Notes under the pieces: model-generated
Databases searched by the model: none
What the model was told of the DNA's origin: nothing
What the model saw: the letters and a program-made list of their open reading frames with translations, nothing else
Source of the DNA: Crossiella equi
GTDB taxonomy: Bacteria; Actinomycetota; Actinomycetes; Mycobacteriales; Pseudonocardiaceae
Reading direction: 5' to 3'
Assembly (NCBI RefSeq): GCF_017876755.1
Contig: NZ_JAGIOO010000001.1
Span: 682,001-746,000 of the forward strand
DNA: 64,000 bases
Part shown: one piece after another, positions 1 through 64,000 of the stretch
Layout: each line of letters opens with the position of its first letter
Numbering within the stretch: the stretch's first letter is position 1
Position numbers and translations under genes: made by a program

Positions 1-634
1 AACCGGAGTCCACCAACCGGCCGCGGCGGATGATGCTCACCCGGTCGCACAGCTTCTCCACCTCGGCCAGCACGTGGCTGCTCAGCAGGACCGTGTGCCC
101 GCGTTCACGCGCCTCCCACACGCAGTCCTCGAACACCGCCTGCATCAACGGGTCCAGCCCGACCGTCGGCTCGTCCAGCACCAGCAGTTCGGCGTCGGCG
201 GCCAGCGCGGCGACCAGGGCCACCTTCTGCCGGTTGCCGGAGGAGTAGGCCCGGCACTTCCTGCCGGGGTCGAGCTCGAAGCGCTCGGTCAGCTCCTGCC
301 TGCGCCCCGGGTCCAGGCCACCGCGCAGCCCGCCGAGCAGGTCGAGCACCTCGCCGCCGGTCAGGTTCGGCCACAGCGCGACCTCGCCCGGCACCGCGGC
401 CAGCCTGCGGTGCAGTGCCAGGTCCCGCCACGGGTCACCGCCGAAGAGCCGCGCCGTGCCCCCGTCGGCCCGCAGCAGCCCGAGCAGCACCCGAAGCGCC
501 GTGGTCTTGCCCGCCCCGTTCGGGCCGAGCAGCGCGTGCACCTCCCCCGCCCGCACGGTCACGTCCAACCCGTCCAGGGCCTGAACCCGGCCGAACCGCT
601 TGCGCAGCCCGGCCAGCACGACGACATCGGCCAC
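1..634 (-). CDS. ABC transporter ATP-binding protein (3' end outside window)
   Basis: Nucleotide-binding subunit of an ABC exporter, probably of the DrrA/multidrug type. It shows Walker A (GPNGAGKT, about residue 36), a signature loop (YSSGNRQK), Walker B ([13 protein letters not shown]) and the switch histidine (LLSSH). GTG at 634 is chosen because GGAGAGG lies about 10 nt upstream. The C-terminus is cut off by the window edge, so the permease is not seen. It is divergent from the alcohol dehydrogenase and is probably not part of the dormancy island. Confidence 0.9.
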
Positions 635-712
635 GGTCCACCGCCTCTCCTCGTGCTGGAACGGTGCACTGGCGGCGCCGTGCCGGGCAGCGGCGAAAGA
701 CCCGGTCCGGCA

Positions 713-726
713 GGGACTTTCCCCTC
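713..726. promoter_or_regulatory. Possible DevR/DosR-type box
   Basis: GGGACTTTCCCCTC, 81 bp upstream of the alcohol dehydrogenase start. The left half (AGGGACTTT) fits the mycobacterial DosR half-site; the right half is poor. Confidence 0.35.
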
Positions 727-806
727 TTCAGGCGAGGGCGGTGTGCTCTGCCGCGCGCGCCCGCCCGCGAGCAGGGTCGTACCTGGAGCCAACCCGAGGA
801 GGCGCG

Positions 807-1844
807 ATGAAGGCGATGGTGTTCCACGGCCCCGGCCGGCGGTCCTGGGAGGAGGTGCCCGCTCCGGAGCTCGTCGATCCGGGGGACGCGGTCGTGCGGG
901 TCACCTCGGCCACGATCTGCGGCACCGACCTGCACATCCTGAAGGGGGACGTACCCGAGGTCGAGCCCGGCCGGGTGCTTGGCCACGAGGCGGTCGGCGT
1001 GGTGGAGCAGGTCGGCCCGGCGGTCACCGGGCGCAAGCCGGGCGACCGGGTGCTGGTGTCCTGCATCAGCGCCTGCGGCCGCTGCGACTACTGCCGCACC
1101 GCCACCTACGGCCAGTGCCTCGGCGGCGGAGGCTGGCTGCTGGGCCACACCGCCGACGGCACGCACGCCGAGCGGGTGCGGGTGCCCTTCGCCGACACCT
1201 CCACCCACCTGCTGCCCACCGAGGTCGAGGACGCGGCTGCGGTGATGCTCTCCGACATCCTGCCCACCGCCTACGAGGTCGGTGTGCTCAACGGCCGGGT
1301 CCGCCCGGGTGAGACCGTGGTCGTCGTCGGCGCGGGCCCGATCGGGCTGGCCGCGGTCGAGACCGCGCGCCTGTTCAGCCCGGGCCTGGTGGTGGCGGTG
1401 GACCGCTCCCCCGCACGGCTGGCGCTGGCCAAGCAGTTCGGCGCCGACGTGGTGGTCGGGGCGGAGGAGCACGTCGAGGACGTGGTCGCCGAGCTCACCG
1501 GCGGCCTGGGCGCGCACGTGGCGGTGGAGGCCGTGGGCGTGCCGCAGACCTTCGAGCTGTGCACGCGCCTCATCCGCCCCGGCGGGCGCGTGGCCAACGT
1601 CGGTGTGCACGGGCAGCCCGCCACGCTTGACCTGGCCCGGCTGTGGATCCGCAACGCCACCATCACCACCGGCCTGGTCGACACCGCCTCCACCCCGGAC
1701 CTACTGCGGATGCTGGCTTCCGGGCGCCTGGACGCGAAGCGGTTCGCCACGCACCACTTCGCCTTCGAGGAGTTCGACCTGGCCTACGACGTGTTCGCGA
1801 ACTCCGGCGAGACCGGGGCGCTGAAGGTGGTGGTGAGCCGATGA
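807..1844 (+). CDS. Zinc-dependent alcohol dehydrogenase
   Basis: Medium-chain NAD(P)-dependent alcohol dehydrogenase of 345 aa. Catalytic zinc ligands are visible as C38 (CGTDLH) and H60-E61 (GHE). The structural-zinc loop [19 protein letters not shown] supplies four cysteines, and the Rossmann motif is [11 protein letters not shown]. The ATG follows GAGGAGG. The stop overlaps the pyruvate formate-lyase start by 4 nt (ATGA), so the two are translationally coupled. Inference: it reoxidises NADH by reducing an aldehyde during fermentation. The substrate cannot be read from the sequence. Confidence 0.93.
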
Positions 1845-4087
1845 CCGCGGTGGCCGAGCAGCTGTCCGCCTGGACCGGGTTCCACGGGCACCGGTGGCGC
1901 GAGGAGGTCGACGTACGCGCGTTCGTCCAGGACAACCACTCCCCCTACACCGGCGACGCGGGTTTCCTGACCGGCCCGACGGCGCGCACGACGAGCCTGT
2001 GGCGTGACGTGGCCGCGCTGTTCGCCGAGGAGCGGCGGCGCGGGGTGCTCGACGTGGACACCCACACCCCGTCCACGATCACCTCGCACCGCCCCGGCTA
2101 CCTCGACCGGGCCCAGGAGCTCATCGTCGGCCTGCAGACCGACATGCCGCTCAAGCGCGCGATCATGCCCAACGGCGGCCTGCGCCTGGTGGAGGCCGGG
2201 CTCGCCGCGTACGGGCTGGAGCTGGACCCGGCCGTGCGGGAGATCTTCACCAAGTACCGCAAAACCCACAACGACGGTGTCTTCGACGCCTACACCGAGG
2301 AGATCAAACGCGCCCGGCGCGCCGGGATCATCACCGGCCTGCCCGACTCCTACGGGCGCGGCCGGATCATCGGCGACTACCGCCGGGTCGCCCTGTACGG
2401 GGTGGACCGGCTCGTGCGGGCCAAGCGCGCCGAACGCGCCGGCCTGGACACCGTGCCCGCCACCGAGGCGGTGATCCGCGACCGGGAGGAGCTGGCCGAG
2501 CAGATCCGGGCCCTGGGCGAGCTGCGCGAGATGGCGCACTCCTACGGCGACGACATCTCCGGACCGGCACGCACCGCGCGCGAGGCCGTGCAGTGGCTGT
2601 ACTACGCCTACCTGGCCGCGGTGAAGGAGCAGAACGGCGCGGCGATGTCGCTCGGCCGGGTCTCGACCTTCCTGGACGTCTACCTCCGGCGGGATCTCGC
2701 CGCCGGGCGGCTGACCGAGGACGGCGCGCAGGAACTGGTCGACGACCTGGTCATCAAGCTGCGACTGGTGCGCTTCCTGCGCACCCCGGCCTACGACGAG
2801 CTGTTCTCCGGCGACCCGACCTGGGTGACCGAGAGCATCGGCGGTGTCGGCGAGGACGGCAGGCCACTGGTCACCCGCACCAGCTTCCGGTTCCTGCAGA
2901 CCCTCTACAACCTCGGCCCCGCCCCGGAGCCCAACCTGACCGTGCTGTGGTCGCCGAACCTGCCCGAGGGCTTCAAGCGGTTCTGCGCGAAGGTGTCGGT
3001 GGACACCAGCTCCATCCAGTACGAGAACGACGAGCTGATCCGCCCGCACTTCGGCGACGACGCGGCCATCGCCTGCTGCGTCTCGGCGATGCGGCTGGGC
3101 AGGCAGATGCAGTTCTTCGGCGCCCGTGTCAACCTGGCCAAGGCGCTGCTGTACGCCATCAACGGCGGCCGCGACGAGATGACCCGCGAGCAGGTCGCGC
3201 CTCCGGCCACGCCGCTGGCCGGGGAGTACCTGGACTACGAGCAGGTGCGCACGGCCTTCAACACCACCCTGGACTGGCTGGCCCGCACCTACGTCGAGGC
3301 GCTCAACGTCATCCACTACATGCACGACAAGTACGCCTACGAGCGCATCGAGATGGCCCTGCACGACCACCCGGTCCAGCGGCTGCTCGGCTGTGGCATC
3401 GCGGGCCTGTCGGTGACCGCGGACAGCCTGTCGGCGATCAAGCACGCCCGGGTTCGCGTCATCCGCGACCGCACCGGACTGGCCGTGGACTTCGCCGTGG
3501 AGGGCGAGTTCCCGCGCTACGGCAACAACGACGACCGCGCCGACGCGCTGGCCACCGGACTGGTGCGCGAGTTCATGGCCCGGGTGCGCCAGTACCCGGC
3601 CTACCGCGACGCGGTGCACACCCAGTCGGTGCTGACCATCACCTCCAACGTCGTCTACGGCAGGCACACCGGCAACACCCCCGACGGCCGCCGCGTGGGC
3701 ACGCCGTTCGCCCCGGGAGCCAACCCGGTCAACGGCCAGGACCGGCACGGGCTGGTCGCGGCAGCGCTGTCGGTGGCCAAGCTGCCCTACGAGCAGGCAC
3801 TGGACGGGATCTCGCTGACCGCGAGCATCACCCCGGACGGCCTGGGCCGCGACAGCGCCGAGCGGGTGACCAACCTGGTCGGGGTCCTGGACGCCTACAC
3901 CGACGCGGGGGGCTTCCACCTCAACGCGAACGTGCTCAACCGCGAGGTGCTGCTCGACGCCATGGCCCACCCGGAGAAGTACCCGCACCTGACGATCCGG
4001 GTGTCCGGCTACGCGGTGCACTTCACCCGGCTCACCGAGGAGCAGCAGCGCGACGTCGTCAGCCGCACCTTCCACGGGTCGCTGTGA
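1841..4087 (+). CDS. pflB: Formate C-acetyltransferase (pyruvate formate-lyase)
   Basis: Glycyl-radical enzyme converting pyruvate and CoA to acetyl-CoA and formate; 748 aa, close to the usual length of about 760. The tandem active-site cysteines are C412-C413 (AIACCVSAM), and the glycyl radical site is G723 in RVSGYAV near the C-terminus. Both distinguish true PFL from many glycyl-radical relatives. The start overlaps the dehydrogenase stop and the stop overlaps pflA (TGATG). PFL is destroyed by oxygen, so its place in a hypoxia island fits. It is uncommon in actinomycetes. Confidence 0.95.
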
Positions 4088-4812
4088 TGTGCACCGGGGT
4101 CGTCCACTCCTGGGACCTGGCCACGGCGGTGGACGGCCCCGGCACCCGGTTCGTGGTGTTCACCGCGGGCTGTCCGCTGCGCTGCCTGTACTGCCACAAC
4201 CCGGAAACGCGGTTCGCGCGGTACGGGCGGCGCGTCACGGTGGCGGAGGTCCTCGCCGAGCTGCGCGGGTACCGGCGGTTCATCGAGGTGGCAGGCGGCG
4301 GGTTGACGGTCAGCGGCGGCGAACCGCTGCTGCAGCCGGAGTTCACCGGCGCGCTGCTGCGCGGGGCCAAGGACCTCGGCCTGCACACCGCGCTGGACAC
4401 CTCCGGCTACCTCGGCGGACGCGCTTCCGAGGACCTGCTCGCCGCCACCGACCTGGTGCTGCTGGACATCAAGTCCTGGGACCCCGCGACCTACCGCACC
4501 GTCACCGGCGCCGAGCTGGCGCCCACCCTGGAGTTCGCCCGCAGACTGGACCGGCGGGGCATCCCGATGTGGGTCCGGTTCGTGCTCGTGCCCGGGCTGA
4601 CCGACGCGCCGGACAACGTCGACGGCATCGCCGGGTTCGTGGCCGGGCTCGCCTCGGTGCAGCGCGTGGACGTCCTGCCCTTCCACAAGATGGGCGCGCC
4701 GAAGTACGCGGCGATCGGTCTGCCGTTCCTCCTCGCGGACACCCCGGTACCGGACGCGGCGCTCATCGCGCGGGTGCGCGGCCAGTTCCGCGCACACGGC
4801 CTGCCCGCGTGA
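4087..4812 (+). CDS. pflA: Pyruvate formate-lyase-activating enzyme (radical SAM)
   Basis: Radical SAM activase that installs the glycyl radical on PFL; 241 aa, the normal size. The [4Fe-4S] cluster motif is C29-C33-C36 (GCPLRCLYC), followed by the GGEP-type SAM-binding motif (VSGGEPLL). It starts inside the pflB stop (TGATG), so expression is coupled. The partner assignment rests on this adjacency and the family's known role. Confidence 0.95.
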   Translation: MCTGVVHSWDLATAVDGPGTRFVVFTAGCPLRCLYCHNPETRFARYGRRVTVAEVLAELRGYRRFIEVAGGGLTVSGGEPLLQPEFTGALLRGAKDLGLHTALDTSGYLGGRASEDLLAATDLVLLDIKSWDPATYRTVTGAELAPTLEFARRLDRRGIPMWVRFVLVPGLTDAPDNVDGIAGFVAGLASVQRVDVLPFHKMGAPKYAAIGLPFLLADTPVPDAALIARVRGQFRAHGLPA

Positions 4813-4829
4813 CCGACGGTCCGAAGGCC

Positions 4830-4843
4830 GGGACCAAGGCCAC
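4830..4843. promoter_or_regulatory. Possible DevR/DosR-type box
   Basis: GGGACCAAGGCCAC in the 66-bp gap between pflA and the hibernation-factor-like gene, 35 bp before that ATG. The left half and the CCAAGG centre match the other boxes in this window. Confidence 0.4.
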
Positions 4844-4878
4844 TGGCCGCACCGGCGACCGCCCAGCACGCTGGGGCC

Positions 4879-5166
4879 ATGCACCCGACTCACCACATCA
4901 GCCAGCTCCGGATCGAGCTCGACGCGGATGTCCCCGGCGCCGCCGAGGAGTACGCGCGGCAGAAGGTCAGCGCGGTGGCGCGGTTCGCGCCCGCCGACAT
5001 CCCCTACGCCAGGGTCCGCATCGCCGAGGACGCCCACCGGCTGGTGGCACACGCGTCGCTGGATGTGAACGGGACCCCGGTCAACGCGACCGCCAGCGCA
5101 TTGACCTACCAGGAGGCCGTGGACCTCCTGCAGGACCGGCTGCACCACCAGCTCGTCGACATGTGA
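4879..5166 (+). CDS. Short S30AE/HPF-type ribosome-associated protein
   Basis: A 95-aa protein resembling the N-terminal fold of ribosome hibernation promoting factors (RaiA/HPF). It has alternating beta strands and two helices, including AEEYARQKVSAVARF and YQEAVDLLQDRLHHQL. It lacks the C-terminal dimerisation domain of long HPF. Inference: it binds idle ribosomes under energy limitation, as proposed for dormancy-regulon S30AE proteins in mycobacteria. Similarity is moderate, so a different small fold is possible. It sits 16 nt before gap, probably one transcript. Confidence 0.6.
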   Translation: MHPTHHISQLRIELDADVPGAAEEYARQKVSAVARFAPADIPYARVRIAEDAHRLVAHASLDVNGTPVNATASALTYQEAVDLLQDRLHHQLVDM

Positions 5167-5182
5167 GAACGAGGAGGAACCG

Positions 5183-6190
5183 ATGGTGATCCGAGTGGGC
5201 GTCAACGGTCTCGGCCGCATTGGCCGCGCCGTCGTGCGCGCGCTGGCCGAGCGCACCGACACCGCCCTCACCGTGGTCGCGGTGAACGACCTGACCACCC
5301 CGGAGGCGCTGGCCCACCTGCTCGCGCACGACTCCACCTACGGCCCCTGGCCCGGCCAGGTCACCGCCCGCGACAACGGGCTGGTGCTGAACGGGCAGAC
5401 CGTCCGGGTCAGCGCCGAGCACGACCCGGCGCGGCTGGACTGGGACGTCGACCTGGTCATCGAGGCGACGGGGAGGTTCCGCACGCGCGAGGCCGCGGCC
5501 GACCACCTGGTGTCCGGGGCCCGCAAGGTGGTCATCACGGCCCCGGGCAAGGACGTGGACGCCACGATCGTGCTCGGTGTCAACGAGCACACCTACGACC
5601 CCGACCGGCACCACGTCGTCTCCAACGCCTCCTGCACGACCAACTGCGTCGCCCCCATGGCCCTGGTCCTGCACCAGACCTTCGGCATCCGCGAAGGCCT
5701 GATGACCACCATCCACAGCTACACCAACGACCAGTCCCTGCTGGACAGCCCACACCGGGACCCGCGCCGGGCGCGCTCGGCCGCGGTCAACGTCATCCCG
5801 ACCTCCACCGGCGCGGCCAAGGCCGTCGGCCTGGTGCTGCCGCAGCTGGCGGGCAGGCTGGACGGACTCGCCGTGCGGGTACCGGTCGAGGACGGCTCGC
5901 TGACCGACCTCACCGTGGTCCTGGAACGCCCCGCCAGCGCGGAGGAGGTCAACCGGGCCTTCACCGAAGCCGCGGAGGGCAGGCTCAAGGACGTGCTGCG
6001 CTGCTCGACCGCGCCCCTGGTCTCCCGCGACATCATCGGCGACCCGGCCTCCTGCGTGGTCGACCTCGGCCTGACCAAGGTCAGCGGCAACACGGTGAAG
6101 GTCTTCGGCTGGTACGACAACGAATGGGGCTACGCCAACCGCACCATCGACCTGGCGCTGTTGATGGCGGCGCACCTGCGACAGGTGTAG
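5183..6190 (+). CDS. gap: Glyceraldehyde-3-phosphate dehydrogenase, type I
   Basis: Glycolytic NAD-dependent enzyme of 335 aa. It shows the N-terminal Rossmann motif ([10 protein letters not shown]), active-site C151 in SNASCTTNC, and the C-terminal [11 protein letters not shown]. The start follows GAGGAGGAACCG. Its position between PFL and a DosR-like cation ATPase suggests a second, oxygen-limitation copy rather than the housekeeping gap normally found with pgk/tpi. That is inference from context. Confidence 0.95.
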
Positions 6191-6199
6191 CCACCGGGG

Positions 6200-6218
6200 C
6201 CCACCCCCGGCAGGTGGG
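6200..6218. terminator. Possible hairpin after gap
   Basis: CCCACC (6200-6205) can pair with GGTGGG (6213-6218) just after the gap stop, in a G/C-rich context without a T-run. It could end the pfl-gap transcript, but the stem is short. Confidence 0.3.
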
Positions 6219-6230
6219 GGCGCCTGGTCC

Positions 6231-6244
6231 GGGACCTTGGGCCC
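6231..6244. promoter_or_regulatory. DevR/DosR-type box
   Basis: GGGACCTTGGGCCC, a near-palindrome 81 bp upstream of the cation ATPase ATG. It is one of the best matches to the box shared by genes of this island. Confidence 0.6.
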
Positions 6245-6324
6245 CCCTCCGCCGGGAGCCCGCCCGGCCACCCGGTGTCCTGGGACCGTCGCCGCCGGTC
6301 CGCGCCAGGCGCGACGGTGGAGGT

Positions 6325-9048
6325 ATGACCGCAGAGGAACGTTCGCCCGCACCCGACCCGCTCGAACCGCTGCCCAGGTTGCAGCGCGACCTCCGTTCCA
6401 GACCCGGTGGGCTGACTTCGCGAGAGGCCGCCCGCAGGCTCCAGGTGCACGGGCCCAACGAGCTGGTGCAGCGCGTCCGGCACGGCTGGTTCAGACCGCT
6501 GGCCAGGCAGTTCACCCACCCGCTCGCGCTGCTGCTGTGGCTGGCCGCCGGACTGTCCCTGGTCTCGGGCTCCAGCGCGCTCGGGGTCGCCATCGTGGTG
6601 GTGATCGTGCTCAACGCCGGGCTGGCCTTCGTGCAGGAGCAGCAGGCCGAACGGGCGGTGGCCACCCTGGCCTCCTACCTGCCGCCGATGGCCACCGTGC
6701 TCCGCGACGGGGTGCCGGTCGCGGTGCAGGCCCGGGAGCTGGTGCCCGGCGACGTGCTGCTGGTCGAGGAGGGTGACCGCGTCTCCGCCGATGCCCGGTT
6801 GCTCGTCGGCGCGGTGGAGGTCGACCTGTCCACCCTCAACGGCGAGTCGCTGCCCGCCTTCCGTGCCGCGGGCGCCGACGAGGTGACCGGGACACTGCTG
6901 GAGGCCAAGGACGTGGTGTTCAGCGGCACCAGCTGCACCGGCGGCCAGGCCAAGGCCCTGGTGTTCGCCACCGGGATGCGGACCGAGCTGGGCCGCATCG
7001 CCGCACTGACCCAGCGGAGCACGCGTGGGGAGAGCCCGCTGGAGAAGCAGGTCAAACGGGTGGCCTGGCTCATCGCGGCCGTGGCGGTCGGAGCCGGGCT
7101 GGCCTTCCTGCCCCTGGGCACGCTCCTGGCCGGGTTGCCGCTGCCCGACTCCGTCCAGTTCGCCATCGGCCTGCTCGTGGCCAACGTGCCCGAGGGGCTG
7201 CTGCCCACGATCACCCTGGCGCTGGCCGTCGGGGTGCGGACGCTGGCCCGGCGCGGCGCGCTGGTCAAGCGGCTGTCCGCGGTGGAGACCCTGGGTTCGA
7301 CCACGGTGATCTGCACCGACAAGACGGGCACGCTCACCCGCAACGAGATGCGGGTGACCGAGATCTGGACGCCGGACGGGCCCGTCGTGCTCGGCGCACC
7401 GGCCACCGGCACCGCGGCGCTGCTGGCCGCGTCGATGGCCGTCTGCGGCACCGCCGACGTCGACCCCGCCGAGCCGGGCTCCGCCACCGGCGACCCCACC
7501 GAGGTCGCCCTCGCCCTGGCGGCCAGCGGGCTCGGTGCCGAGGTGCGCGCTCCGCTGCGCGATGCCCGGCGGCTGAGGCAGTTCCACTTCGACCCCGTGC
7601 TCCGGCTGATGTCCACAGTGGACACGGTCGGGGACGCGCGGGTTGTCAGCGTCAAAGGTGCGCCCGAGGAGGTTCTCGCGCGCACCACCGAGATCGCCTG
7701 CCCCGGCGGCAGCAGGCCCCTCACCGCGGCCGACCGGGCCGAGCTGGTGGACCTGGTCACGCGGCGGGCCGGGCGCGGGCTGCGGCTGCTGGCCGTCGCC
7801 CGCCGGGTGCTGTTCTCCGGGGAAGCACTGCCCCAGAAGCGGGAGCAGGCCGAACACGACCTGGTGCTGCTCGGTCTGGTGGGCCTGTTCGACCCGCCGC
7901 GCCCCGAGGTGGCCGACGCGGTGGCGCGCTGCCACACCGCGGGCATCCGGCTCATCGTGATCACCGGGGACCACGGCCTCACCGCGGCCGAGATCGCGCA
8001 CCAGGTCGGCATCGCCCGCGACCACACCACGATCGTCACCGGCGCCGAGCTGGACCGGATGAGCGAGCAGGAGCTCGACGACCTGCTGGCCGGTGACAGC
8101 GAGTTGATCTTCGCTCGCAGCTCGCCGGAGGTGAAGCTCCGCGTCACCGACGCGCTGCGCGCCCAGGGCCACGTGGTGGCCATGACCGGCGACGGCGTCA
8201 ACGACGCCCCCGCACTGCACCGGGCCGACATCGGGGTCGCGATGGGGCGCAGTGGCACGGACGTGGCGCGGGAGGCCGCGACCATGGTGCTCACCGACGA
8301 CAACTTCGCCACCGTGGTCACCGCGGTGCAGGCGGGCAGACGGGTCTATGACAACGTCCGCAAGTTCATCCTCTACATCTTCGCCCACGCCACCCCCGAG
8401 GTGGTGCCGTTCCTGCTCTACGCGCTCTCCGGAGGGGCGATCCCGCTGCCGCTGACCGTGCTGCAGATCCTGGCCATCGACCTGGGCACGGAGACACTGC
8501 CCGCACTGGCACTGGGCCGGGAACCCGCCGAACCCGGGCTGATGGACCGGCCACCGCGCAGGCGCCGGGACAACGTCATCGACCGGCAGATGCTGTGGCG
8601 GGCCTGGGGTCTGCTCGGCGGCCTGTCCACCGTGCTCGTGCTCGCGGGCTACTTCCTGGTGCTCTGGCACGGCGGCTGGCAGCCCGGCGCGGAGACCGGC
8701 CCCGGTTCTCCCCTGCACCACACCTGGGTGCAGGCCACCACCATGACCTTCCTCGGCATCGTCGCCTGCCAGGTCGGCACCGCCTTCGCCGCACGGACGC
8801 AGCGCGCCTCGCTGCGCTCGATCGGTGTGTTCAGCAACCGCCTGCTGTTGTGGGGCATCGCGTTCGAGGTCGCCTTCTGCGCGCTCCTGCTGGGTGTGCC
8901 CGCGCTGCGCGAGGTGTTCGGCCTGGCCCTGCCCCCGGCCGGGTTGCTGCCGCTGCTGCTCCTGTTCCCCGTCGTGGTCTGGGGTGCGGACGAGCTGTGG
9001 CGGCTGCGGCTGCGCCGCGACCATGGCCCCGCCCGAACCGGGCCCTAG
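6325..9048 (+). CDS. ctpF: P-type cation-transporting ATPase, CtpF-like (P2-type)
   Basis: Membrane ion pump of 907 aa with the full P2-type layout: N-terminal cation ATPase domain, phosphorylation site D332 in DKTGTLT, PEGLLPT in the transport helix, hinge [11 protein letters not shown] and a C-terminal helix bundle. The actuator loop reads LNGES rather than TGES. The closest known context is mycobacterial CtpF, a calcium-type pump of the DosR regulon. The symbol rests on family plus context; the transported ion is not proven. Confidence 0.88.
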
Positions 9049-9126
9049 GCCTCAGGACGGGATCCGCCACCGGCAGGAGACTCAAGTCGTCAGGCGCGTC
9101 GAACCCCTCACGCACAAGGAGAAGCC

Positions 9127-9738
9127 ATGTCCCTCCCCGAAGGACGGCAACTGACCGGGGCCATGCAGATCCCCGCCCAGCGCGCCGCCGACACCGCACC
9201 CCGGCACGGTGCCGTGATGACCACGACCACCGGCCAGATGACCGCCCTGCTCCGGATCACCATGGGGCTGGTCTTCCTGTGGGCCTTCTTCGACAAGACC
9301 TTCGGCTGGGGTTACGCCACCACCGCGCAGAACGCGTGGCTCAACGGCGGCTCGCCGACCAAGGGGTTCCTCGGCCGCGTCGACACCGGCCCGTTCGCCG
9401 AGACCTTCCGCGCCATCGGCGGCGCCTGGTGGGCGGACTGGCTGTTCATGCTGGGCCTGCTGGGCATCGGCGTCGCGCTGACGCTCGGCATCGGCCTCCG
9501 GGTGGCGGCGGTCAGCGGCACGGTGATGATGCTGCTGATGTGGGCCGCCGAGTGGCCGCCCGACCGGTTCACCGCGGCGGGCCAGCCGACGATGTCGACC
9601 AACCCGCTGCTGGACTACCACGTCGTCTACGCACTGGTGCTCATCGCCCTCGCCCTGGCCTACGCGGGCAACACCTGGGGCCTGGGCCGCTGGTGGGCAC
9701 AGCGCACCGCGGTGCGGCACAACCACTGGCTGCGCTGA
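9127..9738 (+). CDS. DoxX-like/TQO-family membrane protein
   Basis: A 203-aa protein with a hydrophilic leader of about 40 residues and four predicted membrane helices. The first is ALLRITMGLVFLWAFFDKTF, and the LLxLGLGxRxAA-type middle resembles the DoxX/thiosulfate:quinone oxidoreductase small-subunit family. The catalytic role is unknown. ATG follows AAGGAGAAGCC. Alternative internal starts (ATG at residues 13 or 31) would remove the leader. It lies between CtpF-like and Rip3-like genes. Confidence 0.75.
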   Translation: MSLPEGRQLTGAMQIPAQRAADTAPRHGAVMTTTTGQMTALLRITMGLVFLWAFFDKTFGWGYATTAQNAWLNGGSPTKGFLGRVDTGPFAETFRAIGGAWWADWLFMLGLLGIGVALTLGIGLRVAAVSGTVMMLLMWAAEWPPDRFTAAGQPTMSTNPLLDYHVVYALVLIALALAYAGNTWGLGRWWAQRTAVRHNHWLR

Positions 9739-9745
9739 CCAGACC

Positions 9746-9780
9746 TGCCGGGACCGGGCCGCCCTCACCCGGTCCCGGCA
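9746..9780. terminator. Strong hairpin between DoxX-like and Rip3-like genes
   Basis: A perfect 13-bp stem (TGCCGGGACCGGG, 9746-9758; complement 9768-9780) with a 9-nt loop lies 8 nt after the upstream stop. It is probably a terminator or attenuator. No T-run follows, as is usual in high-GC actinomycetes. Confidence 0.6.
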
Positions 9781-9805
9781 ACCCTTCCCCGCCCAGGAGG
9801 CCACC

Positions 9806-10555
9806 TTGTCCACCCCCGGACACCGCGCACCGGCACCCGCGCTGCGGGTCAGGCCGTCGGTGTGCCTGCTCTACGGCGCGTTCACCCCGGTGCTGGCCCT
9901 GCTCGTGCTGCCCGCCCTCGCCCCCGGGCACCGGGCCGGGACGTACTGGGCCACGGGCACGGCGGTCTCGGTGCTGTTGCTGCTGTCGGTGCTGCTGCAC
10001 GAGCTGGCACACAGCGCGGCCGCCCGCCACTACGGCATCGGGGTGCGGGAGGTGGGCCTGTCGGCGGGCGGCGGGACCACCGTGCTGGCCCGGGTGCCGG
10101 ACAACCCGAGGCAGGAGCTGCTGATCTCCGCGGCGGGCCCGGCGGCCACCCTCCTGCTCGGCCTGTTGTTCTGGCTCGCCGCCGGGATCGCGCACGCACT
10201 CGGCGCGCAGCTCCCCCTCTCCACGGGTCTGCTGCTGCTCGGTGCGGTCAACACGGTGTTCACCGCGGCCAACCTGCTGCCGGGGGCGGACCTGGACGGT
10301 GGTCAGGTGCTCGCCGCGCTGCTGTGGTGGCGCCTCGGTGACCACAAACGCGCCCACCACCTCGTCACCACGATCGGCGGTGTGCTCGGGGCGGTGTTCC
10401 TGGTGGCCGGGGTGTTCCTGCTGCTCACCGGGTTCCCCCGGCTCGGGCTGCTGTCCCTGGCGGTGACTTGGCTGCTGGGGGAGTCGGCGCTGCGCCGCCG
10501 GTTCAGCGGCCGTCTCCCGGGCGCCCGGTCAGCCCGGCCCGCACCGCCTCGGTGA
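9806..10555 (+). CDS. Site-2 protease family membrane metalloprotease (Rip3-like, without CBS domains)
   Basis: M50 intramembrane zinc protease of 249 aa. The catalytic motif is HELAH (about residue 67) and the third ligand motif is NLLPGADLDGG; about six hydrophobic segments are seen. TTG at 9806 is chosen because AGGAGG ends 5 nt upstream. The DosR-regulon relative in mycobacteria (Rip3) carries C-terminal CBS domains that are absent here; the protein ends in a basic/proline tail. Its 3' end overlaps the convergent nicotinate phosphoribosyltransferase by 53 nt. Confidence 0.85.
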   Translation: MSTPGHRAPAPALRVRPSVCLLYGAFTPVLALLVLPALAPGHRAGTYWATGTAVSVLLLLSVLLHELAHSAAARHYGIGVREVGLSAGGGTTVLARVPDNPRQELLISAAGPAATLLLGLLFWLAAGIAHALGAQLPLSTGLLLLGAVNTVFTAANLLPGADLDGGQVLAALLWWRLGDHKRAHHLVTTIGGVLGAVFLVAGVFLLLTGFPRLGLLSLAVTWLLGESALRRRFSGRLPGARSARPAPPR

Positions 10556-11837
10556 GGGCCTCCGCACGGGCGCTGAGCCGCACCGGGGGCGGTTCCGGAT
10601 CGTCCAGCCGCAGCGCGGAGCCCGGCAGCCGGCCGAGGTCGGCGCGGAGCCGGGCGTGCGCGATGGCGAGCGGTTCCGCGGAACGCACCAGCCTGCCGCC
10701 GAGCACCACGGGCTCGAGCAAGGCCTCGCCGCCCGGAGGCACGTTCTCCTCGCGCAGGGCCAGCACGTCGCCCCGGTCGTCAGCGCACCGGAACACCTGC
10801 TTCGCACCAGGCACGGTCGCCTTGCCCGCCGACAGCTTCATCGTCGGCCGCTCGTCGTACTCCACCAGCTTGTACACCGTGTCCAGCGCCGGGGTGTCCT
10901 CGCACACCCCGAGCCTGGTGCCCACTCCGCAGACGTCGATCGGCGCCCCGGCCCGGTGCAGCTCGGCCAGGCGGTACTCGTCCAGGCCGCCGCTGGCGAC
11001 GATCGGGGCGTCCGCCAGCCCGGCCTCGTCCAGGAGCCGCCGGGCGGCGACGGCGAGGCCGCCGAGGTCGCCGGAGTCCAGCCGGACGCCGACCTGGACC
11101 TCACTCCCCGCTTCCCGGGCAACCTGGATCGCCGTGCGCACGCCCTCAAGGGTGTCCACGGTGTCGACCAGGAACACCGCGCCCACGGGGAAGTCGTGCA
11201 GGAACGCGCGGAAGGCGGGCAGGTCACCGCCGAACACGCTCACCCAGGAGTGCGCCATGGTACCGACCGGTGGCAGGCCGTAGCGGCGGGCGGCGGCGAG
11301 GTTGCTGGTGCCCGTGAAACCGCCGATCGCGCTGGCCCTGGCCACGGCCATCGCCGCGTCCCAGCCCTGGGCCCGCCGCGCGGCGAAGTCCACCAGGCGG
11401 GCGCCCGGCGCGGCCAGCACGCAGCGAGCCGCCTTGGTCGCCACCGCGGTCTGGAAGGTGATCGTGTTCAGCAGGGCCGTCTCGACCAGCTGGGCCTGTG
11501 CCACCGGAGCGGTCACCTCCAGCAGCGGTTCTCCCGCGAACACCACCCGGCCCTCCGGCACCGCCCACACGTCCCCCCGGAAGCGCAAGCGCGCCAAGGC
11601 GGTGAGATCGGACTTGGTGAGGCCGAGCACCGCCCGCAGGTAGCCGAGCTCGTGGTCGTCGAACCGGAACTCGGTGAGCAGCTCCAGCGCCTCGCGCAGG
11701 CCCGCCGCGACCAGGAAGCCGCGGTTCGGGGGCAGCTCGCGGACGTACAGGCTGAACGTCGCCGGCGCGGCGAGCCCGCGGCGCAGGTAGCCCACCGCCA
11801 TGCGGACCTCGTACAGGTCGGTGCGCAGCCCCGACAT
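10503..11837 (-). CDS. pncB: Nicotinate phosphoribosyltransferase
   Basis: NAD salvage enzyme joining nicotinate and PRPP; 444 aa. The family start LRTDLYEVRMA, the central TGTSNLAAARRYGLPPVGTM and the PRPP/phosphate region (VGVRLDSGDLG, CGVGTRLG) are clear. ATG at 11837 is used; an upstream GTG at 11846 would overlap the DUF1918 stop by 4 nt and is equally possible. PncB2 is also in the mycobacterial DosR regulon, where salvage maintains NAD under hypoxia. The pair with DUF1918 forms one operon. Confidence 0.92.
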   Translation of the reverse strand: MSGLRTDLYEVRMAVGYLRRGLAAPATFSLYVRELPPNRGFLVAAGLREALELLTEFRFDDHELGYLRAVLGLTKSDLTALARLRFRGDVWAVPEGRVVFAGEPLLEVTAPVAQAQLVETALLNTITFQTAVATKAARCVLAAPGARLVDFAARRAQGWDAAMAVARASAIGGFTGTSNLAAARRYGLPPVGTMAHSWVSVFGGDLPAFRAFLHDFPVGAVFLVDTVDTLEGVRTAIQVAREAGSEVQVGVRLDSGDLGGLAVAARRLLDEAGLADAPIVASGGLDEYRLAELHRAGAPIDVCGVGTRLGVCEDTPALDTVYKLVEYDERPTMKLSAGKATVPGAKQVFRCADDRGDVLALREENVPPGGEALLEPVVLGGRLVRSAEPLAIAHARLRADLGRLPGSALRLDDPEPPPVRLSARAEALTEAVRAGLTGRPGDGR

Positions 11838-11842
11838 GGCGC

Positions 11843-12046
11843 TCACGCGACGGGTGCGGCGGTCCGCGGCTCGATGTGGGCGTCCGGGCCCGGGAAGACC
11901 AGGCTGGTCCGGCCGGTGTCCAACCACCGCACGTGGTACGGCGGTGTCCCGTCGGGGTGGACCAGTGCGACGACCTGGCCTCGGCGGCCCGCGGCGCCGA
12001 TCGTGGCGCCCTTGACGACCAGCCAGTCCCCGGTCTCGGCGTGCAT
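11843..12046 (-). CDS. DUF1918 mini-protein
   Basis: A 67-aa protein with the DUF1918 pattern: an N-terminal GDWLVVKG, then RRGQVVALVHPDGTPPYHVR and the C-terminal FPGPDAHIEP. It is probably a small SH3-like beta barrel; function unknown. The ATG follows GGGAG. First gene of an operon with pncB, with a DevR-like box 67 bp upstream shared with the divergent gene. Confidence 0.85.
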   Translation of the reverse strand: MHAETGDWLVVKGATIGAAGRRGQVVALVHPDGTPPYHVRWLDTGRTSLVFPGPDAHIEPRTAAPVA

Positions 12047-12112
12047 GGCGGGACTCCCTTCGGCAGGATCAGCCCACCAGCGGACCCCGGTGGGTGGCAG
12101 AGGCTTTCGGCC

Positions 12113-12126
12113 GGGACCTTCGCCCC
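12113..12126. promoter_or_regulatory. DevR/DosR-type box in divergent gap
   Basis: GGGACCTTCGCCCC lies between the DUF1918-pncB operon (66 bp) and the PLDc_N gene (62 bp), so one site could control both directions. Confidence 0.55.
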
Positions 12127-12188
12127 TGGCCGCGACCCCGGCACCGCGGCAGGCTCCCCCACGGCGGTGAGGTGACGGAGGGGAAGCG

Positions 12189-12413
12189 ATGGCACGCTTA
12201 CGGTGGTCCGAGCTCAGCGGCGCCCAGCGCGGCGGCATCGCGGTGGCAGCCGTGGTGCAGGTGGTCTTGGCGGCAGCGGCCTGGTACGACCTGGCCCGGC
12301 GGCCCGCCTGGGCCGTGCGGGGCCGCAAGGGGCGCTGGGCGTGGGTGATCGCGGTGAACTTCATCGGGCCGCTGCTCTACTTCAGGTTCGGCCGCCGGGA
12401 ACAGACCGGCTGA
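12189..12413 (+). CDS. PLDc_N-type small membrane protein
   Basis: A 74-aa protein with two hydrophobic helices (GGIAVAAVVQVVLAAAAWYD and WAWVIAVNFIGPLLYFRFG). It matches the 'phospholipase D nuclease N-terminal' domain often found alone in actinomycetes, where it has no enzymatic part. ATG follows GGAGGGGAAGCG. Its 3' end overlaps the convergent secreted-protein gene by 32 nt. Confidence 0.8.
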   Translation: MARLRWSELSGAQRGGIAVAAVVQVVLAAAAWYDLARRPAWAVRGRKGRWAWVIAVNFIGPLLYFRFGRREQTG

Positions 12414-13065
12414 GGCTGCCGTCCCCGGTCTCCACACCGCCCTCCGGCGGGTGCTTCACCTGGGGCTCCCCGGCCCGCACCACGAAGGTGGTGCGCAGGG
12501 CCACCCCGGTGCAAGTGGTGCTCACCTCGTACACCCCGGGTGTGACGTCGCGCCGCACGGTGCCGGTGGCCCGCAGCGCCCAGGGCTGGTGTCCCTGGGG
12601 ATCACGGGTCAGCGCGCCGAGTGCCAGTGCGCGGGAGACCACCGGATCCGGCTGCCGCGGGCAGCCGACCTGCACGGTGACGTGCTGGCCCGCGGTGCCC
12701 TGCGCCGGGGTGACGACGACGAACGTGCCGCTGACCCACACCGGCCCGGTGACCGTGCGGCTGCCGCAGGTGCTGCTCACCTCGGCCTGCCCGGGCGGGG
12801 CGTCGGCGCTGATGCGGGCCTGGCCGGTGAAGGCCCGGTAGCCGGGGAACGCCGCCTCCATGCGCAGCTCCACGGGAGCGGTGAACACCGGGGAGCGGGC
12901 CGCGGTGGCATCGGAGTGCTCACAGACCACCTTGACGCGCACCAGGCCACCGGGCCCGGCGGTGTCGGGGTCGACCGTCACGGACTCCGGCGATCCGGCC
13001 AGGGCCGTTCCGGGCACCAGGGCCGCGAGGATGGTGCAGACCGCGGCCAGGGTCAGGCGTTCCAC
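12382..13065 (-). CDS. Secreted protein of unknown function
   Basis: A 227-aa protein with a clean signal peptide (LTLAAVCTILAALVPGTALAG). Two similar beta-rich repeats follow, each with a VxVxCEHS/VQVGCPR strand and an EVSSTC/EVSTTC strand. This suggests two Ig-like domains, each closed by a disulfide. GTG at 13065 follows GGAGG at 6 nt. The tail is polar. No enzymatic motif is seen. Confidence 0.75.
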   Translation of the reverse strand: MERLTLAAVCTILAALVPGTALAGSPESVTVDPDTAGPGGLVRVKVVCEHSDATAARSPVFTAPVELRMEAAFPGYRAFTGQARISADAPPGQAEVSSTCGSRTVTGPVWVSGTFVVVTPAQGTAGQHVTVQVGCPRQPDPVVSRALALGALTRDPQGHQPWALRATGTVRRDVTPGVYEVSTTCTGVALRTTFVVRAGEPQVKHPPEGGVETGDGSLSRSVPGGRT

Positions 13066-13186
13066 GGGATCCTCCACTTCCGGGCCGTCGGCGACGGCCA
13101 CCGGTTCGATGCTGTTCCGGTCGGCGGGGCGCGGACAGGGCCGGAGTCCCCGTGTGCGCGGGCCGAACGTCCGGGCGACGTTTGCA

Positions 13187-13198
13187 TCCACAGTGGAC
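13187..13198. repeat. Copy of the TCCACAGTGGAC palindrome (intergenic)
   Basis: Perfect 12-bp palindrome in the divergent gap upstream of the flavodoxin-like gene. The same 13-mer (with a leading A) recurs at 23784-23796 upstream of devS. Confidence 0.6.
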
Positions 13199-13271
13199 AC
13201 TGACGTCCTGCTCTGCCGCACCGGGCCCAAATCCTCTCCCGCCGCCCCGGCCTCGTCCCGACACTGCCGCT

Positions 13272-13790
13272 ATGACTGTTCTCATCGGATACGCCTCCGC
13301 CCACGGTGCCACCCGGGGAGTCGCCGAACGGATCGGCGCCGTGCTCTCCTCCCGCCACCACCCGGTCGACGTGCTCGATCTCGCCGATCCGGTGTCGGCC
13401 GGTGGCTACTCGGCCTATGTGCTGGGCAGCGCGGTGCACGACCAGGCCTGGCTCGAATCGGCCCGCCGGTTCGTCGCCGTCCACGAAGCGGCGCTGGCGG
13501 CCCGGCCGTTGTGGCTGTTCAGCATCGGCATGCCTGGCACCCTGCGACCGCCGCTGAACCGCTGGGCCAGGCGGGAGGAACGCCACCTGGTGGGTTCCTT
13601 CCGCGACCGCGTGCACGCCAGGGACCACCGGCTGTTCACCGGTGTGGTGGTGCCCGCACAGCTCAACCGGCTCGGGCGGCTGCTGTTCCGCCTGGCGGGC
13701 GGGCGTTACGGCGACTTCCGCGACTGGCAGGCCATCGAGGCGTGGGCGGACGGCATCGCCGAGGCCCTGGACCAGGAAGTGACCAGATGA
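13272..13790 (+). CDS. Flavodoxin-domain protein
   Basis: A 172-aa protein starting with an FMN-binding flavodoxin motif (VLIGYASAHGATRGVAERIG). Later strands (AYVLGSAVHDQAWL, WLFSIGMPG) match the flavodoxin/HemG-like protoporphyrinogen-oxidase family. Inference: low-potential electron transfer or quinone-linked redox in oxygen limitation. It is coupled by a 4-nt overlap to the next gene. Confidence 0.82.
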   Translation: MTVLIGYASAHGATRGVAERIGAVLSSRHHPVDVLDLADPVSAGGYSAYVLGSAVHDQAWLESARRFVAVHEAALAARPLWLFSIGMPGTLRPPLNRWARREERHLVGSFRDRVHARDHRLFTGVVVPAQLNRLGRLLFRLAGGRYGDFRDWQAIEAWADGIAEALDQEVTR

Positions 13791-14422
13791 GCGCCCCGCA
13801 CCCGCTCAGCGTCACCGCCCGGCCCGATGCCGACCTGAGCAGGTGGCTGTGGCTGGTGAAGTGGCTGTTGGCACTGCCCCACTACCTGGTGCTGGCGGTG
13901 CTGTGGCCGGTCGCGGTCCTGTCGACCATGGCCGCCTTCGTCTGGGTGCTGTGCACCGGCCGCCACCCCCGGCCGCTGTTCGACTTCACCCTCGGTGTGC
14001 TGTGCTGGACCTGGCGCGTGGCCTTCTACAGCTACGGCGTGCTGGGCACGGACCGCTATCCGCCGTTCAGCCTCGGACCGTGCCCGGACTACCCCGCCGC
14101 ACTGCACCTGTCCCGGCCCGAACGGCTGTCCAGGGGCTTGGCACTGGTCAAGTGGTGGTTGCTCGCGCTGCCCCACTACCTGGTCCTCGGCGCGCTTGCC
14201 GGGAGCGGGACCGCGGACGGACGGCTGCCGGGCGCTCTCGGCCTGCTGGTGCTCTACGCCGGGACGGCGCTGCTGTGCACCGGACGCTATCCGAGCGGGC
14301 TGTTCAGGCTGGTGACCGGTTGCCAGCGGTGGGGGTTGCGGGTGGCGGTGTACGCGCTGCTGCTCACCGACACCTACCCGCCGTTCCGCCTGGACCAGGG
14401 TGGCGAGGAGCCCGTGGCCTGA
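13787..14422 (+). CDS. DUF4389 membrane protein
   Basis: A 211-aa membrane protein with an internal duplication. Each half has a WLxALPHYLVL helix followed by CTGRHPRPLFDFTLG or CTGRYPSGLFRLVTG and ends in a T-D-x-YPPF motif. This is the DUF4389 pattern; its biochemical role is unknown. The start overlaps the flavodoxin-like stop (ATGA), so the two probably work together. Confidence 0.82.
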   Translation: MSAPHPLSVTARPDADLSRWLWLVKWLLALPHYLVLAVLWPVAVLSTMAAFVWVLCTGRHPRPLFDFTLGVLCWTWRVAFYSYGVLGTDRYPPFSLGPCPDYPAALHLSRPERLSRGLALVKWWLLALPHYLVLGALAGSGTADGRLPGALGLLVLYAGTALLCTGRYPSGLFRLVTGCQRWGLRVAVYALLLTDTYPPFRLDQGGEEPVA

Positions 14423-14464
14423 CCCGGTCAGCCGTCGTCCCCGACCTCGACCGGACACCGGGCA

Positions 14465-14779
14465 TCACCCGTTCAGCAGATCGGCGATGCGCTCGCGTTT
14501 CTCGGCCAGCTCCCGTGCCTGCGCCCGCCAGCGCGCCGACAGCCGCCACCACGGCGGGCGCCGTCGGCGCCACTCCTGGACCTGCACGCACCACCACAGG
14601 TCCTCCACAACCGCGACCCGCTGGCTGTCGGTCTGCAGGCTCGGGTCCACGGGGACCAGCAGGTCCACCGAGGCCAGGTACATGCCCGGCTCCCTGCTCT
14701 CTCCCGGCTTGCCCGCTCCCCCGTGCCGCCGGGAACGCTTCCTCGGTCGCACCGACAGGTCGTGTCCTCGCCTGGTCAT
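14465..14779 (-). CDS. Hypothetical protein
   Basis: A 104-aa basic protein not recognised. The N-terminus is Arg/Lys-rich (RPRKRSRRHGG). The middle reads MYLASVDLLVPVD and the C-terminal half is a long amphipathic helix rich in Trp and Arg. ATG follows GGGAGA. It is downstream of the stress-protein/PEP synthase operon on the same strand, with its own weak DevR-like half-site at 14862-14878. Confidence 0.6.
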   Translation of the reverse strand: MTRRGHDLSVRPRKRSRRHGGAGKPGESREPGMYLASVDLLVPVDPSLQTDSQRVAVVEDLWWCVQVQEWRRRRPPWWRLSARWRAQARELAEKRERIADLLNG

Positions 14780-14852
14780 CCCGGTCTCCCTTCGGATTCG
14801 TCGTGCCGCGACCAGCTTCCCGCTGCCGGGGGCGGCGCACCCGTGCCGGAAG

Positions 14853-15782
14853 TCACGAGGTTTCGGGACCATCGGCGCGTGCGAGAGCCGGTCGCGAGTA
14901 CCGTCCACTGTGGACATCGCTGTCCGGGTGCACCACGACAGCGGGGCAGCGGGCGTGCCGGACGACCGCGTGGCTGGTCGAGCCCGCCAGCACGTCCGCC
15001 AGCGCGGAGTGCCCGCGGGTGCCGACGACGAGCAGGCGAGCGTGCTCGGCCGCGCGCAGCAGCGCCTTCGCCGGGCGCTCCTCCACCACCGAGCGGGTGA
15101 CCTCGACGTCCGGGTAGCGCTCCTGCCAGCCCGCGAGGCGCTCGGCCAGGCGGAGGCGGTGGGCCACGGACAGCTCGGCCCAGTCCGGGATGAGGTGCGA
15201 GGTGCCCTGGTACAACCCGGTCAGGGCCAGGTCCGTCCAGGACAGCACCGCCGTCAGCGGGGCGTGCCGACGGGAGGCGGCCTCGAAGGCGAAGGCGATC
15301 GCCGCCTCGCTGCCCGGGCTGTCGTCCACCCCGAGCACCACCGGCCCCTCGTCGGGGACGTGGCCGTGCACGGTCACCAGCGGGCACCGGACCCGGCCGA
15401 TGAGGGCGGCCGTGGTGGCACCCAGCCCGAGGTCCGGGAAGGCGTGCTGCCCGCACGCGCCGACCACCAGCAGGTCGGCCCGCACGGCCTCGTCCACCAG
15501 CACCGGGACGGTCCGGCCGTGCCGCAGCCGCTGTTCGACCGGCAGACCGGGGCGCGCGGACCTCGCCGCCAGCTCGGCTTCGGCAAGCTGGGCCCGGCCG
15601 TGCCCGTCCACGATCCGGCGCAGCTCGGCGAACAGCGGGCTCGACTCCGGCCACACCCGGACCAGCGGGTCGACCACGTGCACCAGCACGAGCCGGCTGC
15701 CCCGGTGGCACTCGCGGGCCGCCCAGGTCACCGCCCTGGTCGCCGAGCTGGAGCCGTCCACGCCGACCAGGATCGTCCTCAT
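14853..15782 (-). CDS. Universal stress protein, two Usp domains
   Basis: A 309-aa tandem Usp protein. Each domain begins with an ATP-binding VGVDGS/LGVDDS motif. The G-2x-G-9x-G(S/T) loop is seen in the C-terminal half ([20 protein letters not shown]); in the first half it is altered ([17 protein letters not shown]). Tandem Usp proteins are the hallmark of the DosR regulon. The start overlaps the PEP synthase stop by 4 nt, so it is the end of a four-gene operon. The C-terminal codons contain the GTCCACTGTGGAC palindrome. Confidence 0.92.
14865..14878. promoter_or_regulatory. Weak DevR/DosR-type half-site
   Basis: TTCGGGAC is a perfect left half, followed by CATCGGCGC with a poor right half. 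It lies inside the 3' end of the stress protein gene, 86 bp upstream of the hypothetical protein. Confidence 0.25.
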
Positions 15783-18043
15783 CGCCGGGCTGCCTCGACC
15801 AGCAGGCGGCGTTCCGCGGCGCCGACCGCGGCGCGGGCGGCCGCCACGGTGTCCGGGTTGACCGAGACCGAGGTGATGCCCATGCGCACCAGGTGTTCGG
15901 CGAACTCGGGGTTGTTGGACGGGGCCTGCCCGCACAGCGAGGAGGTCAGCCCGGCCTCGGTGGCGGCGGTGACGATCCGGCCGATGGTGTCGAGCACGGC
16001 CGGGTCGGACTCGTCGAACAGCTCCGCGCACAGCTCGGAGTCCCGGTCCACGCCGAGCACCAGCTGGGTGAGGTCGTTGCTGCCGATGGAGATGCCGTCG
16101 ATGCCCATCGACGCGTAGTGCGGCAGCCAGTACAGCACCGACGGCACCTCGGCCATGATCCAGCGGTGCAAGCCGTGCTGGCGGCCCAGTGGGCTGGCCT
16201 CCACCGACTCCAGGCACGCGGCCAGCTCCCAGCGGGTGCGCACGAACGGGATCATCAGGTGCAGGTTCGGTGCCTGCTCCCTGGCCCTGGCCAGGGCCGC
16301 GAGCTCCAGGTGGAACAGCTCGGGGTCGCGGACGTAGCGGAAGCAGCCCCGGTAGCCGATCATCGGGTTGTGCTCGACGGGCTCGAACCGGGCACCGCCT
16401 TCCAGCGCGCGGAACTCGTTGCTGCGGAAGTCGATCGCCCGGTAGACCACCGGGCGCGTGCCGAACGGCACGGCCACGGCCAGCAGCGCCTCCGCCAGTG
16501 CCGTGACCAGCTGCTCCTGTTCACCCCGCGCGACCAGCAGCGCGGGGTGGGTACCGCGCAGCGCCTCGGTGAGCAGGAACTCCGCGCGCAACAGTCCCAC
16601 CCCGTCCACCGGCAGCGCGGCGGTCGCGGCGGCGCGTTCGGGCATGGCCAGGTTGGCGTAGATCCGCGTGGCCAGGGGTTCCACCGGCGTGGCCACCGGT
16701 CGGCTGCGCGGCCTGCTCCGGGCCGCGGAGCGGTGCTCGCCGCCGAGCACCCGGCCGCTGCCGCCGTCGACGGTGACCAGCTCGCCGTCGTGCAGCGCGG
16801 TGGTGGCGGTGCGGGTGCCGACCACGCACGGCACGCCGAGCTCGCGCGCGACGATGGCGGCGTGGCAGGTGATCCCGCCGCTGTCGGTGACCAGCGCGGC
16901 GGCCCGGCGGATCGCCGGTACCCAGTCCGGGTTGGTCATGGCGGCCACGAGCACCTCGCCGGGCCGCAGCCGCTCGCCCTCCGCCGGTGAGCCCAGGATC
17001 CGCGCCCGGCCCGCCGCCACCCCGGGGGCGGCGGCCAGTCCGGTGACCAGCACGGTGCCCGTGCCGACCGCACCCGAGGGGCCCTCCAGGCCGAGGGTGG
17101 TGATGGGCCGGGACTGCACGAGCCACAGCCGCCCGTCCGCGAGTGCCCACTCCACGTCCTGCGGGCAGCCGTAGTGGTCTTCCACCTCGATGGCCAACCG
17201 AGCCAGCTCGAGCACCTCGGGCTCGGCCAGGACCCGGCTCGCCGCGACCGAGGAGTCCAGCGCCACCGCCCGGTCGTCGCCGTCCGGTCCGCGCACGATC
17301 TTGTGGTCCTTGCGGCCGATCCGCACGTCGACCAGCCGGGGTCCGTTCTTGTCCACCAGATAGCGGTCCGGTTCCACCGCACCGCTGACCACGACCTCAC
17401 CGAGCCCGAAGGCGGCCTCGACCACGACGAGCTCCCGGTTGCCGCTGGCCGGGTCGGCGGTGAAGGCCACCCCGGAGCACTCGGAGTCGACCATGCACTG
17501 CACCACCACCGCGATCGCGGGTTCCTCGCTCAGCCCCTGCGCGGCGCGGTAGGCCACCACCCGGGGGCCGAACAGCGAGGCCCAGCAGTCCAGCACGCGG
17601 GCCAGCACGGCCTGTTCGCCGCGCACGTTGGTGTAGGTGGCGTTCATGCCCGCGAACGAGGTGCCCTCGCTGTCCTCCGAGGTGGCCGAGGAGCGCACCG
17701 CGACCGGGGCGTCCGGGCCGAGCTGCTGGTAGGCGGCGCGCACCGCCTCGGCGACCGGGTCGGCGACCCCGGCCTCGTGCACCACTGCCTGCAGTTCCGC
17801 GCACACCTGTGCCAGCCGGGCCGGACTGTCGGCGGCCTCGGTCGCGCTCGCGAGCGCCCCGGCCAGCCGGGTGCGCAGCCCGGCGGCCTCCAGCGACTCC
17901 AGGTAGGCCTGGGCGGTGACCACGAAGCCCGCGGGCACCGGCATCCCGGCGGCGATGAGCTCACCGAGGTTGGCGCCCTTGCCACCGGCGGTCCCGGTGT
18001 CGGTGCGGCGGAGCTCACTCAGTTGTCTGACGTGGACGGACAC
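15779..18043 (-). CDS. ppsA: Phosphoenolpyruvate synthase / PEP-utilising enzyme
   Basis: ATP-dependent pyruvate-to-PEP enzyme of 754 aa. The N-terminal ATP-grasp/pyruvate-binding domain starts with [10 protein letters not shown]. The swivelling phosphohistidine domain carries [22 protein letters not shown]-type sequence with the catalytic His in TCHA. The C-terminal TIM barrel ends with the SLCGQAPS cysteine motif. GTG follows AGGAGGA. With PFL and the acyl-CoA synthetase fusion it would let pyruvate be recycled when respiration stops (inference). Direction of flux cannot be read. Confidence 0.92.
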
Positions 18044-18051
18044 GACTCCTC

Positions 18052-20703
18052 CTAGGTTCGCAGCCTGCGCAGGTACGGGTCGGCCGACCGGCTGGGGGCC
18101 ACTCGCACGCGGGCGTCCACCGCCACGCAGCCGTCGGGCCGGGCGAGCACGGGGTTGAGGTCGAGCTCGGCCACCTCGGGCACGAGCTCGGCCAGGCGGG
18201 CCAGGCGCAGCAGCACCTCGTGCACGGCGGCGAGGTCCACCGGTGCGCTGCCCCGGTAGCCGGTGAGCAGCGGGGCGGTGCGCAGCTGGGCGGTCATCTC
18301 GGCGGCGTCGGCATCGGTGAGCGGTACGAGGCGGTGGGCGCGGTCGGCGAGCAGGTCGGTGCCGACGCCGCCGAGCCCGCACACCACCAGCGGCCCGAAC
18401 GACGGGTCGGTGGCGACCCCGGCGATCAGCTCCACCCCGGCCCGGACCATGGGCTGCACCAGCACCCCGTGCAGCCTGCCCTGGAAGCGCCGCGCGAGGT
18501 CGGCGAACTCGGCACGCACCTGTGCCGGGTCGGCCAGGTCCAGGCGGACGGCGTGCTCGTCGCTGCGGTGCACCAGTCCGGGCACGACCGCCTTGAGCAC
18601 CACCGGGTAGCCGAGCCGGTCCGCGAGGGCCACCGCGGCGGCGGCGTCGGCGGCCACCGCGCTGTCCACGAGTGGGATGCCGAAGGCCCGCACCAGCTCC
18701 GCGGTCTCCCCGTCACTGAGCCAGCGGCCCTCCGGGGCACCGGCGAGCACCGAGGTGACAACCGCGCGCCCGCGCTCGGGTTCGATCCCGGGCAGCTCCG
18801 GCACCCGGCCAGGGTCCCGGCGCCGCCAGGCCGCGTAGCGCACCGCGTGACCCAGTGCCCTGGTCGCGGTCGCCGGGTCAGCGTAGGCGGGGACGGCGCC
18901 ACCGGTCACGGCCTCGGCCTGGCCGGGCCGCACGAGCAGCAGCGGCTTGCCCCGGCGGGCTGCCTCCTCCGCCACCGCGGCCACCGCCTCGCCGGGGTCG
19001 CCCAGCGCGGTCGGCACACACGCGGCCAGCACGGCGTGCACCGCCGCGTCGGCGAGCACCACGCGCAGGCAGTCGGTGAAGACCTCCGCGGACACCGCGG
19101 CCGTGGTGTCCACGGGGTTGCCCACCGCGGCGCTGCCCGGCAGCAGGGCGACCAGTGCGGCACGGGTGATCTCGGACAGCGGGGACAGCTCCAGTCCGGC
19201 GCGGGCGGCCGCGTCGGCGGCGAGCACGCCGATCCCGCCCGCGTTGCCCACCACGGCGAGCCCGGCTCCGGCGGGCAGTGGCCTGCCGTCGAGCAGGACC
19301 AGCGCCTCGGTGAGCTCGCCGAGGTCGTCCACCGCGATGATCCCGGCCTGCCGGTAGAGCGCGTCCCGCAGGACGGCCGGGGTGGCGCCCGCCGCGGTGT
19401 GGGAGGCGGCGGCGCGCACGGCGGCGGCCGAGCTGCCGGTGCGCACGGCCAGCACCGGCAGCTCGGTGGCCAGGCGCCGGGCCAGGCGGCTGAACTTGCG
19501 CGGGTTGCCAAAGGACTCCAGGTACAGCACGGCGATCCGGGTGCGGTTGTCCTCGGCCCACCACTGGAGCAGGTCGTTGCCGCTGAGGTCGTACTTGTCC
19601 CCGGTGGAGACCGCGGTGGACACACCGGTGCCCAGCGCGGCGAGCCGGTCCGCGACCGCGATGGCCACTCCCCCGGACTGCGCCACCACGCCGACCGGGC
19701 CCGGCGGCCAGCTCCGCCCGGCGAAGTGCGCCTGGAGCCGCACGGCCGGGTCGGTGTTGGCCAGGCCGAGGCAGTTCGGGCCGACCAGGCGCAGGCCGTG
19801 CTCGGCCACGGCGGCGCGCAGCGCGGTGGCGAGCGCGGGGTCCTCGGTGATGCCCGCGGTGAGCACGAGCACCGCGCGGGTGCCCCGTCTGCCGCAGTCG
19901 CGCACGACCTCCGGCACGGTCGCGGCGGGTGTGCACACCACGGCCAGCTCAGGGGCCCTCGGCAGCGCACCGACGCTCGGGTGGCAGCGCAGGCCGTTGA
20001 CGGTCCCGGCGTGCGGGTTGACCGGCCAGACGGCGCCGGTGAAGCCGCCCTCCTGAAGGGAGCGCAGCACGGCGTTGCCCACCGAGTCGTGGCGTCGGCT
20101 CGCGCCCACGACCGCGACGCTGGCCGGGGCGAACACATGCCTCAGGCTCGCGCGGTTGGCGCAGCGGTCCCGGTCGAGCACCGCGTCGCGGTAGTGCTCG
20201 TCCGGGCGCAGCTCCAGCCGGACGTCGAGCACGGTGCCGTCCTGGTGGACGTCGACGGGCAGGCCGCAGTCGCGGAGCACCCGGAGCATGGCGTGGTTCT
20301 CGGCGAGCAGCTCGGCACGGAAGCGGCGGATGCCGCGCCGCAGGGCCAGGGCACCGAGGTGCTCCAACAGCAGCGTGCCCACGCCCCTGTGCTGCGCTGG
20401 GCCCGCGACCACCAGGGCGATCTCGGCCTCGGCCGGGTCGGCGAGCACGTGGTAGGTGGCCGTGCCGACCGTGCGGCCGTCCAGGGTGGCGAACAGGCCG
20501 CCGAAGCGGACGTCCGGTCCGGCCGCGAGCTTGGCCAGGTAGGCCTCCGCGGTCCGGCGGGAGGGGGTGAAGAAGCGGAGGTAGCGGTCGTGTTCGGACA
20601 TCGCCGAGTACAGGACGGCGACCTGTGCGAGGTCGTCGGCGGTGATCTCGTGCACCCGGACGACGGTGCCGTCGGCCAGCAGCACGTTGACCGCGGCCGT
20701 CAT
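18052..20703 (-). CDS. GNAT acetyltransferase fused to ADP-forming acyl-CoA synthetase
   Basis: An 883-aa fusion. Residues about 1-170 form a GNAT domain (acetyl-CoA loop [13 protein letters not shown]). Then come the CoA-binding domain (VAVVGASRR), the ligase domain with the phosphohistidine motif ASHTAA, and a C-terminal ATP-grasp domain ([18 protein letters not shown]). N-terminal-GNAT fusions of this type are protein lysine acetyltransferases in streptomycetes. The retained His leaves ATP-forming acetate production possible. Overlaps the CBS gene by 4 nt. Confidence 0.9.
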
Positions 20704-21287
20704 CGCCGGGCCCGCCGGATGCGCAGGGAGTCCACCCCGGGCACCTCGCCGACCAGGGCGGACAGCACGAACAGCGCGTCGGGGTTGGTGGTCACCTCGC
20801 TGACGGTGACCTCGTGCCCGTTGACCTCGACTCCCCAGTCCCGGCTGTCCCGCGAGTAGCCGGAGAGCCGGTGGCGCACGTCCTGGGCGATGGCCTCGGC
20901 GTCGCGGCGGGCCGGGGCCAGGAGGTCCCGCCTGCTCACCACACCGACCACTTCGCCCTCCCGGACCACCGGCAGGCTGCGGTGCCCGCTGGCGAGCAGG
21001 TCGCGCATCACCTCGGCCGTGTCGGCCCCGGGCATGGCCGTCACCACATCGGTGGCCATCACCTCCGCGACCGTCCGCTCGGCGGGCAGCCGGTGCGGGT
21101 GGGCAGGCCGGTCCAGCAGCTCCCCGAGCACGTCGACCTCACCGAGCACACCGACCAGGCGCTCCTCGGCGTCGACCACCGGCAGCATGGCGAAGCCGTA
21201 ACCGGCCAGCAGCTCCGCGGCCTCGGCGAGCGGGGTGTCCGGGCGCACGCACACCGCGGGCTCGGTCATGATCTCCGCGATCCTCAT
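20700..21287 (-). CDS. CBS-pair and BON-like domain protein
   Basis: A 195-aa protein with two CBS domains (MTEPAVCVRPDTPLAEAAELL and MATDVVTAMPGADTAEVMRDLL) and a C-terminal BON-like segment (VEVNGHEVTV...). CBS pairs bind adenine nucleotides and act as energy sensors. The DosR-regulon protein Hrp1 has the same CBS core. First gene of the operon CBS, GNAT-synthetase, ppsA, Usp, behind two DevR-like boxes. Confidence 0.88.
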   Translation of the reverse strand: MRIAEIMTEPAVCVRPDTPLAEAAELLAGYGFAMLPVVDAEERLVGVLGEVDVLGELLDRPAHPHRLPAERTVAEVMATDVVTAMPGADTAEVMRDLLASGHRSLPVVREGEVVGVVSRRDLLAPARRDAEAIAQDVRHRLSGYSRDSRDWGVEVNGHEVTVSEVTTNPDALFVLSALVGEVPGVDSLRIRRARR

Positions 21288-21361
21288 CGCAACCTCCGGA
21301 TCGGCGTGCTGCCTGTGCTCGTCATGCCTTCGAGCCTGTCCGGCCCCCCTGGCCGCGACCA

Positions 21362-21375
21362 GGGACCTTGGACCA
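21362..21375. promoter_or_regulatory. DevR/DosR-type box
   Basis: GGGACCTTGGACCA, 74 bp upstream of the CBS operon start and in the gap shared with the divergent flavin-fold gene. Confidence 0.5.
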
Positions 21376-21417
21376 TCGCCTGCCCGCCGCCGAGTGGGTA
21401 GTTGTGCCGCGGGATCA

Positions 21418-21431
21418 GGGTCTTAGGTCCC
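21418..21431. promoter_or_regulatory. DevR/DosR-type box, best dyad
   Basis: GGGTCTTAGGTCCC within CAGGGTCTTAGGTCCCTG, the most symmetric site in the window. It lies 59 bp upstream of the pyridoxamine-oxidase-like start and forms a pair with 21362-21375. Confidence 0.6.
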
Positions 21432-21490
21432 TGGGAGGAGGCCGCGCGCGCGGGCACGGTGGTGCCCAGAGTCTTCACTGGGGAGAGTTG

Positions 21491-21898
21491 ATGGTGGCGG
21501 AGCACGAGGCCGAGGTGCTGTCGGACAGCGAGTGCCTGCGGCTGCTGGGTGCGGCCACCGTGGGCCGGATCGTGTTCACCGAGCACGCCCTGCCCGCGGT
21601 CCAGCCGGTGGCGTTCACGCTCGCCGGCCGCGTGATCGAGGTCAGCAACGGCGTGGACGGCAGGCTCGCCAAGGCCGTTTCGGGTGAGGTGGTCGCCTTC
21701 GAGGCCGATCATGTCGCGTACGGCGGCGTCGAGTGGAGCGTGGTGGCGCTGGGCCGGGTGGACCCGTTGCCGGCGTGGCGGGAGGACGCGGTGCGGCACC
21801 GCCTCCGCATCCGGATCGAGCTGCTGTCCGGGTGGCGGGAACGCGGGAACAACCCACTGCTCACCACTGGCCTTCCGGACCCCGCAGCCGGTGGGTGA
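21491..21898 (+). CDS. Pyridoxamine 5'-phosphate oxidase family protein
   Basis: A 135-aa split-barrel flavin-type protein. It begins with the typical ECLRLLGAATVGRIVFTE and has the family strand AVQPVAFTLAGRVIEV. Relatives in dormancy regulons bind FMN or F420; the cofactor is not determinable here. ATG at 21491 follows GGGGAGAG. The 3' end overlaps the convergent carbamoyltransferase-like gene by 38 nt. Confidence 0.85.
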   Translation: MVAEHEAEVLSDSECLRLLGAATVGRIVFTEHALPAVQPVAFTLAGRVIEVSNGVDGRLAKAVSGEVVAFEADHVAYGGVEWSVVALGRVDPLPAWREDAVRHRLRIRIELLSGWRERGNNPLLTTGLPDPAAGG

Positions 21899-22769
21899 GC
21901 AGCGCGTACAGCACGGCCTGGGTCACGGCCTGGCGGTTGGCGGCGTGGGCCAGCACGAGGGAGCGCTGGCTGTCCAGCACCTCGGCGGTGACCTCCCGAC
22001 CGCGCCGGGCGGGCATCGGGTGCAGGAACACCGCGTCCAGCCCGGCGCACCGCATCAGGTCCGCGTCCACGCGATAGGGCTCGAACTCGGGGAAGTCCGG
22101 GTGCCTGCCAGTGGCCACCACACTCGCCCCCAGCACCGCGGCGACCGGGTCGGTGAGCACGTGCAGCGACCCGCCGGTCACCGCGGCGATCTTGTCCAGC
22201 TCCTCGTGGAACTCCCGGTCCGGCTCATGCCCCCGCGGGCAGGCCAGCACCACCGCGGCACCGGCGAGCACGCCGACGGTCGCCAGGCTGGCCGCGTCGG
22301 CGCCCTCGCCGAGGTAGGCCACGCGGCGGCCGGTCAGCGGGCCCAGGGCCTCGGTGAGGGTGAACAGGTCGGTCAGCGCGCGCAGCGGGGCGTCGCCGCT
22401 GGCCATCGCGCCGACCACTGGGACCGTGGCCGCCTCGGCGAAGGCGGTCAGCTCGGCCCGGTCCTTGGCACCCACCACCAGGGCGGCCACGGCGCAGGAG
22501 AGCAGCCGTGCGGTGTCCTCCAGCGTCTCACCGCGGTAGGGCCGCAGCTCCTCGCGGTCCAGCAGCACCGGGTACCCGCCCAGCCGGGCCACCGCGGCCT
22601 CGGCCGGGACCCGGTGGTAGATCTCGGTGGGAGCGAAGCTGAGGGCGATGGCGGCCCCGCACAGCAGGTCACCGTCACGCCACGGGTCGTCGGCGAAGCC
22701 GCGCGCCAGCCGCAGCAACAGGTCCACGTCGGCCAGACCGAGGTCGGCGGTACGCAGCAGGTCCTTCAT
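21861..22769 (-). CDS. Ornithine/aspartate carbamoyltransferase-fold protein, catalytic motifs altered
   Basis: A 302-aa protein with the two-domain carbamoyltransferase fold. The N-terminus (MKDLLRTADLGLADVDLLL) and the second-domain LTDLFTLTEALGPLTGRRVAYLGEG are typical. The carbamoyl-phosphate loop SxRTR is replaced by APTEIYHR, and HPxQ by DAPLR; the later HCLP motif reads HPMP. Normal catalysis is therefore doubtful. GTG at 22772 is an alternative start. It follows a stress protein gene in the same operon. Confidence 0.8.
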   Translation of the reverse strand: MKDLLRTADLGLADVDLLLRLARGFADDPWRDGDLLCGAAIALSFAPTEIYHRVPAEAAVARLGGYPVLLDREELRPYRGETLEDTARLLSCAVAALVVGAKDRAELTAFAEAATVPVVGAMASGDAPLRALTDLFTLTEALGPLTGRRVAYLGEGADAASLATVGVLAGAAVVLACPRGHEPDREFHEELDKIAAVTGGSLHVLTDPVAAVLGASVVATGRHPDFPEFEPYRVDADLMRCAGLDAVFLHPMPARRGREVTAEVLDSQRSLVLAHAANRQAVTQAVLYALLTHRLRGPEGQW

Positions 22770-22788
22770 CACGGGAATCCACCTCGTC

Positions 22789-25667
<2,879 letters not shown>

Positions 25668-25673
25668 CCCCGG

Positions 25674-26324
25674 TCAGCCCTGCCGGGGTGGGTTGCGGCG
25701 CAGCTCGGCGGCGTAGACCGCGACCTGGGTGCGGCGCTCCATGCCCAGCTTGGCCAGCAGGTGCGAGACGTAGTTCTTGATCGTCTTCTCCGCCAGGTGC
25801 ATGCGCTCACCGATCTGCCGGTTGGTCAGCCCCTCACCGATCAGCTCCAGCACCGTGCGCTCCTGATGGGTCAGCCCGCGCAGCGGGTCCAGCCGCTCGC
25901 GGTCCTTGCGAACCCGGGCCAGCAGCGCCGAGGCGGTGCGCGCGTCCAGCAGCGAGCCACCCGCACCGATCGTGCGCACCGCGCCGACCAGGTCGTTGCC
26001 CAGCACCTGCTTGAGCACATACCCGCCCGCACCGGCGAGCAGCGCGTCCATCATCGCCTCGTCGTCGCCGAAAGACGTGAGCATCAGGACGTTCAAGTCC
26101 GGTTCGGCGGACCGGAGATCGCGGCACAGCTCGATGCCGTTGCCGTCGGGGAGGCGGATGTCCAGCACCGCCACGTCCGGGCGGACCGCCGGTATGCGGG
26201 TGAGCGCCTCCGCACACGAGGAGGCCTCGCCCACGACCTCGATGTCGGCGTGCGGTTCGAGCAGGTGCGTCAGCCCGCGCCGCACGATCTCGTGGTCGTC
26301 GACCAGGAACACCCGTGTCGTCAT
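25674..26324 (-). CDS. devR: DevR/DosR-like response regulator
   Basis: A 216-aa NarL-type regulator. The receiver has acidic D9-D10, phospho-acceptor D55 ([10 protein letters not shown]) and the GYVLKQV lysine. The LuxR HTH includes [20 protein letters not shown], followed by [13 protein letters not shown], which is strikingly close to DosR. Relatives bind GGGAC-N4-GTCCC sites, and eleven such sites are seen in this island. It lies 61 nt downstream of a stress protein gene on the same strand. Confidence 0.93.
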
Positions 26325-26385
26325 CAGCTCCACCTGTCTCGTCGGTCCCGCCTGCCCGTCGTACCACACCGGGGCGGGATTGGGC

Positions 26386-27288
26386 TCAGGCATCACCCGC
26401 TTCTCCCAGCGGCCGCACCACCGCGATCGGGCACGGCGCGTGGTAGATCAGCGACTGGCTGGTCGAGCCCAGCAGCAGCCCGGCGAACCCGCCCCGCCCC
26501 CGGCTGCCGACCACCAGCAGCTGCGCGTGCTCAGCCTCCCGCAGCAGCGCACGTGCCGGGCGGTCGTGCACCACGATGCGGTTGACCACGACCTCCGGGT
26601 AGCGCTCGGTCCAGCCCGCCAGCCGCTGCGCCAGCAGCTCCCGGTGCTCCTCGCCGAGCCGCGCCCAGTCCGGGGTCAGCGAGGCGGAGTTGCCGAAGGC
26701 CGCGTCCAGCACGACATCGGTCCAGGACATCACCGCGGCCAACGGCACGTGGCGGCGGGAGGCCGCGTCAAAGGCGAAGGCGATGGCCTGTTCGCTGGCC
26801 GGGGAACCGTCCACGCCGACCACGACCCGGCCGTCCTCCGGCGCCTCGCCGCGCACGACCACCACCGGGCACTCCCCGAGCCTGCTCAGCGCCACCGCGG
26901 TCGAGCCCACGATCAGCCCGGTGAACCCGCCCAGCCCCCGCGTGCCCACGACCACCACGGCCGCGTGCCTGGACTCGGCGATCAGCGCGGGCGCGGGGCT
27001 TTCCTCGCGCAGCCGCGACTCGACGGGCACTCCCGGGGCGACCGCGTGCACCACGGCCTCGGCTTCGGCGAGCACCTCCCGCCCGTGCTTCTCCAGCGCC
27101 GCGCGGACCTCGCCGATGGTGGCGATGTACTCGGGGTAGCCGCGCACCGGCACCTCGAAGGCGTGCACCAGCCGCAAGGTGGCGGACCGGCGGGCGCACT
27201 CCAGCGCGGCGGAACGCACGGCCCGCAGCGCGGAGTCGGAACCGTCCACCCCGGCGACGACCCGCGTTCTCGTGGTTGGCGGCGACAT
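26386..27288 (-). CDS. Universal stress protein, two Usp domains
   Basis: A 300-aa tandem Usp protein with two full ATP-binding loops ([17 protein letters not shown] and [20 protein letters not shown]) and starts VAGVDGSDS and [13 protein letters not shown] follows GAGGAGG. Two DevR-like boxes are 56-91 bp upstream. It precedes devR on the same strand and could drive autoregulated devR expression by read-through. Confidence 0.93.
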
Positions 27289-27343
27289 GGCGACCTCCTC
27301 GTTCGGTTCCCACCACAGTGCGCCGGTGCGCGCACACCGGGCA

Positions 27344-27357
27344 GAGGCCAAGTCCTC
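27344..27357. promoter_or_regulatory. DevR/DosR-type box
   Basis: GAGGCCAAGTCCTC (GAGGACTTGGCCTC on the other strand), 56 bp upstream of the stress protein start. It is one of two tandem sites in this divergent gap. Confidence 0.5.
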
Positions 27358-27365
27358 GGCCACCC

Positions 27366-27379
27366 GGGACCTCGGACCC
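27366..27379. promoter_or_regulatory. DevR/DosR-type box
   Basis: GGGACCTCGGACCC, 77 bp upstream of the nitroreductase GTG and 22 bp from the neighbouring box (start to start). Confidence 0.6.
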
Positions 27380-27455
27380 TGCTCCTGAGCCGCGGGGACC
27401 GCGACGCTGGCCCTGCGGCCGTCACCGGCCGCCGAGGAGAGCTGAGGAGGCCGAG

Positions 27456-28451
27456 GTGTCGCACCACCTGCCCGACGAGGAGTCCCTGCGCACCGCGGTC
27501 ATGCTGGCCTGCCGTGCGCCGTCACTGCACAACACCCAGCCGTGGCGCTGGGTCGCGGGCGAGTCCTCCCTGCACCTGTACGCCGACCGGGACCGGGCGC
27601 TGCCCGTCACCGACCCGGACGGCCGGGACCTGGTGCTCAGCTGCGGCGCCGCGCTGCACCACATGCGGGTCGCACTGGCCGGGCTCGGCTGGCACGCGGT
27701 GGTCCACCGCCTGCCGAACCCGGCCGAGCCGGACCACCTCGCCGCGCTCCGGGTCCGTCCCCGCCTCCCCACCCCGGACCACCTCGGTCTGGCCGCGGCG
27801 ATCACCCGCCGACGCACCGACCGGCGGCGCATGACCTCCTGGCCGGTACCGCCCCAGCTCCTGGAGTACCTGCGCGAGGTGGCCCGGGAGCAGGCCGTGC
27901 ACCTGCATCCCGCCGAGGACGCCCTGGCCCGGCACGCGATCGTGCGCGCCGCCCAGCAGGCCGCGCGCCACCAGCACGCCGACCCGGCCTACACCACCGA
28001 GCTCGCCCTGTGGACGGCCCGGCACGCGGGTTCCGCCGACGGGGTGCGCGCGGCCGCGCAGACGGCGGTCCTGGACCCGGCGAACCCCGAGCTGCGTCCC
28101 TTCCCGGGCGGCCGGCTCGCCCAGTCCGTCACCGGCCGGGACGAGGAGGACGCCTCCGCGCTCGTGGTGCTGGCCACCGAAGCCGACGACCGGGCCGCGT
28201 GGCTGACCGCCGGTGAGGGCCTGAGCGCGGTGCTGCTGGCCGCCACCTCCGTGCGCCTGGCTACCACCCCGCTGACGCAGCCGCTGGAGGTCGCCGAGAC
28301 GAGAGCCGCGCTGCGCACGGAGGTGCTGCGCGGTGCCGGGTACCCGCAGGTCGTGGTGCGGCTGGGCTGGGCACCGACCGGATCCGATCCGGTTCCGGAG
28401 AGCCCGCGCCGATCGGTCGGCGAGGTGTTGTCGCGATTCCCCACCGCGTGA
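27456..28451 (+). CDS. acg: Acg-family nitroreductase-like protein
   Basis: A 331-aa protein with the Acg signature APSLHNTQPWRW near the N-terminus (about residues 21-32). It has a duplicated nitroreductase fold with the second half beginning near LATEADDRAAWLTAGEGL. Acg (Rv2032) is a DosR-regulon protein that binds FMN but lacks demonstrated reductase activity. GTG follows GAGGAGG. Followed after 6 nt by a SHOCT mini-protein. Confidence 0.87.
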   Translation: MSHHLPDEESLRTAVMLACRAPSLHNTQPWRWVAGESSLHLYADRDRALPVTDPDGRDLVLSCGAALHHMRVALAGLGWHAVVHRLPNPAEPDHLAALRVRPRLPTPDHLGLAAAITRRRTDRRRMTSWPVPPQLLEYLREVAREQAVHLHPAEDALARHAIVRAAQQAARHQHADPAYTTELALWTARHAGSADGVRAAAQTAVLDPANPELRPFPGGRLAQSVTGRDEEDASALVVLATEADDRAAWLTAGEGLSAVLLAATSVRLATTPLTQPLEVAETRAALRTEVLRGAGYPQVVVRLGWAPTGSDPVPESPRRSVGEVLSRFPTA

Positions 28452-28457
28452 ACGGAG

Positions 28458-28712
28458 ATGACCATGAACGTTTTCCTGGCCCAAGCCCCGTGCTGGCACG
28501 CCTTCGGCTACGGGCCGATGCTGCTGTGGGGCGGGGCGGCGCTGATCTTCCTGCTCGCGGGTGCGGTGGCCCTCGGCTGGCTGTTCGGGTACCGGCGCCA
28601 GCAGATCGCCGGACACGCCACCACGTCCGCACGCACCATCCTCGCCGAGCGGTTCGCCAGGGGCGAGCTCAGTGAGGAGGACTACCGGCGCCAGCTCGAC
28701 GTGCTGGGCTGA
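28458..28712 (+). CDS. SHOCT-domain small membrane protein
   Basis: An 84-aa protein with one membrane helix (WGGAALIFLLAGAVALGWLF) and a C-terminal SHOCT motif (ILAERFARGELSEEDYRRQL). It is 6 nt after acg, so probably co-transcribed. The SHOCT motif is thought to mediate oligomerisation; the role is unknown. Confidence 0.85.
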   Translation: MTMNVFLAQAPCWHAFGYGPMLLWGGAALIFLLAGAVALGWLFGYRRQQIAGHATTSARTILAERFARGELSEEDYRRQLDVLG

Positions 28713-28729
28713 CACCGGCAGCCCCGGTC

Positions 28730-28755
28730 AACGGCCGTGCGGTCGCACGGCCGTT
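28730..28755. terminator. Bidirectional terminator hairpin
   Basis: A perfect 11-bp stem (AACGGCCGTGC, 28730-28740; complement 28745-28755) with loop GGTC sits between two convergent genes, 17 nt after one stop and 1 nt before the other. It can end both transcripts. Confidence 0.75.
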
Positions 28756-28756
28756 G

Positions 28757-29413
28757 TCACCGCGTCCGCTCGCCGGAGCACTCCAGCTCGTCCACCACGT
28801 CGACCACCCCGGGCACGGCCCGGCTCAGCGTCAGCGCGAGGTCGATGTCGCTGGCCAGCTCCAGGTGGCCGCTCAGCGTGACCACGCCGTGCTCGACCCG
28901 GACCTCGACCTGGCCGGGCAGCGCCCACAGCACCCGCCGGAGCACGTCCTCGGTGATCGCCCGGGACAGCTCCGGTGCGGGCCGCAGGAACGGGCGCAGC
29001 ACGTCCCGGCGGGCGAGCACCCCGGCCAGCCGCCCGGCGTCGTCGACGACGAACAGCCGCCGGACACCGGACACGGCGAGCTGGTGCGCGGCGGAGTCGA
29101 GCTCGGTGGCAGCCGGAATGGTCTGGACCGGTCTGCTCATCAGCCCGCCCGCGGTGTGCGCGGACGCGCGGGTGCGCTCCGGACGGCGCACCCAGTCCCA
29201 CAGCGACCAGGCGGGCTTGTCGCGCCGGAACTCCTCTTTGCGCAACAGGTCGAGCTCCGACACCACCCCCACCGGCCGCTGGTCGGCGTCCACCACCGGG
29301 ACCGCGCTGATGCGGTGCTCGGCGAGCAGCCGGACGAGCTCCCGGTAGGGGGTGTTGATGGTCACGGTGACGACCTCGGTGGTCATCACCGAGGCCACGG
29401 TCGGATAGGCCAT
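28757..29413 (-). CDS. CBS-pair protein with C-terminal BON domain
   Basis: A 218-aa protein with two CBS domains (MTTEVVTVTINTPYRELVRL; MSRPVQTIPAATELDSAAHQL) separated by a Trp/Arg-rich linker. A BON domain follows (VRVEHGVVTLSGHLEL). It is probably an adenine-nucleotide sensor. Lies 12 nt after hsp20 in the same operon. Confidence 0.88.
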   Translation of the reverse strand: MAYPTVASVMTTEVVTVTINTPYRELVRLLAEHRISAVPVVDADQRPVGVVSELDLLRKEEFRRDKPAWSLWDWVRRPERTRASAHTAGGLMSRPVQTIPAATELDSAAHQLAVSGVRRLFVVDDAGRLAGVLARRDVLRPFLRPAPELSRAITEDVLRRVLWALPGQVEVRVEHGVVTLSGHLELASDIDLALTLSRAVPGVVDVVDELECSGERTR

Positions 29414-29425
29414 GGTCGCCTCCGG

Positions 29426-29836
29426 TCAGTCGTCGTTCTCGTGTTCCACCGGGATGCGCTGGCTGTCCACCGGCTCGGTCACCGGTATCCGGATCTCCAG
29501 CACACCGTTGCGGTAGCTGGCCTGGACCTTGTCCTTGTCCGCACCCGGTGGCAGCGTCAGCGTGCGGATGAACTGGCCGTAGTGGATCTCGCTCCGGTAC
29601 TTCTCCCTGGTCTCCTCCTTCCGCTCGGCCTGGATGGTCAGCCGGTCCCCGGCCAGGTGGACGTGCACGTCGTCGGCGGACAGCAGCCCGGGCAGGTCCG
29701 CGCGCACCACGTGCACTCCCTTCTCGTCGTACTCCTCCAGGTGCATCGGCTGGTGCCCGAACAAGCCGCCCTCCAGCCACGCGGCGATGTCCGGCAGCGT
29801 CAGCCAGGAGGAGGTGCGTCGGGTCAGGGTGGTCAT
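29426..29836 (-). CDS. hsp20: Hsp20/alpha-crystallin small heat shock protein
   Basis: A 136-aa small chaperone. The alpha-crystallin domain runs from VHVVRADLPG to the GVLEIRIPV strand, with YRNGVLEI as the usual A-x-x-x-n-GVL variant. The C-terminal V-D-S-Q-R-I-P-V resembles an I-x-I tail. HspX, the classic DosR target, belongs here. ATG follows GAGAGGAG and a DevR-like box lies 82 bp upstream. Confidence 0.93.
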   Translation of the reverse strand: MTTLTRRTSSWLTLPDIAAWLEGGLFGHQPMHLEEYDEKGVHVVRADLPGLLSADDVHVHLAGDRLTIQAERKEETREKYRSEIHYGQFIRTLTLPPGADKDKVQASYRNGVLEIRIPVTEPVDSQRIPVEHENDD

Positions 29837-29917
29837 CGGTGTGCTCCTCTCGTCGTCCCCTCCCCACACCACCGCATCCGGCCCGCCTCCGGGAGAGCCT
29901 CAGGACCGAGCCGGTCA

Positions 29918-29931
29918 GGGTCCTTGGCCCC
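29918..29931. promoter_or_regulatory. DevR/DosR-type box
   Basis: GGGTCCTTGGCCCC within CAGGGTCCTTGGCCCCTG. It is placed between hsp20 (82 bp) and the divergent stress protein gene (61 bp). Confidence 0.6.
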
Positions 29932-29991
29932 TGCCGCCGCCGCCCGGCTGGCGCACACCATCGAGTGAGCAGGTTGTGGGAGGGAAGCGAT

Positions 29992-30933
29992 ATGTCTGAA
30001 CAGGTCCGATACCAGCGCGTCGTGGTGGGTGTGGACGGGCGGCAGAGCGGGTGGTCCGCACTGGAGTGGGCCGCGGGCGAGGCCGTGCGGCACCGGTGCG
30101 GGCTGGTGGTCGTGCACTGCTGGACGCCACGCCGGGTCACCGGTCCACCCGGCGGCACGGTCCTCCCGGCCTACGTCGACCTCGACCGCCCCGGCCACGC
30201 CGCGCAGCAGGTGATGGCCGAGGCGATGCCGAGGGCCCGCAGGGTGCTCGGCGACCTCCCCCTGAGCGGGCAGCTGCGCCCGGACGACCCGGTACCCGCC
30301 CTGCTCGCGCAGGCCCACCCGGACGACCTGCTCGTCGTCGGCGCCCGCACCAGGCACCGGCTCGCCGCACGGCTGCTGGGCTCCACGATCGCCAGCCTCG
30401 TGGAGCGGGCGCCGTGCGCGCTCGCGGTGCTGCCCGCCACCGAGCCCGTCCCGCCGGGCGCCTTCGCCGGCCACGTGCTCATCGGCGTGGACGACTCCCC
30501 CGGGGCGACCGCCGCGACCCGCCTGGGCTTCGCCGAGGCCGTGGCCGCGAACGCCCCGGTGGCCGTGGTACACGCCTACCTCTCCGAGCACACCGGCTCC
30601 GTGATCGACGAGGACACCCTGGAAACCCACCTGGTCCCCTACCCGCCGGGCCACGCGCTGTTGCAGGCCGCGATCGAGCCGTACCGCCACGACGGCCCGC
30701 ACATCCGCCGGGCCTGCCTCACCGGCGACCCGGCCACCGTCCTGGCCGAGGCCACCGCGGGCGCCCGCCTCCTGGTCCTCGGCCGCCACCACCGCCCGTG
30801 GCCGCTCCGACCGGTGACCCGCCTCAGCGACACCGTGCTGGCGCACGCGCACTGCCCGGTCCTGCTGACCGCCCCGGTCCCACTGCACGTCGGGACACCC
30901 CCCGTGCACCAGAGGTCAGGGAGAACCCCGTGA
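29992..30933 (+). CDS. Universal stress protein, two Usp domains
   Basis: A 313-aa tandem Usp protein. Domain starts are VVVGVDGRQSG and VLIGVDDSPGAT; the first nucleotide loop is GARTRHRLAARLLGSTIASL. The second loop is degenerate (GRHHRPWPLRPVTRLSDTVL). ATG follows GGGAGGGAAG. The stop overlaps the next stress protein by 4 nt (GTGA). Confidence 0.9.
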   Translation: MSEQVRYQRVVVGVDGRQSGWSALEWAAGEAVRHRCGLVVVHCWTPRRVTGPPGGTVLPAYVDLDRPGHAAQQVMAEAMPRARRVLGDLPLSGQLRPDDPVPALLAQAHPDDLLVVGARTRHRLAARLLGSTIASLVERAPCALAVLPATEPVPPGAFAGHVLIGVDDSPGATAATRLGFAEAVAANAPVAVVHAYLSEHTGSVIDEDTLETHLVPYPPGHALLQAAIEPYRHDGPHIRRACLTGDPATVLAEATAGARLLVLGRHHRPWPLRPVTRLSDTVLAHAHCPVLLTAPVPLHVGTPPVHQRSGRTP

Positions 30934-31439
30934 GCAACACCCTCGTCGTCGGCGTCGACGGCTCCGCCCACAGCGTCCAGGCCCTCCGCTGGGCCATGGC
31001 CGAGGCGGCCAGACGCGACTGGCTGGTCAAGGCGGTCACCGCCTGGCTGCCCCGGCCGATCCTGCCCTCCAGCATCCCGATGGCGGTCACCCAGCCGGAC
31101 CAACCCCGGGAGCAGGACCTGCACCGCGACCGGCTGGAGGACATCGTCGCCACGGCGACCGCCGAGAACCCGTGGTCCGCCATCACCGTTCTGCGCCAAG
31201 GCGAAGCGCCCGACGTCCTCACCCAGGAGGCCGACCAGGACGACCTGCTCGTGGTCGGCAGCCACGGCCACGGCCGCCTGCGCACCGCGGCACTCGGCTC
31301 CGTCAGCGCCGCGTGCGTGCGCAAGGCCCGCTGCCCGGTCGTGGTGATCCCCAGCGGGATGTCCCCAGTGGACTCCAGCCAGCGTGGACAGGACATCCTC
31401 GGCGCCGAGCCCGGCCAACAGCACTTCCACCCAGGCTGA
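30930..31439 (+). CDS. Universal stress protein, single domain
   Basis: A 169-aa single Usp domain beginning NTLVVGVDGSAHS, with the complete ATP loop GSHGHGRLRTAALGSVSAAC and a polar tail rich in Gln/Ser/Gly. GTG start overlaps the upstream Usp stop, giving a two-gene operon behind the box at 29918. Confidence 0.9.
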   Translation: MSNTLVVGVDGSAHSVQALRWAMAEAARRDWLVKAVTAWLPRPILPSSIPMAVTQPDQPREQDLHRDRLEDIVATATAENPWSAITVLRQGEAPDVLTQEADQDDLLVVGSHGHGRLRTAALGSVSAACVRKARCPVVVIPSGMSPVDSSQRGQDILGAEPGQQHFHPG

Positions 31440-31622
31440 CCGGCACGGCTCCGGACCGTGGCCCGCGACGACGCCGCGGGGCGGCAGACGCCTGTGGGCG
31501 CGGTAGCCGGACCGGGAAACACACCGCCAGCGCCCGCGGGGCGGCCACACCGTTGGCCAGGGCCGACCCGCAGGCCAGCAACCGGGTGCACCTGCCGTGT
31601 CCCGACCGCTGGCCACTCGGTG

Positions 31623-34097
31623 TCACCGCATGCGGTTCCGCCGGACGACATCCCGACCGCGTTGCCCGTTCTCCGCACCCTTCGCGACCTGCCTCGCACC
31701 GGGCACCGCACGGCCCCGCGGATCGCGCCGGGACTCCTCGCTGGCACCGCCCGGCTCGACGGGGTCCCCGGCGAGCACGAAGTAGTTCTCCTCCTCCTGC
31801 ACGAAGTGCAGGCCCAACACGGTGAACAGCCCGTACAGGCAGGACAGCAGGTCCTCGACCTGCCCGGGTCGGATTCCGCCGGCCTCCTCGGCCGCGTCGA
31901 GGAGGTCGCCGAAGCGGCGGGTGAGCCGTTCGATCTCGGCGTGGGCGCGGCTCATGGTCGCGGTGGCCTCCGCACTGCCCAGCGGATCGGCCAGCGCCGG
32001 GTAGAGCTGGGTCTCCTCAGCCCGCTCGTGTGGCAGCAGCTCCCCGGTCAGGAACGTGTGCACCTCGCGCAGCTCGGTCAGCGTCCCGGGGGTGGGGCCG
32101 GTCGCGAGCCGGTTGGCCGCGTCCCGCAGCCGCGGCAGCGCGCCGCGCAGGTCGTCGTGCTCGGCCGCGAAGCGGTGCAACATCCGTTCGGTGCCCGGTG
32201 CCAGCGACACCCCTCCGGCCGGTGTGGTGCGCAACGCGCGCAACGCGTTGAGGATGACCGCCACGTCGATCCCCTCCTGCAACAGCGCGCCCACCGCCGG
32301 GGGCAGCAAGCCCAGGGTGGCCGCCGCCATCGCGAGCAGCGACAGCGCCATGCCGGTGACGGCGCTCTGCACGGCGATGCGCCGGGCCCGCCGGGCGATG
32401 TCCACCGCGTCCGCGAGCCGGTCCAGCCGATCGGCGGTCAGCACGATGTCCGCGGCCTCCGAGGAGGCGGTGGCGCCCCGCGCGCCCATGGCCACCCCCA
32501 CGTCGGCGGCGGCGAGCGCGGGAGCGTCGTTGACGCCGTCGCCCACCATGACCGTGACCCCCCGGTCCCGTTCCGCCCGCACGGAGGCGACCTTGTCCGC
32601 GGGGCTCTGCTCGGCGCGCACACTGTCCAGACCGAGCACGGTGCCGATCTCGCGGGCCGGTTCCGCCCGGTCGCCGGTGAGCATGACCAGCCGGCGCAGA
32701 CCGGCCGCACGCAGGCGCCGCAAGGTCCGCGGTGCGTCCCGACGCAGCGGATCGCGCAACAGGACCGCCCCGGCCACCGCGCCGTCCACGGCCAGCCACA
32801 CAACCGCCGCCCCGTCCAGCCGCGCCCGGTTGAGCACCCTCCCCGTCCACTCAGCGCCCGTCGGTGGCGCGGCCAGTTTGCCGACCTCCACGCGGAGGCC
32901 GTCGACGGTGGCGGTCACGCCCCGGCCCGGCTGCTCGGCCACGTCCTGCGGCAGCGCGAGGCGCAACTCCCGGGCACGGGCGTGGTTGGTGATGGCCTCG
33001 GCCAGCACGTGCGGCGACACCTGGTCCACCGACGCCGCCAGCCGCAGCACCTCCTCTGCCTGCCAGCCCGGCGCGGCGGCGACCTCCACGACCGAAGGCC
33101 GACCGGTCGTGAGCGTGCCGGTCTTGTCCACCACCAGCGTGCGGGCCCGGCCCAGCAGCTCCAGTGCGCCGCCGCCGCGGATGACCACCCCGAGCCGGGA
33201 GGCACGCGACAGGCCGGACACGATCGCCACCGGCGCGGCCAGCAGCAGCGGGCACGGGGTGGCCACGACCAGCACCGCGACCGCCCTGATCGCCGAGCCG
33301 CTGACCAGCCACGCCAGTCCGGCCACGGCCAGCGACAACGGCAGGAACCAGGCGGCGTACCGGTCGGCCAGCCGCACCACGGGCGCGTTCTCCGCGCTGG
33401 CCTGCTGGGCCAGCCGCACGATGCCCGCGTAGGTGCTGTCGGCGGCGGTGGCGGTGGCGCGCATCGAGAAGGCGGAGCCGGCGTTGACCACACCACTGCG
33501 GACCGGCTCACCGGCGGCCCGTTCCACCTGCAGCGGCTCCCCGGTCAGGACCGACTCGTCCAGCACGGCGACGAGGTCCTGGATCACCCCGTCGGTGGGC
33601 ACCACTTCGCCGGGCGCGACCACCAGCAGGTCATCGACGGCCACCTCGGCCAGCGGGATCACGGTGACGGTGCCACCGACCCGCCGTCGGGCCGAACGGG
33701 GCGCGTGCGCCAGCAGGGCGCGCAGGTCACGGGAGGCGCGGCGTTCGGCGGCGGAGTCCAACGCGTGCCCGGTGGCGAGCATGACCGCGACCAACGCGCC
33801 CGCGAGGTACTCCCGCACCGCCAGCGTGCCGACCAGCGCCAGCACCGCGATGAGGTCGACGCCAGCCCGCCCTTTGCGCAGTGCCGCGACCACCCACCAC
33901 AGCGCGGGCACCGTGGCGAGGACGGTGCCCGCCGCCCAGCACAGGTCGGCGGCCGTCGTCGCGCCGGCCAGCCACGCCGCCCCGCCGACGGCGAGCGCGC
34001 CGACGGTGACGGCCACCATCGCCGGTTCAGCCCATCGTCGCAGCATCCGCGGTCCGGTCCCGGTACTCCGCGCTGTGGTGTTGCCGGCGTCGGTCAC
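31623..34097 (-). CDS. P1B-type metal ATPase with C-terminal hemerythrin domain (P1B-5-like)
   Basis: An 824-aa fusion. The ATPase core has the transport-site motif ATPCPLLL (C282), phosphorylation site D324 in DKTGTLTTG and the hinge [10 protein letters not shown]. No N-terminal metal-binding domain is seen. Residues about 636-780 form an HHE hemerythrin-like domain (MLHRFAAEHDD, LLPHERAEETQLYP, HAEIERL, LHFVQEEENYF) able to hold a di-iron site. The TPC-motif plus hemerythrin layout defines P1B-5 ATPases, linked to Ni/Fe transport. GTG follows GGGAGG. Confidence 0.9.
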   Translation of the reverse strand: MTDAGNTTARSTGTGPRMLRRWAEPAMVAVTVGALAVGGAAWLAGATTAADLCWAAGTVLATVPALWWVVAALRKGRAGVDLIAVLALVGTLAVREYLAGALVAVMLATGHALDSAAERRASRDLRALLAHAPRSARRRVGGTVTVIPLAEVAVDDLLVVAPGEVVPTDGVIQDLVAVLDESVLTGEPLQVERAAGEPVRSGVVNAGSAFSMRATATAADSTYAGIVRLAQQASAENAPVVRLADRYAAWFLPLSLAVAGLAWLVSGSAIRAVAVLVVATPCPLLLAAPVAIVSGLSRASRLGVVIRGGGALELLGRARTLVVDKTGTLTTGRPSVVEVAAAPGWQAEEVLRLAASVDQVSPHVLAEAITNHARARELRLALPQDVAEQPGRGVTATVDGLRVEVGKLAAPPTGAEWTGRVLNRARLDGAAVVWLAVDGAVAGAVLLRDPLRRDAPRTLRRLRAAGLRRLVMLTGDRAEPAREIGTVLGLDSVRAEQSPADKVASVRAERDRGVTVMVGDGVNDAPALAAADVGVAMGARGATASSEAADIVLTADRLDRLADAVDIARRARRIAVQSAVTGMALSLLAMAAATLGLLPPAVGALLQEGIDVAVILNALRALRTTPAGGVSLAPGTERMLHRFAAEHDDLRGALPRLRDAANRLATGPTPGTLTELREVHTFLTGELLPHERAEETQLYPALADPLGSAEATATMSRAHAEIERLTRRFGDLLDAAEEAGGIRPGQVEDLLSCLYGLFTVLGLHFVQEEENYFVLAGDPVEPGGASEESRRDPRGRAVPGARQVAKGAENGQRGRDVVRRNRMR

Positions 34098-34608
34098 CAC
34101 TGCCTCCCACCATCGTGCCCGTCTCCATCGGACACGGTGGCCGTGGCCTGCCCCAGGGCCACACTCCCCTGCGCCACAGGGTCGTTCGGTCCGGGCACCC
34201 GCGGACGTCACCGTCCACGACAAGCGTCGTGCCCCGTCCCGCGCGGTCACGACATCCGTCCATCGCACCGGCGGATCGCCACCGCCTACCGCACCCAGCT
34301 CGGCGACCGACCACGGCGCTTCCGCGTGCTGTCCCTGAGCCCCGAAGGCCGCGCCGCGCGCGAGACCGCACTGGTCGCCTGAGCGGCTCCGTACTCCCCG
34401 GCGGCGGCGCCGGTCAGTGCACGACGCACAACCGGCACCCCCGGGAATGTGCGCGGTGCTGCACTCTCCGGGGTGTTCTTCGCGAGCGGGGATCGCAATC
34501 ACTTCAACGTCTTGGGGACACATTTCCCTGCTCCGGGGTGCGCTTGTGGGCATTCTCGGAAGCGGTGAGGATGCCATTTGAGCCGCACCGCCCGAGAACG
34601 GAGCCCAG
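34098..34608. other. Gap with regulatory sites and a possible gene remnant
   Basis: A 511-bp gap without a convincing gene. It holds the DevR-like box at 34179. On the plus strand, a short readable stretch ending at 34382 (LSLSPEGRAARETALVA) could be the tail of an eroded regulator. GC content falls towards 34,480-34,600, as expected of a promoter for the NB-ARC regulator. Confidence 0.4.
34179..34192. promoter_or_regulatory. DevR/DosR-type box
   Basis: GGGTCGTTCGGTCC, 82 bp upstream of the metal ATPase start on the opposite strand. It is the last such site noticed, marking the probable edge of the island. Confidence 0.5.
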
Positions 34609-36009
34609 GTGAGTGAATTCGGGGAAGTTCTGCGCAGGATTCGTGTCGAGTCCGGGACCACGCAGGAGGAGTTGGCGGTTCGCTCGGGGTTGAGCGCGAG
34701 AGCGATCGGGGACCTGGAACGGGGCAAGGTCGCCCGGCCGCACGCCCGGTCGGTGGTCGCGCTGGGGACGGCGCTCGGGGGCAGTGCGCTGGCCGAACTG
34801 CGGGCGGCCGCGCTGCCCCCGCTGCCCGAGATGCCCGCGCCCCGGCAGCTGCCCGCCGGGGAGCAGATCTTCGTCGGCAGGCGGGCTGAGCTGCGGGAAC
34901 TGCTGGACCTGATGTGCCGCCGGACCGTTGGCCCGGCCGTGGTGCTGGTGACCGGGGCGCCCGGTTCGGGCAAGACCGCCCTGGCCGTGCGGGCCTGCCA
35001 GCTGCTCGCCCAGCGCTACCCGGACGGGCAGCTGTACGTGGACCTGCGTGGTGGCCAGTCCCCGGAGGAGGCCACCGCGCGGGTGCTGCGCTCGCTGGGG
35101 GTGCCCGCCGCCACCCTGCCCAGCGAGGCGGCGGGCCGCACCGCGCTGCTGCGGTCCCTGCTGCACCCGCGGCGGCTCGTGCTGCTGCTGGACGGGGTTA
35201 CCGAGGAACGGCAGGTCAGGGCGCTGCTGCCCGGGAACTCGGGCTCGGCCGTGATCGTCAGCAGCTGCGAGGCGCTGCCCGGGCTCGGGGTCACCGGGCG
35301 CCTGGTGCTCGGGCCGCTGGACCCCGGGGCGGGGCAGGCGCTGTTCCGGCTCGCGCTCGGCGCCGAGGCCGTGGCGCGGCAGGAGCAGGCGGTGGCCGAG
35401 CTGGTGCGGCTCTGCGACGGGCACCCGCTGGCGCTGCGCATCCTGGTCAACCAGCTGCTCAGCCGTCCGCACTGGTCCCCCGCCGACCTGGCCGACCGGC
35501 TGCGGGACCCGGCCGGGCGGCTGGACCACCTGGTGGCCGGCGACCTGTCCGTGCGCGCCTCGCTGGCCCGGGCGCACCGGCGGCTGAGCCCGGTGGCCGT
35601 GGACCTGCTGGACGCGCTGGCGGGCACCGCCGAGGCCCTCGCCGAGGAGGACCTGCGGTGCCTGCTCGGCTGGTCGCCCTCGGTGACCAGGGCGGCGGTG
35701 GACGAGCTGGCCGACGCCAACCTGCTGCTGGCGGCCGGACCGCGCCGCTGGGTGCTGCCCGCCCTGGTACGGCTGTTCGTCCGCGAGACCGCCGGGTCAT
35801 GCCACGAGGTACCCGGCGCTGAGCACCCGCGAGACCAGTTCGGCCTTGTTGCTGACCCGCAGCTTGTTCCGGATCCGCTTGACGTAGGTGTCCACCGTCG
35901 CCTCGGACAGGCCGAGCCTGCGGGCGATCTGGCGGTTGGTCAGCCCGGAGCTGATCAGCCGCACGGTCTCCACCTCACGGCGGGTCAGCACGTTCGGCTG
36001 GGCGGGTAG
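34609..36009 (+). CDS. XRE-HTH / NB-ARC transcriptional regulator
   Basis: A 466-aa reading frame. Residues about 1-60 are an XRE helix-turn-helix (TTQEELAVRSGLSARAIGDLERG). An NB-ARC ATPase follows, with P-loop GAPGSGKTAL and the winged-helix region to about residue 395 (LADANLLLAAGPRRWVLPALVRLF). It probably activates the adjacent cluster. The last 70 codons, from about 35797, are the antisense of the LuxR gene and look non-native: the frame simply lacks a stop there. The functional protein may end near 35800. Confidence 0.8.
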   Translation: MSEFGEVLRRIRVESGTTQEELAVRSGLSARAIGDLERGKVARPHARSVVALGTALGGSALAELRAAALPPLPEMPAPRQLPAGEQIFVGRRAELRELLDLMCRRTVGPAVVLVTGAPGSGKTALAVRACQLLAQRYPDGQLYVDLRGGQSPEEATARVLRSLGVPAATLPSEAAGRTALLRSLLHPRRLVLLLDGVTEERQVRALLPGNSGSAVIVSSCEALPGLGVTGRLVLGPLDPGAGQALFRLALGAEAVARQEQAVAELVRLCDGHPLALRILVNQLLSRPHWSPADLADRLRDPAGRLDHLVAGDLSVRASLARAHRRLSPVAVDLLDALAGTAEALAEEDLRCLLGWSPSVTRAAVDELADANLLLAAGPRRWVLPALVRLFVRETAGSCHEVPGAEHPRDQFGLVADPQLVPDPLDVGVHRRLGQAEPAGDLAVGQPGADQPHGLHLTAGQHVRLGG

Positions 36010-36375
36010 CCCGCCGGAGACCACGCACAGCTCACGCACCAGCTCGGCGGGCGAGGTGGTGCCCGGCAGCACCGAGGCGACCCCGGACAGCCCGGCCAGG
36101 CGGGGGTCGTCCCGTCCGGCCAGCAGCACCACGCCGCTGCGCCCGGCGAGCTCGGCCAGGCCCGCGACCGGTTCCCGCCCCTGGACCTCGGCGACCACGA
36201 GGTCGGCGGGCACCCCGTGGGCCAGCAGCTCCGCCACCGTGCCCACCGCGTTGACCACGCGGAACGCGGGGTGGGCGTTGACAGCGCTTTCCACGCCGAG
36301 CCGGACGAGGGGCAGGGCGGCCGCGATGGCGACGGAACGGGTCGGAGCGGGCTGGACCGGTGTGGTGGTGTGCAT
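35797..36375 (-). CDS. LuxR/NarL-type regulator with degenerate receiver
   Basis: A 192-aa protein. The N-terminal half resembles a receiver, but the phosphorylation site is replaced (DLVVAEVQG, no Asp at the usual strand end) and the acidic pair is missing. The C-terminal LuxR HTH is intact (LTRREVETVRLISSGLTNRQ, ATVDTYVKRIRNKL). It is probably phosphorylation-independent. Its 3' third is overlapped antisense by the NB-ARC gene over 213 bp. ATG follows AAGGGCACTCC. Confidence 0.87.
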   Translation of the reverse strand: MHTTTPVQPAPTRSVAIAAALPLVRLGVESAVNAHPAFRVVNAVGTVAELLAHGVPADLVVAEVQGREPVAGLAELAGRSGVVLLAGRDDPRLAGLSGVASVLPGTTSPAELVRELCVVSGGLPAQPNVLTRREVETVRLISSGLTNRQIARRLGLSEATVDTYVKRIRNKLRVSNKAELVSRVLSAGYLVA

Positions 36376-36414
36376 GGAGTGCCCTTTCAGTCCTGACGCC
36401 TGCCCCCAGGTGCT

Positions 36415-36600
36415 GTGTCCACCCTCGAATCCCAGGCCGGAATCGTCCAGGAACTATGTCCGGAATTCCGGTTCTGCCGACGAAGTTCCGATTGCTTGGC
36501 GTCGCGGTTGTTGCGTCGCTATACAAAGGACTACCCGTTCGCGGTTGAGCTGGCTGCAAATCCTCTATTTGACAGTGAGGAAATCTCGTGTTCGCCCTGA
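36415..36600 (+). CDS. Candidate small ORF upstream of YcaO (possible RiPP precursor)
   Basis: A 61-aa frame starting GTG and ending 13 nt inside the YcaO gene. It begins STLESQAGIVQELCPEF, contains four cysteines (residues 15, 21, 26, 59) and a balanced charged/aromatic composition unlike out-of-frame noise. Third-position GC is only about 60%, far below the neighbours. The ribosome binding site is weak. A sigma-70-like promoter can be drawn within it, so it may instead be the YcaO promoter region. I weigh these roughly equally. Confidence 0.3.
   Translation: MSTLESQAGIVQELCPEFRFCRRSSDCLASRLLRRYTKDYPFAVELAANPLFDSEEISCSP
36496..36525 (+). promoter_or_regulatory. Possible promoter for ycaO-tfuA
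   Basis: TTGGCG (36496-36501), an 18-bp spacer and TATACA (36520-36525), 62 bp before the YcaO GTG in an AT-richer stretch. This competes with the reading of 36415-36600 as a precursor gene. Confidence 0.35.
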
Positions 36601-37649
36601 ATGAGACGCTGCGTCGGTTAAGTCCGGTTCTGACCTCCATTGGGGTGACCCGCCTGGCCGACCTCACCTGGCTGGACGAGGTGGGCATCCCGTGCTGGCA
36701 GGCCGTGCGTCCCACCGCGCGCACGCTGTCGGTCTCGCAGGGCAAGGGCGCCACCGCCGAACAGGCCGCGATCTCGGCGGCCATGGAGTCGGTGGAGGTC
36801 TGGCACGCCGAGCACCTGCCCGACGGCGGGATCACCGGCACCGCGCGCGAGCTGGGCGACCGGGTCGGCTACCCGCTGTCCGCGCTGCGCCTGGCCCCGC
36901 GCAGCGTGGTGCACGAGGACCTGCCCCTGGACTGGACCCCGGCCAACCGGCTCACCGACGGCGCGCCCGCGCTGGTGCCCACGCAGGCGCTGCGCCTGGA
37001 CAGCACCGTCACCGGGGAGTGGGCGCCACCGGCCTTCGAGGTCACCAGCAACGGCCTGGCCAGCGGCCCCAGCCGGGCGGCGGCGGTGCTGCACGGGCTC
37101 TACGAGGTCATCGAGCGGGACGCGATGGCCTCGGGCAGGCAGGACTGGCAGCAGCTGGACCTCACCCGCGTCACCGGCCTGGCCGCCGGGCTGCTCGCCC
37201 GGTACCGGCGGGCCGGGATCGCGGTGCGCGCCTACCTGGTGCCCTCGCCGATGGGCGTGCCGTGTGTGGAGGTGCGGGCCACCAGCGAGGAGTTCCCGGT
37301 GGACTTCTGCGGCAGCGCCGCGCACCTGGACGCGGCCACCGCGCTGTGCCGTGCGCTCACCGAGGCCGCGCAGTCCCGGGTGGCCGCCATCGCCGGGACC
37401 CGCGAGGACCTGCTGGGCGAGCTGTTCGGCCAGTCCTGGACCCCGGAGGAGCCCGGCCCGCCCGGCCACGCCGTGCTGCCCGCCCCGGTGCCCCCGGGAC
37501 CGGCCGAGGACCTCGCCGCCGAGCTGGCCGACCGCGTCGCCGCGCACAGCGGGTACGCCCCGCTCGTGGTGGACCACACCCGGCCCGAGCTCGGCGTGCC
37601 GGTGGTGCGCGTGGTCTGCCCCGGCCTGAGCTGCCCCGACGACTACTGA
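36588..37649 (+). CDS. ycaO: YcaO-domain cyclodehydratase/thioamidase
   Basis: A 353-aa YcaO protein. ATP-binding features are visible: SQGKGATAEQAAISAAMESVE near residue 47 and SNGLASGPSRAAAVLHGLYE with VIERDA near residue 145. YcaO enzymes activate peptide backbone amides with ATP to make azolines, thioamides or amidines. It ends without the Pro-rich tail of azoline-forming YcaOs. GTG follows GAGGAAA. The partner TfuA gene starts 11 nt later. Confidence 0.92.
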   Translation: MFALNETLRRLSPVLTSIGVTRLADLTWLDEVGIPCWQAVRPTARTLSVSQGKGATAEQAAISAAMESVEVWHAEHLPDGGITGTARELGDRVGYPLSALRLAPRSVVHEDLPLDWTPANRLTDGAPALVPTQALRLDSTVTGEWAPPAFEVTSNGLASGPSRAAAVLHGLYEVIERDAMASGRQDWQQLDLTRVTGLAAGLLARYRRAGIAVRAYLVPSPMGVPCVEVRATSEEFPVDFCGSAAHLDAATALCRALTEAAQSRVAAIAGTREDLLGELFGQSWTPEEPGPPGHAVLPAPVPPGPAEDLAAELADRVAAHSGYAPLVVDHTRPELGVPVVRVVCPGLSCPDDY

Positions 37650-37660
37650 AGGCGGAACCC

Positions 37661-38902
37661 ATGGCAGAGCACCTGTTCGCGGGCCCGAGCCTGCCCGACG
37701 CCGCCGAGCTGGCCGGGGGCAGCGGCATCCGGGTCCACCCGCCCGTGGCCGCCGGGGACCTGCTGGCGCTGCGGGCCCGGCCCGGCGACGTGGTCGGCAT
37801 CGTGGACGGCTACTTCCACCAGCGCCGCTCGGTGCCGCACAAGGAGATCCTGCACCTGCTCGCGGGCGGGGTGCGGGTGCTCGGCGCGGCCAGCCTCGGC
37901 GCGCTGCGCGCGGCGGAGCTGCACCAGCACGGCATGGAGGGCATCGGCGGCATCTTCGCCGACTACCGCGACGGCCGCCTGCGCGCCGACGACGAGGTCA
38001 CCCTGGTGCACGGCACCGCCGAGGACGGCTACGCCCACCACTCCGAGCCGCTGGTGAACATCCGTGCCTCCCTGGCCGCCGAGGTCGACCGCGGCACCTG
38101 GACCGCCGCCGAGGCCGAGGCGGCGCTGGCGGACCTGGCGGCCCGGCCCTACCGCGACCGCCACCTGCGCGCGCTCGGCCGCCCGGTACCGCTGGTGGAC
38201 CGCAAACGCGCCGACGCCCTCGAACTCCTGGCCGCCCTGCGCACCGCGGGCACCCGGCCGGAACCACCGCGGTTCCCGGAAACGGTCCACCTGCACAACT
38301 GGAAGCTGGCCGCCGACGCCGAGGAGCTGCGCGCCCTGGCCCTGTGCCAGGTGCTGGCCCCGGACTACCCGGAGCTGCACGCCCGCGCGGTGCTGGACCG
38401 GATCGCCGAGCACTGCCGGACCACCTGCGGCGGCCCCGGCGACGCGCTGGCACACGCCGTCCACAGTGGACTGCACGCCCCGGGCCCGCGCCGGTGCTGG
38501 ACCACGGAGCAGGAGCGGCGGGAGCTGGGCGAGGGGGAGCTGACGCGGCTGTTTTTGGTGCGCAGCTACCGGATCCGCCCCGGGATCACCGACACCGCGC
38601 TGGCCCTGCGTGCCTTCCGCGCCAGCACCGCGCACGGCCGGGCCCTGGGCCTGCTGCCGTCGGTGGCGGCGGTGAACGAGGCCGGGCGCAGGCATCGCGC
38701 GGACTTCGACCCCGCCGCGATCGCGGTGGACCAGGTGCTGGACTTCCTGGCCGGGCGCTGGCGGGTCCCGACCGCCGAGCTGGAGCTGGCCGCCTTCGAC
38801 CGCGGTTTCTCCTCGCTGGCCGGTGCGGTGGCCGCGGCCCGGCAGGTCTTCCTCGCCGCCCGCTGCGAGCCCGCGCTGGCCGCCTTCACCATGGCGGCGT
38901 GA
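37661..38902 (+). CDS. tfuA: TfuA-like protein
   Basis: A 413-aa protein. Residues 1-200 are a TfuA domain (IVDGYFHQRRSVPHKEILHL, GAASLGALRAAEL, DDEVTLVHG). The C-terminal 210 residues are an unassigned helical extension. TfuA partners YcaO in trifolitoxin, thioviridamide-type peptides and the McrA thioglycine, where it supports thioamide formation by delivering sulfur. The YcaO-TfuA pair therefore predicts thioamidation here. The extension could be a peptide-binding part (inference). Confidence 0.9.
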   Translation: MAEHLFAGPSLPDAAELAGGSGIRVHPPVAAGDLLALRARPGDVVGIVDGYFHQRRSVPHKEILHLLAGGVRVLGAASLGALRAAELHQHGMEGIGGIFADYRDGRLRADDEVTLVHGTAEDGYAHHSEPLVNIRASLAAEVDRGTWTAAEAEAALADLAARPYRDRHLRALGRPVPLVDRKRADALELLAALRTAGTRPEPPRFPETVHLHNWKLAADAEELRALALCQVLAPDYPELHARAVLDRIAEHCRTTCGGPGDALAHAVHSGLHAPGPRRCWTTEQERRELGEGELTRLFLVRSYRIRPGITDTALALRAFRASTAHGRALGLLPSVAAVNEAGRRHRADFDPAAIAVDQVLDFLAGRWRVPTAELELAAFDRGFSSLAGAVAAARQVFLAARCEPALAAFTMAA

Positions 38903-39072
38903 CGGCTGGTACCTGGCCGCGCGGCCACCACCCGGGTCGGCCATTCGGCCGATGTGCGTGCCCGTCGGTGGCCGCGCGGCCATTCGGGACCGGCTCGCAG
39001 GCCGATTCGTTCGTCGGCGCGGCACGGCACGATCTTGTGCGGCGGATCGGTCGGACGAGGAGTGCGGGAACG

Positions 39073-39597
39073 GTGTTGGAACAGGTGTGGATCACGGTCG
39101 GCGTGGCGTGGGGCGCGTTGTCGAACCCCCTCATCGCGGGCGGTGTGGTCGTCGGGGCGGTGGTGCTGGGCTTCGGCGCCCGGTGGGCGGCCCGCCGCTT
39201 CGGCTGGCGGCCCACGCCCTCGGTGCTCGCCGGGCTCTTCCTCGGGGTGGTGCTGGGGGTGACGTTCTCCCGCGTTCCACCGGCCTGGACCCAGGCGGCG
39301 GGCCAGCCGTTCTGCAACGTCAGCGGGTTCTCCCTGCACGGTGCCAACGAGGCACTCAACGCGCTGCTGTTCGTACCGCTCGTGGTCTGCGCGGTGCTCG
39401 CGACCCGGCGTCCGGTCGCGGTCGCGGTGTCGGCGGCCGCGCTCAGCGCACTGGTCGAACTGCTGCAACCGCTGACGGGTCGCGGCATCTGCGAGACCCA
39501 GGACTTCCTCAACAACACCGCGGGCGCGGTCGTGGCCGCCTGCGTCACGGCGGCCGTCCTCGCGTTCCAGCGGCGTGGCGCCCGGGTGCCGGGCTGA
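39073..39597 (+). CDS. VanZ-like membrane protein
   Basis: A 174-aa protein with about four membrane helices and the VanZ pattern: NALLFVPL followed by SALVELLQPLTGRG and DFLNNTAGAVVA. VanZ proteins lower susceptibility to glycopeptides in some contexts; many relatives have no known role. GTG at 39073 chosen; TTG three bases later is possible. It is upstream of a two-component pair. Confidence 0.82.
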   Translation: MLEQVWITVGVAWGALSNPLIAGGVVVGAVVLGFGARWAARRFGWRPTPSVLAGLFLGVVLGVTFSRVPPAWTQAAGQPFCNVSGFSLHGANEALNALLFVPLVVCAVLATRRPVAVAVSAAALSALVELLQPLTGRGICETQDFLNNTAGAVVAACVTAAVLAFQRRGARVPG

Positions 39598-39671
39598 CCA
39601 CGGGTGCGCACCCGGCGCTCACCCTGCCCCACAAGGGGATCGCAGCTGACCCGCGCAGTAGAGTCAGCTCG

Positions 39672-40880
39672 GTGCGGGAGATTCGCAAGCAGTGGCCAGC
39701 CGCGGGTCTGCTGGCCGTCCTCCTCGGTGCCCAGCTGTACCTGGTCTGGCCTGCCAACGGCCGCCAGCTGGTCATGTTCGGCGTCGTCACCCTCGCCTGC
39801 CTGGCGGCGGTGTGCGCCCACCGGCACCTGCTCGCCACGGCTGTCCTGTGCGCCGCGGTCCTCGCGGGTACGGCGCTGACCAGTGGGCTGGGCCGCGCGG
39901 TCTTCCTGCCCGTGCAGGGGGTCAACGGGCCAGCGGGTTTCGACCTCGGGCCGGGGCCGCTGAGCTTTCCCGAGACGGCCGCCGTGCTGGCGTTGGTCAT
40001 GCTGGTGGTCCGGACCGCGCGTCCCGCGGTGTCGGTGGGGGTCCTCGTGGCGCTGGCGCTCGTCGCCGCCCACGCCGCGAGGCTGCGGCCCGCGCTCGGT
40101 TGGCTCGAGTACGAGAACTCGGCGACGATCGTCCGGTCGCACCTCGTCTGGTACGAGCGGGAGTCCTTCGTGGTGCTGGTGCTGCTGGGTGTCGCCGCCA
40201 CGGCGATCGGGCTGCTGCTGAGGTCCGGGGACGCGCACCGCGCGCTCGTCGCGGCGGCGGCGGTGGCGCGGGCGCAGCGCGATGAGCGCTTCGAGCTGGC
40301 CCGCGAGCTGCACGACGTGGTGGCGCACCACGTGACGGGGATGCTGGTGCTGGCACAGGCGGCGAAGGTCCTGGCAGAGGACAACACGAAGGCGGCCTGC
40401 GACCTGCTCCCCCGGATCATCACCGGCGGCACCGAGGCCGTCGGTGCGATGCGGCACCTGGTCGGCACGCTGCGGGAGAGCACCCCGACGGCTCCGGCCG
40501 GTACGCTCGCCGCCGAGCTCACCGCGCTCGTGGCGGAGGCGCGGGAGGCGGGTCTGCCGGTGCGGGCCGGCATCGACGTGCCCGGGGAGGTCGGCCAGGA
40601 CCTGCGGCACACCGTGCTGCGCGTGGTGCGGGAGGCGCTGACCAACACGCGCAAGCACGCGGCCGACGCCACCCGGGTGGAGGTCGACGTGCAGCTCAGC
40701 CCGACGGCGATCCGGCTGTCCGTCTCCGACAACGGCTCGGCGCAGCCCGCGCACTCCGGCGGGTACGGCCTGGTCGGCATGCGGGAGCGGGTCGAACTGC
40801 TCGGCGGGCGGCTGTTCACCGGAGCCACCGGTTCCGGCTGGCTGGTCGCGGCGGAGCTGCCGCTGGAGGTGGCCACGTGA
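39672..40880 (+). CDS. Two-component sensor histidine kinase (HisKA_3/NarX type)
   Basis: A 402-aa kinase with an N-terminal membrane region of about six helices and no recognisable sensor domain. The phosphoacceptor motif is ELARELHDVVAHHVTGM and the HATPase box is SVSDNGS with GGYGLVGMRERV. GTG start; the stop overlaps the response regulator by 4 nt. The signal is unknown. The nearby VanZ-like gene makes cell-envelope stress a reasonable guess. Confidence 0.9.
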   Translation: MREIRKQWPAAGLLAVLLGAQLYLVWPANGRQLVMFGVVTLACLAAVCAHRHLLATAVLCAAVLAGTALTSGLGRAVFLPVQGVNGPAGFDLGPGPLSFPETAAVLALVMLVVRTARPAVSVGVLVALALVAAHAARLRPALGWLEYENSATIVRSHLVWYERESFVVLVLLGVAATAIGLLLRSGDAHRALVAAAAVARAQRDERFELARELHDVVAHHVTGMLVLAQAAKVLAEDNTKAACDLLPRIITGGTEAVGAMRHLVGTLRESTPTAPAGTLAAELTALVAEAREAGLPVRAGIDVPGEVGQDLRHTVLRVVREALTNTRKHAADATRVEVDVQLSPTAIRLSVSDNGSAQPAHSGGYGLVGMRERVELLGGRLFTGATGSGWLVAAELPLEVAT

Positions 40881-41503
40881 TCTCCGTGCTCATCGCGGAG
40901 GACCAGGAGATGGTGCGGGAGGGATTCAAGCTCATCCTCAACGCGCAGCCGGACATCACCGTGGTGGCCGAGGTCTCCGACGGGGTGGCCGCGATCGCGC
41001 GGGCCGAGGAGCTGGCACCACGGGTGTGCCTCGTCGACGTGCGCATGCCCGGCCTCGATGGGCTGGAGGTGACGCGCAGGCTCGCACCGCACACGCGCGT
41101 CGTCGTGGTCACGACCTTCGACACGGACCAGAACCTCTACACCGCGCTCGACAACGGCGCGTGCGGGTTCCTCACCAAGGACGCGAGTCCGGGCCTGCTC
41201 GTCGAGGCCGTCCGGTCGGCCGCCCGCGGTGACGTCCTCGTCTCGCCGCAGGCGGTGCTGCGCCTGCTGCGGCGTGGCGTCCGGTTGGTCGCGGACTCCG
41301 GTGCGGAGCTGTTGAACGCCAAGGAGATGGCGGTCGTGCAGCTCGTCTGCCGCGGCCTGGGCAACCAGGAGATCGCCGACTCGCTGCACGTGTCGCTGTC
41401 CTCGGTGAAGAGCTACCTGGCCTCGGTCCAGGGCAAGACCGGTGCGCGCAACCGGATCGACATCGTGATCTGGGCCTTCCGCAACCACGTCGTGCAGGAC
41501 TGA
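40877..41503 (+). CDS. NarL/LuxR-family response regulator
   Basis: A 208-aa regulator with an intact receiver (AEDQEMVREG; phospho-Asp in CLVDVRMPGLDG; TKDAS lysine) and a LuxR HTH (GLGNQEIADSLHVSLSSVKS). GTG overlaps the kinase stop, so the two form a cognate pair. Confidence 0.93.
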   Translation: MISVLIAEDQEMVREGFKLILNAQPDITVVAEVSDGVAAIARAEELAPRVCLVDVRMPGLDGLEVTRRLAPHTRVVVVTTFDTDQNLYTALDNGACGFLTKDASPGLLVEAVRSAARGDVLVSPQAVLRLLRRGVRLVADSGAELLNAKEMAVVQLVCRGLGNQEIADSLHVSLSSVKSYLASVQGKTGARNRIDIVIWAFRNHVVQD

Positions 41504-41657
41504 TCCGCACCCGCTCGGCCCGGAGGACCAGGGGCGGGCCCCAGCCACCGGGGACCCGCTCCGCTCGGCGCTAGAGAGTTTTCGCCGTGGGTGTTGAACC
41601 CTACGGACGGCGTTACCCCGGGCACGAACGGCTCGGACGACCCTCGCAACCTGACGG

Positions 41658-41843
41658 TTCGCGCGGCCTGCCCCGGTAGCCCTCAGGGTTCGCGCGGCCA
41701 GACCAGGCAACCCCACTGCTCGCGCGGCCAAACCAGGAAACCCACGACTCGCGCGACCAGACCAGAAACCCACGACTCGTACGGCCAAACCAGAAAACCC
41801 ACGACTCGTACGGCCAGACCAGAAACCCACGACTCGTACGGCC
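41658..41843 (+). repeat. Six tandem 28-31-bp direct repeats
   Basis: The core TCGCGCGGCC / TCGTACGGCC starts at about 41658, 41689, 41719, 41748, 41776, 41805 and 41833. It is followed in most copies by an ACCAGAAACCCACGA-type segment. The units drift from left to right. There are no spacers, so it is not a CRISPR array. Confidence 0.85.
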
Positions 41844-41990
41844 AACACGCCCGGCCCGGGGGCGGAACGGCGCAGCCGTAAGCCCGGAGCAACCCATCAG
41901 TCGTACACCCCGGTCAGTCGTACACCCCGGGGGGCGTTGCCCCGGGCTCACGGCTGCGCCGTCTCGCCCACCGGCCGGGCGTGTTGGCCG
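41839..41990. repeat. Nested inverted repeat
   Basis: The outer 18-bp arms are perfect (41839-41856 with 41973-41990). The inner 21-bp arms (41867-41887 with 41942-41962) have one mismatch. The centre holds a duplicated CAGTCGTACACCCCGG. A cruciform or long RNA hairpin is possible. Confidence 0.8.
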
Positions 41991-42101
41991 GTCCGGTACC
42001 TCGTGTTGGCCCTCCAGGGAGGGCCGCCCCTGCGGCCTTCGGCCTCGGGGAAGGGCCGTCCCCTCCGTGCCAACACGAGGTACCGGCCCGGCCAACACGC
42101 C
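41978..42101. repeat. 33-bp near-perfect inverted repeat (124-bp hairpin)
   Basis: Arms 41978-42010 and 42069-42101 match with one mismatch. They flank a 58-bp centre with its own GGCC-TTC-GGCC hairpin. The left arm overlaps the outer arm of the neighbouring inverted repeat, so the two structures exclude each other. Confidence 0.85.
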
Positions 42102-42233
42102 TAGTCAGGCCGCACGAGCAGTAGGGTTGCCTGGTCAGGCCGCACGAACCGTCAAGTGCACCAGGAAAGGCCGTTCGGAAGCCAGCTGTCCGGGAGCGGC
42201 CGCTCGACAGAGAACACCGACAGCGAAAACCCT

Positions 42234-43196
42234 TTAGGCCGGGTGAAAACTGGCCAGCACCGCGTCCCGGCAGGAGCGCAGCAGTGCCGCCACCGGTTCG
42301 GCCTCGACCAGCCGGACCGCCTCGTCGAAGTCCGCCCGGGCGGCGTGCATGTGCTCGGCGTACTTGGCGTGCAGGGCCGCGCCCAGCGCGCGCACGTCCG
42401 GGTCGGCGTCGGCGGCGGCCAGCCACTGGCAGTACAGCGCCACGTGCGAGAACGCCCAGGAGCCGTGCAGGAAGCCGAACACCGGGCGCTGGGTGTCCAG
42501 CCAGGGCGCGTAGTAGGTCACCCCGTCCGGGAAGCCCACCCCGTAGGCGGCGAACAGGTCGTTCAGCTCGCTGTGCGCGGCCTCGTGGATGAGGTCCCGG
42601 CTCACGTGCTCGTGGTCGGCGAAGTAGTCCAGGTGCACGGTGGCGGGCAGCGCGTTGGTGGTCCAGCTGCGGATCGCGGTGTCAGTGGGCCGCCGCTCCG
42701 CGATGAGCACCACGACCCCGGTGTTGCGGCGCACGGTCGCGCCGAACCCGGCCGCGGTCGCGGTGGCCAGCGCCCGGGACACCAGGTCGCGGTCGGCCGG
42801 ACTCGCGGTGGCGGCGACCTCGGCGTCCAGCAGCGCCACCGGGGAGGTGGCCAGCGCCTCGTCGGCGACCAGGCGGTCCCCGTCCGGGTTGGCCACCAGC
42901 ACCGGACCGGCCTCGGTGGCCAGCGGGCGCAGCGGCGACTGGTCGGTGCGCAGCCGCAGCAGCTCGGCCACCCGCCCGGCCTGGCCCTGCCCGGCCGCCC
43001 GGCTCACCCCCTCGAAGACGTGGTGGGCCAGCGCGTAGCGCAGCGGCAGGTCCTGCCCGGCCGGACCGTCCCAGTCCCGCGCGCCGGGCAGTCCACTGAG
43101 GACGGAGTCCAGCCTGGCCAGCTTCTCGGCGCGGTAGCGGTCCACCCGCTCGGCGACCTCAGCTGGCAAGGCGCGGTTGAAGTCCGTAGCGCTCAC
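42234..43196 (-). CDS. HExxH-motif RiPP-modification protein
   Basis: A 320-aa protein of the HExxH family that accompanies radical SAM maturases. The motif is DLIHEAAHSEL (about residues 202-212), followed by the family's WLDTQRPVFGFLHGSWAFSHV. Characterised relatives hydroxylate peptide side chains. GTG at 43196 follows AGGAG and overlaps the radical SAM gene by 38 nt, so they are co-translated. The substrate is presumably the 51-aa peptide encoded upstream. Confidence 0.85.
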   Translation of the reverse strand: MSATDFNRALPAEVAERVDRYRAEKLARLDSVLSGLPGARDWDGPAGQDLPLRYALAHHVFEGVSRAAGQGQAGRVAELLRLRTDQSPLRPLATEAGPVLVANPDGDRLVADEALATSPVALLDAEVAATASPADRDLVSRALATATAAGFGATVRRNTGVVVLIAERRPTDTAIRSWTTNALPATVHLDYFADHEHVSRDLIHEAAHSELNDLFAAYGVGFPDGVTYYAPWLDTQRPVFGFLHGSWAFSHVALYCQWLAAADADPDVRALGAALHAKYAEHMHAARADFDEAVRLVEAEPVAALLRSCRDAVLASFHPA

Positions 43197-44394
43197 AGTG
43201 ACTCCTCACGTAGTCGATCAACCACTTGCGGGACGTGCAGTACTCCTCGTCCCAGTCGGTGTCCCGCAGCCGCAGCCGGTCGGCCAGCGAGCCGCCGGAG
43301 CAGACCGAGACGTGCGTGCAGGAGGCGCACCGCGCGAGCAGCTCCCGCATCCCGGTCAGCAGCGGTTCGTTGCGCTGCATGCCGATGATCTCGTCCAGGC
43401 TGCGCACGGTGTCCACCGAGCCGATGGTGGCGTCCGGGGTGGAGATCTCCTCCGAGGCGCCGATCCGGCCGTCCGGGTAGAGGGCCAGGATGAACGGCTC
43501 CTTCACCCCGGACCAGTCGGTGAGCGTGACCTCGGCGCCGGTGAAGTGCAGCAGCATCGAGAACAGCGGCTCCACCAGGAACGACTCGCAGTAGCGCTCG
43601 CTCCACACGTCGAAGCAGTCGGCCACGAAGCGCGCGTACTCCGTGGGTGTGGTGGCCCAGCCCGCCGCACCGCGCGCGGCGCCGTTGAGCGCCAGCAGGT
43701 TCGCGGTGTTGGCCTTGGGGAACTTGAGGGTGCGCACGTTGTAGTCCAGGCACGGGCTCAGCCGCACCGCGCGCACGTGCGGGAAGGAGGCGACCAGCTC
43801 CATGGTCTCGGCCGCCTTGTCCAGCACCAGGTCGGTGACCGTGATGCACAGCGCGATCTGCTTGCCGCGCCTGCGCAGCAGCTCGATCCCGCGCAGCACC
43901 TGGTTGAAGGTGGGCCGGTCGCGGTAGTCCACACGGTGCGCGTTGGCCTCGCGCGGGCCGTCCACCGAGACGCCGATGTCGATGTCGGGGAAGAACTCGT
44001 CGAACAGGTCGATCCAGGTGTCGGTGAGCAGCATCGCGTTGGTCTGCATGGTCAGCTCGACCACCCCGGGGTAGGCCTTGAGCCGCTCCAGCAGCGGGCG
44101 CATCCGGCGCGGGCCGATGAGCAGCGGTTCGCCGCCGTGCAGCACGATGCGCAGTGGCCGTTCCCCCGCCGCGTCCAGGAACGCGCCCAGTGTCTCGGGG
44201 CTGAGCCAGTTCTCGTTCGGGTAGGGCTTGCGCTTCTCGTAGCAGTAGTAGCAGTTGATGTTGCAGGCCGCCCCGGCGAGCTTGAGGATCACGGTGAGCG
44301 AGTCCTCGGGGCGGGGAAGAACGAGGTCCACCTTGGTCTCCGTCCTCGGGGGTGGGGGTGGGGCGGTACCGCTTCCGCCCCACCCCGCCCTCAT
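43159..44394 (-). CDS. Radical SAM peptide maturase with SPASM-like C-terminus
   Basis: A 411-aa radical SAM enzyme. The cluster motif is C44-C48-C51 (CNINCYYCYEK), with the SAM-binding HGGEPL. The C-terminal cysteines (CASCTHVSVC and a later EEYC) suggest an auxiliary cluster as in SPASM maturases. The N-terminus has a Pro-rich lead (PPPPP). ATG lies 3 nt after the stop of the 51-aa peptide gene. The HExxH partner follows directly. This is the arrangement of cyclophane- or thioether-forming RiPP systems; the exact chemistry is not predictable. Confidence 0.92.
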   Translation of the reverse strand: MRAGWGGSGTAPPPPPRTETKVDLVLPRPEDSLTVILKLAGAACNINCYYCYEKRKPYPNENWLSPETLGAFLDAAGERPLRIVLHGGEPLLIGPRRMRPLLERLKAYPGVVELTMQTNAMLLTDTWIDLFDEFFPDIDIGVSVDGPREANAHRVDYRDRPTFNQVLRGIELLRRRGKQIALCITVTDLVLDKAAETMELVASFPHVRAVRLSPCLDYNVRTLKFPKANTANLLALNGAARGAAGWATTPTEYARFVADCFDVWSERYCESFLVEPLFSMLLHFTGAEVTLTDWSGVKEPFILALYPDGRIGASEEISTPDATIGSVDTVRSLDEIIGMQRNEPLLTGMRELLARCASCTHVSVCSGGSLADRLRLRDTDWDEEYCTSRKWLIDYVRSHCERYGLQPRLAS

Positions 44395-44397
44395 GGG

Positions 44398-44553
44398 TCA
44401 GTCCTGCTTGTTGGCGCTGAGCGCTTCCTCGACCCGCTGCCAGTCCCGAGTGCTCACGCTGGACGTGTGCGCGGTGGGCCGGGCGACGACGTCGTCACGG
44501 CGGAACTCCTGGAGTGCCGACAGGAACGCGCTGAAATCGACCTTCTCGCTCAA
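44398..44553 (-). CDS. Candidate RiPP precursor peptide (51 aa)
   Basis: A short gene with TTG start 5 nt after a perfect AGGAGG. The peptide begins SEKVDFSAFLSALQEFRR (leader-like amphipathic helix), continues with a Pro/Thr/Ser segment (ARPTAHTSSVSTRDW) and ends EEALSANKQD. The lone Trp (about residue 38) in TRDWQRV, with nearby His, Arg and Lys, is a plausible modification core. It sits 3 nt before the radical SAM gene. No cysteine is present, which argues against thioether chemistry. Confidence 0.65.
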   Translation of the reverse strand: MSEKVDFSAFLSALQEFRRDDVVARPTAHTSSVSTRDWQRVEEALSANKQD

Positions 44554-44634
44554 CTGAACCTCCTAGTGGTGTGAAGGGCGAGGACGACGCTAGGACCGGC
44601 GCGACCGGTGCCGGAAGACTCCCGAACGGGGACG

Positions 44635-44664
44635 TTGACCGGGTCGGTGCGGCGGGGATTTGCT
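44635..44664 (+). promoter_or_regulatory. Possible promoter of the plus-strand RiPP operon
   Basis: TTGACC (44635-44640), then about 18 bp and TTTGCT (44659-44664), 55 bp before the first ATG of the plus-strand genes. The -35 is good and the -10 weak. Confidence 0.3.
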
Positions 44665-44718
44665 GTGGCAGGTCGGGGTTGTCCCGGCGCTCCCCCTCCG
44701 GAATGGACGGTGGTCGAC

Positions 44719-45075
44719 ATGTCGGTCCCCGCGCTGGAAACCACATCCCGGTGCGTCACGGCCACCGCGTGGGCCGCCCGTGCCCTGCCCCCGCGCCCAC
44801 CCGGCGCCGCGGTGCTCGTGCTCGACGGCGTGCTCAACCCGCTCGGCGAGGACACCGCGCTCGCGCTGCTGCACCGGCTGCCCGCCTGGCTGGGCGGCAC
44901 CGGCCACGCCGAGCTGGAGGTGCTGCTGGGCCCGGGGCTGGGTACCGCGGACCGCTGGGTGCCCACGCCGGGCCGCATCCGCGTGCTCTTCGCCGCGGCC
45001 GGGCTGCGCGTGCTGGCCGAGACCTCCGGTCCGCGCGGGCACCGCTTCCGGCTGGCGGCGGGGGTACGGCGGTGA
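44719..45075 (+). CDS. Hypothetical protein, first gene of the plus-strand operon
   Basis: A 118-aa protein not recognised. It has an Ala/Pro-rich start, then alternating strand/helix segments (GAAVLVLDGVLNPLG, IRVLFAAAGLRVLAETSG). The last part resembles the C-terminal strands of SAM methyltransferases, but no SAM-binding motif is present. The stop overlaps the next gene by 4 nt (GTGA). An in-frame GTG lies three codons upstream. Confidence 0.6.
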   Translation: MSVPALETTSRCVTATAWAARALPPRPPGAAVLVLDGVLNPLGEDTALALLHRLPAWLGGTGHAELEVLLGPGLGTADRWVPTPGRIRVLFAAAGLRVLAETSGPRGHRFRLAAGVRR

Positions 45076-45884
45076 CCGGGGCGCTGCTGCCGGACCCGTA
45101 CTGGGCGGGCATGATCACCGGCCGGGTGGTGCACCTGCACCTGGGCCTGGTGGAGGAGCACCTGGTGCGGGCGCACCGCGAGCAGGAGCAGGCCCTGGCA
45201 GGCAGCGCCTCGGTGGCCGTGCTCAGCGCGCTGGACGGCACCCGCGCCGCCGACCGCGTGCTCGCCCGGCTGCTGGCCGCGCTCGACGGGCATCCGCTGC
45301 CGGAGGGCATCCGGTTCTGGGACACCTTCACCCGGGTCGCTCCGGGGCTGCTCGTGCACGACGACGCCGACGGCGGGGTCACCGAGGGCGTGCGCCGGGC
45401 CTTCGCCCACGCGGGCGAGCTGGGCCTGGGCCCGCTGCTGGAGCTGGGCTGCGGCCTGGCCGCGCTGGACACGCTGCCCCGCGAGTACCGCCCGGCCGCC
45501 GACGCGGGGGAAGCGGTGCTGCTGCCCGCCCGCACCTGGACCCAGCCCACCCCGCTGCTGACCGGCCAGGTGCTGCGCGAGGCCGCGGTCTCCCTCGGTC
45601 TGCAATGGGCCCGCGCCGAGACCGCCGCCTACCGGCTGCCCGCACGCCCGCCCGGCCTGCGCTCCGCGCTCGCCGACTTCGCGCACGGCGTGCTGGCCGA
45701 GTACCGCAGGCGCGCGGGCGGACCGGTCCCCGTGCGCGCCGGGGTTCCCGCGCAGGTGGCCGAGCTGCCCCTGCTGTCCGAGCTGGTGCGCTGCTGGTGG
45801 CCCTCCCCCGGCCGCGCCCGCCACGTCTTCGGTTCGCCCTTCGACCACATGACCACCCTGGAGGTGCCCGGTGCATGTCGCTGA
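45072..45884 (+). CDS. Possible inactivated HExxH-family protein
   Basis: A 270-aa protein. Its C-terminal half can be laid over the HExxH protein at 42234: TGQVLREAAVSLG against the active LIHEAAHSEL, then RPPGLRSALADFAHGVLAEY against RPVFGFLHGSWAFSHVALY. Both metal-binding histidines are lost. It may therefore be a non-catalytic paralogue or peptide-binding subunit. The alignment is by eye and weak elsewhere. GTG start, coupled at both ends. Confidence 0.5.
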   Translation: MTGALLPDPYWAGMITGRVVHLHLGLVEEHLVRAHREQEQALAGSASVAVLSALDGTRAADRVLARLLAALDGHPLPEGIRFWDTFTRVAPGLLVHDDADGGVTEGVRRAFAHAGELGLGPLLELGCGLAALDTLPREYRPAADAGEAVLLPARTWTQPTPLLTGQVLREAAVSLGLQWARAETAAYRLPARPPGLRSALADFAHGVLAEYRRRAGGPVPVRAGVPAQVAELPLLSELVRCWWPSPGRARHVFGSPFDHMTTLEVPGACR

Positions 45885-46557
45885 GAGCTTGTTCGTCGGA
45901 AGCGTTCCCGCCTTCCTGCTACCCGAGGAGGTCGACGAGCTGGACCGCGTGCTGGTCGGCCGCTACGCCGGTGACCCGACGGTGGCCGCGCGCTCCCGCG
46001 AGGAGTCGGTGCACAGCATCGAGGGCTACAGCACCCAGCAGGCCATGGAGGTCTACGAGCCCGAGGGCCGGGACGAGCTGATGACCCTGCCCGAGGAGGC
46101 GCTGAAGGTCCTCACCATCGCCGCCGAGCGGTTCCTGCCCACCGTGCGCACGATGCTGCCGTCGGTGCGGGAGATGGGCTACTGGACGTTCGTCAGCTAC
46201 ACCGAGGGCCAGTACATCACCCCGCACATCGACCTCAGCAACAACGACTGCGAGCCCGACCACCCGAAGGTCGCGGGCATCAGCCTGTGCCTGAGCGACC
46301 CGGGCGAGTACACCGGCGGCGAGTTCTTCATCGAGACCATCTGCGACCCCGAGCAGTGGCAGGACTCCGACCGCGGCCCGGTGGTGCGCCCGGAGTGCGA
46401 CGCCTCCTCCGACTGGTACCGCGCGCAGCCGCGCTCCCGCTGGCGCGCCCGCCCGCGCCGGGGCGAGGGCCTGCTCTACGGCTCCCAGCTCACCCACGGC
46501 ACCGAACCCGTGCTGTCCGGGCGCATCAACAAGATCATCGGCTTCCTGGTGTCCTGA
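45871..46557 (+). CDS. 2-oxoglutarate/Fe(II)-dependent oxygenase
   Basis: A 228-aa prolyl-4-hydroxylase-like enzyme. The iron ligands are visible as HID in YITPHIDLS and the distal His in LTHGTEPV. The 2OG-binding Arg follows in SGRINKII, and GGEFFIET marks the jelly-roll core. Inference: it hydroxylates the peptide or a tailoring intermediate. GTG at 45871 overlaps the previous gene by 14 nt. Confidence 0.87.
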   Translation: MHVAESLFVGSVPAFLLPEEVDELDRVLVGRYAGDPTVAARSREESVHSIEGYSTQQAMEVYEPEGRDELMTLPEEALKVLTIAAERFLPTVRTMLPSVREMGYWTFVSYTEGQYITPHIDLSNNDCEPDHPKVAGISLCLSDPGEYTGGEFFIETICDPEQWQDSDRGPVVRPECDASSDWYRAQPRSRWRARPRRGEGLLYGSQLTHGTEPVLSGRINKIIGFLVS

Positions 46558-46590
46558 CCGGCACCCCGTTCCAGAGAGCAGGAGAGCAAC

Positions 46591-47244
46591 GTGCGAGTGC
46601 GCATGGGAATCCGACTGGCCACCCAGAACCAGGGCATGTCCAACCTGGAGCGGCTCAACGCCATCTACTGGGGCCTGTCCTCGACCCTGATCCACCGGGT
46701 GCCGGGCGCGGTGGTGGAGCTGGGCTGCAACCAGGGCCTGACCAGCGTGTGGCTGGCCCAGATCATCCAGGACTTCGCGCCGGAGCGGGAGCTGCACCTG
46801 TTCGACTCCTTCGAGGGCCTGCCCGAGCTGGGCGAACAGGACGCCTACCTGCGCAAGGGCGACTGCCTGGCCTCGATCGACCAGGTGAAGGAGAACTTTG
46901 CCACCTGGGACCTGCCGCTGCCGTTCGTGCACGCGGGCTGGTTCGAGGAGAGCCTGCCCGGGTCCTGCCCGGAGCGGATCGCCTTCGCCTATCTGGACGG
47001 CGACTTCTACCAGTCGATCAAGACCAGCCTGGAGTACGTCTATCCGCGGCTGGCCCCGGGCGGCATCGCGCTGGTCGACGACTACTGCGACCTGGACGTC
47101 AACCCCAGGGCCTGGGACGGGCTGCCCGGGGTGAAGCAGGCCTGCGACGACTACTTCGGCGCGGGCGCCCCGCAGCTGGAGGTGCTGGGCGGGGTCGGTG
47201 ACCTGAGCATGGCGCTGATCCGGAAGCCGCTCGATGAGGGGTGA
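46591..47244 (+). CDS. TylF/MycF-type O-methyltransferase
   Basis: A 217-aa SAM-dependent methyltransferase. It shows VVELGCNQGLTSVWLA, FDSFEGLPELGE, DGDFYQSIKTSLEYVYPRL and APGGIALVDDY, the Mg-binding pattern of the macrocin O-methyltransferase family. Its usual substrates are sugar or phenol hydroxyls, so a hydroxylated product of the oxygenase is a logical target (inference). GTG follows AGGAGAG; the end overlaps the kinase gene by 11 nt. Confidence 0.88.
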   Translation: MRVRMGIRLATQNQGMSNLERLNAIYWGLSSTLIHRVPGAVVELGCNQGLTSVWLAQIIQDFAPERELHLFDSFEGLPELGEQDAYLRKGDCLASIDQVKENFATWDLPLPFVHAGWFEESLPGSCPERIAFAYLDGDFYQSIKTSLEYVYPRLAPGGIALVDDYCDLDVNPRAWDGLPGVKQACDDYFGAGAPQLEVLGGVGDLSMALIRKPLDEG

Positions 47245-47887
47245 GCGCCGCTTCCCGTTCATCGCCATCGAGGGCACCGACGGCAGCGGCAAGTCCACCT
47301 TGCGGGACGTGCTCAACCGCGAGCTGGCCCGCCAGGGCCACACCTGCTTCATGGTGGGCCAGCACAGCTGGCTGGACGTCGGTGCCGGACGGGTCGTGCT
47401 GGCCGCCCGCAACCAGCGGCTCGGCCACTCCCGCGAGGAGCTGACCCGGGCCTACGCCCTGGACAAGTTCCTGCACCTGCGGGAGAACATCGAGCCCGCG
47501 CTGGCCACCGCCGGGGTGCTGGCCGACCGGTTCGTGCACAGCGACGCCGTCTACCACGACGTGCTGTACGGCATCCCCGCCGAGCGGACCCTGGCCCGGC
47601 ACCGCGAGCTGGGCACCCGCCTGCCGGACCTGGTGCTCTTCGTCGACACCGACCCGGACATCGCCTACCAGCGGGTGCTCCGCCGCAACAAGGCCAGCCG
47701 CCCGCACGAGACCCGCGAGACCCTGCGCGCGCTGCGCGAGAAGTACCTCGCGGTGCTCGGCCGGGAACGCGGTCCGGTGCTGCGGGTGGACAACAGCGGC
47801 CCGGCGGTGGAGCGCACCGCGGCCACCGTGCTGACCCAGGTGCTCCCGCTGTTCCGCCGACCGGAGGAGGTGCGTCGCCTTGCTTGA
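47234..47887 (+). CDS. Thymidylate kinase-like P-loop kinase
   Basis: A 217-aa protein of the dTMP kinase/deoxynucleoside kinase fold. The P-loop is GTDGSGKST. The DRFVHSD motif corresponds to the DR(Y/F) base region, and a Lys/Arg lid follows (RRNKASRP). A biosynthetic-cluster copy, not the housekeeping tmk, is likely. Phosphorylation of a nucleotide or another small molecule is possible. Confidence 0.85.
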   Translation: MRGERRFPFIAIEGTDGSGKSTLRDVLNRELARQGHTCFMVGQHSWLDVGAGRVVLAARNQRLGHSREELTRAYALDKFLHLRENIEPALATAGVLADRFVHSDAVYHDVLYGIPAERTLARHRELGTRLPDLVLFVDTDPDIAYQRVLRRNKASRPHETRETLRALREKYLAVLGRERGPVLRVDNSGPAVERTAATVLTQVLPLFRRPEEVRRLA

Positions 47888-48773
47888 CCTGCACCACCCG
47901 GCACGGGTCTTCGCCGAGCACCTGGCGGAGCGGGGCCTGCCGCTCAAACGGGTGCTCGCCTTCGCCGGGCTCAGCACGATCACCGTCGTGGACACCACCG
48001 CCCGCGCGGACGTCCCGGCCGAGGAGGCGGTGGCCAAGGGCCTGTGCGGCTACTACCACGTGATCGAGCACGCCCCGCCCGAGCAGCGGCCCGGCGTGTA
48101 CGGCTACTACTGGTACAAGCGGTACGGGCCCGCCCAGCACGAGGCCTGGCGCACCGCCTTCCACCTCGAGCACCAGGTGCTCTCGGCGCTGTGCGGCCAA
48201 CCGGGCATCGCCGAGGTGTGGACGGCGGAGCTGGCCGAGGGCATCCCGCACTTCCTCATGCGGCACTACGCCCGCGGCTCGCTGGCCGCGCACGCCGGTG
48301 CCCTGGGCTGGCAGGTGGACGCCGAGCTGGCGCTCACCGCGGCCGCCGACATCGCCACCGGCCTGGAGGTGCTGCACGGCAAGGGGATCGTGCACCGTGA
48401 CCTGAACGCGGAGAACGTGCTGCGCACCGACGACGGGCACTTCGTGCTCACCGACCTGGGCAACGCCCGGGACGTGCACGCGCCGCCGTGCGGTCCGAGC
48501 AGCAGGCCGGATGAGTTCCACTGGCCGCCGGAGTACGCCACCGGCTACGACACCGCCGACACCCGCGCCGACCTGTACTCGCTGGGTGTCCTGATCCACC
48601 AGCTGACCACCGGGCGGATGCCGCGCCACCTCGGCCGGTCCTGCCAGGCCAGTGCCGCCGGACGGTTCCCGCCCGGCCTGCTGGCCGTGGCCGACGCCTG
48701 CCTGGAGCCCGATCCGGACAACCGGCCCGAGTCGGCCGCCGAGGTGCTGGCCTGCCTGGCACCACACCGTTAG
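47880..48773 (+). CDS. Serine/threonine protein kinase-like protein
   Basis: A 297-aa cytosolic kinase-fold protein. The catalytic loop is VHRDLNAENVL, the magnesium loop reads TDLGNARD, and the APE region is altered (PPEYATGY). The N-terminal lobe lacks a clear glycine-rich loop, though a candidate Lys is in YYWYKRYG. It has no membrane or PASTA domain, so it may phosphorylate a peptide or small molecule in the pathway. TTG start overlaps the previous gene by 8 nt. Confidence 0.82.
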   Translation: MLDLHHPARVFAEHLAERGLPLKRVLAFAGLSTITVVDTTARADVPAEEAVAKGLCGYYHVIEHAPPEQRPGVYGYYWYKRYGPAQHEAWRTAFHLEHQVLSALCGQPGIAEVWTAELAEGIPHFLMRHYARGSLAAHAGALGWQVDAELALTAAADIATGLEVLHGKGIVHRDLNAENVLRTDDGHFVLTDLGNARDVHAPPCGPSSRPDEFHWPPEYATGYDTADTRADLYSLGVLIHQLTTGRMPRHLGRSCQASAAGRFPPGLLAVADACLEPDPDNRPESAAEVLACLAPHR

Positions 48774-48781
48774 GAGCAGAC

Positions 48782-49837
48782 ATGGAGTACCGACCGCTGG
48801 GCCGCACCGGCATCAAGGTCAGCAAGCTGTGCCTGGGCGCGCAGAACTTCGGCCAGGAGGGCACCACCGACCGCGCCGAGTCCGAGCACCTGCTCGGCGC
48901 CGCGCTGGACGCCGGGATCAACCTCATCGACACCGCCGACATCTACGGGGACTCCGAGGAGATCATCGGCGACTGGCTGGCCCGCACCGGCCGCCGCGAC
49001 ACCGTCGTGCTGGCCACGAAGTTCGGCTCCAAGGGCCTGGTGAAGGACCCCAACGGCAAGGGCGGGTCGCGGCTGTGGGTGCGCCGCAGCATCGAGCGCA
49101 GCCTGCGCCGCCTCCGCACCGACCACGTGGACCTGTTCCAGCTCTACCGCTACGACAAGTACACCGACTTCGAGGAGACCCTGTCGGTGCTCACCGACCT
49201 GGTGCGCGAGGGCAAGGTGCTCTCGATCGGCGTGTCCACGCTGCCGCCGGAGATGATCGTGGAGACGCACTGGGTGTCCGAGAAGCACCACTACGCCCGG
49301 TTCCGCAGCGAGCAGTCGCCGTACTCCATCTTCGCCAGGGCGGTGGAGGGCCACCTGCTGCCGACCTGCCAGCGCTACGGCATGGGCGTGCTCACCTGGG
49401 GCTCGCTCAACGGCGGCTGGCTCACCGGCGCCTACCGGGCGGGCCAGCCCTTCCCGGCGGGCTCGCGTGCGGCGAAGTGGCGCCTGGACCCGGCCGACCC
49501 GGGCGTGCGGCGCAAGCTGGAGCTGGTGGAGCAGCTGACCGACCTGGCCAAGTCGGCGGGCCTGTCGCTGGTGCAGCTGGCCCTGGGCTTCGCCACAGAG
49601 CACCCGGCGGTGTCCTCGGCGATCGTGGGCGCCCGCAACCGCGCGCAGCTGGACGAGGCGCTGACCGCGGCGGACGTGCGGCTGGACCTGGAGGTGCTGG
49701 AGCGCATCGACGAGATCGTGGAGCCGGGCAGCTACGCCGACTACGGAACCGGGTCCGCGCTCAGCTCCAACCGCGGTGACTCCGGCTTCACCGCCGAGCC
49801 CTTCCGCAACCCCGAGCAGCGGCGCCGTCCTCGCTAG
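48782..49837 (+). CDS. Aldo/keto reductase
   Basis: A 351-aa NADPH-dependent TIM-barrel reductase. The tetrad Asp and Tyr lie in LIDTADIYGDSEE and the Lys in LATKFG. The His position of DLYQLH is Tyr here (DLFQLYRYDK). Cofactor-binding (IVGARNRAQLDEAL) is normal. The altered tetrad, as in some beta-subunit-type relatives, may change activity. ATG is 8 nt after the kinase stop. Confidence 0.9.
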   Translation: MEYRPLGRTGIKVSKLCLGAQNFGQEGTTDRAESEHLLGAALDAGINLIDTADIYGDSEEIIGDWLARTGRRDTVVLATKFGSKGLVKDPNGKGGSRLWVRRSIERSLRRLRTDHVDLFQLYRYDKYTDFEETLSVLTDLVREGKVLSIGVSTLPPEMIVETHWVSEKHHYARFRSEQSPYSIFARAVEGHLLPTCQRYGMGVLTWGSLNGGWLTGAYRAGQPFPAGSRAAKWRLDPADPGVRRKLELVEQLTDLAKSAGLSLVQLALGFATEHPAVSSAIVGARNRAQLDEALTAADVRLDLEVLERIDEIVEPGSYADYGTGSALSSNRGDSGFTAEPFRNPEQRRRPR

Positions 49838-49846
49838 CATCCGGCC

Positions 49847-50278
49847 GTGAAGATCACTGTTGCGAAGGTCGTGGCCTTCGTCGTGCACCAGGACCGAGTC
49901 GCCGTGTTCACCCAGGACGACGAGGACTCCGGTCTCCAGGTGCCCGCGGGCACGCTGCGCCCCGGCGAGGAGCCGGAGGCGGGCGCGCTGCGCGAGGCCA
50001 CCGAGGAGACCGGCCTGTCCGGCCTGCGGGTGGTCGGCCACCTCGGCCGGTACCAGTGGGACATCTCGCCGATCCGGGAGGAGATCCAGGACCGGCACGT
50101 CTTCCAGCTGGCCCTGGACGTGGCCCCGCCGGAGCGCTGGGACAGCCACGAGATGCACGACGGGCTGCGCGAGCCCACTCCCCTGCACTTCCGCTGGCTG
50201 CCGCTCGGGGACCCCGAGCTGGCCGAGCTGGTGGTCGGCCAGGGCACGTTCCTCGACCGCGTGGTGCGCGAGTCCTGA
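49847..50278 (+). CDS. Nudix hydrolase
   Basis: A 143-aa Nudix protein. The full box is present from G-TLRPGEE through LREATEETGL (about residues 35-57). It may clean up an activated nucleotide produced by the kinase or nucleotidyltransferase-like proteins. GTG start, 9 nt after the reductase stop. Confidence 0.9.
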   Translation: MKITVAKVVAFVVHQDRVAVFTQDDEDSGLQVPAGTLRPGEEPEAGALREATEETGLSGLRVVGHLGRYQWDISPIREEIQDRHVFQLALDVAPPERWDSHEMHDGLREPTPLHFRWLPLGDPELAELVVGQGTFLDRVVRES

Positions 50279-50381
50279 AAAAGGGACGCTGCGCCACCAC
50301 CGGCGGTGCCGAGAGGATCGTGCCGAACGGTTTTCCGCGGGCAACCGGCCCGCAGTTGTCCACAGAGAAGGAGGGATTCCG

Positions 50382-50447
50382 ATGAACCGCAACCACGTCA
50401 GCCTGCTCCGTCCGCGTCTGGAGAAGGTCGTCACCAAGAAGAACTGA
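50382..50447 (+). CDS. 21-aa peptide gene (candidate second precursor)
   Basis: A very short gene with an excellent AGGAGGG site 7 nt before ATG. The peptide starts MNRNHVSLLRPRLEK and ends VVTKKN, strongly basic. A 103-bp gap precedes it and a perfect hairpin follows 8 nt after the stop. This layout (tiny ORF, strong RBS, downstream attenuator, protease gene next) is typical of RiPP precursors such as PqqA, although the PqqA E-x3-Y motif is absent. Confidence 0.55.
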   Translation: MNRNHVSLLRPRLEKVVTKKN

Positions 50448-50455
50448 TCCCGGCG

Positions 50456-50490
50456 CCGCCGCGGGAGTCCGCACCCGGCTCCCGCGGCGG
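50456..50490 (+). terminator. Attenuator/terminator hairpin
   Basis: A perfect 12-bp stem (CCGCCGCGGGAG, 50456-50467; complement 50479-50490) with an 11-nt loop. It stands between the 21-aa peptide and the M16 peptidase and could keep peptide mRNA more abundant than the downstream genes. Confidence 0.7.
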
Positions 50491-50512
50491 CCCGGCCCCA
50501 CCGGAGGCAGCC

Positions 50513-51715
50513 ATGACCACGATCCAGCGAGGCGCCGCCGGTGGCCTCGATCTGCTCTGCGTGCCCGACGACCGCCTGCGCACGGTCAGCCTGGCCCTGG
50601 GTGTCGCCTACGGCGCCCGCTTCGACCCCTCCGGCCAAGGCGGAGTGGCGCACCTGCTGGAGCACCTGCTGATGTCTGGCACGACCGGCCGCGAGCACTC
50701 GGTGAGCGAGCTGGTGGAACGCCTCGGCGGCCACGCCAACGCGCAGACCGGCCCGGACACCATGGCCTTCTACGCCCAGGTGCTCGCCGAGGACGCCCCG
50801 CTGGTGGCCCGCGAGCTGTGCACCGCCGTGCTGTCCCCGGCGCTGGACCCGGCAGAGTTCGACCAGGAACGCGAGGTGGTGCTGCGCGAGCTGGCCGGTG
50901 CCGCCGCCGACCCCAGCGACGTCGTGCAGGACGCCCTGCTGGCGGAGCTGTTCCCGGGGCACCCGCTCGGCCGTCCCGTCGGCGGGATGCCCGAGGAGCT
51001 GCGGGCGCTCACCCTGTCCGATGTGGACACCGCCTACCACGGGGTGTTCGCCACCCGCCCGGCCGCGCTGATCGCGGTCGGGCCGCTGTGCGTGGACGAG
51101 CTGGCCGCGCTGGTCGCCGATCGCCTCCCGCAACGGCGGGTCGCGGCATTCGACCCGGTGCCGCCGGGACCGCTGGCGCCGCGCACGGTGTCCGGGCCGC
51201 ACCAGGAGTTCTCCTGGCTGTGCCTGGGTTCCCGGGCGCCGAGCCGGAGCGGCGGCGACCACGCCGCGCACGTGGTGCTGGCCGCCCTGCTCGGCGGCAG
51301 TCCGGCCTCGGTGCTCTACCGCGCGCTGCGCGGGGAACGCGCGCTGTCCTACAGCTTCCAGGCCTGGTGCACCGCCTACGCCGAGTCCGGTGCCTGGCGG
51401 GTGCTCGTCGGCGCCGAACCGGACGCGGTCGGGGAGGTGCGCGTGGTGGTCCGGGAGATCCTGGCCAAGCTCGCCGCGCACGGACCGGACCCCGAGGACC
51501 TGGACGCCGCCCGCCGACAGTCCACCATGGACCTGGTCCGCACCGCCGAGGCCCCCCTGGACCTGGTCGTGCACGTGCTCAAGCGCACCTGGGCCGGAGC
51601 GGTGCGGTGGGACCTCGACACCGAGGTCGCCGACCTGGCCGCGGTCTCGGCCGAACGCGTCCAGCGCGCCGCCGAGCAGGTCCTGGCCGGGCTGACCGAG
51701 GTGGTCCGGCCGTGA
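50513..51715 (+). CDS. M16-family zinc peptidase
   Basis: A 400-aa insulinase/processing-peptidase subunit. The inverted zinc motif HxxEH is at H47-E50-H51 (HLLEH), with the distal Glu near residue 126 (VVLREL). Only one such subunit is present, so it may be a homodimer or half-site enzyme. M16 proteins (PqqF, PqqG) trim RiPP leaders. It starts 23 nt after the hairpin and its stop overlaps the next gene. Confidence 0.9.
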   Translation: MTTIQRGAAGGLDLLCVPDDRLRTVSLALGVAYGARFDPSGQGGVAHLLEHLLMSGTTGREHSVSELVERLGGHANAQTGPDTMAFYAQVLAEDAPLVARELCTAVLSPALDPAEFDQEREVVLRELAGAAADPSDVVQDALLAELFPGHPLGRPVGGMPEELRALTLSDVDTAYHGVFATRPAALIAVGPLCVDELAALVADRLPQRRVAAFDPVPPGPLAPRTVSGPHQEFSWLCLGSRAPSRSGGDHAAHVVLAALLGGSPASVLYRALRGERALSYSFQAWCTAYAESGAWRVLVGAEPDAVGEVRVVVREILAKLAAHGPDPEDLDAARRQSTMDLVRTAEAPLDLVVHVLKRTWAGAVRWDLDTEVADLAAVSAERVQRAAEQVLAGLTEVVRP

Positions 51716-52485
51716 CCGCCCCCTACCTGGCCGCCGCCCGCGAGGCCGGACTGCTGCACCACCTGCGCGGCCACGCGTACGTGCTGGGCGAGTTCCACGA
51801 CGCCCTGTCGGGCACCACGTTCCCCTTCGTCGAGCACGCCGAGGACGGACTGCTCGCGGACCCGGCGCTGCTCGAGGAGCTGCCCCCGGGCCCGGTCCTG
51901 CTGCGCACCGAGGGCGAGCGCGTACCGGACGGCCCGTGGACGCGGTGGCTGACCTACCTGCGCCTGCCCGCCGAACCCGCCCGCCCGGAGACCGACCTGG
52001 TCTGCGCGCCCGCGCGGGCCGAGGAGGAGCCACTGGTGGCGGAGTGGCTGTGGCAGGCCTTCCTCGCCGGAGCGCCCGAGGCCGCCCCGGACGCCGTGGC
52101 CGGGGTGGTGGCCGCTGTGCTGGCCGCGCCGGGCCGCCACACGCTCGTGGCCCGGCGCGAGGGCCGGGCCATCGGGCACGCGACGCTGCTGCCCGGCGGG
52201 CACGACGACGTCACCGGCGAGTCCTTCGTGGAGCTGGTGGACTCCCTGGTCGAAGCGGAGCAGGACCGGCGGGTGGCCACCGAGCTGTTCGTGCACGCCG
52301 CCTGGCGGCTCGCCCGGGAGCTCGGCGAGCCGCTGGTCGGCAACGTGGTCCACCACTCCGGCGGCCAGCGGGTGCTCGACTCGCTGTGCCGCCGGGGCTG
52401 GCGGGTCTGGCACAGCTACTGGACGAGCACCCCGAGCGGGGTCAGCCAGGTGTCGCGCAGCACGCCCCCGGCGGTCAGCGCGTAG
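51712..52485 (+). CDS. GNAT-family acetyltransferase
   Basis: A 257-aa protein with a C-terminal GNAT fold (HTLVARREGRAIGHATLLPG, FVELVDSLVEAEQDRRVATEL). The N-terminal 100 residues are not recognised. It may acetylate the product or act in self-protection (inference). GTG overlaps the M16 stop by 4 nt. The 3' end overlaps the convergent nucleotidyltransferase-like gene by 70 nt, and the last 20 residues look poorly structured. Confidence 0.75.
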   Translation: MTAPYLAAAREAGLLHHLRGHAYVLGEFHDALSGTTFPFVEHAEDGLLADPALLEELPPGPVLLRTEGERVPDGPWTRWLTYLRLPAEPARPETDLVCAPARAEEEPLVAEWLWQAFLAGAPEAAPDAVAGVVAAVLAAPGRHTLVARREGRAIGHATLLPGGHDDVTGESFVELVDSLVEAEQDRRVATELFVHAAWRLARELGEPLVGNVVHHSGGQRVLDSLCRRGWRVWHSYWTSTPSGVSQVSRSTPPAVSA

Positions 52486-53567
52486 GTGCCCGCCGGGCAG
52501 CGCAGCAGCGCGCCGGGGCCGTGGAACTCCAGGTTCGCGGTCTCGGCGCGCTCCTCGGACAGCTCCACGCCGTGCAGCGGCACGCCCAGCTCGTACAACC
52601 GGCGCGCGCCGACCTTCTCCTGCACCGCGGCCACGTACTTCTCGCAGCGGGCCACCACCGAGGCGCGTTCGGTCTCGCGCGCGGTGTAGTTGGCCACCGC
52701 GATCGACCCGGCCACCGGCCCGTTCAGGCGGGGCGCGGTGCGCGCGGGCAGCGCGGCGCGGCGGGGCAGGGCCGCCCGGATCTGGTCCAGCACCGGCAGC
52801 GCGGCCGGGTAGCGGCGGGCGGCCTCGGCGCACAGGCGGCGGAAGGCCGGGCGCAGCTGGTAGTCCACCAGGTTGCGCGCGATGGCGGCCAGGTCACCCC
52901 GGTCGCGCAGGTGGTGGTCGAGCACGGCCAGGTCGACCATGTCGCGCATGCGGAACTCGCGTTCGGCGATCTCGTCGACGAACCAGGTGAAGCAGTCGGC
53001 CAGCGTCGGTGCCCCGGTGAGCGTGCGCGGCCGGGCGGGCAGCCGGAAGTGGTCGCCCCGGTAGCAGACCGCGGTCAGCTCGACCCGGTCCTTGTTGGTC
53101 AGGCGGGGGTGCTTGCTCGGCCGGTTGAGCTGCACACCCGGCTGGAGCCGTCCGTCCACCTCGGTCACCGAGACCGAGCTCAGGTTCCAGCCCAGCCCGC
53201 GCAGGTCCTCGGCTACCGCCCACACCGCCTCCGGCGAGGAGCACAGCACGTCCAGGTCCGCGGTCTCGCGCACCAGCGGCTCCGGGTAGAGCCCGCAGAT
53301 GGTGGGCCCCTTCATCGGCACCGCGGTCGGGTCCAGGGACTGCACCCGGGCCAGCACCGAGCGGTAGGCCGCCTGCCGCTCCCGCTCGTACCGGGTCTCC
53401 AGCGCCAGGGGCTCGGGCACCTCGGCACCCGTGGCCTCCCAGTAGCTGACCAGCGTCGGCATCGTCCGCTGCTCGTTGCGGGAGAACTGCACGTACCGGA
53501 ACGGCACGTGCGGCACCTCCAACGGCAGGAAGGCGGCGACGATCTCCTCCACGGGCGGCAGCCACAT
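52416..53567 (-). CDS. Nucleotidyltransferase-family protein (NTP_transf_5-like)
   Basis: A 383-aa protein. The nucleotidyltransferase core is suggested by PMKGPTICGLYP followed by ADLDVLC, the metal-binding D-x-D. Such proteins are found in several RiPP and polysaccharide loci, but their function is unsettled. ATG at 53567 follows GAGAGGAG. It is divergent from the ABC exporter. Confidence 0.78.
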   Translation of the reverse strand: MWLPPVEEIVAAFLPLEVPHVPFRYVQFSRNEQRTMPTLVSYWEATGAEVPEPLALETRYERERQAAYRSVLARVQSLDPTAVPMKGPTICGLYPEPLVRETADLDVLCSSPEAVWAVAEDLRGLGWNLSSVSVTEVDGRLQPGVQLNRPSKHPRLTNKDRVELTAVCYRGDHFRLPARPRTLTGAPTLADCFTWFVDEIAEREFRMRDMVDLAVLDHHLRDRGDLAAIARNLVDYQLRPAFRRLCAEAARRYPAALPVLDQIRAALPRRAALPARTAPRLNGPVAGSIAVANYTARETERASVVARCEKYVAAVQEKVGARRLYELGVPLHGVELSEERAETANLEFHGPGALLRCPAGTYALTAGGVLRDTWLTPLGVLVQ

Positions 53568-53610
53568 GGCGGTCTCCTCTCCAGTACCGGGACTCGGCAC
53601 CCGAACCTAA

Positions 53611-53650
53611 CCTCGCACGGGTGCGAGGACGACGTCCCCAGACGGGGACG
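53611..53650. promoter_or_regulatory. Two consecutive palindromes in the divergent gap (possible operator)
   Basis: CCTCGCAC-GG-GTGCGAGG (53611-53628) and CGTCCCC-AGAC-GGGGACG (53633-53650) lie back to back between the nucleotidyltransferase-like gene and the exporter. They may bind a repressor or form hairpins in either leader. Confidence 0.4.
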
Positions 53651-53687
53651 CAGCGCGAACCCCTTGGCAGCGGCCAGGATGGTGGCC

Positions 53688-54617
53688 ATGACCGCCGAAC
53701 AGCCAGCCATCGCGGTGACGGGGCTGAACCGAGCCTTCGGCACCCGCCAGGCGTTGTCCGATGTGGACCTGACGGTGCGGCGCGGTGAGGTGCACGGCCT
53801 GCTCGGGCCCAACGGCGCGGGCAAGACCACGCTCTGCCGCGTCCTGTCCACGGTGCTGCTGCCCACCTCCGGGCGCGCCCTGGTCGAGGGCTTCGACGTG
53901 GTGCGGGACACCGCGCGGGTGCGCAAGCGCCTCGGTGTGGTCTTCGGCGGCGAGCGCGGGCTCTACACCCGGCTCACCGCGCGCCAGAACCTGCGCTTCT
54001 GGGCCGCGCTGTACCGGCGGCCCGCCGCCGAGGTGGGCCCGCTGCTCGACCAGGTCGGTCTCGGTGCCCGCGCGGACGAGCGCGTGGAGACCTTCTCCCG
54101 GGGCATGAAGCAGCGCCTGCACCTGGCCCGGGGGCTCATCGGCGATCCCGGGGTGCTGGTGCTGGACGAGCCGACCACCGGCATGGACCCGGTGGCCGCG
54201 CGCGAGTTCCGCACCCTGGTGGAGCAGCTGCGGGCGCAGGGCCGCACCGTGCTGCTGACCACGCACGACATGGCCGAGGCCGAGGCGCTGTGCGACCGGG
54301 TGTCCATTGTGGACTCGGGCCGGGTGCTGGCCACCGAGGACCCGAGGACGATCGGGCGCTGGCTCACCCGCTACGAACGGGTGCTCGCCCAGGACGTGCC
54401 GCCCGAGGTGGCCGAGGAGCTGGCCCGGCTGCCCGAGGTCGTCGCGGTGGAACCGCGGCGCCCCGGGGAGGTGCTGGTGCGGACCGGCACCGAGGGCGGG
54501 GTCGGCGTGGTGCTGGCCCGGCTGCTCGCGGCCGGGGTGACCTCGGTGGCCACCACGCCCCCGTCGCTGGAGGAGGTCTACCTCGAGGTGATCGGTGACC
54601 GAGGGCTGGTGGTGTGA
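53688..54617 (+). CDS. ABC exporter ATP-binding protein
   Basis: A 309-aa DrrA-like ATPase. It has Walker A (GPNGAGKTT), signature FSRGMKQRLHLARG, Walker B (LVLDEPTTGMDP) and switch His (LLTTHDM). Two ABC-2 permeases follow with 1-nt and 4-nt spacing. The trio probably exports the modified peptide. ATG is preceded by a modest AGGATGG. Confidence 0.93.
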   Translation: MTAEQPAIAVTGLNRAFGTRQALSDVDLTVRRGEVHGLLGPNGAGKTTLCRVLSTVLLPTSGRALVEGFDVVRDTARVRKRLGVVFGGERGLYTRLTARQNLRFWAALYRRPAAEVGPLLDQVGLGARADERVETFSRGMKQRLHLARGLIGDPGVLVLDEPTTGMDPVAAREFRTLVEQLRAQGRTVLLTTHDMAEAEALCDRVSIVDSGRVLATEDPRTIGRWLTRYERVLAQDVPPEVAEELARLPEVVAVEPRRPGEVLVRTGTEGGVGVVLARLLAAGVTSVATTPPSLEEVYLEVIGDRGLVV

Positions 54618-54618
54618 G

Positions 54619-55386
54619 GTGGAGGTCTTCCTGGCCGCCGTGCGGCTCCAGCTGGCCCGGCTGCGGCGTGCCCCCGGCTCCCTCCAGGTCCTGGTGGCCA
54701 CTCCCCTGTACGCGATCGCCTTCCTTTCCGTCGTGGACGCGGCGGGCCGCCCGGACCTGGTGCCCTACGCCGTGCTCGCCCCCGGGGTGATGGCGCTGTG
54801 GCAGATCGCGCTCACCGTCTCGGGCGAGGCGGTGGACGAGGAACGCGCCAACGGCAGCCTGGAGCTGCTGCTGGTCTCCCCCGCACCGCTGCTGCTGGTG
54901 GTGCTCGGCCGGGTGGCCACGACCACCGCGCTGAGCCTGTTCTCCGTGCTGGAGAGCTGGCTGGCCTGCTGGCTGGTGCTCGGCGTGCTCATCCCGGTCA
55001 CCGACCCGCTGCTGTTCACCGCGACGCTGCTGGCCACCGCCGCGGCGATGACCGGGACCGCGACGGCGCTGGCCGCGCTGTTCGTGCGGGCGCGGTCGGC
55101 GCGGGTGTTCCAGAACGCGTTGGGCTACCCGGTGTTCCTGCTCGGCGGGGCGATGGTGCCGGTGGCGCTGCTGCCGGACTGGCTGCACCCGGTGAGCCGC
55201 CTGGTGTTCCTGTCCTGGTCCACCGACCTGCTGCGGCACAGCCTCGGCGGTCCCGAGGCGGTGCCGCCGCTGCTGGGCCTGGCCGCGGTGCTGGTACTGG
55301 GCGCCGCCGGGTTCCTCACCGGCTGGCTGCTGCTGGGCCGGGTGCTGGACCGGGTGCGCACGACGGGAGCGGTGGTGCTGTCATGA
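54619..55386 (+). CDS. ABC-2 type permease (first)
   Basis: A 255-aa membrane protein with six hydrophobic segments and the ABC-2 cytoplasmic loop DEERANGSLELLLVSP, followed by ARVFQNALGYPVFLLGGAM. GTG at 54619 is chosen just after the ATPase stop; GTG at 54595 would give eight more residues. It forms a heterodimer with the next gene (inference). Confidence 0.88.
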   Translation: MEVFLAAVRLQLARLRRAPGSLQVLVATPLYAIAFLSVVDAAGRPDLVPYAVLAPGVMALWQIALTVSGEAVDEERANGSLELLLVSPAPLLLVVLGRVATTTALSLFSVLESWLACWLVLGVLIPVTDPLLFTATLLATAAAMTGTATALAALFVRARSARVFQNALGYPVFLLGGAMVPVALLPDWLHPVSRLVFLSWSTDLLRHSLGGPEAVPPLLGLAAVLVLGAAGFLTGWLLLGRVLDRVRTTGAVVLS

Positions 55387-56165
55387 ACGTGCTGCGGGTC
55401 GTGGGCAACGCGGCCAGGGCCGGTTGGGCGGACTACACGGCGGTGTACACGCTGCGCAGCTGGCTGCTGGGCTGGCTGCTGCGGGTGCTGTGCCAGGTCG
55501 CGTTCTTCACCTCGGTGGGCCGCCTGGTCGGCGCGGGCGCGAGCCCGGCCTACCTGCTGGTGGGCAACGCGGTGCTGATCGCGGCGATGGAGAGCTGCAT
55601 GGTGGTGGCCTCCACCACCTGGGAACGCCGGGCGGGCACCCTGCCGCTGCTGGTCGCCTCGGGCACCCACCCGGCGGCGGTGTTCTGCGGCCGCAGCGTG
55701 CACTGGGTGGCCACCGGCACGCTCACCTCGCTCACCTCCCTGGCGGTGATCGGTCTGGCGGTCGAACCGTCCCTGCTGGGCCGGGGCTTCCTGCTGGCGG
55801 TCCCGCTGGTCCTGCTGGTCGCGGCCAGCACGTACTGCTTCGCCCTGGTGCTGGCCGCCCTGGTGCTGCGGTTCATGGAGCTGCGCAACGTGATCGGCAA
55901 CCTGGCCTACCTGGGCCTGATGGTGCTGTGCGGCGTGCAGGTCCCGGTGGGCTACTGGCCGCCGGTGCTCCAGCACGTGGCCGCCGCCCTGCCCCTGACC
56001 CACGGCCTGTCCGCCGTCCGCGCGGCCCTGGGCGAGGGCCAGGTGCTGCGCCCGGCCGCCCTGGAGGCCGTGGTCGGGCTGTGCTGGCTCGGGCTGGCCG
56101 TGCTGGCCTTCCGCTGGCTGGTGGACGGCGGCCGCCGGGACGGGTCGATCGAGTTCAACGACTGA
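55383..56165 (+). CDS. ABC-2 type permease (second)
   Basis: A 260-aa six-helix permease with the loop STTWERRAGTLPLLVASG and the late motif GVQVPVGYWPPVLQHVAAAL, typical of ABC-2 permeases. ATG overlaps the previous stop by 4 nt. Last gene of the RiPP locus before degraded sequence. Confidence 0.88.
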   Translation: MNVLRVVGNAARAGWADYTAVYTLRSWLLGWLLRVLCQVAFFTSVGRLVGAGASPAYLLVGNAVLIAAMESCMVVASTTWERRAGTLPLLVASGTHPAAVFCGRSVHWVATGTLTSLTSLAVIGLAVEPSLLGRGFLLAVPLVLLVAASTYCFALVLAALVLRFMELRNVIGNLAYLGLMVLCGVQVPVGYWPPVLQHVAAALPLTHGLSAVRAALGEGQVLRPAALEAVVGLCWLGLAVLAFRWLVDGGRRDGSIEFND

Positions 56166-56777
56166 CGGCCACCGTGCGGGCTACATCCGGAACCCGGCCG
56201 GTCGGCGGAGCCGGGCACGCCGGTCGCGGACTGGATCCAGGCGACGACCTCGACCGGCGCCAGGCCCGAGGGCGGGCCATCGACGTAGGGGAAGGCAAAC
56301 AGGGGCGAGTTCGGCTCGCCGCGCCAGCTCTCGGCCAGCGGGCCGAGGTCCGCCGCGTCGAACCCGAGCACCGACACCACGGTGACCGCGGTGTACGCGT
56401 GGACTGAACCAGTGCACGTCGTGCTCTCCCTCGACCACCCCGCGGCGGCGGACCCGGTGCCTCTGGTCGCCCTGGACCCGCTCGGACTGCGCCTGCCGCC
56501 CGCGACACCGACCCGCCGCTGCACGACGCGCTGCCCATGGCCCTGTCCCGCCCGCCGACCGGCGACCCGGTCAACGTCCTGTTCAAGGTCGGCGGCCCCC
56601 GGGGGCGTGGACCCTGGCGCCCGCAGACGGCCTCGCCACCGCGGACCGGCTGCGCCACCTGCCGCTGGCCCCGCCGATGACGGTCGCCGGACACGTGGTG
56701 ACCTCCCTGGCGACCCCGCCCGCCTGCATGGCCAACCACGTCGCCGCGTTCACCGACCAGGGTTGACCCGGAACGCC
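56166..56777. other. Gap with degraded coding sequence
   Basis: A 612-bp gap. The right part holds a frameshifted remnant on the plus strand (56405-56766). On the minus strand, about 56180-56400, a short frame reads VSVLGFDAADLGPLAESW and FAFPYVDGPPSG. It may be another fragment, but it has no clear start or family. Confidence 0.5.
56405..56766 (+). pseudogene. Frameshifted gene remnant
   Basis: Three protein-like stretches follow each other in different frames: VHVVLSLDHPAAADPVPLV, then DPPLHDALPMALSRPPTGDP with VNVLFKVGG, then TLAPADGLATADRLRHLPL to VAAFTDQG and a stop at 56766. Two frame changes are needed to join them. No start codon with a ribosome binding site is seen. The original family is not recognised. 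Confidence 0.5.
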
Positions 56778-57734
56778 TCAGCGCACGGTGAGCACCAGCT
56801 TGCCCGTGGTGCGCCCCGTCTCCACCAGGCGGTGGGCCCGGGCTCCGTCGGCGAGTGGAACGGTGCCCGCGACGTGCGGGCGGAGCCTGCCCCGGGTGAC
56901 CAGGTCGGCGATGGCGCGCATCCCGGCCTGGTCGTGCTCGACGACCAGGGTGACCGCCCGGACCCCGGCCCGTTCCGCCACGGCCTGCGTGTCCTCGGCG
57001 CCCGGTTGCAGCGAGACCACCACCCCACCCGGGCGCACCACACCGACCGAGCGGGTCGAGGTCGGCCCGCCGAGGGTGTCCAGCACGACGTCGTAGGGCT
57101 CCTGGGCGCAGGTGAAGTCCTCGGTGCGGTGGTCCAGGCAGACGTCCGCGCCGAGTGCACGCAGGAAGTCGTGCTTGGGGGCGCTGGCCGTGCCGGTGAC
57201 GTGCGCGCCCCGGTCCTTGGCGAGCTGCACGGCCAGGTGGCCGACGCCACCGGCCGCGGCGTGCACCAGCAGCCGCTGCCCGGCCCGCAGGTCCGCGGTG
57301 TCCACCAGCGCCTGCCAGGCGGTGAGCGCGGCCAGGGGCAGGGCGGCCGCCTCGACGTGGCCGAGCCCGGCCGGTGTGGCCACGAAGGCGCGGGTGGGCC
57401 CGGTGACGTACTCGGCGTGGGCACCGGCGCCGTGGGGGTAGGGCAGCATGCCGAACACCTCGTCCCCGGGCCGGAAGAGCGTGACGCCTGGACCGGTGGC
57501 CGCGACGGTGCCGGAGACGTCCCAGCCCAGGGTGAACGGCGGGGGCGGCAGGAAGATGCGCGTGGCGCGGTGTTTGACGTCGGTGGGGTTGAGCCCGGCC
57601 GCGTGCACCGCGACGAGCACCTCCCCCGGGCCGGGCTCGGGCCGGGGGATCTCGGTCAGCCGCAGGACCTCGGGGCCGCCGAGCACCGTCTGACGCAGGG
57701 CGCGCATCACGGGTGGGGAAGGGGAGTCCGTCAT
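56778..57734 (-). CDS. NADP-dependent quinone-type oxidoreductase (zinc-less MDR)
   Basis: A 318-aa medium-chain reductase. It has AAGLNPTDVKHR and GWDVSGTV in the catalytic domain, and LLVHAAAGGVGHLAVQLAK as the NADPH-binding motif. No structural zinc cysteines are present. ATG at 57734 follows GGAGG; a second ATG at 57710 is possible. It is divergent from the AraC-type regulator, which may control it. Confidence 0.92.
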   Translation of the reverse strand: MTDSPSPPVMRALRQTVLGGPEVLRLTEIPRPEPGPGEVLVAVHAAGLNPTDVKHRATRIFLPPPPFTLGWDVSGTVAATGPGVTLFRPGDEVFGMLPYPHGAGAHAEYVTGPTRAFVATPAGLGHVEAAALPLAALTAWQALVDTADLRAGQRLLVHAAAGGVGHLAVQLAKDRGAHVTGTASAPKHDFLRALGADVCLDHRTEDFTCAQEPYDVVLDTLGGPTSTRSVGVVRPGGVVVSLQPGAEDTQAVAERAGVRAVTLVVEHDQAGMRAIADLVTRGRLRPHVAGTVPLADGARAHRLVETGRTTGKLVLTVR

Positions 57735-57804
57735 GCCGTGATCCTCCGGCCGCGGCCAGGACCGGGACGATGGCAAGAACGTCATTCTCCGATACTTTCC
57801 TGCC

Positions 57805-58851
57805 ATGCCCCTCGACCTGGCGGGCCGTGCGGCCGAGCTGCTCCCCGTACCGCCGCGCCCCGGCGCGCACAAGGTCGTCGTTCTGGCCCTGGACGGCGTG
57901 TACCCCTTCGAGCTCGGCATCCCGCACCGGGTCCTGGGCTGCGCCGACGGCCGTTACGAGGTGCGCTCGGCGAGCCTGGACGGCGGGTCCGTGCGCACCG
58001 ACGCCGACCTGTCCGTCACCCCCGGCCACGGCCCCGAGGCACTGGCCTGTGCCGACACCGTGGTGATCCCGCCCTACGCGCTGTCCTGGGAGTCGGCCGC
58101 CACCCCGGACCCGCGCGCCGTGGCCGCCCTGACGAGCCTGCGCCCAGGCACCCGGCTGGTCTCCATCTGCACCGGCGCCTTCCTGCTGGCCGCCGCCGGG
58201 TTCCTGGACGGGCGGCGGGCCACCACCCACTGGGCCTTGGCCGAGCACTTCCGCGCCCTGTACCCCCGCGTCGAGCTCGACGTCGGTGTGCTCTACGTCG
58301 ACCACTGGGACGTGCTGACCTCAGCCGGGGCGGCCAGCGGGGTCGACGTCTGCCTGCACCTGGTGCGCCATGACCACGGCAGCGAGCTGGCCAACCAGGT
58401 CGCCCGGGCGTGTGTCGTACCGCCGTTCCGGGACGGCGGGCAGGCCCAGTACATCGAGCAGCCGCTGCCCCCGGCCGGGGAGACCGGCACCGGCCCGACC
58501 CGCGACTGGGCGCTGCGACACCTGGAACTGCCGCTGTCCCTGGCACAGCTGGCCGCGCACGCGTCGATGAGCACCCGTACCTTCGCCCGCCGGTTCCAGG
58601 AGGAGACCGGCATGAGCCCCGGCCGCTGGCTGTCCCGGCAGCGGCTGCGGCGGGCCCGGCGGCTGCTGGAGTCCAGCGACCTGTCGGTCGACCGCATCGC
58701 CCACGAGGTCGGCTTCGCCACCGCGACCTCGCTGCGACGGCACCTGGCGGCGGAGACGGGGGTCAGCCCCGCCGCCTACCGCCGCACGTTCCGCTTGACC
58801 ACGGCGGGCGGGTTCCCGGTGCCGGTGAGCACGGACTCCTCCGGCCAGTAG
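57805..58851 (+). CDS. GlxA-type AraC-family regulator (DJ-1/PfpI plus HTH)
   Basis: A 348-aa regulator. An N-terminal DJ-1/PfpI-like domain (VVLALDGVYPFELGIPHRVL; SICTGAFLLAAAGFLDGR; ATTHWALAE) is followed by an AraC double HTH (SLAQLAAHASMSTRTFARRF; SVDRIAHEVGFATATSLRRH). It probably regulates the divergent oxidoreductase. The 3' end is antisense to a DUF1214-like remnant. Confidence 0.92.
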   Translation: MPLDLAGRAAELLPVPPRPGAHKVVVLALDGVYPFELGIPHRVLGCADGRYEVRSASLDGGSVRTDADLSVTPGHGPEALACADTVVIPPYALSWESAATPDPRAVAALTSLRPGTRLVSICTGAFLLAAAGFLDGRRATTHWALAEHFRALYPRVELDVGVLYVDHWDVLTSAGAASGVDVCLHLVRHDHGSELANQVARACVVPPFRDGGQAQYIEQPLPPAGETGTGPTRDWALRHLELPLSLAQLAAHASMSTRTFARRFQEETGMSPGRWLSRQRLRRARRLLESSDLSVDRIAHEVGFATATSLRRHLAAETGVSPAAYRRTFRLTTAGGFPVPVSTDSSGQ

Positions 58852-58912
58852 ACCCGCAGCATCACGGCGAAGTCGCCGCTGGCCGGGGCGGGCAGCCAGT
58901 TCTGGTGGCCGG
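58776..58912 (-). pseudogene. C-terminal remnant of a DUF1214-type protein
   Basis: The minus strand reads QPGHQNWLPAPASGDFAV and then MLRVYWPEESVLTGTGNPPA, ending at a stop at 58776. NWLPAP followed by LRxYWP is the conserved C-terminal signature of DUF1214/DUF1254 proteins. The rest of the gene is absent upstream. It overlaps the end of the AraC-type gene by 76 nt. Confidence 0.6.
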
Positions 58913-58999
58913 GCTGCGCTCGTCCTGGGAACGGATCAACGCCACGCTGCTGCCCTACTCCTCGCAGTACGGTGCCTGGGCGCCGACCGAAAGGTGATC

Positions 59000-59653
59000 A
59001 TGGACAACCAGGCCCCGCTCATCAGCCGCGTCGACCAGCCCGAGGGTGTGCCGTCCCGGCTGGCCGCGCAGATCGCGTTCATCGTCGAGGTTGACCGGCT
59101 CAAGGCCGTGTCGCGGCGCAGTCCGCTGCTGGCCGCGCGGCGGCGGGAGAACGACGCCGAGCACTCCTGGCACCTCGCGCTCATGGTGCCGTTGCTCGCC
59201 GAGTACGCCGACGAGCCCATCGACGTCGGGCACACCGTGAAGCTGGTCCTGGTGCACGACCTGGTGGAGATCTACGCCGGGGACACCCCGCTCTACGACA
59301 CCGCCGCGGGAGCGGACCAGGAGGAACGCGAGCAGGCCGCCGCCGACCGGCTCTTCGCCATGCTGCCGCCCGACCAGGCCGCCGAGTTCCGGGCGCTGTG
59401 GGAGGAGTTCGAGGCCAGGCAGACCCCCGAGGCGCGGTTCGGCAAGGCCATGGACCGGCTCCAGCCGCTGCTGCTGAACTTCAACGGGCAGGGCGGCACC
59501 TGGCGGACTCCCGGGGTCACCGACGAGGTCGTGCGTGCCCGCAAGTCCGTTATCGGCGACGCCTCGACCCCGCTGTGGACCTACGCCCAGCAGCTCATCG
59601 CGCTCGGCGCCGAACGCGGCTGGGTGGCCCGCGCGGGCTCGCCGGTCGAGTAG
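59000..59653 (+). CDS. HD-domain hydrolase (YfbR/5'-deoxynucleotidase-like)
   Basis: A 217-aa metal-dependent phosphohydrolase. The H...HD...D set is visible: ENDAEHSWHLALM, then LVLVHDLVEIYAGD. The start LISRVDQPEGVPSRLAAQIAFIVEVDRLK is typical of the family. ATG at 59000 follows AAAGG; GTG at 58994 is an alternative. It probably acts on nucleotides. Confidence 0.88.
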   Translation: MDNQAPLISRVDQPEGVPSRLAAQIAFIVEVDRLKAVSRRSPLLAARRRENDAEHSWHLALMVPLLAEYADEPIDVGHTVKLVLVHDLVEIYAGDTPLYDTAAGADQEEREQAAADRLFAMLPPDQAAEFRALWEEFEARQTPEARFGKAMDRLQPLLLNFNGQGGTWRTPGVTDEVVRARKSVIGDASTPLWTYAQQLIALGAERGWVARAGSPVE

Positions 59654-59725
59654 CGCCCCGGCCGTTTCGCCCGCACCGGGCCGGGTAACTCCGGGACACC
59701 CGTCCAGTGGCACAGGAGGCCCACC

Positions 59726-60082
59726 ATGCCAGCTCTGACCCGCGTGCTCGGTGCGGCGACCGCCGCCTACAGCGTGGCCATCATGGCCTCGCCCCGGCTG
59801 CTCGCCCGGCCCTGCGGGCTGACCACGGTGACCGGCCAGGTGTCGGCCCCGGTGCGCACGCTGGTGGCCGCCATCGGCGCCCGGGACGCCGCGATCGGGC
59901 TGGCCATGGTCTTCGGCACGCCGGGTCGGTCACAGCGGGTCGCGGTGGCGGCGCGGGTGGCCTCGGACCTGGCCGACGCCCTCATCTTCGGCCTGACGCT
60001 GCCGCGACCGGCTGCCCGCAGGAAGGTCGCGGCCTTCGCCGTGGGCTGGGCGGCCCTGTGCGCGGCCTCCGCCAAGCGGTGA
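59726..60082 (+). CDS. Small membrane protein (DUF4267-like)
   Basis: A 118-aa protein with four hydrophobic segments and the pattern PVRTLVAAIGARDAAIGLAM, then ASDLADALIFG, as in DUF4267 membrane proteins. ATG follows AGGAGGCCCACC. Its stop overlaps the following gene by 4 nt. Confidence 0.72.
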   Translation: MPALTRVLGAATAAYSVAIMASPRLLARPCGLTTVTGQVSAPVRTLVAAIGARDAAIGLAMVFGTPGRSQRVAVAARVASDLADALIFGLTLPRPAARRKVAAFAVGWAALCAASAKR

Positions 60083-60582
60083 CGCCACTGGTCCTCACCG
60101 CGCGAGTGGACCAGGACACCCAGGATCGCTGGGACGCCTTGCGCACCAAGTGGTTCCCGCCGGAGCGGCTGCTGGTCGGCGCGCACCTCACGCTCTTCCA
60201 CGCCCTCCCCGGCGAACACCTCCCCCGGGTCTTGGCGGACCTGCGGGAGGTGCTGCCCCAGCCGTTCACCGCCCTGGCCGGGGCGCCGTACTCCCTCGGC
60301 GGCGGGGTGGCGCTGCGGGTGGAGTCCGCCGAGCTGCTCGCGCTGCACCGGGAACTGCGCCGCCGCTGGGCACCCTGGCTGACCCGCCAGGACGGCCAGC
60401 CGCTGCGCCCGCACGTCACCGTGCAGAACAAGGTCTCCGCCGACACCGCCCGCGCCACCCTGGCCGCGCTCACCGCCGAGTGGCGGCCGCGGCGGGTCCA
60501 GGTGCTCGGGGTGGCGGTGTGGGACTACCTGGGCGGGCCGTGGCGGGCACGGGCCACGGTGGACTGCCCGGACACGCGGTAG
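60079..60582 (+). CDS. 2'-5' RNA ligase/cyclic phosphodiesterase family protein
   Basis: A 167-aa 2H phosphoesterase. The two HxTx motifs are HLTL (AHLTLFHAL) and HVTV (RPHVTVQNK). The substrate could be cyclic phosphate or nucleotide. GTG overlaps the upstream stop. Confidence 0.87.
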   Translation: MTPLVLTARVDQDTQDRWDALRTKWFPPERLLVGAHLTLFHALPGEHLPRVLADLREVLPQPFTALAGAPYSLGGGVALRVESAELLALHRELRRRWAPWLTRQDGQPLRPHVTVQNKVSADTARATLAALTAEWRPRRVQVLGVAVWDYLGGPWRARATVDCPDTR

Positions 60583-60668
60583 CCCGACGCGTGGGCCGTC
60601 CGGGTGACGCCCGGGATCACAACGTGCGCAACCTCCCGGCCGCACCACGCCGCGCGTACAACACCGGT

Positions 60669-61295
60669 ATGCCGCCTCACGCGCTCCTGCGCCGCCTCGC
60701 CCGCGCCGAGCGGCGGTTCACCGAGCACCGGCGCGCGGCCGCCGGGCGGTGGTTCGACCTGCGGCTGGGGGTGCGCACCGAGACCGGGCTGGTGCACCAG
60801 ACGCGGGTTGACGGCGGGACGCCCTACCAGCCCAGCTGGCCGGGGCTGGTGCGGCGCACCGCGCGGCTGCTGCGGCTGGGGCCGGGGGACGTGGTGCTGG
60901 ACGCCGGGTCGGGGCTGGGGCGGGTGCCGTTCGCGCTGGCCGCCTGCTCGCCGGTGCGCACCGCGATCGGGGTGGAGGCCGACCGGGAGCTGCACGAGGC
61001 CGCGCTGCGCAACCTCGGTGCGGTGCGCACCCGGTTGCCGGGCAGGGACATCCGGCTGCGGCACGGTGACGTGACCGCGCAGGCCCTGCCGGACGAGGTG
61101 ACCGTGGTGTACCTGTTCAACCCCTTCGACCGCGCCGGTACCGCGCGGCTGCTGGAGCGGATCGAGGAGAGCCTGGCCCGCAGGCCCCGGACCCTGACCG
61201 TGGCCTACCTGTGCCCGGCGCACGGGGAGGTCTTCACCGGGGCCGGGTTCCGGCTGGCCACGCCGACGCCGTACCTGCACCTGTACCGCCGCTGA
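60669..61295 (+). CDS. SAM-dependent methyltransferase
   Basis: A 208-aa class I methyltransferase. Motif I is VVLDAGSGLGRVPFAL, the acidic residue follows in IGVEAD, and VVYLFNPFD resembles the post-IV NPPF-like segment. The substrate is unknown. No ribosome binding site is obvious before the ATG. Confidence 0.82.
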   Translation: MPPHALLRRLARAERRFTEHRRAAAGRWFDLRLGVRTETGLVHQTRVDGGTPYQPSWPGLVRRTARLLRLGPGDVVLDAGSGLGRVPFALAACSPVRTAIGVEADRELHEAALRNLGAVRTRLPGRDIRLRHGDVTAQALPDEVTVVYLFNPFDRAGTARLLERIEESLARRPRTLTVAYLCPAHGEVFTGAGFRLATPTPYLHLYRR

Positions 61296-61354
61296 GCCGT
61301 TCCCCGGACAGCGGCCGGGGTGCCCTGCCAGGATGGGCGGCCTGGAGGGTGATC

Positions 61355-64000
61355 ATGTCCTATCTCGGGTGGCCCCGGCTGCACTTCGCCGGTCGTTTCC
61401 AGGCCGACGTCGCCACGGTCAACAACGTCCTCGCCTACTACGACAACAACCTGTTCGAGCCCCGGTTCCAACGACCGCAGGTGCGGCCGCTGGACATGAA
61501 CGGGCTGTGGAACCCCCGGGGCACCGGCTCCTTCCGCCTGCGGGACTGCCGGATCACCTCGGTCCTGCTGCCCGACGGCAGCAGCCCGGCGGACCCGCTC
61601 GTCGGCGGCCTGGTGGCCGAGGACAACCGGCGCGTCAACGCCAAGATGGTCGACCTCGACCCGCAGCAGCAGCTGGCCACCGCGATCTACGGCCTCACGC
61701 TGCGCCTGGTCACCCCGGCCGGGGTGGAGCTGTGCCGGGGTGCGTTCGCCCCCGCCGCGCTGGAGGACTTCTGGGTGCGCTGGGCGGTGCAGGGCCAGCA
61801 GCCCGACCCGGCCTCGGCCTACCAGTCGGTGCTGACCGACCTCCAGTGGGCCGACCACCTGGACTCCCCGTTCGCCCGGGCCCTGCGCGAGGCCGCCGGG
61901 GACGGGCCGCTGTCGGTGAAGTTCAACGTGGACGGTACGGACATCGACCCCGACCGCCCGGACACGGTGACCTTCGGCCGCATCACCGGCACCGTCGGCG
62001 TGCACCACGAGGGCGAGGCCCGGCACTTCCTCGCCGCCCGCAGGCTGCGCCGCGTACCGGGCAGCCCGTTCAACCAGGCCCCGTGCGAGGTCGGCGCGGA
62101 CGGCCGGGTGTTCCTCGACCTGGGCAACAGCATCCCCACCACCGGCCGCGGCGGACCGCTGGTACCGGTGGGCCCGCTGTGGCTGGCCGTGCCCGGACCC
62201 GACGGACGGCCCCGGCCGCTGGCCGAGCTGTCCGGCCTGGACGGTGACCACTACCGCCTGCGCGCCAGTGTGCTCACCGCACAGCTCACCCCGGCGCAGC
62301 TCGCCGAGGCCGCCGACGCCCCGCTGGCCCTGGTCGGCGCCGAGGGCACGGCGCTGCTGGCCGAGCACCCCAGCGGCGAGTTCGCCCGCGCCGACGGCCC
62401 GGTGCTGCGCCTGTCGCCGGAGGAGAGCACCACCGCGACCGTGCACGTCACCCGCTTCGGCCGCCCCGCACCCGGCGTGCGGCTCTACCTCGGTCCCGCC
62501 AACCCGGTGCTGGACCACCCGGCCGAGGTGGTCACCGACGAGCGCGGGCGCGCGGCGGTCCCATTCACCGGCCACGACCCCGGCAACCCGCGCGGCCCGC
62601 TGGACGGGCAGCTGGTGCAGCCGAACTACGGTTTCGCCGACCGGCCCGGCGTGCCCGAGGGGCGGTTCAGCGTGCGCGTCTACGACGCCCACCCGGTGCC
62701 GGAGCGGCCGACCTGGGTGGCCGACGTGCAGCCGATCCTCCAGCAGTACGCCAACCTCTTCCCGGTCATGCGCGACATCCTCGACCTGGGCAACCACCAG
62801 CACGTGCTCACCCACCGCTCCTCGGTGCGGGCCAGCCTGCTGCAACCGCTGGACTCGCCCAACCACATGCCCGCCACGCGCGACCTGTCCCCGGCCAAAC
62901 GCGATGTGGTGGTGCGCTGGCTGGACTCCGGGCCCCGGCCGCCGGTGCTGGAGATCCCGGACGTGGCCGCGCTGCGGGAGGTGCTGCAACAGGCGCTGCT
63001 GGTCGAGCAGGCGGTGATCCCGCCGTACCTGACCGCGCTGTTCTCCCTCAAACCCGACCGCAACACCGAGATCGCCGAGATCATCCGCGGTGTGGTGCGC
63101 GAGGAGATGCTGCACCTGGCGCTGGTGGCCAACCTCCTCAACGCCGTCGGCGGCACCCCGCGCATCGGCAGGCCGGGCCTGGTGCCCACCTACCCGAACC
63201 GGCTGCCCGGCTCGGTGCTGCCGGAGCTGGTGGTGCGCCTGCGCGCCTGCTCGATCGAGCACGTGCGCGAGGTGTTCATGGCCATCGAGGCGCCCGAGCA
63301 CCCGGTGGTGGACGGCGAACGCTTCACCGGCGCGGTGATCAACACCGACGAGCTGGCCCTGGCCCGGGACGGCAGCCTGGTCACCGACGCCACCGCGCAC
63401 GGGGAAGCGCTGGCCTCGTGGTTCACCCGCGCCGAGTACGACCCGCTGACCATCGGCTGGTTCTACAACCAGATCGCCCGCGCCATCTGCCGCCTGGACG
63501 CCGAGGGCGAACTGTTCACCGGCGACCCGGCCCGGCAGCTGGTCTGGCCGGACGCCCCGGGCACGCTCTACCGGGTCACCGACCGCACCACCGCGCTGCT
63601 GGCGATCTACGAGATCATCGAACAGGGCGAGGGCAGTCCCGGGGAAGCGGGCGAGTTCGGGCACTACTACCGGTTCCAGGAGATCGTGGAGGGCCGCAGG
63701 CTCATCCAGGACCCGGGCGGCAACTGGGTCTTCGAGGGCGAGGAGGTGCCCTTCGACCCGGACGGGGTGTTCCCGATGGCCGACGACCCGGACAGCTACC
63801 GCCTGCCCGCGGGGTCGCTGGTGCGCCGGGAGTCGCTGCTGTGCGACGAGTTCCACACCAACATGCTCACCGCGCTGGACCGGGTGGTGAACGGGCACCC
63901 GGAGGAGCTCTTCGACGCGGTGGCGCTGATGTTCGCGGTGGAGGTGCAGGCCAAGAAGCTGCTGGCCATGCCGCACCCGGGCGAGCCCGGCCGGGTGGCC
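61355..64000 (+). CDS. VioB-like ferritin-domain protein (3' end outside window)
   Basis: Open to the window end: 882 codons without a stop. The N-terminus YLGWPRLHFAGRFQADVAT matches the start of VioB/RebD-type iminophenyl-pyruvate dimer synthases. The ferritin-like part includes LLVEQAVIPPYLTALFSLK, REEMLHLALVANLLNAVGG and SWFTRAEYDPLTIGWFYNQI, with Glu/His iron ligands. No VioA-type amino acid oxidase is adjacent in the window. Stand-alone relatives are common in actinomycetes and have no known role. ATG follows GGAGGGTGATC. Confidence 0.8.
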   Translation, partial: MSYLGWPRLHFAGRFQADVATVNNVLAYYDNNLFEPRFQRPQVRPLDMNGLWNPRGTGSFRLRDCRITSVLLPDGSSPADPLVGGLVAEDNRRVNAKMVDLDPQQQLATAIYGLTLRLVTPAGVELCRGAFAPAALEDFWVRWAVQGQQPDPASAYQSVLTDLQWADHLDSPFARALREAAGDGPLSVKFNVDGTDIDPDRPDTVTFGRITGTVGVHHEGEARHFLAARRLRRVPGSPFNQAPCEVGADGRVFLDLGNSIPTTGRGGPLVPVGPLWLAVPGPDGRPRPLAELSGLDGDHYRLRASVLTAQLTPAQLAEAADAPLALVGAEGTALLAEHPSGEFARADGPVLRLSPEESTTATVHVTRFGRPAPGVRLYLGPANPVLDHPAEVVTDERGRAAVPFTGHDPGNPRGPLDGQLVQPNYGFADRPGVPEGRFSVRVYDAHPVPERPTWVADVQPILQQYANLFPVMRDILDLGNHQHVLTHRSSVRASLLQPLDSPNHMPATRDLSPAKRDVVVRWLDSGPRPPVLEIPDVAALREVLQQALLVEQAVIPPYLTALFSLKPDRNTEIAEIIRGVVREEMLHLALVANLLNAVGGTPRIGRPGLVPTYPNRLPGSVLPELVVRLRACSIEHVREVFMAIEAPEHPVVDGERFTGAVINTDELALARDGSLVTDATAHGEALASWFTRAEYDPLTIGWFYNQIARAICRLDAEGELFTGDPARQLVWPDAPGTLYRVTDRTTALLAIYEIIEQGEGSPGEAGEFGHYYRFQEIVEGRRLIQDPGGNWVFEGEEVPFDPDGVFPMADDPDSYRLPAGSLVRRESLLCDEFHTNMLTALDRVVNGHPEELFDAVALMFAVEVQAKKLLAMPHPGEPGRVA

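Follow-up and report, generated by a model that had tools for sequence, protein, structure and literature searches.

A two-module locus in Crossiella equi with an apparently undescribed pathway for a histidine-containing ribosomal peptide

The genome of Crossiella equi carries a dense group of peptide-modifying genes, which raises the question of whether they form one biosynthetic pathway and whether that pathway belongs to a named class of ribosomally synthesized and post-translationally modified peptides (RiPPs). The window studied here is a stretch of 64,000 nucleotides, and all coordinates refer to positions within it. A sequence-only reading had described a single 14-kb gene set starting at 42234. 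All the gene types that it listed were found close to where it had placed them, the GNAT assignment being weak. The profile scores exceeded curated cut-offs for the radical SAM, HExxH, TylF, thymidylate kinase, protein kinase, aldo/keto reductase, Nudix, M16, NTP_transf_5 and ABC ATPase families. Comparison across related loci revealed that the locus consists of two modules, each of which also exists apart. Module 1 (36588-50278, both strands) comprises a precursor, a radical SAM maturase (rSAM), an HExxH protein, YcaO with TfuA, a 2OG oxygenase, a TylF-type methyltransferase, kinases, an aldo/keto reductase, a Nudix hydrolase and one protein of unknown function. Module 2 (50382-56165) comprises a 21-aa peptide, an M16 protease, a GNAT-like protein, an NTP_transf_5 protein and a three-part ABC exporter. 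The single 14-kb set does not hold: YcaO-TfuA had been overlooked, and the second group is also found without module 1. Because YcaO (36588) and TfuA (37652) belong to the locus, it begins further left than 42234.

Two regulators to the left may serve module 1. The LuxR-type ORF (35797..36375, minus strand; helix-turn-helix recognized by eye) resembles a stretch at the corresponding position in genome G205, and the HTH-STAND protein (34609..36009, plus strand, end uncertain; HTH_31/AAA matches) has a 55% match at the corresponding position of that genome and none in G265. Between 39 and 41.5 kb lie a histidine kinase with a profile match and, both named by eye, a response regulator and a VanZ-like ORF; these were absent from G205 and 11 relatives, except for a 24% regulator match in locus L059.

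Conservation and enzymes of module 1

Using the radical SAM protein, we found 37 module-1 loci, 36 of them non-redundant, in Actinomycetota and one Paenibacillus; in one genus, probably Streptomyces, 22 of the 295 genomes sampled carried the module. Precursors occurred in 37/37 loci, 36 detected by HMM and one (L104) added separately, while the thymidylate-kinase-like (TMK-like) and HExxH genes were each present in 36/37, and all four genes stood together in 36/37. The exception, L057, is a metagenome-assembled genome whose available stretch lacks both. The TMK-like protein was also present in all 24 loci that supplied no seed to its model, L092 among them repeating a seed locus. In 20 control radical-SAM loci, precursor and TMK-like gene were never found, and HExxH was found in two. 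Co-conservation of the genes, on which the earlier proposal hinged, therefore holds for module 1 from Pseudonocardiaceae-type genomes to Paenibacillus.

The precursor (44398..44553, minus strand; 51 aa, TTG start, MSEKVDFSAFLSALQEFRRDDVVARPTAHTSSVSTRDWQRVEEALSANKQD) has an FxxFLxAL leader and the core A-H-T-S-S-x(5)-W. An H-x-S/A motif of the aromatic-x-X type, a pattern written after inspecting the precursors, was present in 36/36 HMM-found precursors and in all 20 distinct cores. Trp followed at +9 in 19/20, the exception being L071, which has Met there and no Trp. The residue two after Trp varies among the cores, whereas the residue two after His is always Ser or Ala (20/20). Ser and Thr are abundant in the core, and no Cys was seen in any core.

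Adjacent to the precursor is the radical SAM/SPASM-type maturase (43159..44394, minus strand; PF04055, 63 bits). Its orthologues in a scan of 297 genomes were 86% identical in G205 and 74% in G265; the others among the matches listed reached at most 45% and were mostly partial. The C-x3-C-x2-C pattern was kept in 35 of 38 matched ORFs (the misses were L070 and both halves of a broken gene in L108), and the C-terminal C341, C344, C350 and C371 were invariant in 11 aligned rows. This combination of C-x3-C-x2-C with a Cys-rich C-terminal domain is that of triceptide (3-CyFE) maturases, and HaaB, ScaB, YhhB and FxsB likewise pair a SPASM-type enzyme with a short precursor. According to the consulted part of a review, HaaB and ScaB form a C2(His)-Cb(Ala) bond between residues i and i+2, and YhhB forms C2(His)-Cb(Arg); as described there, the HaaB/ScaB His-x-Ala sites resemble the H-x-S/A of module 1. 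In contrast to the triceptide families, module 1 has a TMK-like protein in 36/37 loci and YcaO-TfuA in 6/37, and among the best 25 of 61 models its maturase scored far below each curated 3-CyFE family cut-off, the best specific NCBIfam model being YhhB (132 bits, cut-off 445), with AmcB at 119/425 and FxsB at 117/370.

YcaO (36588..37649, plus strand; PF02624, 219.8 bits) is followed directly by TfuA (37652..38902, plus strand, start uncertain; PF07812, 134.5 bits). Both stayed below the curated thioamidation cut-offs (TIGR03266, the best specific model for YcaO, 175.6/365; NF033432 for TfuA, 141.3/235.2), which are models of McrA-glycine thioamidation, and YcaO did not exceed the SagD-type azol(in)e (TOMM) cut-off either (110.1/219.25). 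YcaO lies beside precursor, rSAM and HExxH in 6/37 loci, the window and five others, and in these six YcaO and TfuA are adjacent near the precursor, the arrangement known from thioviridamide-type clusters and thiovarsolins and used to recognize thioamidated RiPPs. In L049 and L050, precursor, rSAM, HExxH, YcaO and TfuA follow one another on one strand, which ties YcaO-TfuA to the 51-aa precursor. A survey of TfuA clusters (PMC8120280) reports, in the part consulted, rSAM-containing examples from Sphaerisporangium, Microbispora and Herbidospora, which also encode a stand-alone PqqD, a P450 and an O-methyltransferase; Lentzea, Actinoplanes, Virgisporangium and Verrucosispora are absent from its main text.

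The HExxH protein (42234..43196, minus strand) matched the aKG-HExxH-type peptide beta-hydroxylase model (TIGR04267, 55.3 bits, cut-off 40), and its motif was kept in 36/37 matched ORFs, with L108 as the miss. Its AlphaFold model (pLDDT 89.6) gave five Foldseek matches below E 0.001, namely four chains of the ChlB HExxH domain (8s5f; E 3.4e-8, TM 0.62, rmsd 6.2) and SjiH (22ob; E 1.4e-7). It thus shares family and fold with ChlB/ChlH and SjiH, but differs from ChlB/ChlH in being a stand-alone gene and in having 14% identity to 8s5f over the fold alignment. ChlH is described, in the source as far as consulted, as hydroxylating His within a cyclophane peptide. On the plus strand follow a 2OG-Fe(II) oxygenase (45871..46557; PF13640, 21.1 bits, under the cut-off of 27), whose family is present in 28/37 loci and keeps a loose H-x-D...H pattern in 27/28 members, and a TylF-type O-methyltransferase (46591..47244; PF05711, 100 bits), found in 20/37. 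Upstream of these, a 118-aa ORF (44719..45075, plus strand) contains a 22-aa stretch with a 50% match to a class I methyltransferase (c3) at the same place in L049, at E 0.0006 to 0.01 depending on the database; c3 matches elsewhere in the genome were weak only. By this similarity the ORF is perhaps a C-terminal remnant of c3. The c14-family protein (45072..45884, plus strand) occurs in 6/37 loci, that is, five of the six YcaO-type loci and the compact G306 locus L071; it matched no Pfam or NCBIfam model and no PDB fold (best E 2.2), with an AlphaFold model of pLDDT 81 and pTM 0.83.

The remaining module-1 genes are all on the plus strand. The TMK-like P-loop kinase (47234..47887; PF02223, 76 bits) scored 82.0 against the dTMP kinase model TIGR00041, just below its cut-off of 83.25. 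Its P-loop was kept in 36/36 proteins, while the position of the REPGG loop, a feature of dTMP kinase, reads GQ(H/F)(S/G)W or LTTNF in 16 aligned members. Next come a protein-kinase-fold enzyme with HRDLxxxN (47880..48773; PF00069, 65.6 bits; 16/37 loci, HRD in 16/16), an aldo/keto reductase (48782..49837; PF00248, 238.5 bits; 9/37 loci) and, as the last gene, a Nudix hydrolase with an intact Nudix box (49847..50278; PF00293, 47.5 bits), whose type occurs in 14/37 loci, a second Nudix type being present in 15 others. The sequence-only reading had taken a kinase/Nudix/nucleotidyltransferase trio as a sign of a phosphorylated or nucleotidylated product. The kinase is indeed near-universal in module 1, but the nucleotidyltransferase of the window sits in module 2. 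L049, L050 and L059 each encode their own NTP_transf_5-type protein, and in 15 more module-1 loci a protein was read as nucleotidyltransferase-like by its motif only (the one tested had no Pfam match). We keep phosphorylation or nucleotidylation of the product as an inference. The kinases of pseudomycoidin-type clusters have an HPr-kinase-like fold, other than that of the module-1 kinases. Such lasso clusters resemble module 1 in combining a kinase with a nucleotidyltransferase-like gene, and differ in that no lasso genes are among those annotated in the window locus; kinases phosphorylate lasso peptides and pseudomycoidin has a nucleotidyltransferase-like partner, according to the portion of PMC9266682 consulted.

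Composition and mobility of module 2

Module 2 opens with a 21-aa peptide (MNRNHVSLLRPRLEKVVTKKN; 50382..50447, plus strand) preceded by a ribosome-binding site. It was in place in 16 of 18 module-2 loci, and the earlier proposal of two candidate precursors is therefore supported. Across loci the peptide has 18-23 residues, close to the smallest size known for precursors, and the consensus M-x(1-3)-H-x3-[LM]-R-P-[RK]-[LI]; in 1.02 Mb of 51 loci this pattern had a single match, in L052 beside its module 1. Three such peptides tried against Pfam and NCBIfam matched no model, and the peptide is missing from the annotated genes of three plasmid records. Downstream lie an M16 peptidase with an HLLEH motif (50513..51715, plus strand; PF00675, 90.6 bits), the GNAT-like protein c37 (51712..52485, plus strand) and an NTP_transf_5 protein (52416..53600, minus strand; PF14907, 33.6 bits, cut-off 31.2). 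The GNAT-like protein is the weakest assignment in the locus: the window copy had no Pfam family match, and one of two relatives tried (L152) had a sub-threshold match to Acetyltransf_1 (PF00583). The exporter consists of a DrrA-like ATPase (53682..54617; PF00005, 107 bits; drrA 254, cut-off 312) and two permeases (54595..55386 and 55383..56165; drrB 35.8 and 25.9 bits, both under the cut-off), all on the plus strand; both permeases were matched in L148-L150, L152-L156, L160 and L171-L173.

PQQ is made from PqqA with the M16 protease PqqF, and module 2 likewise joins a peptide of about 20 residues to an M16 protease. It differs in that its peptidase reached 47.4 bits against the PqqF cut-off of 320, and in that a radical SAM of the module-1 type was absent from the nine stand-alone family loci. 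These loci, of 14-18 kb each, together with three Streptomyces plasmid loci, make up the 12 of 18 in which no module-1 match accompanied module 2. The other six (the window, G205, L052, L053, L055 and G1068), which belong to two sister clades, have it directly beside module 1, each time with the tiny peptide.

A proposed pathway and its alternatives

With a probability of roughly 0.6, we propose that module 1 makes a phosphorylated, beta-hydroxylated His-cyclophane RiPP, thioamidated in this lineage, with module 2 as its processing and export partner, the chemistry being inferred. The radical SAM enzyme would join the imidazole of His to the Ser/Ala at +2 through the beta carbon of the latter, giving a His cyclophane. 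The HExxH protein, often together with the 2OG enzyme, would hydroxylate the ring region, TylF would provide a methylation step, and YcaO-TfuA would convert a backbone amide to a thioamide in the window lineage. The kinase-fold enzymes may phosphorylate a hydroxyl, either installed or native, with the TMK-like one as the shared step, and Nudix may trim or detoxify phosphoanhydrides. Module 2 would be a portable unit that provides processing and export through its M16 protease and ABC exporter; its ~20-aa peptide may be a second ribosomal substrate or a processing partner, and in the window clade the unit would serve module 1.

Several steps can be read otherwise. The conserved Trp could be the crosslinked residue (W-x-x) in place of His, as Trp triceptides are known according to the part of the review consulted and Trp is nearly constant at +9; we consider this rather doubtful given the variable residue at +2 of Trp, the invariant Ser/Ala at +2 of His and the Trp-less core of L071. 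That YcaO yields an azoline, for which plentiful Ser/Thr and the 110 bits to SagD would speak, appears very unlikely in view of the TfuA partner, the higher score to the McrA-thioamidation model, the Cys-free core and the absence of E1-like and nitroreductase families among the module-1 genes scanned. It is also unlikely that the peptide is only a scaffold from which a modified His (or Trp) unit is excised to give a small phosphorylated metabolite resembling a nucleotide, in the way PQQ arises from PqqA. The aldo/keto reductase, kinases and Nudix enzymes act on small molecules, further genes in the Streptomyces loci encode sugar enzymes and an AICAR-formyltransferase-like enzyme, and in Paenibacillus the locus encodes a leucyl aminopeptidase (Pfam M17) together with a PLP aldolase of the GntG type (236.7, cut-off 230), a fitting enzyme for the cleavage of a beta-hydroxy amino acid. 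However, that aldolase was noted in the Paenibacillus locus only, and the constant His-to-Trp distance of 9 residues (19/20 distinct cores) suggests that the stretch matters as a peptide.

Kinases and Nudix enzymes are able to inactivate products, and the near-threshold dTMP kinase score would fit a resistant enzyme, so that the two kinase-like proteins and Nudix might provide self-protection or regulation. We judge this improbable, since the TMK-like protein is present in 36/37 loci with an altered REPGG loop unlike a spare housekeeping copy, and the window genome holds one other PF02223 match. Whether module 2 is a separate peptide system with no link to module 1 beyond its position beside it is a closer matter, to which we would give somewhat less than an even chance. 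The 12 loci without module 1 matches fit it, as does the absence of module 2 around L049 and L050, the closest relatives of the window after G205. Against it, the modules are directly adjacent in six loci from two sister rSAM clades (46-49% identical) whose other gene sets differ, and the GNAT-like gene is rare (11/294 family genomes); the M16, GNAT-like and NTP_transf_5 queries all had 0/20 hits in control rSAM loci. A bolder form of the proposed pathway, which we regard as a long shot, would derive one product from two ribosomal peptides: a phosphorylated His-cyclophane, thioamidated here, with the nucleotide-kinase homologue as obligatory maturase, and the ~20-residue LRPRL peptide as a carrier or escort joined to or cut from its cargo by M16/GNAT/NTP_transf_5 during export. 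If so, this carrier module would be attached to several natural-product pathways that are otherwise unrelated.

We found no description of module 1 or module 2 in open-access papers. Together with the absence of the set from the 20 control loci and the sub-threshold rSAM scores (among the best 25 models), this bears out the earlier suggestion of an undescribed RiPP system outside the named classes. Module 1 is apparently a widespread and undescribed pathway in which a 51-residue ribosomal peptide is remodelled around a single conserved histidine, and module 2 is a portable unit built on a ribosomal peptide of 18-23 residues, so that two new peptide families may await characterization. If the proposed pathway is true, a thymidylate-kinase homologue would be the partner enzyme in nearly every locus of a RiPP family, and His cyclophane formation, HExxH hydroxylation, thioamidation and phosphorylation, so far described apart, would be combined. 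Both modules offer direct genetic handles for finding new natural products.

Gene content of the locus and its flanks

The sequence-only reading had described a single 14-kb RiPP gene set, and family searches bore out its gene list, confirming and extending the observation. The listed genes were present, the YcaO and TfuA genes at window positions 36588–38902, which had been missed, were added to the locus by these searches, and the set proved separable into two modules. Module 1 (36588–50278) holds the precursor gene and its candidate modification genes, and module 2 (50382–56165) holds a 21-aa peptide, an M16 protease, a GNAT-like protein, an NTP_transf_5 protein and a three-part ABC exporter. 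The source genome is a single contig of 9.44 Mb; gene starts were picked from ORFs and third-position GC, and a tRNA scan found none.

Between TfuA and the HExxH gene (39000–41503) lie a histidine kinase gene and two ORFs assigned by eye, one as a response regulator and one as VanZ-like. These genes had no match at E<1e-2 in the related genome G205 or in loci L049–L059, except for a 24% regulator match in the Paenibacillus locus L059. The stretch 41503–42234, between two convergent genes, contains nested imperfect inverted repeats with arms of 74, 55 and 48 nt (78–89% complementary), and GGCCAACACGCC occurs in three exact copies. Positions 1643–25667 of the window encode a pyruvate-formate-lyase-like protein with an adjoining radical SAM gene, GAPDH, a P-type ATPase, nicotinate phosphoribosyltransferase, a CoA ligase and a GAF histidine kinase, which together look like a low-oxygen/dormancy gene island in this actinomycete.

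The protein encoded at 45072–45884 had copies of 61% and 53% identity in G205 and a second related genome, G265, and three weak matches besides. Its AlphaFold model was fairly confident (pLDDT 81, pTM 0.83), and comparison of this model with the PDB gave no fold match. Grouping its family (c14), the small-protein family c58 and the small protein of L069 as a single family was rejected, as only c14 and the L069 protein were weakly alike (hhalign E 1.6e-4). The neighboring 118-aa ORF (44719–45075) could represent the surviving end of a methyltransferase gene that has otherwise been lost; the class I methyltransferase family c3 of other loci gave only weak matches elsewhere in the source genome.

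Distribution and conservation of module 1

Among the matches listed from 297 same-family genomes, close orthologues of the radical SAM maturase (rSAM; 43159–44394, minus strand) were found in G205 (86%) and G265 (74%), and the next ones listed were mostly partial, with identities of 45% or less. Common to both genomes were YcaO, TfuA, HExxH, rSAM, the precursor, the 45072 protein, the 2OG oxygenase, the TylF methyltransferase, the thymidylate-kinase-like protein (TMK), the protein-kinase-fold protein (PK), the aldo/keto reductase (AKR) and Nudix, and G205 also kept the M16, GNAT-like, NTP_transf_5 and ABC genes. The order in G265 was precursor–rSAM–HExxH followed by YcaO–TfuA on one strand, as in the Paractinoplanes locus L050. 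Searching GTDB contigs with an alignment of the rSAM gave 15 loci, of which 11 were kept and L060–L063 were left out as weak matches. A whole-genome search of 394 genomes of the class added G306 and G588. Within one genus, hits came from 22 of 295 genomes, G588 among them; 20 of these were taken as new loci, G588 being L072 and G1072 being left out for its partial rSAM. Module 1 was also present on two large linear Streptomycetaceae plasmids of Streptomyces/Kitasatospora (L069 and L070), and the FxsB plasmid match H3 was left out of the counts. No new member was found in a phylum-wide scan of 396 genomes, nor any besides G306 in its three-genome family. The resulting 37 loci are 36 non-redundant ones because L092 repeats L054.

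Profile searches of the 37 loci detected the rSAM in 37, TMK in 36, HExxH in 36 and the precursor in 36, with the precursor of L104 seen in addition on comparison of the cores; the seeds came partly from the counted loci (rSAM from 13 loci, TMK from 12, HExxH from 12, precursor from 14 peptides). Only in L057, on a MAG contig, were TMK and HExxH missing from the stretch examined. The other families were less frequent: the window-type 2OG occurred in 28 loci, TylF in 20, PK in 16, AKR in 9, c3 in 14, the two Nudix types in 14 and 15, YcaO in 6, TfuA in 6 and PEP-mutase-like proteins in 15. Against 20 control radical-SAM loci of the same family, the 18 of these profiles that were run matched the rSAM in 20, HExxH in 2, PK, AKR and c3 in 1 each, and TMK, the precursor and all remaining families in none. 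The genes of module 1 are thus conserved together (36–37 of 37 loci versus 0–2 of 20 controls for TMK, precursor and HExxH), and the set is not a chance neighborhood. The rSAM tree lacked an effective outgroup, as only 1 of the 20 controls passed the length cut, and is therefore silent on a single origin of the family.

Around this constant core, the periphery was exchanged between loci. Streptomyces loci add sugar enzymes, two APH-type kinases and an AICAR-formyltransferase-like enzyme, and the Paenibacillus locus contains a leucyl aminopeptidase (M17) and a GntG-type PLP aldolase (L059:14028–16540). The PEP-mutase-like proteins (L051, L070, L072, L093, L095–L099, L101, L106 and L108–L111) read EDSxYPKxNS in 15/15, where EDK, the PEP-mutase motif, is expected; their genes adjoin a 2-hydroxyacid-dehydrogenase-like gene in these 15 loci, and a C–P or C–C chemistry step within a RiPP cluster is possible. 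The rSAMs of L069, L070 and L072 are 627–631 aa long with a C-terminal domain that is free-standing (family c12) in L051–L056; in L093–L111, matches to this domain lie within the rSAM or next to it. At L108:8445–10358, the rSAM gene lies in two matched ORFs, with one internal TGA by genome search.

The claim that the system is undescribed and fits no named RiPP class held within the open-access literature searched. There we found no description of a YcaO, TfuA, radical SAM and HExxH RiPP system, of a RiPP with radical SAM, thymidylate kinase and precursor peptide, or of an M16, GNAT and nucleotidyltransferase module, and no mention of the core string TAHTSS. For the M16, GNAT and nucleotidyltransferase combination a lasso-peptide paper came up, and for RiPPs with PEP mutase, radical SAM and precursor peptide a review. 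Clusters of the present kind may stand unnamed in the supplementary tables of two TfuA surveys.

Precursor and proposed chemistry of module 1

The 36 precursors found by HMM, 34 of them distinct, gave 20 distinct cores around a His. In a motif written after the peptides were seen, all 20 have His, 18 have Thr at −2, 18 have Ala at −1, 20 have Ser or Ala at +2 (18 Ser, 2 Ala) and 19 have Trp at +9, with Met in L071; the residue after Trp is variable. None of the 20 cores contains Cys, which occurs in three leaders.

The interpretation given in the sequence-only reading was partly supported, the chemistry and step order being what we infer as follows. Among specific models, YhhB gave the highest score for the rSAM. 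HaaB and ScaB are reported in a review to form C2(His)–Cβ(Ala) bonds and YhhB to form C2(His)–Cβ(Arg), giving three-residue i to i+2 rings (PMC11002830). By analogy, the rSAM would crosslink the His of the conserved H-x-S/A into such a ring, and this motif fits a site of the HaaB/ScaB/YhhB kind. The HExxH protein meets TIGR04267, and its predicted structure has a fold like the HExxH domain of ChlB; the enzyme with that domain is reported to hydroxylate a cyclophane peptide at His and Asp (PMC12636437).

For YcaO and TfuA, the best models after the general YcaO model were those of McrA thioamidation, with scores below their cut-offs. Azoline formation would be the other outcome, and since the cores lack Cys and no azoline partner family was found among the module-1 genes scanned, a thioamide appears the likelier product. 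The TMK P-loop was kept in 36/36, the PK HRD motif in 16/16 and the Nudix box in 16/16 matched ORFs of the window's type, which makes phosphorylation of the peptide plausible; of the second Nudix type, none of 15 ORFs fitted the strict pattern, and another thymidylate-kinase match is present in the source genome. Kinases that act on lasso peptides, together with a nucleotidyltransferase-like partner, are reported (PMC9266682), offering a precedent for the phosphorylation idea but not for this family.

Module 2 with and without module 1

Nudix and M16 are separated by an ORF of 21 codons that has a ribosome-binding site and whose peptide is conserved in G205. The GNAT-like gene was found in 11 of 294 family genomes at 14 places, two being the window and G205; nine others were examined and three weak ones left out. 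The nine examined loci (14–18 kb each) had no match to ten module-1 queries, and in eight of them a peptide of 18–23 aa, M-x(1-3)-H-x3-[LM]-R-P-[RK]-[LI] in patterns written after the peptides were seen, stood just upstream of M16; L151 had a 44-aa variant only and no M16 match. Of eight plasmid records (five Streptomyces goshikiensis, one Mg1 and two others), the three examined (L157–L159), all large linear Streptomyces/Kitasatospora plasmids, contained module 2 without matches to module-1 queries, the peptide being in place in two and about 6 kb away in L158.

Module 2 directly adjoined module 1 in the window, G205, G1068 (L160), S. galbus (L171), S. sp. HM190 (L172) and Pilimelia (L173). 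The last four had the tiny peptide, M16 (43–46%), GNAT-like (33–36%) and three ABC genes, NTP_transf_5 was not found in L160, and the newly added stretches overlap their module-1 loci letter for letter. Overall, the tiny peptide was in place in 16 of 18 module-2 loci. Across 51 other loci totalling 1.02 Mb, 20 controls among them, its pattern matched once, in L052 beside its module 1. The M16, GNAT-like and NTP_transf_5 queries had no match in the 20 control loci. Lentzea, Paractinoplanes, Virgisporangium, Verrucosispora and Paenibacillus had only M16 proteins of 23–34%, located elsewhere in the genome. The whole-genome M16 check covered nine module-1 genomes, and the remaining loci were checked for module 2 within the stretches examined, L056 beginning at its contig end.

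Reading all 14 kb as one pathway with a fixed gene set was rejected because the modules occur apart: the M16-to-ABC genes stand without module 1 in nine loci, and module 1 stands without them in L049 (Lentzea albidocapillata) and L050. The three loci sampled for module-2 neighbors differed, with an aminotransferase, Fe-ADH and NTP_transf_5 in L149, an APH, a methyltransferase and a class II tRNA-synthetase-like protein in L152, and SIS/amidotransferase and a B12 radical SAM in L156. Module 2, occurring with and without module 1 and among varied neighbors, is thus portable. The six adjacencies fall in two sister clades of the rSAM tree, and we infer that the two modules may be functionally linked.
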